From positions 4,257,246-4,321,245 of the forward strand of contig FN649750.1 in assembly GCA_000310025.1 (NCBI GenBank): 64,000 nt of DNA, in the 5' to 3' direction. Below are positions 1 through 64,000 of this stretch, piece by piece. The stretch's first letter is position 1; each line of letters starts with the position of its first letter. Both the position numbers and the translations under genes were made by a program. This stretch comes from Ectocarpus siliculosus. Taxonomy: Eukaryota; Sar; Phaeophyceae; Ectocarpales; Ectocarpaceae. Under the pieces are notes generated by a model. The model did not search any database. It had not been told where the DNA came from and was given only the letters and a program-made list of their open reading frames with translations.

Positions 1-2701
1 CATTTGGGAAACGCAGCTGGTGCAGACAGTGGTAGAGGAAACGGGTGATGACCTGGCTGGCACGTTTACGTTGGCATACGAAGGCGAGATCACCGTCCCC
101 ATCGCCTACGACGCCATCGGGAGTGACGTGGCGTCCGCCCTGGGCAACCTGTCCGCCCTAGCCGACGCCAACGTGACCGCCGAGACGTCAAACTGCTCCA
201 CGCCTGAGGTAACCTGCGCTTGGCTAGTGACGTTTGTCGGTCTGTATGGTGACGTACCGCTGCTAGAGGCCGACGTGGAAGTGCTCGAGGGAAACGCTGC
301 GAGCGTGGCCATCGCGGAGGAGATCAAGGGGCAAGCTGCCCTGGACATCGGTGGCTCACCCGTGACAATGTCTGTCGTTCCGAACGATGCTAGTGCCGGT
401 CAAACGACCGCGTGGGGCCGGGGACTCTACGAGGCGACCGCAGGAGAAACAGCCACCCTCACGGTGCAGGCGCGGGATGCGTACCAGAACAACAGGCTCG
501 ACAGCCAGAACGATTCCGTGTTCCTTGCGCTGGCCTTCGCGCCGGACGCTGATCCCGCCGACGTTCCTCCGGTGCACGGCACCGTCATCCCGCTAGGCGA
601 CGGAACCTACAACGTATCCTACACTCCGACGTTTGCCGATACATACGTCCTGGCGGTCCTCATGTCTACCGCCGTAGAAACGCAGCAGTTTTCGTTCGTG
701 TTCGATTCGGACGCAGAAGCGTCTGGGCGTTTCACCCTGAGGACGGGGGACGGAGCCCAGCAGACAGAAGCACTTTCGTACGATGCAACCGCTGACATGG
801 TGGCGTCGGCCCTGTCTGCTGTGACCGGCATCGGACCGGTACAAGTTACACGAGAGGTTACATCGGTGACGTCAGGAGCGGCCAGCTGGTCGTACACGGT
901 GGCTTTCATGTCTGTTGTGGGAGACGTCGAACAGCTCACCGTTGGCTCTGAGGACCTAGTAGGCCTATCGGAGCCCCCTTCTGTCACCACCGTCACGGAG
1001 GGAGAGGCTGAGCACATTAAGACGGCAGAGGCCTCCCTTCTCCCCGAGATCCAGGTGGTGCGGGTGAGCTCGCCCTCCATGTTCAACACCACTCTTCTAG
1101 CTGACGACGGTTTCACGCTGTCATTCAAGGGGCACACCACTGCCGCCCTTGCCGTCAACTCGTCCGCCGAAGAGCTGGAAACTGCGCTCGAGGAGCTGAC
1201 CACCGTCGGTGGCGTCAGTGTCTCAAGACAGGACGTGGCGGGAGCGTCTCTGTACGGCTTCGAGTACGCGGTCGAGTTCGAGCCTTGGGGAGCTCACGAC
1301 CTCGAGCACTACCTCAACTACGGGGACATGCCTGCCATGGTGATCCAGCCCTCGTTCAGGATGGCACTGCACAACGTCACGGCGAGAGTGTACTCCGGCG
1401 GAACCCCTAGCGCCGACGCCGCTATCACTCAAGACGGCGCCTCTCCCTTCGTTCCGGTAGTGTCTCCGGGCGTCGTGTCGTGGGAGGCGTCTACTCCTGT
1501 AGACGAGGACGGCGTGGTGGACAAGGACGGGTTGAGCTCGGCCTACTACGAGGCGCCCACGTCGTTCCAGATCGAGAGCCGCGACAGCTTCGGCAACCGC
1601 GTGTTCGACGGCCCCGTGAAGGAGGTCCAGATTATCGAGGTTTCCACCACCTTGGGCGGCGTGTTGGCCGGGTCTTTTGAGGTGTCCTACCAAGGCCACA
1701 GCGTCGGACTAGACGCCGGCGCAAGCCTGGCTGAAGTGGAAGCCGCGATCGAGGGACTGTCAAGTGTGGGTGCAGTGACTGTGTCAACCGCGTCCGTTGT
1801 CAACTCAACAGCTTTCGGCGCCAGAACTGGGAGTGTTATCGCTGGCTCCCCGTACGTGACGCCATCTGCCGACGTGTCTTCGATACTATCGGAAGGGGAC
1901 TGGCTCCGGTTGTGCGACGTCAACGACGGGCTCGTGTACGCCGTGAGGAGCGTCGATGCATCGTACCCCTACACCATCACCCTCGACTCCCCTTACGGTG
2001 GCGACACGGAATCGAACTGCGAGATGTTCCGACGAGGCATGGCCGGCAGCGGCGCGAGCAGCTACCAGTACGTCGTCACCTTCGACTCCAACGTCGGAGA
2101 CCTCCCGGCCCTGACCGTCGACGGCACCGGGCTGACGGACGCGTCTTTCGGCAACGAGACAAAGGCGGAGGTGATTTCTTGCAACTGGCACCGCAGGCAG
2201 ACGGTGTCGATCAGCGCCGACACGGACGTCAGCGGGTACTTCGTCGTGGAGTACATGGGCTTCCGTTCCGACCAGATTTCGCACGCCGCGAGTGCCGCGG
2301 ACCTCCTGCAGGCGCTGACCGCTCTGGAGCCAATTTACACAGCGGGAGTGGAGCTGGCCGAAGAGTCGCTGGTCGGGGGCCTACGCGCATGGCACGTTAC
2401 TCTCGTGAGCGCCCAAGGCTACGAGCCGATCTTCGCGGACGGATACCTTCTGAACGGCACCAACACGGCCGTTTCCGTCTACGACCAGTGTCCCTCGAGC
2501 GGTTTGGCCAACTGCACGGACAGTGGCGTCTCTGCTTCCGTCGTGGGCTGTGTCGTGACATCGGCGGCTGGCAGGGTGGGCTCGAGCTACACCGCTAGCC
2601 TCTCTGGGCCAGAGGTCGTGGGCGGCACGGTGGAACACACGAGTGATGGCCTCTTTTCGGCGGAGTACATTGGCCCTGTGGCCGGCGAGTACGAGCTGGA
2701 G
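1..2701 (+). CDS. Exon 1: five R domains and three filamin-like repeats
   Basis: Codons run from base 2, and coding may continue upstream; an AG at 15-16 also allows an exon start at 17. Order by base: R1 17-320; filamin-like repeat 330-690 (TVQARDAYQNN, LGDGTYNVSYTP); R2 700-1010; R3 1040-1400; partial filamin-like repeat 1440-1625 (QIESRDSFGNRVF); R4 1625-2150 with a GD module nested at about 1795-2035 (LSEGDWLRL); R5 2185-2530; filamin-like repeat 2545-2701 (SDGLFSAEYIGP). Filamin-type repeats are Ig-like beta sandwiches. The donor GAG/GTGAGC at 2702 is phase 0. The 183 bp intron holds nothing recognisable. Confidence 0.93.
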
Positions 2702-5700
2702 GTGAGCCTATCGACCCACTGGGTTGTTGACAAAGGAAACCGTTGTGTTGGTTCCGTGTTGTTTTGAATGTATCTTTGCCCACAGGACTGCACATGGAAG
2801 GCAAGGGTAGTGAAGGGGGTGTGACAAAAAGCGTCGTTCGTTGCCACCCGTATCCTATGCGTTGCATCTTCTCTTCTTCCGTAGGTATCCGAGGCGAAGG
2901 GCTTCGGCCTTCTTGGCGAGTACTTCAACAACCGGTGGACGTTCGGAGACCCAGTGGTCACACGTGTCGACGCCAAGGTGGACTTCTCCTGGTCGGACAC
3001 GGAAACAATTACGCCAACCGGGCAGGACTACATCTCGGCCCGGTGGACCGGGTTCGTGCAGCCCGCGTTTTCCGAGCGCTACGTGTTCACCGTGGAAGCC
3101 AACGACGGGGCGCGCCTGTGGGTTGGCGATAGGCTGATGTTCGACAACTTCGATGAGGTCAGAGGATTGAGTATGTGTGCCATTGTGCTGCTGTAGGCTC
3201 TCTTGGTTATACAGGGTCAAACATGAAGATTAGCAGTGCGCGACAATTGTGCTGCTATAGACTCTCGGCTATGTATGGTCAAGCATGAAGACTGACAGTG
3301 CGCGAGGGAAGTCGCTCTGCATGGTGAGAGCATGAGTACGAGTACAACCTGCACTTCCTCCTAAACCTCTCCTTCCTACCTACCGTCCCCATGCATCTTG
3401 GTCAGGACCTCGGACGGAATGATACCGGCCTCATGTCCACCTTCACCGCCACCACTGAAGACGAGCTTGTCGCCGGACGGCTCTACACCGTCACGCTCGA
3501 GTTCCGTGAGAACTACGGCTCGGCAGAGGCGCATCTGCTGTGGAGTTCGGGTAGCCAACCTTCAGAAGTAATACCTTCCAACAGGCTGTTCTACGCATCT
3601 GACCCGGTGGGGGACTCTCCCTATTCAGTCACCGTCTACCCCCACAAGCCATCTCAGCCGCTGGAGGCGTTCGTGGCCGTGGAGGCCTGGGACCAAGTAA
3701 AGGTTAGCTTCATGCCACCGGAGAACGACGGTGGCGAGGCAGTGGAGGGCTACATGGTGGAGTGGTGGTCGGCATCGACGGCTTCAGACGATGGCGGCTA
3801 CGGGAGCCCGGAGATCCAGACCCTGAAGATTGGGGGGGACGTCGACGGTGAGTCAGGGAGCGCGTGTAGCGTAGACGTTTTCGTGGCAGTAGATGACTTA
3901 CACTGGCTTTGAATATGGTCCAGAAAAAGGCGTTCACGATGGAAATCACGGGTTCGAGCTTGTAGATGGCGTTAGTACGTGAGTTAGCAAACACAATGTG
4001 GTAGCCTCAATATTGCGGCAGTAGGTGAATTGGATGCCCAGCTGGTTGATCAGTGCGTCGACAACAAGGCAGACAAATGTCTACACTGGTGCCGGTTAAC
4101 GATGTTCTCTACACCTTCCTGTAGTACAGCTTAACTGTACGATAAGCACGGGGGGATAAGGTCTCACATCCGAGTTACAGTTTCAAATAGAAGAACACTC
4201 GTGTCAACTCCAGGTGGCAACGTGTACGTGACATCCCCGGGAGGGTATAATTTCCCGAGGGCCCTTGGTTGGGACATGTCTGCCGAGGACCTAGAGCTGG
4301 CCTTAGAATGGACATTCGACATAGGAGAAGTGACCGTTTCGTACGCAGAGGACTCCAACAGCACGCGCAGCTACCGCGTCACCTTTGAGGTGAGCGATGT
4401 CTCAAACAACATTTTTGCCTCCCTGTCGGGGAATAAATTTTAGCCTTGTTGATGCTGACATTTAAAGATGTAAAATGATCGTCCAACAAAGGATGTTTGT
4501 TGCTGACAGTTGCGGAGACGTGGGGGTCTTGGCGATGATAATAGGGGCGTTGTGTGGGTGATGGGAAATGTCACAGCCGTATCGTGAAGCGTCTAGCCCA
4601 TCTAAGCCTCACAACGCCGGACGGTGTCATGTATCGAAGGAAACGCTGGAGAAGGGAAGAACCAATGGCAATCATGAACTCATAAGGGTGCATAACCCTC
4701 ACCGTTCGGCTGAACCGGTCCACTCTGTATTAGTCATGGGTATCTCCTTTCTCGCACTTCCTTGGACAACAAATCGCAGTCGGAGCTGGGTGATCTCGGT
4801 GCTATGGGCCTCGACTCCACCGACTTGACGTCCTCAACTGGGTTCGTACACTCGATCGTCTGCCACGATAGCTCGACCGCCGTTGCCCCGGGAACAGGCG
4901 GAGCTTCTGTCGGATGCCTCGGAGCCGCCGATTCCCAGGTATTGTAGGTTGATTTTATGTAGCTTGTTCTCCTGTCCTGCGATGAACTGTTTCATGTGAC
5001 TGCCATTTCTTCCGTCCAACGATTTCGCACCAAGTTGCCTCCTTGCGATAGGTTATCACACGATATCATCTGATCCACTCCTCAAAGACGTGTTCATTTT
5101 TTCGTTCATGGCCTTGATCACGTTCTTTTTTTCGTGGTTCGCCACGCCACTTTCCAAAGGCCGGCAATGCCACGGCGTCTTCGTCAACCGATGTTGAGAT
5201 GAACGTGGTGGCTGGCGTGGATCCTTTCGTCTACGTCATTGAGGATCTTGATCAGGCTTCGTCCGAACCGGCTGGTTTCGACGTGAGGGTGTCCGCTCTA
5301 AACAGCGCCGGATACGGTCGCCCGTCCGCGGCACTAAACATCAAGGTGAGGCATGCACGTGGGATAATTTTTTCCAACGTTGACAAGGCTGAGGGCGGGA
5401 AGTAGCGTTTGTTTCCACCTGCTTGATTTTTCCTATACATGGAGTGGCCGCTCCTGCAGCACACCGTGCCAATAATCTATCCGGGTCATGCACTCTATCT
5501 GTGTTTTAGAGTCAAGCTCGCGATCGTCTGCATTTTCCAGCTTGCCGATGCTTGCTCGTCTGGCACCGTCCGCCATTGGTGCTCACCAAAAACATGAAAA
5601 AAAAAAAAAGTGGAACCAGTAGAAGAGAGAGCAAAAGTGATATTCGAATCAAAAGAAGAGATTTTTTCCGAAAAAGGAGAAGGATATCAGATTGTGTCGA

Positions 5701-8700
5701 GCCATACTTGAACCTCGTTCCTGTCCTGTCGTCGCTTGCTGTCTTGCTCTTGCTGCCTTGTGATTTGTTTGTGCCGCGCGTCATGTCATCGGATAAAGCC
5801 TGCGGACGTCCCCTTGGCACCTTCTATGGCCGAGGTGTTCCTGCTCGCTGATAACCCTTCGGGCCTACGAGTCTACTGGGCTGACGTCACTGAAGACAGG
5901 GGCTCGGAGGTAAAGACTCGTTATTGATGTCAATACAACCTTGACAGGAGGAATCTCTCCTAGCCAAAAAAATCTAGCGAGTTCGGTTTCGACCAGGTTG
6001 GATAACTTAGAGTAGGCAACGGTTCCCGAGAAGAGGTCAGGACCATGTTCTTGTGCGTTCTACAGGGCATGTGTTGGGGTAAAAGCATTGCTTGGGGACA
6101 CTCCCCGAACTACCGTAGGGAATATGGCAAGAGTTCAGGCACAACAAATGCTGCTGATAGTGGAAATGTCGATCTTGTCGTCTGTTCGATCTAGGCGTGA
6201 TTTTTTGTAGAAAAGGTGGAAGAATGGGACCAGCGAAATTATGACGTGTTCGTCAGTCTCGTCGCCGTTGTTGAAATTATGGATGATGAAGATGCTGTTG
6301 TTGCCGCTAGTGTGGTTCATGATACTTGGTTTTGTCTACATATCCACGCCCAGGCAACGCCATACTGACACAATTCCAACCGGAGAGTGGCGAAGTTGGA
6401 AGGCACATGAACACGTATCGCCGATTCCCTTCCACGACTGACTCATGTTCTGTCGGCGATAATTTGCGGGTCTGGAACGAATGAATCAGGTAATCTCTTT
6501 CGCAGTTGACTACTCGACCGACGAGGACTTTGCTGTAGACAGCACGGTGCGGATTGAGGGCAAGACGACCTTCTTCCTCAGTGACAGGCGATTGGACAAC
6601 GGCACTACACACGGAGTATACGAAACAGACGTCACTGGCCTGCAGGTGATGAAAACATATTGTAGCCTTATGCGAGACGTTTCGTGTTTCTCCTACCAAA
6701 GGGAATGCACCATTTCCGTCGTATGCCCACCAGCATCAGGGAATTGAACCTGCTTGGCCTGCCTGCTGATGGCTGTGGCAGCGGTTAACCATCTAAGCTC
6801 ATGGCAACGTTTCGCCAGCGGCATTAGCATCGATTGGTCTACCGCTGAACACCAGCAGAGACAGTGCGTGAATAGCTGTTCTACATTTCATATTTTTCCC
6901 CTGTGCCTACTGTGTTCATGCTCCTGCGCTATGGAGGCAGCTGAGAGAACACGGGTTGCTGACAATTTTTCTATGCCATCAACAGCCGTGTGTATTTGTG
7001 ATTCACGACCTCTCACGATCCACCTCCTTGCCTGCCTCTGCTCCTCTCCTTCGTTTAACGTTCCTTTTCCACTCTCTGGTGCATGTGTTTCCCTCTCCGC
7101 CTCCCCTTCCCGCCCTCCACAAAGAGCGGTATCCCATATTTCTTCCGGGTGTCCGCATCCAACGCAATCGGGGAGGGAGAGGCCATGGTCACAACGCCGG
7201 CTTACCTGGTCCCGATGACGGCCCCCGACATGCTTGAGTACGGCACGGGCGTAACGTTGTCGACCCTTCCCGCTGGCGACGCCGTGTCGGTGACGGATTC
7301 GTCGACCTCGCTGCACGTGTCCTTCTCGCCTCCCCCGAATGACAACGGAGATGCCGTGGACGAGTAAGTGTCGTGGGAACCATCTGCACCACGGGATTTT
7401 CCTTGTCGTTGTCGTGGTGGTGGTGGTCGAATCATGTGTTTGCTTGCTAAATTCACGAACTGTTCTTTTTTGCTGTGGAGGCGTGCCAAGCATCGTAGCT
7501 TTCGTAGGGTGTATCTTGGACTGTCAGCCACATGTGCCGTTAAATCCCCTCGTTGTGCAAGCTGCTGTAGATGTTGGGTGCAGCGGAGTTGATGCTTGAA
7601 GGCCGTCACTGGGTTCATGCCACCACGCGCGGCTGCGGGCGCTTTCGGTGTGAACATATCAAACTGCACACAATACCGGAGGCGTGCTATTTCTGTTTCC
7701 CGACCTACCGTTATTCACTCTCTCCGCCCATCCGTTCTTCTGTTAATACCGTGCGGTATTTTCTTCGCGTTATCTTCATGTTCCGGTTGCCCCCGAAAAC
7801 TATGTCAGATACTTGGTGGAGTGGTGGATGGCTTCAGAGCCCGTCCGAAGCGAAGTGCAAGTGCTGCGACTGGCTTCGACGGCTGTGTCCGTTGCGAACG
7901 ACACATTGACCGGAAACTTCCGGCTGTCGTGGGGGGATGGTGGAGAGGAAACAGACTACCTACCTGCCGATGTTGGGGAAGTGGAGCTAGAAGCGGCCTT
8001 GGAAGGCCTACAGGACGTTCGAGACGTTCAGGCAAGAGCAAATAGTTGTTATATTTCCATTTTCAAGAGTCTCTTCGCTTGGACAAGTCGAAAGGTTTCT
8101 TTTCTGCAGCGAATTTAGGCAAATAATATTGCGCCACGTGTTCTACATATCAGGTGCCTTGTTTTCGGGGTCAATCTTCGTGACGAACCCAAGCGAATCC
8201 AAGGATGGCGCTACGCCATCGAACTTTCCATCCACATCACAAACACTTTCGATGGACGTCTGGAACGGCGACTATTTAGCTTCTTTTCATGCGAAGACGG
8301 TACCGACCTTGCTTCTGACAGGTTTCCCGCGAAGCAAACACGGCTTCTGGGTACGACTGGTCCGTGACGTTCCTGACCGACGTAGAGCCGTCCGCAACTT
8401 CGAGCCGGCTGGTAGTATCCTACAACGGCTTGGCCGGTGCTCTCGGCGCCTACATTACGGCAGAGGTTCGTCACAATAAAAAAGAACTTTCGTTGTTGAC
8501 TTTCCGCTTGAACGCTATTGACCCTGTTCCCGATGTTGACAACAGACATTTAGGAGGCCATCCCCAGGAAGTGTAATGGTCTACTGTCTGCGGCAAAATC
8601 GTTCTCGATGTCTCGCTTTCCTTTCGCCCTTTTTTTGTAAGGTTGGGTACGACCTCATTGCCGGACTGCCGGGCCACTCCGGGGTAGTGACGGTGACCGC

Positions 8701-11700
8701 CTTGGGGGGGGAGCGCAACATCTCTGTGCTTTCCTTGCAGAGCGGCATGTTGAAGGCAGGGCTATTCATCGAGCTCGAAGGAGAAGCGTACGAGATCGAG
8801 GCGGTGGATGCGTCAAACGAAACAATCTCGCTGGTCGAGGTGTGTGCTGTTGGCCTGTAGTACAGTATTCTTGTACTCTTGTAGGTTATTTTTTCTTTAC
8901 TTCTGGCCACGAAGATAGCCTGCTCGGGGTATTGATGACGTCGGGTCAAGCCATAGCGCAGGTGTTGAGCCGCTGAGTCGTGACGATTCAATCCCTGTAT
9001 GATGACTGCTCTCATAAAACCACAGGCGTACGGTGGATCGAACGGAAACCTAACGGTCAACTACGGTACCTCCGTCAGAGGCAGGAGCCCCTCCACCCTC
9101 CTCTCTGCAACCATCCCCGCAACGTTATCATCGTCCGTGGCATCACCAATTAGTGATGGCAACGGAGGCATAGCCACCAACTCCAACTCTTCTTCCCTGT
9201 GGTACACCATCACCGAGCTAGAGACCGGAGAGCCGTACTTCGTCAGGGTGTCCGCGAAAAACGCCAGAGGTCTCGGCCTACCCAGGGGTTCGAACCCGGC
9301 GTACCTGGCTCCACCGAAGCAGGTCCCCGCGAATCCCGAAGGGGTGTACATTTTCCCGGCTACTTCGAACTCCCTCAGGTAATGAATGCGTTGTAGGAAA
9401 AGGGTCAGTCAGCCAGGGTGGGGAGTAATGTATCCCACCCTATCCGATCAGTACCAGATGCGTTGAAACGGACTATAAAACCTCGCGAAGGGTCGAAAGT
9501 GCCAACATTCCAACCTATGACAAAATGGTCCAACCCAACGCCAGGATACAAGTTGTGATCCCATGGTGCTGTTAGCGTGGGCACGTTTGTGCAATTGAAG
9601 AAAACGCTTTTCATAAAAACGACCATCACTTTGGTTATCCTTTACCGTGTGGAAACAACCTTCCAGGGTACTTTGGAACGCTCCGCCCGCGGACGGCGGG
9701 TCCTCCATCACCAAGTACAAGATCGAGTGGGACCCCGAGGAGACGTTCGGCTCGGGAGGTGATGGTGGTCCGCTAGGATCGCACCAGAAGGTCGTGACCA
9801 ACTCCTCCCAGTGCAGCTCCTCTCCCTGCGAGTACACGGTCCCCAGCCTGGCTAAGGGTTTACTGTACCACGTCCGAGTGTTTGCGTACAACCAGGTGCG
9901 TTGATTGCTTGATGTGCCCGCTGTGTGTAAAAAACGTATGCGGAAACAGAACAGTATGTTTCGGCGTGCTAAGTGTGTGTTTTGAAGCTCCCAACCAAGC
10001 TTTATCAATCAGCTGTCATCCGGAGGCGGCGCTCTACATGTAATAAACGAGTGATTGTTGAAGGGTTCATATGCGACCTCTTGGTAGGACAACGATGACA
10101 GGCTCTCATCCTTGCCGTAACAAAATAATACGTTCGCATTTTTTTGTACGATAAACGCGTCCAGGAGGGTTTCTCGGTGTCCGGTGCGCTGTCGAGCCCG
10201 TTCAACGAAGCGCCGTGTACCCAAGCATCGCCACCCCCGGCTGTCGACGTTCTCCCCGCCTCATCCACGTCTCTCCTGGTTGCGTTCGAGCCCTCCCTTG
10301 ACGACGGAGGAAAGCCTATCACCAAGTGAGTGCGTGAGGGACTTTCGCCCGTGAGGGCAGTCGCTGTCGTTTCTCACCGGCTGTCATGGCTTTTGTACTC
10401 TTGTTGGCGCTTGTCGCCGAGCTGTCAAGTGGCGTGTGTTTCGCACCTCCTAACGCCCGAGCGAAGTTTCCGACTTCGTGCGCTGTAATCCCGTGTTTCG
10501 ACACTATGTGGTCAGGAACACTCATTTGTACCCTGTCTACTCTGTCTTCCCTTTGTTTCAATTTCTGTTGACAGCTACAAGGTGGAATGGGATGTCATCG
10601 GGCTCGAAGGATACCGCCATGGTGGCAGCCCCTCCGACTCCCTGCTTTACTCCAGCGTTGACGTCCAGGCGGTGGAAGCGTCTGCGTCTAAGAACGACCT
10701 CGGAGGGCACTTCTCCCTAGCATACAGGCAAGCCCTGCACAACAGCAAAGATGCACAATGTTTGCATTGGTTCAACGTCGTCACGGAGAAAAGTAGAGGA
10801 GATGGTGAAACTGTTCTGAGGCCGTTGCTTGTCTCGCAGTACCGCCACACCGCGTTACAGTTCATCGTAGTTTTATATCTTGTTTTGGCCATTTGTTCCG
10901 CAACCGTCTAGTGGCCTCGATCAGTCTATTTATCAGGGTCGCGCGGTTCTCGACCAAGTTTCATAGTCATCAAAATGACGAACGTTGACCATTGCTTTCA
11001 ACAGGGGACTCGTGACAGACACAGTTTCTATCGACTCTTCAGCCGAGGAGGTGGAGGAGGCTCTCAAGGCCCTGCCCACGGTTCCAGGAGGTCTCCGAGT
11101 CACTAGGGAGGTAAGTCTACACCTCACCAAAATACAAAACGCCTTGTGAACCATGCACGGACAAGCATGCCAGAGTGAGTGTAGGCGGTATGGCATATCT
11201 GCAGTTTTCTACTCCTGGAGAAAACTACTGACGACGCCAAGGAACACTCGCAATGTGAGAACAATAAGCCACTACCTACGCGTCGTTGGCCAGATGTTTT
11301 TTGCGTACCTCCCGCTGGTGTAAGCTGTTGCTCTGGTGGATGATAGCAGTTGCCGCTATTAAGGTGCTGCGCAAGAGGGGATGGGGGGTGCTTGCGTTTT
11401 CGTCCCAATGACCAATCATCGCGCAGTTTAACAAGAGTGCACCACCTGCACATCCCCATGCTTATCGTGTATCCAGGAAACTATTCGCGCATCGTTTTCG
11501 CTTGTGTATTGTTGTTGGCCGTCTCTCCCCGTGTGCCTCTCCGGGTGTGAATCATGTCTTATAAGCGATCCTGCTGCACTCTCACGTTACCGAGAGTTGA
11601 CAGGCAAGCGTTTGATATACTCCCGAAAAACAATTATTCAAACATGAAGTTCAATGCGGACGTCGATGCAACCTCCGTTGAGACGACACGCAACTTTCAC

Positions 11701-14700
11701 ACCCACACCAGTCACAAACATGGGCCATCCCTCAACCCTGAACGTCTGCCTCTCCCGAATCTGCGAAACCTTACGATACTCTGCCAGGCGTTGCCCGGAG
11801 ACGTTGGCAGATACGGCCGGCGCTGGCTCGTCAGCATCCCCGCAGATGCCTGCCTGGAGGAAAGGGCCGGGTTGTGTCCTCGGGTGTTGGTATCCGCTGA
11901 CGACACACTCTTCGTTTCCGAGTTTATGATGACCACCAACGCAACGAGCGATGGCGAGGGTTTCAGCGAAGAGTTATCTTCGGAGGGGCCGTCGTTGAGC
12001 GGGACGGATGCGGTAGTCACCTCTTCTAGGTGGATCGAGGGATGGAGGGGCTGCGAGCAGCAGGTGGTATCTGTGGCGGCGACGAACGGTTCGTTATCCG
12101 GAACGTTCCGTCTGCTGTACGGGGATCAAGCCACTGTGCCTCTCGATGCCAACGCCTCCGCCGAAGCGGTTGAGGTGCGTCTTGGACGATTCGGCGTCAT
12201 GTGACGATTTTCAATCCATCAGTTCGCAGAAGCTGATAGTCTCGGGATATGTCGACGGCCAATGTGCCAAGGCTCACAGGGTGTTCAGAGAGGCCCACAA
12301 AATTCTTATCTCGAAGAGATTCTGATGCCATGTTTGACACCTGTTTTGGGGTTCGGTCCTCATCCTTCAAACGCGGCGGTGCTCATGTCTCTAGAGGTGG
12401 CACTTCGTTTTCGTGTCAGTACTTCAACGGTTAGCGCTACATGGAACTATCTTGCAAGTATCGAATACACTCTATGCCCTTCGACGCCGCTAAAACCCTT
12501 TTTTGGTCTACAGGCGGCACTGGAAGGACTAGGATCGGGAATGCTGGGAGACATTGCTGTTCGACGGAAAGCGGTTGCGTCTGAAACTGTTACACAAGCC
12601 GATTCTTTCCAGTGGACGGTAGTTTTCCTATCCGAGGTACACCAGTAGCCAACGCTTCATCGTTATGGCATGCAAGTGTTTGTGTGAGAAAACAAACTTT
12701 TCGCTCGATCCCTGGCATTGTTGGCATGGTATGCTCGTATCCTGTGCGTGTTTTGGACGGAAACTCAGGTATTGGTACGTGCCTGTTCCGTATTGGTCGG
12801 TAATTGATCTCTTGATCGCCTTAGGCATATTTGAAACTCTCACCAACAAGTACAGCGATGTTTAAGCGATGGTTAAGCATAAGGTTCTTGATGCTGCTGC
12901 ACAGCGATGTTTCCGTTGGCACTTCTTCAATCTTCATGAGCTTCATATTTCCTCCTTCTGTTTGCAGTTGGGCGCTCTGAGCACCCTATCAACGGACGTT
13001 TCAAATGTCATCCGGGACGACTTCGATGCATCCATCGAGGCGGGGGTGACCCACCTGGTTACGGGTTGGCTGCCGCTCATGGACTCGAGCTTGAAGGGCT
13101 CGGCCGTCTTCAACGCTTCGGCCAACTCGTCCCATGAACAGTATGAGGTACGCTGATGCTATGTCGCCAAGGTAATCTTGCAACATGTTGTCTACACTAT
13201 TTTGTTGCTGGCCGTGGTATGGAAGTTTTCATTTGACCGACATTGAAGGGGGCGGCGTCATGAACACTTTGACCCATTCCGCATGTATGGAATAAATGGT
13301 TCAGAAACTTGTACAATCGATGAGGCCGGAGAACGGACCTCAGCGAACGTGGATGTTTGCGGCAAATGACTTCATAACACCCTCTGGTCGCCGAAACTCG
13401 CGTTCTTTCGTACAAATGGAATAGACGAAGTGACGAGCGTCCGCTCTTCGCCCGACCTGTTGCAGCAAGTATTGTTCATCTTGACGTGACACAATTATCG
13501 TTCCCGGCGCAGTAGATACATCGAACAACCCTTCCAAGCCCACGAATCCCAATGGGAAAGAGCGTCTATTCTTCCCTTTCTGCACTTGCTGCCATCATTT
13601 ATGAATCACGTTTGTGCCTGCTTCCGTCACGCCAGGTGACGGGGCTCGCAAAGGGAGCGGCCTACCACGTTCGAGTGAGCGCGTACAACGGTGTGGCGCT
13701 GTCGTACGGGAAGACCGAGCCCTCGACCCTCCCGGTTGTGCACCCCGGCGGGCCCCCTGAGCCACCGTCTCGGATAGAGGTGGACGCGTTTTCGCCATCC
13801 TCTCTGGTCATCTCTTGGTCCCCCCCAAACGATGCCATGGGGGGCGATGTTACCGCGTACCAAGTGGTGAGTTAGTTAGAGTCAGGGAGAGACAGGCGTT
13901 CGGTAAGGTTGAGGTGCCTGGGGGGGGTATTGCTTGCTCGTGCTGATCTTGGGAGAGTCTGAGGTGCTCGATCGTTCTTTCCAGAGTATTGAGAGCCTCG
14001 CCATGGCACCGTCGCATGCCCCACACGAGCGGGCAACATCTGATGCCATGCGCTGCTTCAACCCTAACCCATGCTGCTAGCCCTGGCCGAAATATGATAC
14101 TGTGGCGTCCTCAGGCCGCTGTTGCTTCCAAACACATTCACCTGTCAAAGCCACAACATCATCGAAAGAAGGGAATGAAAGCGCATCGAAAGCGCCCTTT
14201 GCCATATGTTGTTTCCAGCTATTTCATCCACTACACCTGACACGAAAATCGACGCTGCCTTTCAACCAAACAAATCATGACACTGATAGGAGTGGGACAG
14301 CGCACCGGGAATCAGCGAGCAGCAGTTTATCCGAATTTCCAACGCGGTTTCCGGAACGTTCCGGCTGTCCCTGGATGGGGCGACGACCGTCTCCATTCCA
14401 CACAACGCACTGGCCTCCCGGGTAGCGTCCGCCCTGGCCTCTCTTCCCAATGTGGCTGCACCGGTGGAGGTATGTCGAGTGGTGCCGTGTCATGAGCAGT
14501 TTGGGGCGTGGACGGGCAGGGTAATGGCAACGAGCTCGAACAAGAGGATATCGCACTCACTAGTGAATCAGGTTTTGGGAAACCTTCGACTCTTAGGATA
14601 CAACTGGACATCACCCCATAGATGGAGTTACCGAGGTGTTGCACATAGCTCTCCAAAGCACGCGATCCTGTTTCCAACTACAACGGTGTTGACGAGGATC

Positions 14701-17700
14701 CTCGCATGATAGTGTGGAAGCCTTGTGCCGCGCGGCCCGTAGACTCCAAACGCCGCAAAAGTCGAGTTGAATCAACGACACAAAGCGAAACCGGTCGTGT
14801 GGCAATAACTGGAATAATCCGTTCAGCTTATCCGACTAGGGTTACATTTGTTTGTTAATCTCGAAATTCGAACCCTGCCGATGAATTATGACCCATCTTA
14901 TGAAAACCTCGCTTCCGTGACCGACTTCCTGTCAGGTGACCAAGGAGAGCTCGGCAGCAGCATCTGCTACGGCTACGGCTGCGGACCCTACGGTTTCCTC
15001 TTGGAGGGTGGCGTTCGTTTCCAACATCGGTGACCTTCCTCTTATGGCCGTGCAGGTATTCCCAAGAAACACCGCGCAGGAGATGGACCCGGTCGCTCAT
15101 GTTGATAACACGGACTCGTAAGGAGAATGCGTAGATGGCTCCGGTAGACTTGCATCACGACAAGTCTGATGGCGAAGAATACGATTATGGTATGATAGTG
15201 AGAACAGGCGCGCCCTCGAATACATGGTGGAGACATGCACGCGGTCGATGGCATGCGCCATGTCGCCTCAGTTGTTAGCAGCATCGTCCGTCCTTTGATC
15301 TGCGCGCACTCTTGACGGAGATTGCTGAAGGAGGTCCGCACCATAGCAGTACACACCCAGGCGATATGCTTCGGAAAGCGGTGCCTGTCGTGACCTTGAG
15401 CCCCACTTCTCCGGTGCAGACAAATCCCTGTCTGCCTCATATGCTACATTCGATCACGTCGAATGGCGAATATTTTCAAAGATTTGTTTGTTCCACTTCG
15501 CCCAGGCTTCCTCGCTTCGAGGCGTGAGCGTTACAGCCACGGTTGAGGAGACTGTCAAAGGAGTGCTGCCGCCGTTCGACCAGGGGACCGTTGGGATCAA
15601 CGTCATGCCGCTTGGCACCGCAGAGGTGCGACAGTCTTTGCTCCTTGCCCATACTCTCTCGAACCCCTCCCTACGCGTGTACCATGGCTTTATCCCGAAT
15701 CCCAAGGGCACCATGAGGACCGCGGTCGTGCCGCCGCCTTGGGCAGACGTGCTATGAAACTACAAACTGTTCGTGCCCTTCGGGTCTCGCGAGAGCCTTG
15801 TGGTTGATCCACTTGACTGCGTCCACAAGCGGGATAGATCTTTGCGGTGAATGGTTGGGTTCAGTTCCAAGTGCTACCCGCCCTTGCTGAATAATGATAC
15901 CAGGCACCCATTGCCATTATCTAGCTTGAAGCCTGATGTGTTGTGGATGATAATCATTGCTCGCAGACCTTACTCAAGAACAAATGATACTGCTCCGATG
16001 AACGATCTAAAGTGTCGCTGCGTCGTTGCCTACTATTTGGATTGAAGGTCCTCCTTGAATGATCTTTGCAAACATCTGAATTACCTGACACCATCGTGTC
16101 ATGTGGCACCCTGTTTTTCAGTACTCGACCGAAACCCATGTGTTTTTGTCAAACAACAGAAAGCAACTACCGGAAACCGAACCCGATCGCTGTTTTACCG
16201 CAGGTGACCTCCACAAGCGAGGTGCAGGTGATCACAGCGGCGGCAACCGCCTCCGACTTGGATGGGTACTTCTTTGTCGGGTTCGAGGGCCACTGGTCCG
16301 AGCGGGTCGCTTACGATGCCACCGCTGACGAGATGGCCTCCGCTCTGGCCGGCATCCCCGCTGTAGGACAAGTCCAGGTGAAGGAATGTACTTTGGTGTT
16401 GGTGTTGGTGTTGGTGTTGGTGCTGGTGCTGGTGCTGGTGCTAGTGTTGTTGTTGTTGGTGGTGTGGTGGTGCCGTTGCTGTCGGTGTGGGGTTGGTGTC
16501 ATTTCCAGTTCGCATCGCTGAACCTGTTATGACCTCGTTCGTGAACCTTCGTCGAAATCTGCCGTGAGCCCCCCCCCTTCCGGAGAGTTGAAAACTCCGT
16601 GCGGACCCTATGGGTACAAGGTGCTGCAAGCCCTTTCAGACCCCAACGTATTCTGTAGTCAAGATGCACGCGGCACCTTGATGACCCCTCGAATTCGGAA
16701 GGACGTGAATTTGGATTTTTTTGGCGTCGTCAATTTCTTCTGTGTCTTGGTCTGCGGTATCTGGAAAATATGCACTGGGTTCAAGGACCGTTGGCCGGAC
16801 GTGAACGGTGCTCGATGAGTATTGAATGATTTGGAGAAGAGCCGGATATGCCGGGTTGATTTCAGCATGCAGTACTGGGTCCAACAGGCCCTCCACCCTC
16901 GCCGGTATCTGTGCTTTCAAGCAAGCTGTAAGAGGATCTACCCTACGATTGATGGGATTGTCGGTGATTTTTTTTGTGCTCTCGATGATGGTTGGATTCT
17001 AGGCGTACAAACCTGTGTTTGGTGGTTGTGATGCCTGCGTTGTGAGGGTGCTAAATTATTCCACGCTTGGTGTTGCCACTGATGCTGACAGGATTTTCCA
17101 ACACGATCGACAGCTACCATTGTTCCAATCCTCCTACATTTTCTCTCTCCATGACCCACCAGGTTTCTGTCGAAACCGCGACCTCCGAGGACCCCAGCTA
17201 CCCCTACACCGCGGGGCCAAGCGCACAAGGGCTCTCATGGCACATCACCTTCCCCCCAGCTGCCGGCGACGCCTCGTCGCTCGTCGTCAGCACGGGGAAC
17301 GGTCCCGAGTCGGTTCCCGGATCGGTCCTCGCCTCGGCAGGAACCTTGAGCGGCACGGATCCGTGTGCATCTGTCGCGGAGTCCCGCAAGGGAGGCCTCC
17401 TGACAAGCATGGTCACCCCCGAAGGAGCGGGGTTGGAGGTCGGGACTGGCTACTCCGTGAGGGTGAAGGCCTACAACGGCATCGGGTGGAGTGAGGTAAA
17501 CCACTGGAAGAGGATGCAACATCAAACACAGATGTCAGACATCAAACACAGAGATTGAACCAAGCGAGGCGAGAACACAACATAGTTCAGAACGTCACAG
17601 CTGTCCACCAGAACATTCCAACACATCTGGGGCGAAAGTCGAAAAAGACCTTCACGAATGTAGGCACACTACAAAAAGTTGAATATTCTCGAGAATTGTC

Positions 17701-20700
17701 CAGACGTGCTTCATCAGTTCGCGGAGCGCAAGGAACACACACTTCGACCAACAGTTTGCCGTCTGGCGAACATTTAGGACAATTTCTCATCGCGAAAACA
17801 GCTACGACTGCTGTAGTCTGGCATCTTACACTACAGGCCCCACTCAAACAGTGTTGAGACGCCGGATTACATGTAGCGTTGGTTGCCATTAGCAGTGCCA
17901 CTTGTGCCGACACTTAACGTTGAACTTACTTTGACCTGATGCTGCTTTACAGGTTCGCACGGCACCCTTCGTGGCGATGACGGCCGCACGCGCGCCTTCA
18001 CCACCCCGGTCGGTGGGAGTATCCGTTCTATCGGAGTCCCAGTTGGCGCTGTCCTGGATGGAGCCAGAGAGCAACGGCGGCTCCAATGTCACTAGGTGCC
18101 CCTAGCTTATGGGTGTACTTCAGCGGATCTATTGTCTCGTTGCTTTGTCGAACCGCAACTGAGCACGTTTCCATTCGGTCTCATTCTACACGATGCCAGC
18201 CCTTACTCTGCGCAGATCCTTCTTCTCCACCGATGTCTATCAACGACCATATAAGCTATATCCCGTCTGCGCGGCTGTGCTTCGAAACAAGTTATGGGTG
18301 GTTTGTTTTTATGTGGTATCAAGTAACGAGCATTTGACAGAAACCTATGTGGACACATTTTAAGTCGTCCCAAAATCCGTGCTTCACATCGCTCATGAGA
18401 AGGAAAGATAGAACCTTCGATTACCCCACTCGATGACGAGACGAAAGCCCGGACATTTAGCTATCATCCCAGGCCTGACGCCTTCGGTATGGGTACACCG
18501 TGCAGTAGAATCCCCGAGGTTGTACCGCTCGACAGCTTGACGAGCTCTTGGGAGGAAAACCCACACCCGATCCTGATTGCAGCGCCCAAAGGCGATAGGT
18601 GTGGCAATCGGGCAGTCCTTTCGAAAAGGGGATAGAACCACGGAATAATTACAGCCCTCGCCGATTATTTTATGCCGATTCGCCACGATAGGTACACCGT
18701 GCAGTGGAGTTCCGACGAGAGCTTTGGCTCTGGAAGCAGAGAGGCCAAGATCTCCGCTCCGTACGACTACGGCCAAGACCCGAACACGTGGATGACCTAC
18801 ACCATCGAAGGCGTCTCTGAGTCGGAGACGACGTACGTCCGGGTGATAGCTTCCAACGCCGTAGGATTCTCGGAGCCGGCCGCCGCGGTACCTCAAGGCT
18901 GGTCTCAGCGCGAGGTATACAAACTACCGAAGTAGGGCAGAACGCTGATTCGCGCTTTGCCCATCTTTCTTTCGTTTGTTGTGTGTCTGCCGATTGTGCT
19001 GGGGTAGCACAAGGCAACAAGTAAAAGTTAACATCAGCAGGTTCTGTCAGTTTTCAACCGGTGTTCCAGAGATCCTGCCTCCGGTCTTTTCGTCGGGAAC
19101 GTGCACACCACTGGCCCAAGCCTCACGGGCAGACCCGCCATTTTGGTTTTGTGTGTTCCCCGTTATGAACGCACGGACTGTTGAGAAGACGAGACGGTTG
19201 GGCATACTCGAGGCCAGAAAGTCTCCTGACCCTGCCATTTCCGCTCTCGTGGAATTGCTTGATCATGGCAAATGGTTCGGCTTCAAAGTTATCCGGAGTG
19301 TATGTTGGGCGGTCTTGGAAGCTCAATATTCATGCCTCAACAGGGTTTCAACGTACATCGTGAATGGAAATTTACGAAGAGCCTGCGCTATGTTTCGCTG
19401 TTTCTGCCATCCGCTAGGGATATGGACAACTTCCGGGATAAGCCTCCTCCTTATCCTCCCACAGCCAGTAGTGTCACAAAGAGGCAAAGGAGTTGGCGAG
19501 GGACCAGCGGAGACTGCAACTGAGCAATAGAAGCGAAGAATAAATGACTTGCGAGGAGAGCGGGACACAACATTTGGCAATTACGTCAAAATGCCCTCGC
19601 ACAAGGGCTAGACGGCGGGGAGTTGTCTAAACTAGAGAGGACCGCACCGGATATTCAAGAGCGAAGCTAAGCTGCAAGTTTTTCAGCGGAAACGATATCC
19701 AGTCAACCGAACTCCCACTCGTTTCAGAAGTAAGGATGTCACGCTGGAGAAGACGTCGACAAAATCCCTCGCTAAGCAGAAATCACCGAAGTCGCACTTC
19801 TCGTTGTATTGTTGTCCGACGACATGCAGGTGCAGCGGATTATTTTGATGGGCAGCCAAGGGGGGTCCTGCGTGTCCGATCTGCTACCCTCCCAAGGAGG
19901 CAGCGGATCCTTCAACCTGACTCTACTCGACCCCTTCACGGGAAGGGCGGATACCACGGAACCCCTGGACTTCGACGCTTCAGCGAATGAGGCAAGTCAG
20001 CGATCTCGGCGGTGTCCTCGGTTCTGCATTTGGTTCGTTCTACCAATCGATTACGCATTTCCGAGTTGACTAACAGTTCTGGACGATGATAGATTACGTC
20101 TGCTCTTGCGCACACGTATGGAGAGATTTCAGGCTAGCCGGACTCCGGCTGCATAATGATACGAAGGCAAGGCCGGGGCAACATGGTTTAATGACGGAAA
20201 TGCTGCGCTTCTCCAGGTTGCGGGTGCCCTATCAGCCTTGGGATCGGTCGCCGGAGCGGTTCGCGTGAGCCGTTTCGACCACTCCTCTCTCTCCAGTTTC
20301 GATTCCACGGACGTCAACACGGACCGGTACAAGATGGAGTACATCGTACACTTTGAAGGAGCGGCGAGATCTGGCGATCTCCCTCTGTTGACATACGGGA
20401 GGAACGACGACGTGAATTGCGGTAATCACATGCGTCGTCGATTTGACATCCACAGATAGCCTTTTATGGCGTGCTTTTAGATTGGACCAGAAGAACTCTG
20501 ACCAAATGCCTGTCCTGCTGCTGTTCATTGAAGCGCCATGTTTTTGGGGATGGCCCTTAAGTTGTTCCGAATCTTGTACTCGACACAGCGAGAGAGAAGA
20601 ACGTAGGATGAGCCAAGGGATTCGGGGTAGCAATCAAGACTGTAGCCACAACTGACCAAAACCTAAATTACGTTGTTTCTGTGCAGGCAATATCTCTACT

Positions 20701-23175
20701 TTCCAGCTGGTGGCAGGGAAGGAAGAGCCAGCATCGGACTTCGCCGTCATCCCTGAACTCAGGCCGCCCTCTCCTCCGTCCCAGTTGAACGTATCGGTGG
20801 TATCGACCAGCTCCCTGGGCGTCTTCTGGTCAGCTCCGCAGTACGACGGAGGGTGAGATCGAGCAAAATCCCCACGAGTTCCAATGTATCTAGTTTAATT
20901 TTATGCTCCGCCGTCTTAGCCACAAAGAAGCCTGATCGCCTGATCACATCCGCGCTGCCCTTCGAACTCGACGTTCTGGACACCATAGCGAGGGGAGCTC
21001 CTATCTGCTTAAGCCTCACCCCGCACTCAGCTTTTCCTGCCAACAATTTCGACCGAGATACTCTGGCAGAATCGTTTCCTTCTCCACGAAATCCCCGCAC
21101 ACCCGCAGGTAGTGAAACGGAACATGGGAGATATATATTCGCTTCCGCATGACGGTTCGTTCGTTATCCAGGCGACCTCGCGGAACTGTTGCATCCTCGT
21201 ACTCGTGCCCTTTTTATCCTGCCAAACCGCAAACCTTGCCGTTCGTGCGAATTTTCCGCCAGATCGGGAGTGAGCAAGTATTTGGTTCAGTGGGACAAGG
21301 AACGGAACTTTGGTAGATCCCAGGCCGGAGGAGCAGTTTCGCACGCTGATGCCGCCGAGTGGAGTGCTGTCGTGACCGACACACACTACCAGGTGCGTGA
21401 AAACAACCCAAACATCGCTGAAATCAGCGCTCCCGAACATTTCTGGCCACGACCGGCATGAGAACTATGTTTGTCTCCAGCGTTGCATGCCCATAGAGTG
21501 CGGGCTTCACGGTGGCGCACTCCGTCAGTAGTAATACGATAATCACGGACGATCCACTGCTGTAGTGATACATAAAAAATACCATAAATGACTACCTCAG
21601 CTGGAGTGAATCAACTCACATCCGTGCCCCCCCCCACCCCATGCCCCACCGTATCTCCCATTCAACATAGATTGAAGGTCTTGAGAACGGCACCGAGTAT
21701 TACGTGCGCGTAGCCGGCTACAACGGGCCCGGCGGGGAGAACTCAACGAGCGAGTCCGAAGAGGCGTTCACAACGTACGGGGCTCCTGCGGACGCGTCCC
21801 CGTTCCCCATCACAACCATCGAGCAGGTACGTACAAAGCTCGCTGGCCGCCCCGTGGATGCTTCCATGGCGGGACAATGATTCATGGTGCACGTTTCGTG
21901 TTGCCCAAGTACTTATTCTACTCCGGCGTTCTCCACGGGCATCCCTAATTCCGTTGGGACTACCCAAACGATGCTTTCGCAATCTGGTCGCGGTTGCAGG
22001 TCCCGTACAAGCCCAACAACGTTACCGTACGAGTCTCTACAGCGTCGTTCGTATCCCCGGATTCGCCCGGGCAAGTGCCAGATCGCTTGGATGTGAGCTG
22101 GAGCCGCCCATCCGTGGACGCAGCCACCCAACTCTTCGAGACGAGCGATGGAGGTAAAAACGCGAAACGTGCGCAGCTGCCGAACTCCGAGCTTTCTGCA
22201 ATATTTTTTTGTTTCAAACTTACTCAAACGATTAGGTCTGCGTTCTTCCACCTAGTGTTGCACCACACACGCGGGGGGAAGTATTCCGAGATTCAGTACG
22301 AGAGAACGCCGGATTTGGACCGCGTCGTACAAATATTTTGTTCCCTCTGCTAAATCTTCACCGGTACTGTGTGCCCGTGCATGTTTCCACAACAAAAAAC
22401 TAAAGGTTCCACGATAACGCACTACCGAGTGAAGTGGGACGTTAGAGCGGATTTCACTTCGGCGTCCAGCAGCAGCAGCAGCGCCTCCGAAAAAAACATG
22501 TCCACCGCGGGCTCCTATGACATCCGCGCCATCCGGAACAACGGTTCCAGCCTCCGCTGCCAGTCCGACAACTGCACGTTTGCCCTGGGCGCAGAGGTGC
22601 AGACCCTGGATGTGTATTCCGGGGACACGAACGAGCTAGCCGGTGGGGAGTACCGCCTGAGCTACACGACCGGCCTTGTGGAAGACAACACCAACGTCAC
22701 ATTGGTCTCGGACTGCATTCCGTTCAACGCATCGTACGACGACTTGGGCACGGCCGTAGAGAGCGTCACAGGGAGCGCTGTCCTCGTCGCCAGGGAGAGG
22801 ATCACCGACCCTGGCTACGGCTACCGGTACTGGGTTACCTTTATCGGGGCCGGGGTGATCGGGGACGTACCGTCGTTGGAAGTCACGGACTTCTCCGGAG
22901 ATAGCACCGCTAATTGCTCGGCTTGGTCGGTGGTTACAGGCTCGTCCGGTGGGGTTGACGTTACCGCTGCAACTACGCAGCAGCACCTCTCTGTGGCAAC
23001 ACAGATTGACGGAGGGTTCCTGTCCGCCGGCACGGGGTACTTCACGCGGGTATCGGCGATCAACTCCATCGGTGTCGGCGAGGCGCAGGAAAGCGAATCG
23101 CAAGACGATTGCGGAGGGGTCGAAGGCGCTTGTGCACCGAGAGCACCCCCACCTCCTCCAGTCGACGCCAAGGTG

Positions 23176-23220
<45 letters not shown>

Positions 23221-26200
23221 GTGTGGTTGTTGTTTGTGCTGCTATATGATTGGCGTGATTACCTGGCTACCCTTCATATGTAGTCCCTTCTGTCACAATG
23301 TGAGCCCATCCCGAACCTTGTCACAAGTATTTGAGTGTGGTTGCCAGAACTTGGTTCGGTCGCAGAGTATCGCCGGCGTGGTTGCCGGCTGAGCTCCTCA
23401 AGAGCGTCCTCGCAGCCATGCTGTAACAACAACAGCATAATCTGTACCTTACACCACCCGCCACGCCACCCTCCCCACAGGTCTACGCAGATCCCGAGGA
23501 ATCGCTGTCTCTGCTGATTGGGTGGGACTCTCCTATCGGAAGCAACGGTGCGGATGTCGTTTCTTACGTGTTGGAGCTCGCCCCTTCGGTTCTAGGGGGA
23601 TCTTGGACCGAGCCGTACTTCAACGTAACCGTGATGGCTGAAGATGCTGCGGAGATGGCAACAACGTCGGCCGTCGGAGGTAACGGCTTGGAAATCTCAT
23701 TCGTAGTCTAGAGGCAAGAGGGTGCCCTTGGTAATGCCGGACGACGCGGCCCACCGGAATCGCGAACGTGTGCATCATCACCAACCAGCGAGAGATTTAT
23801 TTTGACGTGATTGAGGCACAAATCAGTAACCGTTGTCGTGTTACCAAGTCAGCGGCCCCTCTGGTGGTTTTCGCCTGCTGCTAGTCTACAGAGGACACAA
23901 AGGCCCTGCAAAGGGACGTTATCATCAGCTTTTGGGGAACATATCCCCGAGCGTAGCAGAACAATCGATATGGAAGTATGACTGGTCGAACCACTTGTAC
24001 GTTTGGAGAATACCGATATCAAAATCCAGGTGACGATGCGGTCGTTGCCTCGTGGTGGCAATGGGACATCTCACGGCCATGCCTAGTGATTTGAACAGTC
24101 CCTCTCTTGCCGTACATTGGCAGGTAGGGCCGGCGGGACGGACGGTGGCTTCACACAGATAGAACTCCTGGTTGCCGTTTCGAGGTCGATTACTGTATTT
24201 AAAATAGTTGTGATCGTGGGTACATTCCACACTGAAAGAAATGCTTTGCAGGTGCTCCTCAGCAAACGTGTCCTTGGGCAACACTGCTACTGTATACCTC
24301 ATGTGTTTTGTATCAACTCCAAGCAGGTAGCGGCTACGCGGCAGAGATCGATTTGTCCGAAGAAAACGTAACCTGCGGCGAGCCGTGGCTTGCTCGAGTT
24401 CGAGCTGTGAATGAGATGGGCCAGGGGCCACCGGACTGGTACCCGTCTGTGGTGAGTACTGCGATCGTTAAATCGAGATGCGTGAAACAGTACCAGATAG
24501 GGGACACCGTGAGGTACACTCGCATCCTACCTGACTCGCGTGGTTGAGCAGACTTTCGCAAGGGGTAGTGGCGTCGAAACGGGCTGCAAGATAGCGTTGT
24601 TCCATAAACGCCACCGCCTCTTTCGAGAGAACATGCAGCTGTGCTATATGCTGCAACCACCCCACGGTCTTTGCACAGCGGATTGCTAAGTGCTTTCGCT
24701 ACAAAAACACATGTCACTATTCTATCTTACACGATGGCCATTGTCGACAACGTGGTATATATGGTGCCTTCAACTCGAGACTGCTTCGAGATGATCGCAA
24801 AAACCACAAATGTCCACATACACACGTGACCCTCAAGACCTTGAAACCCGATTAACCCATGCATGTACAGGGCCTTTCGGGCGTTGTATACGCTGTCCCG
24901 ACCTGTCCAGCCGGCATCGAGGACTGCCTCGAGAGCAGCAACGACACCATCGTGCCCCGGAGAGTCCCCCGCTCCCCCAGCATGGACGTGCCGCTATCCA
25001 TCGGTGCGACAAGCTCCCCCAACTCCTTCACCTCGACCTCGCTCATTGTGACCTTCGCCCCCGACCCCGCGGACGTCAACTCCACCACCTCGTGCGACGA
25101 AACCGCCGTCACCAAGTTCAAGGTCGAGTGGGACACGACTCCCAGCTTCAACAGCATGGGAAACAAGCCGCTCTCTTATGACGCCGACGCGGGAACCAGC
25201 CCCGAAGTCGTCGACATCGACGCTCGTGACGGAAGCGCGCGGTACAACATCACCGGGTTGGTCCAGGGCACCAAGTACTACATCCGCGTTTCGGCGCTGA
25301 ACACCCTTGGGTACGGCGCGGCCGCGGACTACCAGGACGCCGTTCCTATAACCTCGGCCGACGCGCCCGGCTTCCCGACCACCGTTGCCCAGCTAGTTGA
25401 GGTGGGAATGAGAGTACTGTACGACTAGTCACCGGGTAGTGATACATTCCGATCACGGTGAACCGGCTCTAGGCTTCATTTTCGGAATACTCCATATTTT
25501 CTTTTCTTTTTTGTTTCTTCGGGAAAGGCTGGTACTGCGCCTCTGGTAGGTGGAGTCATTGTCAATGACGGTGCCTATAGGTGTACCGTGTGAGGCTAAC
25601 CACACACGCGCAACACATCGTTGCACTTGGACCTTTTTCCCAGGACGAGACTGACCCAGCGTTCCGCGGAAGGTCTCTGCGGGTGTCGTGGGCAGCACCG
25701 GCAGCAGACGACGAGTACGGAGACTACTTCGGGGACGGAGGGGATCACATCTCCGCCTACTTGGTGGAATGGTCTTCCGCGTCCTTCGAAGCTTACGAGC
25801 CGACCACGTCCGAGGTCTTCGTGTCGTGCGACGGCGGCGGGACCGCCAATGGCACTTTCCGGCTAATGCTCAACACCTCCGAGACCGAGCTGGCTGCCGT
25901 GAAGGTGAATATTGCATTGTCTATCTTGGCCGGCCAGGGTCCCACCCGCCGTTGCTACGAAGTCTACGCGTTTATCTGTCTCGAAGCTTCCAGATTGGTG
26001 ATTTTCTGGGCTTTTGTTTTGCTGGGTGAACGTGTGCCTGTGTGCCCTATGGGCCAAGGCCCGTGCTCCCCGTGGCCGAGTTCGCCTCTACGGTGCTACA
26101 GTATTGGAACACAGTACTACGGGGGGGGGTATCATGGCTGCAGGTTCTATCGAGACAATCTACCGGATGAGACAACAACAGAGACATCTTTGCCCAATGA

Positions 26201-29200
26201 TGCGCGACTGCAGCGGTCAACGGCCCAACGTACGCAAGTTTGTTATTATGTGTGCCCTCTTCGACGACAGGGTCTGTACCTGTCCACGGATATCGACGCC
26301 AGCGCCTCCGCGTGGGAAGTGCTGACCAGCTTGGAGAACATGCCCAACATCGGAACGGTTTCGGTCGAAGAGACAACGGCCAACATAACCTTCAGCGCTG
26401 GAAGCAGCGCCAACACTTCGGTGTGGGAGGTCACCTTCACCTCCGCAGTGGGGGCCTTCCCTTCCTTCGAGGTGAAATATTGAAACAAATTACGCGTGAT
26501 GATACAGAAGGTTTTCTGTTTTGCTTGTCCGGGGTAACCGCTTGGAAAAATTGATGTATCAGTACATGAATTATAGTGGTCCCGACATTATCGCGGTCCC
26601 CAGTAGCATGATTCCTCACATATCGCGGAAACAATTTCTCAGCACAACCGCCTAGCCTTCACAAGTTTACTATTCAGGGACCTTTCCCCAATAGCGTGGG
26701 TCCCCAATAGCGTGGGTCCCGATATGTAGCGGCGATTATTGTCTGTCACTACACCGCGATATATCGGGAACATTACTGTAGAGCAATAATCTGGATGGGA
26801 GACGAAACAACAGCTTCGACTTCTCAACAGTAGGGTCATCCTCAACGAAATAAACCACTGCCGTGTTGCTTGTCTGCATTGCTGTTCAGGTTCACGACAA
26901 GAGCGACCTCTCGTGCTCGAACGGCGGAAACGCCTCCGTGAATATCGTCCACACCCCGGGAAGCGTGCCCAACAGTACGGCGTACGACACCTACGTACGA
27001 GAGGTCGATGACTCCGACGACGGAACGTTCGAGTACGTCATCACTGATCTTACACCTGGAAACGTGAGGAAACGACTTGGGATTTTGCCGGTGTACTCGT
27101 GCTGGGAATCGGGATAAGGATAAGGAGCCCAGCAAGCACAATTGTACATTTTCCCTTGACGTGGCGGGATTTTGACAAGATAGTCCATCACACGCCCTGT
27201 CAGCCTGCGATAGAACGAGAGAAGAGGTCACGTCGTAACTAGGGACGCATGGGTGTCGCCATTACTCACAGAAACGAGCGTCTGCGACATCTACACGTTG
27301 AGGTGTCGCTATTTCTTTCTCGCGACGTCGTTAGAAACGAGCGTTCAGAGGTTGTGAGTCAAGAACATGGTTCGTTGGCTCCAAGGTGAATAATTTCGCG
27401 GCTACGGTCCACACACAGCTACTCACATAGCCACGCGACATGGTGTCGTGAATTCTCGGTTCATTCCACGCACCCTCCACACAACAGGTGTACTTCGCCC
27501 GAGTTTCGGCTTTCAACACCCTCGGATATGGCGCAAGGCGGCCTGCTGATCCCATGGAAACGGGTGCCACTGCGGAAGGGGGGATGCAGGTCCCTTACCA
27601 GGTATAGAACGTGACACCTTTTCCAACGTCTGTCCCTGCTGTTGTTTGGGTCCTTCCTCTTTTTCTTGCCGTTGGAAATGGAGGTGGTTACCCCTCGTGT
27701 TATTCTTGCGGTTGCCCCATAGAAATCCTGGCCTCCCGCGGTTTACGATGATTCGACGTTACGAAGGTACTCTTTTCCTCCCACGCTCACGTCCCCGCTG
27801 CTGTCGTCACTCCCACGTGTCAACTTGTATGTTGTACACTAGGTTCTTGAGAATGTTGTCCTTTTCCGCTCCATTGCCAATAGTGCGCCCGTTTATTCAT
27901 TTAAAAACGGTGTGATTGTGTACAGGCACCAGACCCTCCGGTATCGTATTACCATGGAGAGGGTACCCCTTCCCTCGCTCTCAAGGGCCCGAGCAGCCTT
28001 GCTGTTACCTACGGTGCCCCTCAGTACGACGGAGGCGATCGCATCACTGTCTTCCAGGTAAGCCGGCTTTTCTTTTCCCTCTATGAGACTATACATTGTG
28101 GTACTGCAAGTGCGGTTCAGTAGGGCGTAAGCCTTGACACGCTGCTGCTTCTTTCAGATGGCGTGATTCAAGACGGGGATCAGTATCAATTGACCGCCGG
28201 ACGCTTTCGCGTAACTTGCTCCGCGATGGTTGATAGCTTCCTGTGCATTATTTTTCGACGCCATTGATATGCTAGTGATTTATTGATGTTATCCCCACTC
28301 GGAACAATACATGAGGGGTTTGCATGCGTTTGTGAGTCGGGTGTGATTGGACAATCCCCGGCATCACATTCTAGATTATGACATGAAACGCACCACTACA
28401 GTAGTTCCGTTACGCTGTGATCATCCACAAAATTGTTGATTATCCTGACATTCGCTGTAGAAATTCTGCTATTGACGATCATCTTCTTCGCTGCTTTGCC
28501 CTTGTTTACGTGACATTTCGCTCCCCGATAAGGTACAATGGGATCGAAGCCCTGATTTCACATCCGGGGCAAACGGGCAGGCGGACGGGCATGCCTTCGT
28601 GGATGCCACTCAGACGCTGTGCTCCACGTGCGTCCAAAGCTTCTCCCTGGGTAACCTGACACTTAGGATCGACGGAAGCACTGATTTCTTCGGCCGACTG
28701 AACGCTGGCAACAGAATCCTGGTGAGCCGGTTGCTTAGATTACATAGACAACCAACGACAAGTTGTTCTTTGTTTACGCGGGGAGAAGTGTTTTCTCGGG
28801 GTCCAGCTGCAAATGAAGTAGTTGGCTTTGTGGGTTAGCTTGTGATCATACCAGGTGAAGAAAAAAGGGGAGAAATGATGCAGGAAAGAGAACAAGGCGT
28901 CGTTTTCCAACGCACAACAACAATAGTACCAAAAAACATGCCACACTACTTGATGGGAACGATTTTGCGCTGTAACTGAGTAAATCGCCCTGGTACGCAC
29001 GTTCTTGTGCTTCGATGGTGGCAAAGTGCCCGCTATGTCGAACTACTATACTTACATCTGGAAACATGGACGCAACCGTTCATGGCTTGAGCACGACCAG
29101 AGCGATAGGATGTTTTTACCCCCGAAACAAGGCCAGAAATCCTTCCTACGATGTATTCTACATACAACAGAGACGCTCGCGTTGGTGTCGTGTGTCGTGC

Positions 29201-32200
29201 TCCTGTTGTGTGCACCATTCATGCTTCCTTTTGCTTGATCTTGGCCTCGTCCAACAATGCCACCGTTGGTGTCGTTGATGCTCTTTTTGAACTTGTGATT
29301 GTACTTCACTCATTTCCGTTGCAAATGGCTTGCCTTCACACAGGTTGACGAGATGTACGTCTTCACGGTGGCCGACTCTTCTCGCGTCGACAGCTTCGAG
29401 ATCGTTGTCGAAGATGAGGGGCACAACGCCCTGGAAGACCTCGACGGACCCATGAAGGTAATTCCTCAAACCTTTCGTTATCTACCGTCGCTAGATTTCT
29501 GCACCTAACCAAGCCAGTGGTCTTGTTCACCTCTCTCGACTGCACAGTTCTGTCAAATTCGGGGAGGGTCCGCTTATATCTTCGCTGCAGGCAGTCTCAT
29601 TGGTAGTACCGGGTAGCTTCACCAAGCCCTGCCGCGAAGGTGCTCAAAAACCGCGCGAGGTCCACACTCCGCAAAATTTCCGTGTGTTGAGGTTTATGTC
29701 GACCCGCCTGCGTTTCCGTTCCTTGTTTACCACCTGAAACACCCGCGTGGCATGCTCCGTCTGTAACAGAATCTCTGCCATATTGTACACAGAAGCCAAA
29801 ATAACGTTTATTCCGTCAAGGCGAAACGTGTAGTTGCCTTGTGTGTAGGTATACATGTTCTTGCCGGTCGCTTGCACGTCGATTTTCCACTAACCGTCCC
29901 AGGCGCGACGCGACCCCCGTTTCTTGGTGTGTTTTGGATCATCTGGTTGCGTGGTAGAAACGCCTCTCGGGCTCCATCCTGATCTGCTAAGAATGCTAAA
30001 TAATGTTTTGGCGACGGTCGCAAATGATAGCGACATTCGTTGCCCGCGTCCATGCTTGCGCCGATCGGTCGAAAGCTTGAAATCTACGGCGGCGAGTACG
30101 AGATCGTAGACGTAGAGACTGGGAGCCAGTACTTCGTCAGGATGTTCGCAAGGAACCAGATGGTGGGATGGGGAGAGGCCTCTCCGACGACACCGAGGTC
30201 GATGGTGCCGCGAGCGGCACCGGGGGCACCGGGAATGGTGGATGCATCTGCGGCTGGGCCGAACGATCTAATGGTTACCTGGTCGGGTGTACCCTCCTCA
30301 ATGTAAGTTCACACATGTCGTTGCCTGGCGTGACGTAGGTCTGTACATGTTTTGGGTTTATCGTCCTAGCATCTCGTGTTGTCCACACCTCTCTGTCGTT
30401 TTCCTAAGGCTGGGCCAACCCAAGCGCGTCTTTGTCCTCGGAGTACGCCCGAATCGCCTTGCTTGTGTACTTACTTATCCTCCCGCACATTACTAAGTGT
30501 TTTGAAAACACCAACTTCAAGTTGTCTGCCCCTAGCACGTATTCTTCCCCTTCCCGAATAAACGCTCACGCACATTGTTTATGCTGTGTAGAGGTGAGCA
30601 GGCTGTGCTTACAGCCACTGTGCTCCTCTCGTACTTTTTCTTTTGCTCGCTTTCGTTTTCCTCGCTAGCATTTTCCGTGGACCGGAGGTCTTGGAGCTAA
30701 TTTTCACGGCCACCCAAGGTTCATCTGAAAGCTTTGCTTCCTCCGAATCTAGACGGCACGCCACTCATGAAACAACTTCCAACGTCCTAAGCGTATGCTC
30801 TCGCCTTCTCTCCGTTTCTTTCAAACGCCGTCAATGACACACAACACGCGGTTGCGGCGGACGCTGGAGTAGTAGCGGCAGCACGGTGTCGTCCTATCGC
30901 ATCGAGGTGTTCACAGCGTCCCCCACGGTCAGCGAAAGCGGCTCCCAGTTCGGACAGGCCGAAGTGCAGACGATCACCACGGAGGGCGGTGCCGACGGCA
31001 CTTTCACCCTCTCCTTTGGCGAGCTCGACTACCCGTTGCCGGGCACAGTGGACGTGGTAAACGGGGAGGACTTCGTGGTGACATCGGAAGACCTCACGCC
31101 CTACGTCAAGCGCGGGGACCGGGTGGCCTTTGCCGGGGGATGGGAATACGCCGTGCACGCCTTCCGGCCATTCAACGCTACCCATCTCTACCTCGCAAAG
31201 GTGCGGCTGTTTGTACATGTTGGTGTTATCTGGTGCAGAGCAGGAATGAATGAATTTTCATCTCTTGGACCCTTCTGTGCTATGTAGCACCACAGGTGAC
31301 GTTCTCATTCACTGGTAGTCGTTGGTACATCACGGACGGAACCTTGACCCGGCCTCTGAAGTAGTGAACCGATACACGATAGCATCAGTAGTGTTACATA
31401 GTGAATCGATACACCATACTTTCAAGTCAGTGGCAGTTGACTCAGGAAGACGTCCCTCCCTCTTCTTCGAGCTGTCTCAAACGTTCGCCCTTCATTCTTT
31501 TGTCGCCTCTCAAATTGCCTCTCGCCAAGGTTACTACTTCTGGTGTCCCTGTGCGAGCCGGCCTGTTCGATCTAGATGCCGGCTTTGAGGGGACAACGGC
31601 GGCGGGGGCAACTATGTTCCACGCGGCGACCACGCCCGAGATCGCTCATGGTGCCTCGGCGGCGGACGTCGAAGAAATCCTGGAGACGCTACCTTCGCTA
31701 GGACAGGTAGGATCCATCTGACGTCCGATCGAAGCATGATCCTGAGGAGGTTTGCTGTTTCTGTGCATACGAAGGCGATTTAGATTGTCGCTGGTGGTCG
31801 TGGTGACTTTGGTATGCTTGTTTCGGATATCCCTTTGTATTTCGGAAAATCACCCCCCATCGACCTCCTGCTATCTTCGAGTTTTCAACGAGTCAAAGGG
31901 CCCTGTTGGTTGGTACATATGTAGCGCCTGTGAGTCCGAACTGTTCTAACGCCCCACCCGGCTTGACATGTACCAATCAACAACCGTCAAGGGAACACAA
32001 CATATACAGCGAGAACGGAATATACGATCAACACCTTCAGAGCCCAGCCATCACGTTACCCGTAAAAACAAACATTGCAGTAGTGTAACCCCGCATGGCC
32101 CCAACCAGCATGGAAATTCTGAGCGAGCGGGATGATGCTTGTTGCTCTGAAGCGTGCCACCTCATATGCGCTTGGCCTTGCACATGCTACTGGCGTAGGC

Positions 32201-35200
32201 CTCGTGCTTTGGGCGTGTTATTTACAGCAAACAGTCTTCCGTTGCCATAAAGTCTGGACTATGGCTGCTGCACGGCCATTCGTCTTTTTTTACTCTTCAT
32301 CTCCCTTTCAATTCAACAAAACGTAGGTAACGGTGTCACGCACTACCAACGCGTTGGAGTCGAACGGATACGTGTGGAGCGTTACCTTCGACACTCCGAC
32401 CGTGGTAGGCGGCGTCACGAACGCAGGGGACCAGCCACCGTTCTATGCCAACGGTCGCATGCTCGGAAACACCACAACGGCCACGTCTTTCCGCCTTGAG
32501 GTGAGCGGGCCCGTGCCATTCCGCCATGTTTATTGGGTTTTTTTATTTTTGCACGTTAGTGTAAGGTGACTGCGGTGGGTGGGTTTCATTGGAAAAAAGG
32601 CCCAAGGTACGGAAAACAACTCGCCAACAGCCGCCATAACTCTGGTGCTGCATGTTGCGAAGAAGTGGCGATCTCCGTCGCACCTTTAACTGAAATACGA
32701 ATGACGCCTTCACTTACTCGAAGCAATCCGGTTAGCATCTCTCTCACTTGCCCTGTTGCAAGGTCTCACAGTCGATGTCGAGGATCGTGTGATGAAAGCT
32801 TTGGAAAATCATCGCAGACATTCCTACCACTGATGTTGTCATCTACGCCGCATGTATCAAGACACTGCATGAAACGTGATTAAGGTTTTGCACAGAGCTG
32901 GCGCGTGCCGCCACCTCCGGGCGGCGAGTAGTACTCGACAGAAGAAATGACCTGATGACGTCCGCACGGGCACCCAACCCGTGATACTATCACCAGGTGG
33001 GAGAGCACATGGTGGGAATCGAGCCCTTGAACTACGAGGTATTCGAAGTGGACGCGATGGGCATTCTGTCAGCAGACGAAGCTGGTGGTAGCACCAGCGG
33101 CACCTCGTCCTCAGCCTCTTCCGGCAACTTTAGCGAGTCTTCGCTATCCAACAACGGCAGCGGCGAAGCTTCCCCCGCCACCTGGAGCAAACTTGTGTCC
33201 AACCTCGAGACCGGCAAGGATTTCTACATCCGAGTTTCCGCCCAAAGCGACGGCGTCGGGTACGGGGACTCCGCCGAGGCCAGCAGCAACCCCGTCGCCC
33301 CCAGGGGCGTCCCAGGCCAAGTCGGAACGGTGGCGATTTCCCGCCTAGATGCGAGCACGGTGCAGCTTGAGGTCGAGCAGAACACGCAGGCCAACGGCGC
33401 GGCCGTCGAAGGCTACAGCGTGCAGTGGGACACGAACCCGCAGTTCACCGGCGCCCGGCAGATGGACCTTGCCTCGGACTACCGCATCCAGGCCGTGCGC
33501 CTGAACGCGTGGCAGCGGGGGTGGACCTCAACCTCGGCGTTTTCTCTGTCACTCTTCGACTTCGGAGGCGCGTTTACCGCACGGCTTGGTGGCGACGACG
33601 ACGACGACGACGACCCTCCTACGTTCGTTTCCATCGCCGAGGGGACCAACATTCTCAACCGCACGACTCCGAACGTCACGGCAGGATTCGGCGGGGCCCC
33701 GCTGTACAAGCAGGTATCCCGGGGAGGGTTCGTCAAGGTGGGCGGGCAGGAGTTCCGCGTGTGTCTCGGCGGTTCCACGCCGTACGATGCGGATACCCTG
33801 ACGCTGTGCTCCACGAGCGACCCGTACGCCCCCGAGACCTTCGTCGGCGCGGCCACCAAGTACGACAACACGCTAACCCAGGTGCCCGCCTACGCGCTGG
33901 ACACAGCCATAGGCTCCGCCTTCAGGCTGGCCGTTGGCGACACCGCGCTGCGGACGTACGACGGGCCCGACACCAACATCAGCGTGAACGACCTGACCTC
34001 GACCCTGGCTCGCGGAGACCACCTGCGACTGGGCCACCCCGAGACCGGTCGTGTCTTCACGGTCTGCAAGGGGGACGGCACCAGCTCCGACCTTGACTTC
34101 AACGCCACGTCTCTTCCCCTGTGCGACGCCGACGACCCTGGGGAGCAAGTGTCGGTGATGGAGGGGGACATCGTATCCGCGACGTACGAGATCCAGAGGT
34201 TCGGCCTCTGGCTGAACACCAGCTCGGCAGACTCAGCCGCATTGAATGCAACCGAAGTATTGGGCTACAGGGTCGTCTTCGGGGATGAGACCTCGGCGAA
34301 GTCGAAGGCGGGGGGTCACGCCGGCTGCCTCTCCTTCTACTCGTCGGCTGCTGAGGTGACAGATTGGTTTTTTACCCGCTCTGATGTTGGAAGCGTGTTG
34401 TTTGTAGTGGTGCTGTTCTCAAGGAGCGATGTGGTAAAAATCGGACATTAATTACAACGGGATTAAACGGTCGCACAGTTAAACTGGCCGAAATACCCCC
34501 GTCGCCCACAAAGTAATGTTGAAGAAACAGTCCTCATGTTGCTCTTGACAACCAGCGCAACAAGATGTTATATCACATGTGAACGCATACCGCACACACT
34601 GGAATGTCATTGTTCCTCTTCGTGACATTGATTTCCGAAACTGCGCGTATTCCATGCGCACGTCCGGTACGTTGATTGCGCTGACTACTACCCGCAACAA
34701 CACGAAATGGCCAACGTAAGGCAAGTTTTCTGCCTCTCTCGATGTGAAGCAAATACATAATGCCCTACAAACAAATGCCCTACGCAGGTCGAAGCAGAGA
34801 TCGAGGCCTTTGGTGGAGTGGATAATGTCCACGTGGAGCGTTCCGCAAACTACACGCTCCAGGACTACAACCTCCACCAGTACACGGTGACCTTCCTCGG
34901 ACCGGCGGTGGCTGGGAACGTGCCCCAGCTCCGCGTCGTAGATTTGGGCGAAAACGGGTGCAGTGCAGTCACCAACACCACGGCTGGTCAAGAGGTCGAA
35001 GAGACCTTGGTGGAATCTTTTGTTCCTCTGTACAAGGTGCAGAACACGGCCGATCTCGCGTACGACGCTACCGCGGCGGACGTCAAGGCCGCCATCGAAA
35101 CCCTGACGGGCGTCTGCACGGTCGACGTTGCTCGCAGCGTCATGGGTAACGGGTACGAGTGGCTCGTTACGTTCTTTGGAGCGACACGCGAAGGAGACAA

Positions 35201-38200
35201 CAACCTGCTGCGAGCGATGCGGCCCAACGCGCTCCTCCTCGACAACGTCGCAGACTATGTCGAGCCCGAGGCGGTCATTGTACCCATCCTTCGGGTAGAG
35301 CTCTCCACGCCCAAATCTGGCGTCCCATACTACGTCCGAGCGGCCGCCACCAACGCTGTAGGCACCGGCGGGTTCCGCACGTCCACGCCGACCTCGCTGC
35401 AGCCCGCGGCCCAGCCCCCGACGCCCCCAACCTACGCGATCGTGCAGCCTCTGTCGGACGCAGAGCTGGTCGTTCAGTGGGAGGCACCGCTATCCGACGG
35501 CGGCGAGACGATCTCGGACTACGTCGTGGAGTGGGACACGGCCACGACCTTCGACAGCGGTGCGGACGGCAACCCGTTGGGGTCGACCGTGGTGAACGCG
35601 TCCGAGAGGGGGTCCGTGGCGGACGTGCAGGCGGTCCGAGTGTCCGTCGACGACGGCCTGTTCGTTTCCGGGTCGTTCTTCCTGGAGTACGACGGCCAGG
35701 TCACCGACTCCATCCCATTCGATGCCTCGGGCGCGGAGGTGGAGGCGGCCCTCGAGGCCCTCTGCACCGTCGGGGACGTGGGCGTGACGCGAAGCCTGGG
35801 TCCCTCGAACGGCGGGCACACCTGGCTGGTGACCATGATCTCGGTGGCGGAAGGAGGGGAGAGCGGCGACGGACAGGTAACTACGCCTTCCGCCCTGCAA
35901 ACGGTGGGGTCTCACAAGCTCCGAGTGGACGGGGAAAACTTGCTCGCGTGTGGAGATGACTCTCGTTCCGGGTGCTGGAGCGACCCAGACCGTACCAGCG
36001 CCGAGCTCGAAACCAGCAGGGAGGTGCAGCGGCTGCTGTGCCAACCGGCCAACGACTTCAACATCACCTTCATGGGCGAAACAACGAGCGCGCTGCCCAG
36101 CGACGCTAACGCGACCGAGATCGAGGCTGCCTTGGAGGCGTTGTACAACGTTGGGGATGTAACCGTCACCGGCTCTTGCAGCGGCCTGTCAGCGGCGAGC
36201 TCCTACATCTATGTTAGCTTTGAGAACGATGGCGGAGATCTGCCGGTTCTTGCATCAAGCCTGGAGGGAGACTTCGAGGAGGTGGAAAGAGGAAGCGCTC
36301 AGGTCGTCGTGGGGCAAAAGCCGTTTTCTTTTGTCATCAGTGACATCGCCGCCACGGCTGCTACACCGTGGGCGGTGAGGGTCTCCGCGTACAACCGTGT
36401 TGGGTACAGCGACTTCGCCGTGGCCGTTCATGACTCGAGCGAAATGGTGGCCGGGGGCGTGGGCGCTCCAACTCTGCCCGAAAACATCGCCGTCGAGGTT
36501 GCGACCGCGCGTTCGGCGTGGGTGTACTGGGACGCCGCTGCATCGGACGGCGGCGATCCGGTCACCGAGTACGTTGTCGAAGTCGACACATCGGATGGGT
36601 TCGACTCCGTCTGTGGGGATGGCCCCGAGGTGCAGACGCTGACCATGTCTTCGGCGAACGCCACCCACGAGGGCGAGGAGTTCAACCTCACCATCGACGG
36701 CGTACAGCACTTCACGTGCCTGGAATGGAACGCCGGGGTTTTCGCGGTGCAGGACGGTCTTCGCGCGGCCGGCGGGGCCCTCGAAAACGTCGTCGTGACC
36801 CGCGGTGGGGACGGAACTTCCGCCTGGGCCTACGGGTACACGTACTCGGTCACCTTTGTCCACAACATGACCGACACCGAACTGGCAAACATCCCGCAGA
36901 TGGAAGTGTCTTCCTGCGGAGAGGGGTCGGATGATGTTGTCTTCGAGGTGAAGACCCTGAGAGATGGTACCACCGCCACGGAATCGGCGTGCCAGGCGAG
37001 AAACCTCCTTCCGGTGCAGTCGGACGCTGTCTCGGCTTCTGCGGCAGAGGGGGCCGGCAAAACGGCGCGGGGACAGTTCGGTCACTTGGTGGAGGGGCTA
37101 GCGCCCGGGTCGTCTTACAGGGCGCGAGTCGCAGCGGTGAACTCTGTGGCTAGGTCCCCGTGGTCCTTCCTAGGGTACCCCGGTCGCCCGATGACGTTCT
37201 CTCCCACCGCGGAGCCCAAGATTCCCCGGAATGTCACCGTTACACCAGGAATAAACCCGGGGAACTTCCACGTTGGCATCGGCCTGCCCGTCGGCATCGA
37301 CGTGACCGGCGCTGAAGGGCTTCCGCTACAGGGATTCCGGGTCGAGGTTGCCAAGCGCGTGAACGAAATGCAGATGGTGGCCGTGGTGTTTGCTGCATCG
37401 GACGCTGCAGCCGGGTCGACCGTAGCGTACCCGACGCAAGGGTCGTACACCCTGACCGTCGGCAACGCCACCACGTGGTGCTTGGATTGGGATGCCCCGG
37501 CGGAGGACATACAGCTTGCTCTGGACAGCCTCGCGACGGTGGACGGGATCGAAGTTGACGCCATGCAGCCCGAAATCAACTCCACGTCCAACGGGACGAC
37601 CTCCGAGTATTCTTCGCGTCCGATGCTTGTGTCCTTCACGGGGCCTCATCTATCGAACGGGGACCAGGACCTCATGGAGTTCTCTCTCTGCACTACGCTC
37701 AACGCCGGCGCGTACCTCGATGTGTACACCGTCGCAGACGGCGTTGCCGGAGTCATCAGCCCCACCGTCGCCGTGTCGACAGCTTTCGTTGAGGACACCG
37801 ATGACGATAATGATGCCATGATGTCGGGATCCTTTTCGGTGTCGTTCGGATACCGAGGCGACCTCGGCCTTCGCCTGGGCGAGGGCAACGAAACCTCGGT
37901 GTACGTTACGGCAGAGGCAGGATCAAGGACCATCCAGTGCTCCGAAGACCTTAGCCACTACGTCAGTGCCGGAGATGTGATAGAGGTTGGAGGGGTGCAG
38001 CTAGTCGTTACGGGCGACTTCGTGTGCGAAGACACGGTCGCCTTCGACAACACCGTCGGTACCTACCCTTGTAGCTTTGCGGTGGAGTCTCCACACCCCT
38101 CCGGCGCCGTCGCCGTCCCAGCGTACGGCGCCTCCAACGGCTTAGGCAGCGTGCACGTTGAGACCGGAAGCACCAGGGTGCTGACCGACTGGGATTTGAC

Positions 38201-41200
38201 TCCCTATCTGACGGAAGGAGATTCAATCATCTTGCGCGATCCAACCACCGGAGAGTACTTCGAAAGCGTGGTGGCGTCCGTCGACCAAGATCGCGTCTTC
38301 CTGCAATCGGGCTACGACGGCCCATCTGCCGTGAGAGCGGCTGCCTTCTTCAGCCCCTACGCCGTCGTGCCATTCGACGCTTCCGCCGAAGAGCTCCGGG
38401 ACGCGATAGAGTCGCTTCCCAGCGTGGGATCAGCGGAGGTTACCCGCGAAGGCCCGGACGAAACTCTCGCCTTCGCGTGGTCGGTATCGCTGACTTCCTT
38501 CGACGGGCCTCTCTCAGGAGCACACGCCCTGAAGGTGTCCTCGACGACCGGCAAGGCCTTGGAGGTGGCCGGGTGTGGCGGGGCAGGCAACGGGACGTAC
38601 GCGGCTACGGGAGACATAGTAGACGGCCGCATGCGGTACAAGCTGGTCGACCGACCGACGTACATCCAGTACGATTCTTCCGCGGACGCCGGCAGGGGGC
38701 GGTGGGTTGTGACGTCCGACGGGGCGGAAGAGCCGTACGTCAAGGCGACTATTGGCCCGGATTCCGCACCACGGGACTCGTTGATTCCCCCGACCGGAAG
38801 CGGTTCCTACTGGAACGTGCCTTCCTGCAACGTGTCCATTCCGGGCTCGCCCACCGTGCTCCTGGGTGGCGGTGTTTCGAAGGCCGACGTAGACGTCGGC
38901 GTTGAGGGCAGTTTCGTCGAGCTTGCCCAGGACGTGTCAACTCGGCCGGGGGTGCCGGAGGTGCAAGAGATCCAGCTCGGGGGCAGCAGTGACGCTTTGG
39001 ATGGTACGTTCATGGTCGACTTTGCTGACGCTGGTGGGTTCACCGCGGCGTGGGACATTTCTGCAGGAGACATGGAGGTAAACACGGAGGAGAGTTCACG
39101 GAGGAGAGTTCTGCCTTGACAAAGATGAAGTACTGCACGTAGCTGAAACCTAGGTATCACGGCTATGGTATAGACTCGGTGGCAGAGCTAATTGTCTACG
39201 GTACTGCTTCCAAGACAGATATTGTGTTGCAACGATACCAGATGCCAGCCAAAGACAGCCCATGCGAGTTGAACCTGACCACCCCGTTATAACAATAGGA
39301 CATCATCACTGACACTAGCGTAACACGCAATACCGTTATCGGCTGTGCTGCGGTAACTCCACCCTTTTTAAGCCACCTGCCGCGCGTCAACCGTGACTCC
39401 TCTCAGGTTCTCCTAGAGCAACTGCCGACCGTAGGAGACGTGACCGTCGCACGCGGTGCGGCCCCGGCAGGCTTTTCCGACGGCTACACGTGGACCGTCA
39501 CCTTCGAGACGCAGGTCGAGAATCTGGAGCCGTTGTTCGTGGACGGCAACTCAACCGGGAGACCGATCGTCGGACCGGACGCACAGCTCTCTGTCGTGGA
39601 ACTCCGGCGAGGCGTTTCCCCTTCCCTTGCCCTAGAGCTCGCCGGTTTAGTGCCCGGAGAGACGTACGTGGCTCGTGTGTCGGCTGGAAACACCGCTGGG
39701 TACGGCCCGACCACGCTCGCGGACGCTGCTTCTGGTGGAGATCGCGGAAGCAATAACGACGGCCTCGGCATCGTGCCGTTCGGAGTGGTCGCCCGAGCCG
39801 CGCCGCAGACTCCGCGCATCGCCGGTGTTACCGCTGTTTCGGCGTCTCAGCTGGAGGTTGCCCTGGAACCACCGACGGACACACCTGGTTTCGAAGCTCT
39901 TGGATACAAGGTACGCAGACCGAACCGGGATGCTCATGGTGCTGTTGGTTGTAGGCGTAGCGTTGTCAGCGTCACAGCGGTTACGATTGCCCCGCCGTCA
40001 TCTGTCTCGCCTGGATCGCGGTACTGCCGAAGGTAGAAGCGCGTGCACTGGCACCGTGTTCTGAACGGTTGTGCCATGTCATTTTCTGGATTGGCCATTG
40101 GGCGTTCCTTCGCGGGATAGACTGGTGACAAACGTTTTACATGTGACAGGCTTCCTTCTTCACAAAGCCTCCCATACACAAAATTTTAACTGTTGATATT
40201 CCGGATTGCGTGCAGGCCAACCCCACCGCCGCACGAGCTTGTACAATGTCTGGTGATGCAAAATCTGGACTGCCCATGATTTCCGCTTCCATCAACAACA
40301 ACAACCAATAGTGCTAATTTTCCCCCCACATCCTACGACCCCGCTTCACACCCTCAGGTGGAGTGGACTACAGCCGAGAACTTCGGCAAAAACGAGACCA
40401 AACTTGTAACTGTGTCCTCTGATGTGAACGACGACACCGAGGGGCGGTTCCGACTTCGGTTCGGGGGACAAGCGACGTACCCCCTCCAGCACAACGCGTC
40501 TGCCGACAGCGTGAGAGATGCCCTCGAAATCCTCGCGACCGTGGCGGGCGTGGGCGTTTCGTCATCCCCGGACATGCTCCTGGCATCGCCGTCGTCGGGA
40601 AATTCGTCCGCCGTTTTTGGTTCGGCGTGGACCGTAACGTTTGTCGGCATGACGGGACCCTTGCCGAAGGCCGGGTACGCGTGCACGGGGTGCGTGTCCG
40701 CGTTGTCAAACAACAGCCTCGTATCTGATGCCCTGCCGGTTCGAGTCAACGTCACCTCTGACCTGACGGACGTACTGACGGCGGGGGACCGGATATCCCT
40801 GTCGCCCCACCACGCCAACGCCTCGGCTTATGAAGCAATGTGCCTTCTGCTCACCGAGGAGGTGACAGCTGACACGGTGTACGCTTCTGAGCTACCTGGG
40901 TCAGCTTGCGCGTTTGTTGATGGCCCGGACGCTATGCTCGCACTCTCTTTCTACGACTCTTCCGGCCTAACGGTGGAGCACGTCGACCTGAGGTCCGTCT
41001 CCGGCGATGGCTCAATTTCCGCGTACGTGACGGAGCTCGTGTCTGGGGCGTACCCCGACGTGTACGGGTACGCGGAGCTCAGCGCCGAGGAGGGCTGCGG
41101 CTCCTCCGTGTTGGGGCCTTCCTCGTCCGTGCAGCGCTTGGTGCTGACCGCAGGGTCATCAAACTCCCCAATCACGCCCATCGTCAACGGATCGTACCGA

Positions 41201-44200
41201 TTGGCTCTCGGAGAGCATATGACGGAGTGCATAAAATACAACGCGACACCGGCGGACCTGGCCTCTGCCCTCGGAGCACTCCCCAACGTGGCGGGCGGGG
41301 CCTCTGTCTTCGGCCGGGTGTTCGTCGACGACGGCACGTACTACCCGGTGAACGACCAGGAAATGCTGGTGACAGATGGGCTCGGGTACGACTACCTCAT
41401 CCGCTTCTGGGGAGCGTACGCGTCCAAGAACGGGGCCTGGCCTCAGCTCAGAGTGCCTGCCGAGTACTTCGGCCGATCGGACGGAGGGAGGTATGCATGC
41501 GACGAGTTTGTGTCTATGGATGGCGATACCGAGCCGTCTGCGCAGGTGGTCATGCTCAAGCAGGCGCGTACATGCGCCTCTGGGAACCCCACGACACAGG
41601 TTATCCTTGCCGAAGCCTCGTCGGCTCTGGGAGGCTCCTTCTCGCTCCGCCGGGCGGACGGACAGCAACAGGTCGTGCCGCTTTCGTCGACGGCGGCAGA
41701 GATGGAAGTTCTCCTGTCCGATGCCTTGGAGGTATCGGTGGATGTCGCCGAAGCGCGCATGGGCGACCACTCGAAGGCTTGGCTGGTCAGCTTCGACGAG
41801 TCCGCCGGAGACACAGACCGCCTGGCGGTCTGCGACCGTTTCGCCACCGGGAGCGGCGCCTCCGTCGGCGTCTACGACGCCGTGGTGATGACGACGTCTG
41901 CCTCCAACGCCGCAGGTAACTCGGGCCACTTCCGCGTCCTCCTAGGTGGGGCGGTGTCCGACCTCCTTCCTTTCGATGCCACGGACGGCCGGGTCGACGT
42001 GGCCCTCCAGGCGATGATCGGGGTCGGGAAGGTCGCCACTCTCAGCCCTGTGGCTCTCGGCGGGACGGGTGGGGTCGACATCGGGAACGTGACGCTGTTC
42101 AACAACAGCGCCTCGGTGGAGGCAGCCGGGGATTTGTCCAAGACTCTCGCTCCGGGCGACACCGCCGTGTTCGGGATCGTCGAACAGCAGTACTTCGAGG
42201 TCTCCTCGCTCACGTACAGCGCGGTGTCTGACGTCACCACGCTTGCCCTCAACCACACCGTCACGGACCTCGCGTTCAACAGGATCAACTCCTCGGCGGT
42301 GGTAGGGACCGCGACGGTGTCTCGTTCCACCCTTCCTGGTCGAGCGAGGATGGTGTCTGACGTGCGGGTGCTGTATTCCTACCCGAACGTGGAGGCCTCG
42401 GTGCGGAAGCTTGAGCTAAGCGAAGGAGGGGTGGGCATTCTCGGGATCGGTCTAAACTCGACCGTCATCGTCGCCGGTGAGACTTACCAGGTTGCGGACT
42501 ACGAGAACGACAACTTGGAGCTATCGCGCGACTTTGTGGGGCCGACTGTGGTGGGGGGAGACATCAACTTGAAGGTGTTCGGGACGTCCATGGTCGTCGC
42601 TTTCACGCGGGATGTTTCGGACAAGGCCGGGGTGGGAGAGGTTCTGTGGATAGAGAATGCCAACGGAGACGTGGACGAGCTGAAGGTCGAGGAGGAGTTC
42701 TCGCACAACAGTTCGTATCTCCTGTCGGGACTGTTCTCGTCCGACTACAACGGGATGACGGCCTACACCCTGGGCAATGGGCGCACGTGGATCCTGGCCT
42801 TCAAGCACACCGATGTCGACCTCGATACGTTCCAGGTAGAGCCCCAGCAGAACTGGCGAGGGTTGGGGGGCTCCATAGATGTTCAGCGACCGCGAGGCAT
42901 CGCGCCACTCACCGCTACCTTGGGTTCGCCTTCCGAAGTGCAGACGGTGGCTCTAAGGTCCAACCAGTCGCGGTGGGAGGCCGAGAATATCGAACTCAAC
43001 GCGACGTGGTCACTGTTGCTATGGCCGGAAGACGGGGCGACAGCACAGCTTCCCTGGGGCGCCACAGCCGCCGAGGTGGTTTCCGCGCTGGAGGCGTTAT
43101 CGGCGGTTTCTCGCGTGGACGTGGAGAGGCTCGGGGACGGCGAGTCGGCTGAGTGGTTCTACGGGTACATCTACACGTTGAGCTTCTGGGGCGTGCATGC
43201 TTCCTCGGGCTTGCCGCAGGTAACCGTGGAGTCATCGCTGGCCGGAGTGACGGCATACGTGGACACCGTGCGGCAGGGAGCCGCAGTAGCCTCGCAGACA
43301 CCGACCCTGGTCGCCCTGAAGGAGGGAGTTCCTTACTCAATACGCGCTAGCGCTTTCGGGGCGGAAGGGTACGGCCCGGCTTCCGACATTGCGGTAGCGG
43401 AGACCCCCTCAGTGGGCATGCTCCCCGGTCCTCCAACGGCGGTAACCCTGGGATCTTGCAAGTACTCGTCGACGTCCCTGGGCGTCAAGTGGCGGCCGCC
43501 GCTGAAGGACGGGGGGCAGAGCGTCGACGCGTACCGCGTCGAGTGGGACCGCTCGCAGCCCATCTCCGAGAGCAGCGCTGCGTACGGCACGGACTACCTG
43601 CAGGTGACTCACGAAGTGCAGGAGATCTTGGTGAACTTCCGCTCCGGAGACTCGGTTGCCACGCGTGACGGGACCTTTTCGGTGTCCTGGGGCGGACACT
43701 CCACCGCGGACTTGCCCTGGGACTCGTCTGCCGCTACCGTAGAGACCGCCATCCTCGCTATTTCCGGCGTGCAGGAGCTCGCCGTGAACCCCATCGGAGT
43801 CACCCGCGTGCCCTACCGCAACGGATTCCGGTGGACGGTCACCTTCATGGCGTGGAGAGGTGACCTGGCCATGCTCCGGGGAGACGGAACCTTGCTGGTC
43901 GGGGATGACCCTTCGCTGACGTTCAGAGAAAAGGTGGCCGGAAGGGCGGATATCTACCCGGGGGACTACACCAACGAGGTGCAAGCCGTGACGGTTACTT
44001 CTCTGAGTGCCGTGTCGGGCACGTTCACGCTGGCGTTCGAAGGCAAGGAGGTGGCCGCGGTGAGCTACGACGAGTCGGCGGAATCCTTCAAGGAGAAGCT
44101 CGAGGCCATAGAAACCATCTTCTGCGTGGACGTGAAGCGGTTCAACGTGGACGAGGAGCTGAACCTGCACAGCTGGTACGTGACGCTGGCGTGGCTGAAC

Positions 44201-47200
44201 GGAGAGGTGGTACCCGGGGCCGGCAACCTTGGTCTCTTCACCGTCGAATCCACGTCCAACCTCGACGGCAACGGGGCAGACGTCGGCGTGTTCGAGCTGG
44301 TCGCCGGGACAAACCCAATGGAGTACACCATTTCGGACCTCCTCCCGGGGGTGCAGTACTTCGGTCGGGTCGCCGCGCACAACTCGCGAGGCTTCGGCGA
44401 GTTCAGCCCCGACGCTTCGGGCGTCCCTCAGGGGCAGCCAGGGGTGCCCTTCGACGTGACGCTTGCCATTGGAAGCGGTTCTGCCATAAGCACCACATGG
44501 TCTCGTCCGTCGTCGGATGGGGGCGCGGCCTTGTCCGGGTACATGGTGGAGTGGTACACCACGGCGGACCCCGGCCAGAGCGAGGTGCAGATGGTCACGA
44601 CTTCGGCCAAGAAGGGCGTGAGCGAGATCCAGACCGTGTCCATCACGGCGGACGAAAACAACCTCGGCGGCTACTACACGGTTTCCTTCGACGGCCAAAC
44701 AACGGGAAACATCGCGTGGGATGCCCCCGCCACGGGCACGGATTCCGTCAAGGAGAAGCTCGAGAGGCTACCCGGCGTCGGGGACGTGGACATCACCCAA
44801 GATTACTCCAGGGTGGCGGTGGCCGGTTTGCGTGTTGACGTTCTCGTCGGCGCCGACAGCGCCACGGCGGGAACCTCCTCGACGCTCCTGCCGTCCCAGT
44901 CGGGGCTCGTGCAGAACGACATCGTCTTCCTGGCCGGGTATCGAGCGCGTGTCCGGGGGTTCTCGTCCGACGGCAGCACGCTCCTGTTTGGATCGATGGA
45001 CGATTACACCGAGGCGGACAGCTTTGACGAGGACTTTGGCGCCGAGGGTGTCATCGTCGAGAAGTGGGCGTACGGCTACGAGTACGCGGTGAAGTTTAGC
45101 TCCTACAACGGCGATGCCCCCCTCATGGAGGCGTCTGCGTCTGACGGGTGGGCCGGCACCAACCCGACAATCGACATCGAGGAGGTGACGCCCGGGTTGC
45201 AGCCAATCAGTGGCTCATTCCGGCTGAGGTATGACCGAGAAAACACGCCGCCCCTGGCGCACGACGCCTCCGCGGAAGAGGTCGAAGCGGCCCTGGAGGG
45301 CATCATTGACATCGGTGACGTCACCGTGTCCAAGGTCATCAACGGGTACGGGCACAACTGGATCATCACGTTCGTCACCGAGATGGGGGACGTGGGCCTC
45401 ATGGAGGCCGACGGCACGGGACTGACCGGCCCCAGCGCTGCCGTTTCCGTCTCCGTGGGGCAGGACGGTATCCTCCCTCCCTTCTACGGGAGCCAGGAGA
45501 TATCCGATCCCTCCATCCTGGACTACACGATCGAGGGCCTTACGCTCGGCGAGGCGTACTCGATCCGCGTGCGCGCGGCCAACGCAGAAGGCTACGGGGC
45601 TGCGGCCGGAGCCGTCCCGGCGAGCATCCGCCCACTCGAAGCCCCTGGGGTCCCCGTGGACGTGGGTCTGATCGTCATGAGCGACGCCATGCTAAAGCTC
45701 GTCTGGTCCGCCCCGCTTTCCGACGGCGGCAACACCGTGACCCAGTACCGCGTCGACTGGGACACGGCTGCGGACTTCTCTAACCTCGCCACCTCCGGGT
45801 TCTACCACGTCCTCTCCGTGGGCGACGACCCAGGGCCGTACTTCTACAACATCGTCGTCCCGGCGGCGTCCTCCTGGCTCCCGCGCTTCGCGCGCGTGAC
45901 CGCTTACAATTCCTTCGCCTGGAGCGAGCCCGGCGTGCCCGATCCCGCCAGCAGCCAGCCCGCGCTGCGGCCGCCGGGCGAGCCCCAGTCGGTCACGCTC
46001 GCCGTTACATCTGGGGTCGGGCTGGCCGTGTCCTGGGAGGAGCCGTCGACGAACCTGGTCGTCTACGGGGGGGACGGCGGCAGCGCCATCGAGGAGTACC
46101 TGGTCGAGTGGGACACGAGCGCCAAGTTCGACTCCCCCGCCAGGCGAGCCGTGGTGGCTATGCCCGCCGCGCTCTCGCACCTCATCGGCGGCCGGGACCT
46201 CATGACCGGCGAGGAGTCCACCGACCTTGAGCCCGGGGTGACCTACTACGCCAGGGTCTCCGCCTTCAACGGCGAGGGGTACGGGGCCGTCGTCCCCACC
46301 GTCCCGAGCTCCGCCACAACCGAAGACCAGGTGCCGGCGTCTCCGGAGCTTCTGGGCGGGGAGACGAACGGGGCGACAAGCATCGCGGGTTGGTTGAGTC
46401 CCCCGGCGAGGGACGGCGGAGAAACCTTGACCAAGTACCGGTTGGAGTGGGACGTTAGCGACGACTTTTCGCACATCAACGGGTCCAGCAGAGCGGGCGG
46501 GTGGGAAGACGTGCCGCTGGTGCAGGAGGTGCAGGCCTTCGCCGTGTCCTCGTCTATCGGTCAGGAAGAACAGTGGATCATCGCCACGGTGGAAGTGACC
46601 AACGAGCGGCAGACCGTCCGAACCCAGGTAAGGGCTTGCTGACAATGAGCTCAAGGGAGAGAGCGCGGGGCGTATCGTGCACTCCTTGTTGCTTCTCTAT
46701 GTAGTTGCTTGGTGGTCGTATTCAAAAGTTAGAAAATGAAGGGGAAAACCATTCTCCAACGCACTCACTGGGCGTGGTGAATGTTAGAGGGTGTAGGTGC
46801 TCCCACACGGGAAGGGCTATCTATCGTCGATTTTCTTGAATGGCGATGTAAGAATGGTGACTGCTTTTGGATTGCACACACACCGGGCGATGCACAGAAA
46901 CCACAACGAAAATCCCTGGTTTCAGTCCTTTGATACACTGCTGGCCTGGCACCTCTCCACCCGGCTGTACTTGTTCTATCCAACCGAAACCTCACCTCAC
47001 ATGTCTTGTCCCACCGCTGTCCATTGGTTGCCGGCGTCTCAAAGGTTGACGGGGTAGACGAAGTTCAGATGATCGTCACATCCGCAGACCGGGTGCAACC
47101 CCACATTCAGACCGTCACCACATACGCCGCGGACTTCGACGAAGTGCAGACCATAGCGCTGGACGCCGACGACGTGGACGAATGGCAGTATGCCTACATC

Positions 47201-50200
47201 GATGTCGCACGCACCGTCTATGAAAGCCAGGTGAGGCACTTGCCTTGGGCGGAATACACCACCCTTACGACTAGCGGCGGCGCGACGGTGCAGCTATTTG
47301 TTTCCGAAACCCGAAATTAAGCCGGCTGCTCCAGCGGAGGCCTTGGCTGCGGTGTATGACCTCCTTTAAGTGCTTGATACATACCACCGTATTTACCTGT
47401 GTCGGTAGTAGCGATGGGGAGGTAGATACCACGTGACCCAGATTCGAAGGAAAAGCTTCCCCCGATTCCGCCGAAACAAACGCTATGAAGATGGTCTAAG
47501 GGTACCGTGTGCAATTGAGTCTGTCCACGACGCATCGCGCAGCGTGGTTCATGATCTAAACCATAATTTAAATAATTACGTCGGATATACTGACAGGTAA
47601 ACCAGGTTTCTGCTTGTAGGTGGTTAGGGCACTCTGTCGATAGGGTATAAAGGCGAGGTGCTGCTTGCATTGCCACATGCTCCATACAACACTGAAAGTG
47701 TGCGAATAGCACATACCTCCGAGTCGCTGGAAATACAGTCGTCTGTTCACTGCCACACTCGAAACCCTATCCATATAGACGGGCGCTTGGTTTGCTCCAC
47801 TCTAGGGGCACCAGTTGTTACTACTGAAGCCCCAAAGCAACCCCTTTGTTTCCCGTGGATGCATCAGCCTGAACCTTCCTCTATCACATTTCCAAAACGT
47901 GATCGACGGGTCGCTTTCAGGTCTTGACGGTTTCTGCCACCCGAGAGGACGAGGTCCAGCAGCTGGTGGTGACCTTCACCGGAAACACAACCGACGGGGG
48001 GGTGAAGATGATGGCCGACGCCCCCACAAACGCCTTCGTCGCCCTCACGTTCGACAGCGGGAGCATGAACTGGGCCTGCACAGATGCCACGGAAACCGCG
48101 CCGGATGTAAGCTTTTGCACAGTTTTATCACGCCTAAGCTGAGGCTGACCGATATAAGGCTGTCACTAGCAGCTGCCCTGCCACCGCCTTATTTGGGGAA
48201 CCCCACCGTATCGAAGTACCACAGTAGTACGAGAGAAATAAAACGTGACAAATACCGAAATGCGTTGCTCAATACTTCCTCGCATACGACCCGCACGCCA
48301 AGTCCATACAAGATGTGCCACGTAGCTGGGACTACCACCCTAACTTATACCTTATTTCCAAAGGCACCACATTCGTCACGTCAATAAGAGCAGGGAAAAC
48401 GTGTATTCGTGTCGAAGTGTAGGGTTTACGGCCCCCGGAGGCTTTCAAAATGCGATGTACGCGGATCTTTGCCTCTTTCATGTTGCTTGCTAGCTGCACA
48501 GACGCCAGAACGACCAATAAAGTGATTTCTCGGAAATACCATCACCCATGGCGTTGTCGATGCTCTGGTTGTGGGGGATTTCATCTTGAATTCGCAGATC
48601 ATCGACTTCACCGGGCAGCAGCCCGTGAAGGACGCTTTGGAAGGCCTATCGAATATCAACGGCGTAACCGTTACGTGGGAAGAGGTTATCACCGCCTACG
48701 ACGACAGCGCAGGCACCCTGGAGCTTCGGTACAACGTGACATTCGACGGTGACTGTGTCAGGGGCAACGTCCCGACTGGGGGACTCGCACATTCGTGCTA
48801 CGCGAGTGCCACCGACGTTCTCGCTGACGTCGATTGCAGGTGCTGCTGCTGGTGGTAGTATTTACTGTGTTCGCCTTCTCCGCGTCGGATGGCCTAATGA
48901 TACACCGTTTTGTTTCTTCTTTTGGCGACGCACTTATGTCCCATGTTTGCTTGTCTACCAATCTTGATCCTCATTCTTTGGTCTTGAATCAAAGGTCATG
49001 AACGACTGCTCTCGCCCTTCCGTCTGTCCGTATCTCACCTCTGCGATAAGCCTAATCTGATCACCGTGCTTTTGTTCAGCTGAGATAACACATCGTTGGG
49101 GTCAACGCGTCACCTGGTTGACGTTTATCGTGTCTGATGTAGGAAGCTAATGTTGCATACCTCCCCAAGCTGAGTCTTTTTACCTCCCCCTCCAACCCTC
49201 ATCAACATTATCAACGTTGTGCTTTTCTCTCCCTAGACCATAGACAGTAGCATGCCACACAGTGCTTCTGACAGTCTATCCCTATAGGTAAAAAAACTCT
49301 ACCCCTCTTATTCGTTTTTCTGAAGGCCATCTCTTACGCCCCCCGCTGTACCCATCGCGCCTTCCCCCGCGCCACTCCTGCCACCCTAAACAATTTCTTT
49401 ACCCCAAGCATCACGACGTTGGCCGACGGAAACGAACCCGAGGGGTCGTTCTACCTGACGTACCATTGCGAGTCCATCGTCAACTCCACAATGGCAAACG
49501 TGACCCAGTACAGCGACCTGATGGTGTTCAACCACACCGGCGGCGTCGAAGTCGGGGACACGCTCCGCGTCAACACCATCGAGGGGTCGACCGGGGGCAT
49601 CGCTACCGACTGGGAGTACTTCACCATCACCGATGTCAACGGCTATTACATTACCGTTGACGTCAGCAGCACCGCCGTCGACATTGCGGACGGATACTAC
49701 TACGTGGAGTATGGCAACTTTTACTCCGGGCCTGGCATGGACCACGGGGTCAGCGCGAACTGTTTCCAGGCCGACCCGGACTTCACCAACAACCCCCTGG
49801 ACCACGACGTGTCTGCGTCGGATCTTCAAGATGAGCTGCAGGGTCTGGCCCAGGTTAACAGCTCTGCTGGATGCCTCGAGGTGGGCGTGGGCCTTAGCAT
49901 TCAGATTGTCGTGATTTTCTTCAACGTTGGGGGTTTCAAATTCTAGATTTGTTGAGGGTTTGTTTTTGGCTCCGCTCTTGACACTCGGTCTCCTTTTCGC
50001 CCGCTGAGCAGTGCCTTCATGAGTGCAGTATTAGAAAATGTGCGTGGTCATGCCGTCAACATGGCAACGAACCCATCGTACTGAACAGCGAACCCAATCT
50101 CGTACAACCTACTTGTAGAGATGGCTCATCAGGCCGGAGAAAATACCGGCACGCCTTGACGGAGTGCGCTCGAAGACCTACACCCAAAGTCTCGCTCTTC

Positions 50201-53200
50201 CGTGCAGCAAACAGGACACCCTCCACCACATAGCTGAAACAATCCTGGATGCATCAACATCGTACTCCCCCGCAACACGCCTCCTCATCTGTGCCAGGTG
50301 GTACGCAACCCCATCGAGCTGGGAACAACGGTGGACTTCGGGTCCGGCACCCCGGTGGAGGTAATTGGCTACCAGTACAACCTCACCTTCTACTGCGCCA
50401 ACGGCAACGTGCCCACCCTCGGCTGCAACACCAGCGGCACGAGCCCCTTCACCTCCACGAACGAGGACATGAACGGCCTCACCCCGCCGGAGGGGAGGCA
50501 GTGCCAGGTCACCAGCGAGATCGACGGGTCTTCCGTCTCCGGAGACTTCACCCTGTCCACGTCGTACCCCCACCAGAAGGAGGGGGACCCCGTGTGGGGC
50601 TACACAACCTCCGGGCTCAGCTGGCGCGCGACCGCCGAGGAGGTCGAGACCGCCCTCGAAGACGTGAGGGACGCGGACGACGCCCGGGTGTTCGGGGCCG
50701 TCACCGTGGAGAGGCACGTGTACTGGCCGGAAGGGGCGTACAAGTGGTCCGGTCAGTACAACTGGTCCATCACGTTCGACACCCGGCCGGGGGACGTGCC
50801 GGAGACGCAGAGCGCGTCGACGGTGGTCACCAACGACGGGGAAGCCGCCGCGGTGTCGGTGGGGACCGCCCGCGACGGCAACGAGATCGACGGAGGGTTC
50901 GGGCTGTCGTTCTGCCCCGGCGGGGGCGACTGCATAACGACCAACGCCACCTACTTCAGCGCCTTCCTGACGGAGGATGAGCTCAAGGCTCGATTCTCGG
51001 AGGCGTTCTTCACGCGGGGCTCGGTTTCGGTTAACGTCAGCGAAGCCTTCGGGGCCGCCGAGGTGAGGATCAGCTACCCGGACAACGACACCGCGGCCAT
51101 CATCGAGGTCTCCGACTGGCTCCGCTTCGACAGCACCGACTACACGGTCGACAGCGTCGTGGAAGACCCCGCGGACGGCGCCTACGACCACCTCGTGCAG
51201 CTCAGCGCGAACGTTACCTCCCTCAAGGGAGCCTACGACGCCACCTTCGGCACGACAGCCGTGTCCGTCACCCGCAGCGGGCCCACGCAGGCCATGGGCT
51301 ACTCGTGGGAGGTGACGTTCTCGAACAAGACGGTGGGCGGGAACCAGCCGGACATCGACTCTACGTCCTCGGAACTAACCGGATCGGGGGTGGACATTGT
51401 CTTGTCGGAGACGCAGCAAGGGAACCAGCTGACGGGGACGTTTACGCTGTCCTACGACGGTGTGTTGAACTCCCATTTTTGGCCCCTTTGTTTAGAATGT
51501 TTTCCTTGTTCGCTTTTCGCTTGCTCAACCTTGCCAACCTAGGTTTGGTTGCCCGGCATGGACTAGTTGCCTTGCCCAGAAAACATCGTACCTTTTGACA
51601 TGCCGATGTGTGAAGCAACGTTTTCTACGATGAACATCGCAGTCATTTGTACGTCAAACATTTTTGGGAGTGCATCCTGTTGGGTGGCCCAGACGTAACA
51701 CTGCTCTTAAACCAAAGTGTGTCTGGTTCTATTTCAGACCCTTGCCATTCCTGCGTTGAGTGCGTTCCGGCAGGATTGGCCTATGGCCGTGATCCACAGA
51801 ACACTTCTCGATATCATACATGTCATGCACTCAAACATGTTTCTGCGATGCTCTCCCCCTAGCACTAACCCTAAGCCTCTCTGTGTGATGAGCTAGCTTG
51901 GAGACAATGGCCGCAAAGGTCTCGTACGTCTGCAATTAATCTTACCTTACCCGAAAAACGTTTTCGAAGTTCGAAAGTCCTTGAATTAACAATGTATTTG
52001 TTTCGTCTGCCCCTTCAACAAACAACCTGCCCTTTGTTGTCAACAGGCGAAACCTCGAGCGAGATCCCCTTCGACGCCGCCGCTGCCTCCGTCCAGTCCG
52101 CCATCAACTCGCTCTCCAGCGTCTACCCTTCGCGGGTAGACGTTACCCGTACGGAAGAGACCATCGACCGGTCCCAGCAGGTAGGGGGTTACACGTGGAC
52201 CATCCTCTTCGACTCCGACACCTGGCACGACCCCACCGATCACTCCTCCTCTGAGACGTACGTAGACGGGAGCTGGATAGGGGATGCGGCAGACTGGGCG
52301 GACACTTGGCCGAGCACCGGGGAGGGGCGGTTTTCGAAGGCGTGGGGGAGAAACGTCGGGCGCTTGCCTGACATGGACTGCTCGAGCGATGGTCTCGGAA
52401 CCACCCGCGGGGACGGCTCTGAGGATTGCAAGGTAACGTACTCTGTTGTTTGTTTTCAGTTGCTCGTGGCACCTCTTGCGCGCTACAGGTGCTAGATATT
52501 CTCGTTCAGGAAATGCTGGTCATTGGTGAGGGACCGTGAGATACAACAGAGGTATTGCGCATGCTTCCAAATGGTCTAACGTTGGCGATATTCTCATCTC
52601 CCCCCCTTCCCCGCAACCCCTTTCCACTTTCCACTAAATGCTACCACACAGATCACGACGATCCAGGAAGGGACGAACCCGCTAGGGGGGACCTTTACCC
52701 TGACGCTGGACGCCCAGGGTCACGCGGTCATGTCAGCCGACGCTGTGTGCACCACCGGGCCCATCGCCCACAACGGTATGTGTGTAGATTGCCATGATTA
52801 TCACTGATATTCTACGCTTGCAGGATGATGTTGCTTGATATTTGTGGTTCATCAGTAAAGATTCGACAATCAATCACGCCTGTCTATCAGCGCCATAACA
52901 TCGACGTGATATTGTGCTGTGTCCGTACGATGAACGTTACAGCATGGGCCACGGCGGAAGAGTCGGACGGAGACGGGACTTCCATGGAGGAGGTACTCGA
53001 GGCCACCGACTGCATCGGCGACGTGTCCGTCAGCCGAGGAGATCCAAACCTCGCTACTCAAAACGGTGGCTACGCCTGGCTTGTCACTTTCCTCAGGGAC
53101 GCGGACTCCCCCTGCCAACAGGTACCCGCAATCACCCAAAATGTAAACCGAGACACATGCCGTAACATCAGCTTTTGAGCTGATGAACGATTACATGTAT

Positions 53201-56200
53201 CGTTGCCCGAACGTGATGTACTCCCCTCGACCCAGATTCCTCGGTTGCGAATAATGCGTTAATGTGTATCCTCATTTACCCCCCATTGACTGGGTCGTTG
53301 TTTCCTCCGTATCATCAGGCCGGCGCCGACGGCCTCTGCAACTCTCCCGGTGACGTCCCCAAGTTCACCCTCTCGGACGACAACGCGGCCGACCTCCTGG
53401 GCACCAGCACCCGCAACGTCGTGTTCGGGGACGGAGACTCGACGCACGGCGCGCTCACGATTCTCGACGTCGCAGACGGTACCACCATGCCCCCCGGAGC
53501 CCCCGAAGTGCAGACGGTCAGGGTGTACGATCTGGAACTTTCGGCCTCCGACAAGTTCGACGGAAACCCGGGTTTCGTGCTTAACCTGGGAGGAAACGCA
53601 AGCGGCTGCGTCCCGTGGAACGCCAGCGCCGATCAAGTAGCGACCGCCATCTCGGACACATATCCCCTGTACGGGGAGAACGTCGTGGTGACACGGTCGA
53701 TTCCTCCGGACGAGGAAATCTGGGGGCTGCCGTCCAGTCCGGCGCCAAATGGATACACCTGGACCGTCAACTACGTGGGCTACGACGGCGACGTGCCTGA
53801 CCCCGGGGCCGACGGGGGGCTTTACTTCAACTCTTCTGGGAACGCGACCGCTTGCCCGCCGCTCACGGGGTGGCAGAGGGTAGATGCGCAGACGCTGGTC
53901 AACGGGACCGTCAACCCGGTTTCCTGCGAGGAAGAGGGCTGCGTGGACGGCGTCGTTCTTCGCAGAAACTTCTCGGACTTTTCGATACCGGAGGACGCCT
54001 GCAATAACGTCACCGTGCCGTGGAACGCGTTGGCGGGAGACATCGAGGCCGCCATCGAGGGTTGCGCCAACGGGACGCGCCAGGTGGAAGTCAGCCGCTC
54101 CGTCATCGACCAGTACGGCACCATGGAATGGGAAGTGACCTTCACAATGAACCCGGGGGTAACTCCTACCGGTGCAGGGGACGTGGAGGCGCTCTCCGTG
54201 GCTCAGAACCTGACGGGACTGTCGGAACGCGCCTCCCAGCCCGTCGTCACGGAAACCCAGCAGGGCTCCACGGGACTGTCGGGCACCTTCGCGCTGGACT
54301 ACAACGACGTCGGGGGCTCGAGGGAGGTCAAGTTCGACGAAGACGCGGACCGCATGAGGCGCAAGCTGGAAGAGATGAGCACCATCTCGGACGTCTACAT
54401 CGACCTCGAGGAGTACCCTTCCAACGACAGCGGGGGCTGGGGAGGCACCGCCGTCGAGGACGGCACCGCAGGGGGATACGTCTGGAAGCTCCGCTTCCTG
54501 ACGGTCCCCGGCACGTACAACGGGGAGACTTTCCCCGCCGGGACCGGTAACGTGGACGCCATTGTCCCGTCGGCCTCCTCCCTGTCCGGGTCTTCCGCCA
54601 GCGTGGTCACCACCACCGTCACCGAAGGCGCGGATGAGATGGGCGGAGGGTTCGCGCTCGCGTTCGCCGGAGAGTCGACCGAAACGCTCCTGTACACCGC
54701 GGACGAGACGGCGGTCGAGGCCGTCCTCGAGGACCTGTCCAACGTCGGCGACGTTTCCGTGTCGTTCGACCCTTACACCCCTACCCGGATCGCCAACGCC
54801 ACCGTCACCGTAGCCAGAGACTCGTCCACCGCGGTGGTGTCTTCGACGCGAGACCTGCGCAACTTCCTGTCACCGGGCGTTGTCATCCGAATCGGCGGGG
54901 AAGACGCGTCTGCGGGCGGCACCCTGGCGGGAACCAACGGCGAGGGGTATCTGGACTATCCCGGTGGTGTGGGACACAGGTGTGTTTCTTGTCTTTGATC
55001 GTTGCCCCCCCCTAAGACGCTGTACCGACCGAGCTGTCGTGTTGAAACATACGGTAGCTTTTCGCTCCATCCAGCCTTGAAACTGACGCGGGATCTTGAT
55101 ATTAATAGAAGGATCTGTTAGTAAACTTCACCGGTATTCAATACATATGTACGCGTTGTGCAGAACTTGACATAATTTATTACTTCCTGGACTCAACGAT
55201 CCTGGCCAAGCCGAGAGGCAGGCACACGACAGCTCCGTATGAGCAGCACCGCCCGATGTCTCAAACCATTCTTGACTTCCCATCCTCGGTCGCAGGTCGA
55301 CGGTGGTTCCCGGCTGGCCCGTCCTCGAGACCGACAACGACCTCTCCTCCAAGGCAGCCGTCGGTCGTCAGGTCCGTGTTGCCGGTTCGCGCTACACCCT
55401 CCGAGGGGTAGGCTCCGAAGTCCAGGCGATCACCCTCGCGGCCGACGAATCAGCCTCGACGGACTTCTGGCAGCTGTCCCTGGTGCACTCCGGCCTGGGC
55501 GGGGAGACGTTGTGCTTGCCATTCGACGCGACGGGTGATGATGTGGACGAGGCGCTCGAGTCTCTGGCTGCTGTTGATGTCGGCGGGGTGGTTGTCACGC
55601 GGCGAGGCTCGGGGACCCACGGGGACCCGTACGTGCACTCGGTTTACTTCGAGGGCGGAAGCACTGCCGGGGATGTCAATGAGGTGGGTTTCTTCTCGCG
55701 GTTCCACCCTCGCTTCTTCGTTTTGTGAACTCGTTGACCTTCTTTTGTTGCTGCCAGTCTGCGATTTTCGTACACAACATGTGCTCATACACCATCCGTC
55801 TCACGCCGCGCGAGAGCAAAATACCAACTCCTTAGCAGACCACCAACTCAGAATACGCCCACCGGTCGTTCAGAAACGTTTTTGCTTGGTGCCGATCGGT
55901 GAACCATGTACGCAAGGGGAAAAATAGGCTTGTCGCGTTGTGTGAAACCTTTATTTCCCTGTCGATTACTGGTGTCACATGAGATAGATTTAACACGCCC
56001 ATTCTAGAAGGGGCTAGACCTTACTACATCTACTTGGTGCTCTTGGTGGGGGCACTCTCCATGTCACGGCTTGTTTCCAGATGTCGATCAACACCACGGC
56101 CTGCGTCCTCGAGAGCGGCTTCGAGGCGCCGTTCAACGCGACGGCGTACGTCACCACCGTTCAGCAGGGGGGCCGCGTCGAGCATCAGAAGCTGACCCTC

Positions 56201-59200
56201 GCCACAGAGGCCGGGTACGTCCGAGGGGATTACTTCCGCCTCTCGTACAACGGCACCAGTTACGCCTCCACGGGCTGCCTGGAATGGGGCGCCCCGGCAG
56301 AGGACATCTCGGACGCCCTGTCCACGCTTCCCCCTGTCGGAGACATTCCCGTACCGTCCGACACGCTGACCCTGAACACCTCGGGCATGGACGTCTTCCC
56401 GGCGGCAACGGTGGCGCTGTCGAGCGACCAGTTCGTTGACGGTCGCCTTGAGAGGGGGGACGTGGTTCGGGTGTTCGGCTCCCAGAACGACGCCGAGTAC
56501 TCCGTCAGCAGCGTCTCCGCGGACGGGACCTCCGTCACCCTGGGCACCACGTTCCGAGCGGCGACCGGTAGCGGGGGGCTCGAGGCCGCGAACGTCACCC
56601 GCGTCGTGCCCGACGCAATTACCGTTGCCCGCTCCGGCACCGGCAAGAGCGTCACCGAGGTGCAGAGGGTCGTCGTCACGGCCACCTCCGAGGTTGTACC
56701 TTTGGACGGGCAGGGGTTCTTCCGGCTCCGGTGGGACCACGACGGCATAGAGGGCATCACCGAGTGCTTGGAGTTCGGCGCTGAGGCAACCACGGTCCAG
56801 GACGCCCTGGAAGCGATCGGGTACGATCTTGACGGGTCTGGGACTAGCTTCGAGGAAGGGGACGACGGTCACGTGCTCGTCACGAGGGAGGGCGACGCCA
56901 GCGCTTCCAGCGGCTACGGTTACGAGTACACGTTCGAGTTCAAGGGCGTGGCTGGGGTTAGCACCGTCGTCGGCAACGTGGAGCAGATCCAGGTGAGCCA
57001 CACGAAATCTGCGAAACGTTCCCGGGAGTGACGATTGGTGGAGATAACTTAAGATGACTTCGTTGTTTTCGATGCTGCTCCTAGAACCGCTGCCGATGGT
57101 GTATCGTGCCAAACTACGTAGACCCAACAGAGGTCGACACTTGCACTTGGCACTTCACGCACTAACACAACGTCGCCTGGTACGAAAAAACACGGATGCA
57201 GGTGGTGGGGATCGGTGCGGTGAACGGCTGCACCGACGTCGGGGGAATCGTCGACACCGATACCCTGGATGGCATCACAGGAAACACCACCGACGGTTCC
57301 TACTACGTGGCCCCGAGCGTTTCAATCGCCGGGAAGCTAGCCCCGGGCGACCGCATCCGTATCGGTGGCTCCACCGAGGTAAGCCGCCAAGCCGGGAGTT
57401 GTCGTGTCTCCTACTGGTAGGACGTTTGCAAGAGCGTTTCTTCGTGTAGCATTGCGTCACAAAGCAACATCTAGAGTGCGTAACTATATATTCGCTAATT
57501 GCTCTGCCAAAGTGTTGTCCGCTGACTGGAACGATGAGAAATACGAATCCTACAACAAGAAATCGGAAATACATCCGCACGTGCGTACGAAGTTACCATA
57601 CCGCTCCCCTGCGCCTCCGGGTACTCTGACTAACCCTTACACTTTCCTTTCCATGGCGCCCAGCCCTACCGTATTTACACGGTCGCGCTCGCGAACGGCG
57701 AAGAACCGTTTTCGCTCACGGAGGCCTTCGACGGGATTTCCACCGAAGAGGCGGCTATTTCCATAGTCGGCGACGGTGTTCCACAGTTCCACGTGGAAAC
57801 TGTCGCTGACGGGCAGGCGGCGTGGACCTACGACATCTTCTTCACGGCTCCTCACCTCGGCAACGTGCCGGAGCTGGTCGTCTTCGACGAAGGCACAGGT
57901 GGGCACAGTCCGGTTCAGTGTGTTTCGATCTGGTCATCACATATGCGCATGATCTATCCTTCTGCGTTTCACGTCACGTATCTGTTTAATGCACACACTA
58001 CATGGAGTTCGTGCATTTGCGGAGAAATCCCACCAGAGAGATCAAGACTTGATATGAGCTTATCCTAGGACACACAATTCCCTACTCTCATCCTCCAGGC
58101 TAGTGCTTGGGCGTTGAGGTTCAGCCGTATCAGGTTTAGGGTGAGGGGTACGGCTACGATGTAGCCTAGAGCTCCCGTGTCTCTGATGGCAATGATTTTG
58201 TCTATTGTTCTTCGTCGTACCTAAGGGGAGTGCGTTTCCGGTGACTATGACAACGAGAACGAGTGGTCCATTATCAGTGGGATGCGCCGTGACGTCAAGC
58301 TGTCAACGGAAGAAGACGGTGGCAGCCGCGAAATCGTAGAGCTTGCGTTGGCTTCTACAGCGGCGGCGGGAGGCCTGCCCGAAGGGGCCGCGATGCGACT
58401 ATTCTTCAAGTACCACGGGGTGTACCACAGGTAGGTGGTAAAATCGGAACTGCCGCAGTACGTCGCCGTGCAAGGTACTCGTATGTACGGCGCGATGATT
58501 CAGGCTTACGCGAGAGTCGATATCACCGGTTCGAGTAAAGTGCAGATCAAACAATACCGTATATAGTACCAAACCGGTACATTCTACGACAATATTGGCT
58601 GCTTCCGTTGTAAAATGAAGAGTATTGTAGGGTGGGCGTCAAAAGTAGGGTTCTCAAAATGTCAAGCCGTATGCGTAATTACTGCATGTGAGAGTGCATT
58701 GCCCCCAACATCCATCCCCCCTGCACGGAACCGCCGTTCGTATGATATTGTAACGACAACATAAATTAATACAGGGTCCCTGACACGGCCGAGTGCTTCC
58801 CGTGGGAGGCTGGCAGCACATCGGTACTAGAAGCGGGCTTTGACGACATCATCGGTGAGGCGGGGTCGGTTCTTGTCAGCAGGATCGGAGATGAAACTGC
58901 CACCTCGGCGTACGGCTATACCTACGGAATCGACTTTGCCGGTACCGCAGTGAGGGGCGACATGGATCTGAGGTACTTTTGTATTTTTATTTTTTCGAGA
59001 TATGTCCAGGCGTCCCCGTACCTGCACCATGGTAGTGTAGTGTATTTCGGTTTGCGTGGAGGCTGGAATGCTCCCATATCTCATTCATTCCACGCCCTCC
59101 CCCCCACACGTCGCTTGCCGAGTTACCTGCTGCTTCAAACAGATTTTTCGAACCCCTTTATGGCTTATGCTTTTGGAGTCCCTTTGCTTTTTCTTGCAAC

Positions 59201-62200
59201 CCCTGACACATGGGACCCGGTCCGACCAATTCAAGTGTTGTCAATCTGAAAAATTGACTGTCGTGCGATTTCGAGCACTTTCGCTATTCATTGTTCCACG
59301 CGAATTCATCGTGTGCCGTGTCTCGCCCCTTCCCACACGCCCAACTCGCCATTACTCCTATCTATTCCAGATTGCTGATCGCGCAAGAAACACTGGATGG
59401 TGAAGCTTCGGGTGTAAGCGCGGTGATTTTCGATGGTCTCGGGGAGTCGTCGAGCATTGAAGTGACACTAAACGACGACCTGGACAACGCGGGCTTCGCC
59501 GACGCCATCATCGGATTAACGTAAGAAACGGGTGCAGGGAGTAAATCACGGTGTGAGTAATTTGTAGAAGGAATCGTCCTCCAGGAGTTAGCTGAAGGCG
59601 TGTTAGCAGGTAAAGTAGGTGATACGCAAACCTCGCTACGTCGCTAATATATATCCACCAAACGGATCAAGTGTAACACCACACCAGAGATGCACAACTA
59701 CTCGGGAAAAAACCTCGTTGCAAGTCTGGGTCCCATCGATCAAAGCCAAAACTTCGGAACCCCTTGGGAGCGAAGCCTCCGGCGGTGGAGTTTCCGATGA
59801 AACGGCTTCGAACGCCCCCCTGCCCCATCTCTACCCCGTTGCCGTCATGGTCTCGGCGACAAAAGAGTTCTCGGAGCTTCAAGGATAGTGTCGCACAACG
59901 TCCAACCCAAACTGGCCCAAGATAGACCATCCCTTTTACCGCCCGTTTATCTTTCCTCCCTTTCTCGTATCCCTACAGCTACACTGGATTGGACGTGAAC
60001 TCATCCCACACGTACAGCTACAACCTGACGGTGTGGGGGTTCGGCGACGACATCCCGAGCGAGAGCTCCTCCTCTTCTTCCTTTGGGGGCGCCTACACCA
60101 ACCACACCATAGACTTTGCCGAAACCGATCTCGCGGCACCCCTCAACGTGACCTTCGTGAGCAGCGACGGCCTGGTCGAAGATGACACTTGGACGATCCT
60201 CATTTCTTCTTGCGGCGCTAACGCCTCTCTCCCCGCGGGTGCGTCGGTGACTCTGACGTCCGAACACGGGACCGTCGAGGTTAGGCAGCTGACTATAGAC
60301 CGGGGATACGAGGGGACTGTCCCCGGGTCTCACGAGGTGTACTTGGTGAACCAGCATTTCACCGTTCGCGCAGCAGGTCAGAGAAGTTGTGCGTCACCCT
60401 CGAATCAGGAGGTGTTCTCTGTGTTTAAGACTCGAGTTTAGGATATTTCGCTTTCTCTCATCCGCCTTGCGACATTTGGTCAGTACAACAATAGTTTTAA
60501 GTATGCAATACCGTAATATTGTTTCGAAGGAGAATCTTCGGCGACCGCAGCACAACTCTTCGAATGCCATTCTTGAAAACGTTCTTTATAGAGAAGGTTT
60601 CCTCCCAACCTACGTTACACAGCGTTGTCATTGTTTTCCATGCGCGCACCACGCTCTAGGTACGGAAGTGCAGTCTGTCACGGTTGCCAACACGGGTTCG
60701 TCGACCACTTGGACCTACGGCAGCCCGAGCTACAGCTTGAGTTTGAACGAGTCTACACACACGGCGTGTATGGCATATGATGCTGAGGACTGGGAGCTGG
60801 AGGTTTGTACAGGAGATGATCGCTTGTCGCCAACTCGATCACAGTCCCTCTTGATGTCATTCATCTTCCTCTGGCGACGCTCTGCAGTACCTAGGGGCTT
60901 CGCTCGCGGTTTTGGTTAGCCCTGACGAGGTCCATTTTCATGTACCTAAGAGATGTACGCCTAGGGTTCAGCACGCACCTTGGGACACGTCATACCGTGT
61001 CTTGCATCATGCCTCGGTTTCATTCAGCACGCGATTTTTCGCGTGGGCGCGCGCACAGCCGCATACGGTCCGACATGCTGCAAACGTGATAAATTAAGGA
61101 GATGTTGTTGGGCACAATTGTATAACATGCTCCTCCCGTCTCCTATTCTCTGAAACATGCAGGAGGAGCTGCTGTCCTCGCTCGGGTTGGACGTGACAAT
61201 CACCCGGAGAGAGGACGCCACTTTCGCTCCGAACGGCTACATATACAACGTATACTTCGATGGCGAGATGCAGGTAAGAATTTCCGCGTCACTGTGCCGC
61301 TTACAGTCGTGCTATATGTTTCTAAGGAACGCACCGGTCAGATTGTACGAACAGCTTATGCTCTGTCTCTAGAAGTGCATATACCAGTGCCTGGAGCACA
61401 CATCAAGATAGGCGAAACCAATAGCAACATGTGGAAAGAAAGTATCCTGCCCCCAACCAGCACTTCGCCCCCACCTGCTTCTATACATGATGTCCTACGC
61501 TTCCCGTTCTCGCTTGAAGGACGCAACAAATGTGCCCGACCCGTATACATCCGGGGGCCTGAACGTCACGTACGAGGGCTGCGTGCCATTTGATGCCATT
61601 GCCGGAGAAAGCGTCACTCTGGCTACAGTAGCTCAAGGAACTACGGCGGGGGGTATCTCATCTGCCGTGCAGCTTCCGCTGGGGGATGTAGACGACCCTT
61701 CGCTGGAGGGAACGTGAGAATGTTACCGAAATTGATCAGTGTTGGGTCGCTCAATTACGAAACGTGATTCAAAGCACGAGTTTGCTCGCTATGTAGCCTA
61801 GTACTCTTTGCAGGCAGTCAAACTAGATGTAATATTTCATCTTACCCTGCCGCCACGCTGCCAAATATCGATTGCCCTTGATTGGAAACATCTTGAGAAG
61901 AAGTCTATGCTGGAGGTATCGATGGGATGCCCTTCACTTTTTTAAACACCATGAACGACGTAGATATATGGCCTCGGAGCTATCGAAGAACGACATCACA
62001 GGCCATATTCTCCGATTTGATGCCACCACCGTACCGCTGTCAGTCTGCTACTGCCGATGCAACGCAGTCCCACGCGCTACTACCTTTAGGTACTCAGCGC
62101 AATGCAATGCGTACAACAAACCCAACCCACGCAGGTTCCTTGGTGGAGATGGCACCGCAGAGATGGCCTTGTACCGTGTCTCGGGACACTTGTACACGGT

Positions 62201-64000: not shown

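Follow-up and report, generated by a model that had tools for sequence, protein, structure and literature searches.

Can a single protein carry other folded domains inside one FN3 domain after another, at the same site each time, with the separated halves of each FN3 still folding together? The question is raised by a stretch of 64,000 nucleotides from the brown alga Ectocarpus siliculosus (C25:4257246-4321245), called here the window; its positions are preceded by w. The original prediction had described about 14 FN3 domains opened after strand C by copies of a domain named R, together with eight unbroken ones, between positions 3628 and 62700.

Gene model and order of the FN3 halves

The window was located inside a single plus-strand gene model of 170 exons and approximately 122 kb, obtained with a gene finder whose training set was this region. 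The gene extended beyond the window by 40 kb on the upstream side and 18 kb on the downstream side, with matches of the R, FN3-front and FN3-back profiles on the plus strand; this extension on both sides, like the S domains lying inside R domains described below, goes beyond what had been noticed originally. The predicted protein measured 17,621 amino acids from the likely first methionine, with a mass of 1,844 kDa (approximately 1.84 MDa), an acidic pI of 4.05 and no internal stop. An earlier gene model with many spurious tiny exons was dropped and replaced using a higher intron cost. With frame coupling and domain hints both switched off, the finder still placed 156 of 167 introns in frame, where one third was expected, and 156 of its 168 exons coincided exactly with exons of the 170-exon model. 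The 11 introns that were out of frame when the frame was not forced may be small splice-site errors. The finder also predicted 85 reverse-strand exons (17.4 kb) in the 164-kb region, and some exons beyond the gene too, indicating that it is not fully specific and that single exons of the model may be wrong.

At the N-terminus, a signal-peptide-like stretch, recognized by eye and by hydrophobicity, was directly followed by an FN3 front half, and the stop codon was found 18 residues beyond the last FN3 back half. Besides the N-terminal start, only one marginal hydrophobic window was present in the whole predicted protein. The gene probably encodes a secreted acidic giant with roughly 37 FN3 domains arranged in tandem as its backbone. 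Genome searches were made on the 189.5-Mb assembly. They gave 87 light-harvesting family matches; one light-harvesting protein of the genome matched chain FCP17 of entry 9ygv (E 2.2e-122), which we take to be the giant kelp photosystem, in line with a brown-algal origin. Three PA14 matches were found in the assembly when the best candidates were scored, all of them within this gene (w2906-3157, w-925 to -623 and w-12555 to -12388). A filamin/ABP280 repeat was situated between R domains of the same predicted secreted protein; four filamin matches were found in the whole genome.

Three profiles, for the FN3 front half (strands A-B-C), the FN3 back half (strands E-F-G) and R, were run on the spliced gene model. 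For the counts, the profiles were rebuilt from this protein only, and their E-values refer to it and not to a database. At E < 0.01, the whole gene contained 36 front halves, 36 back halves, 78 R domains and 11 copies of a small domain, S. The features of the window are as follows; FN3 entries come from the pairing of front-half and back-half profile matches on the spliced model unless otherwise stated.

1..2764, plus strand: part of a 3.7-kb exon (w-1042 to 2701) with five R and a filamin repeat (w389-664), by profile and Pfam
1655..2137, plus strand: one R within the 3.7-kb exon, split by an S domain
2906..3157 (C25:4260151-4260402), plus strand: PA14 domain exon, E 1.2e-15
3646..5324, plus strand: FN3, one R inserted
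5832..7184, plus strand: FN3, unbroken
7290..9277, plus strand: FN3, one R inserted
9323..10176, plus strand: FN3, unbroken
10228..13707, plus strand: FN3, two R inserted
13753..17495, plus strand: FN3, two R inserted
17992..18878, plus strand: FN3, unbroken
19896..20396, plus strand: R outside any FN3, between two of them (exception)
20764..21733, plus strand: FN3, unbroken
22000..23085, plus strand: FN3, one R inserted
23146..24433, plus strand: FN3, unbroken, weak front half (E 0.006)
25105..25323, plus strand: FN3, unbroken; the front half matches the profile in its last part only
25363..27535, plus strand: FN3, one R inserted
27974..30180, plus strand: FN3 with a 106-residue insert without R, S-like by eye from w28656
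30217..33269, plus strand: FN3 split by an R that appears itself split by S (w31042-31182)
33309..35375, plus strand: FN3, two R and one S inserted
35415..36416, plus strand: FN3, two R inserted, one open exon
36465..37163, plus strand: FN3, one R inserted, one open exon
37215..39709, plus strand: FN3, three R and two S inserted; front half by eye
39800..43381, plus strand: FN3, five R and one S inserted
43424..44404, plus strand: FN3, two R inserted, one open exon; halves form one FN3 in model m1c8e73bc0964
44435..45604, plus strand: FN3, two R inserted (the first with a long internal insert), one open exon; halves form one FN3 in model m93baf1f69a59, first R not modelled
45641..45931, plus strand: FN3, unbroken
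45971..46288, plus strand: FN3, unbroken
46331..62705, plus strand: FN3 with halves 2,677 residues apart, 16 R and 4 S between them
63228..64000, plus strand: start of a five-R block (to w67087) in the A-B loop of one FN3; A strand by eye

In the region w46331-48600, strands of approximately 20 residues (D-E-V-Q-x-x-T/V) were repeated; they resembled the first strand of R, but the remainder of the domain was missing.

Front and back halves alternated with only two breaks among the 72 halves. The front half at aa 1727, upstream of the window, had no back half between it and the following front half (aa 5510); the 3.7-kb exon belongs to the block opened at aa 1727. The back half at aa 10720 had no profile-supported front half; the partner given to it by eye, at aa 10020 (w37215), lacked even a weak profile match (0.8 bits). 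Pairing each front half with the next back half gave 36 pairs, 35 profile-supported and one by eye. The 35 pairs consisted of 19 split by R, one split by an S-like insert alone and 15 unbroken. Within the window, 23 pairs were profile-supported (14 split by 1 to 16 R, one split by the S-like insert and eight unbroken), and the split pair with the by-eye front half came in addition. The numbers first proposed for broken and unbroken domains were therefore recovered, and so was their range, with the first front half at w3646 and the last back half at w62705.

Over the whole gene, 21 of the 36 paired FN3 domains (one by eye) were interrupted after strand C, 20 of them by 1 to 16 R domains and one by an S-like domain. 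The distances from half to half did not overlap: 23-46 residues in the 15 unbroken domains versus 106-2,677 residues in the 21 interrupted ones. The length of 45-60 residues first proposed for the gap in the unbroken domains depends on how its ends are chosen. R was present in 20 of 36 front-to-back gaps versus 2 of 35 back-to-front gaps (Fisher p 3.7e-6; the count took in the by-eye pair and left out the unclosed block), so that a separate profile search of the two halves, as had been suggested, gave near-alternation with R mainly inside the pairs. Fifty-six R domains were inside closed pairs, including three in the by-eye pair, and 16 in the unclosed block. One conserved insertion site accounts for the 20 gaps with R, but not for every case: apart from the unclosed front half, one R (aa 7201-7310, w19896-20396) was located between two FN3 domains, and five R (aa 15630-16137) between the A and B strands of one FN3.

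Pairing of the separated halves

Four split units were each contained in a single open exon (w35415-36416, w36465-37163, w43424-44404 and w44435-45604), which makes splicing irrelevant for them. The last two were modelled with AlphaFold. Residues 1..341 of the w43424-44404 model superposed on one neogenin FN3 (Z 12.8, 94 aligned residues, rmsd 1.9), and residues 1..405 of the w44435-45604 model on one titin FN3 (Z 12.7, 97 aligned residues, rmsd 2.6; VIA-align in both cases). The first of these is the domain opening at 43440 and closing at 44400 that had been singled out for structure prediction, and its halves pack as one FN3; the opposite outcome, halves that do not pack together, was seen in neither unit. 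The mean pLDDT of both halves in both models was 82-95 per 10-residue block, with 54-76 at the edges. The linkers and parts of the R domains were below 50, and the whole-model pTM values were 0.41 and 0.35. The underlying alignments were shallow (46 rows for A2 and 42 for A3, many of them fragments, with a mean column identity of 7-8%) and contained no row with a whole unbroken FN3.

The halves of all interrupted domains were also joined and scored against a profile of the 15 unbroken domains. Joining in the natural order gave a higher score than the better single half in 18 of 21 cases and than the wrong order in all 21, the mean scores being 47.0, 35.2 and 32.5 bits, respectively. Ten of the 21 were compared with Pfam fn3 (PF00041): nine passed the cut-off when joined and the tenth reached 23.2 against a required 25, whereas single halves passed in two cases and gave no match at all in three. 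It could be argued that the insertion of R destroyed the host domains, and that we are looking at remnants whose halves fold together no more. Some halves are indeed weak, above all the by-eye front half at aa 10020; the joined cases at aa 5895, 8862 and 10020 scored no higher than their better half, and one front half is partnerless. Against the nine joined cases of ten above the Pfam cut-off, and a single domain predicted in both modelled units, we regard this explanation as very unlikely.

A second alternative is circular permutation, the true unit being a back half followed by a front half, with R domains as plain linkers between units. A back half does adjoin the next front half in nearly every case, and the AlphaFold inputs, made of a front half, two R and a back half, placed the competing partner, i.e., the back half of the preceding unit, outside the models. 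However, the mature protein opens with a front half and closes with a back half, 15 domains are unbroken in the ordinary order, and the models in canonical order reach FN3 Z scores of 12-13. The linker from strand G to the next strand A was judged by eye to be a few residues long, too short to cross one sandwich. In the alignment with titin, the stretch from a back half to the next front half fell across an ordinary titin domain border, which indicates that a front half pairs with the back half that follows. A permuted unit thus appears highly improbable.

The models and the scores support the view that the front half and the following back half of a split FN3 fold together as one sandwich. 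The pattern of halves and inserts and the gene model can be read from the sequence, and the common fold of two units is seen in the predictions. We consider a secreted giant of nested FN3 and R domains, in which the split halves still fold together and strings of R are carried as inserts, to be the probable explanation as a whole.

The inserted domains and the origin of the split

None of the 20 R domains compared with Pfam matched a family (best E 0.12). The R profile matched gp23, the tail tip cage protein of phage Bxb1, in three stretches (E 7.9e-31), and the second R of the modelled unit w44435-45604 superposed on gp23 with Z 11.4 (90 aligned residues, rmsd 2.2, 32% identity). By similarity of sequence and predicted fold, R would be a gp23-type domain, significantly related to the phage protein. 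Eleven of the 20 R domains had a match to a major tail protein of PHROG (E up to 0.1, the lowest being 3.1e-8); the matches of the Bxb1 major tail and capsid proteins to R covered 35-47 residues only. A tblastn search of the whole FN3-R unit against 50,697 phage records gave no match, so the link between R and phages is visible by profile and fold only.

In bacteria, R was found singly or in tandem at ten loci of Actinomycetota and Planctomycetota, with up to eight in a row; no FN3 match at E < 0.01 was present within 7-12 kb around each locus. Planctomycetes bacterium K23_9 showed eight R matches in 6 kb (locus positions 916-6852). Two plus-strand R arrays were observed in the Ectocarpus genome itself, with 36 matches in 30 kb (C12:592000-621999) and 11 matches in 20 kb (C2:8140000-8159999). 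With zero FN3 matches at E < 0.01 in either array, these appear to be R-only giant genes of the same genome. The search for nested genes in this genome scored the best candidates only, and a scan of viral contigs for nested FN3-R found none.

A further match was to residues 212-300 of a tubular mastigoneme protein, 9ufe_BA (E 0.054 in a database search with a 20-row profile). The fragment alone, scored with the gene-wide R profile, reached 25.1 bits (E 1.4e-4 for a set of 177,635), compared to 7.5 for the best of 300 shuffles. This suggests that the giant could belong to the tubular flagellar hairs of motile cells. The match was borderline in the unbiased database search, however, and a genome search with the 9ufe mastigoneme piece gave no match, though this shows little. 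Since phage and bacterial proteins contain R as well, the domain is not specific to mastigonemes, and we think it unlikely that the protein is a mastigoneme component. In the solved structure of 9ufe_BA, the R-like domain extends along nearly the full length of R, and it might tie stramenopile flagellar hairs to the phage and bacterial domain family.

The S domain showed only a weak match to the Spt5 KOW region (E 0.03) and is perhaps SH3/KOW-like. Its excision clearly raised the score of the spanning R in 2 of 13 cases, the other 11 being ambiguous or without gain: at aa 5050 the score rose from 55.5 to 64.9 bits, and at aa 8588 from 62.1 bits plus a separate 3.5 to 72.7 bits. By this excision test, at least two R domains are clearly themselves split by S domains, and, judged from sequence, three levels of nesting (FN3 > R > S) would be present at w30217-33269. 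The S-like insert of w27974-30180 was called by eye, with no S-profile match at E < 1. One S-profile match, on the minus strand at window positions -9119 to -8970, was antisense to a predicted exon and had probably entered an early S profile by chance.

How the FN3 domains came to be split was approached with a tree of 36 FN3 domains over 66 columns. Split and unbroken copies were intermixed, and 24 of the 33 inner branches were open. A single origin of the split state was found in 0% of the bootstrap trees, and the starred branches force at least two changes. The tree required 10 label changes, against a mean of 11.8 in shuffles, 90 of 500 shuffles being as low. The first and last R of the units showed no match by position (shuffled-label p 0.97). 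The introns do not mark the insert borders, and exon shuffling was therefore rejected as the source of the inserts: the end of strand C had an intron close by in 7 of the 21 interrupted and 4 of the 15 unbroken FN3 domains, and strand E was directly preceded by one in 4 and 6 of them, respectively.

Two possibilities had been put forward from the start, a duplicated FN3-with-R unit or a tolerated loop. Duplication of one nested unit, with loss of R from the copies that are now unbroken, would agree with an insertion region that is the same in nearly all units, and with R and FN3 each being one family by profile. The mixing of the copies in the tree, the bootstrap result and the forced changes speak against it, within the limits of 66 columns and the open branches, as do the lack of positional signal among the R domains and their varying number per unit (1 to 16). 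We therefore find a single origin doubtful, with some chance of being true, and weakly favor, at low certainty, the repeated use of one tolerant loop.

Known systems and possible function

A comparable arrangement is known from the insulin and IGF-1 receptors, in which one FN3 is interrupted by an insert. The model of w43424-44404 superposed on residues 578..797 of 5u8q, which we take to be FnIII-2, with Z 10.7 (82 aligned residues, rmsd 1.1) across the insert. Over the receptor structures 5u8q, 8yyl and 7u23, 82-85 residues were aligned within chain spans of 216-221, and the model of w44435-45604 also superposed on insulin/IGF-1 receptor structures. Among 7 large exons of the 170 compared with Pfam, L1-CR-L2 and tyrosine kinase domains were absent. 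According to passages of a published account, the insulin receptor family has one insert domain, in the second FN3, presumably disordered and holding the cleavage site (PMC2577065). In contrast, the inserts of the algal protein are folded domains, occur in many of its FN3 domains and form strings of up to 16.

A long tandem arrangement is shared with titin and other FN3 giants, and titin-like sequence is found here too. The FN3 domains of titin are not known to be interrupted. The algal protein further differs from titin in being predicted as secreted and in containing R, PA14 and filamin domains. Nesting in general is also known: an ECOD survey describes, in the passages available, the A1-B1-C-B2-A2 arrangement, with six levels in an RNA polymerase (PMC13114784). 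Neither an FN3 host nor a protein in which one site is used again and again appears in these passages, and the words fibronectin and immunoglobulin are absent from the text. A search of the open-licence literature brought up no protein in which more than half of the FN3 domains contain inserted folded domains. Within this literature, the initial impression that the arrangement had not been described holds for the repeated insertion along one protein, and not for the insertion into a single FN3.

In an FN3 domain, the termini lie at opposite ends and the C-E region at the side. If the halves fold together, the chain would exit the sandwich sideways, form a string of R domains and return, and the inserts would thus leave the backbone laterally. 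With the main chain running through the FN3 domains, we propose a molecule made of a backbone with lateral arms. The R arms, related to domains of phage virion proteins, would likely bind partners such as wall glycans. The Ig-like domains on the capsid and tail of mycobacteriophage Douge bind glycans, according to parts of the report on them (PMC13033339), an analogy that is only a lead for glycan binding by R. Each split FN3 would in addition store hidden length, freed if the host domain is pulled open. The likely site of the protein is the algal cell surface, the wall or the flagellar hairs, where the giant may serve as an adhesive or stretchable molecule. The PA14 domains and the filamin repeat would add to such a surface or matrix role.

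A more specific version, which we consider rather improbable, is a toughening or sensing polymer, in which the FN3 domains act as force-gated clasps over R loops of 100 to 2,700 residues and lengthen stepwise, the R strings being glycan-binding arms at rest. If this were true, hidden length stored in nested domains would be a material principle that had arisen in a brown alga.

The nested giant, as we interpret it, would represent a different way to build a large extracellular protein, with a load-bearing backbone set apart from the binding modules and with length stored. With insertion at one site repeated some twenty times in the same molecule, it would also offer natural replicates for the study of insertion-tolerant loops. 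Brown algae are said, in part of a review, to be without fibronectin and collagen and to possess integrin-alpha-like proteins (PMC8307928). In view of this reported lack, a secreted FN3 giant is a candidate component of the brown algal matrix or of its adhesion.
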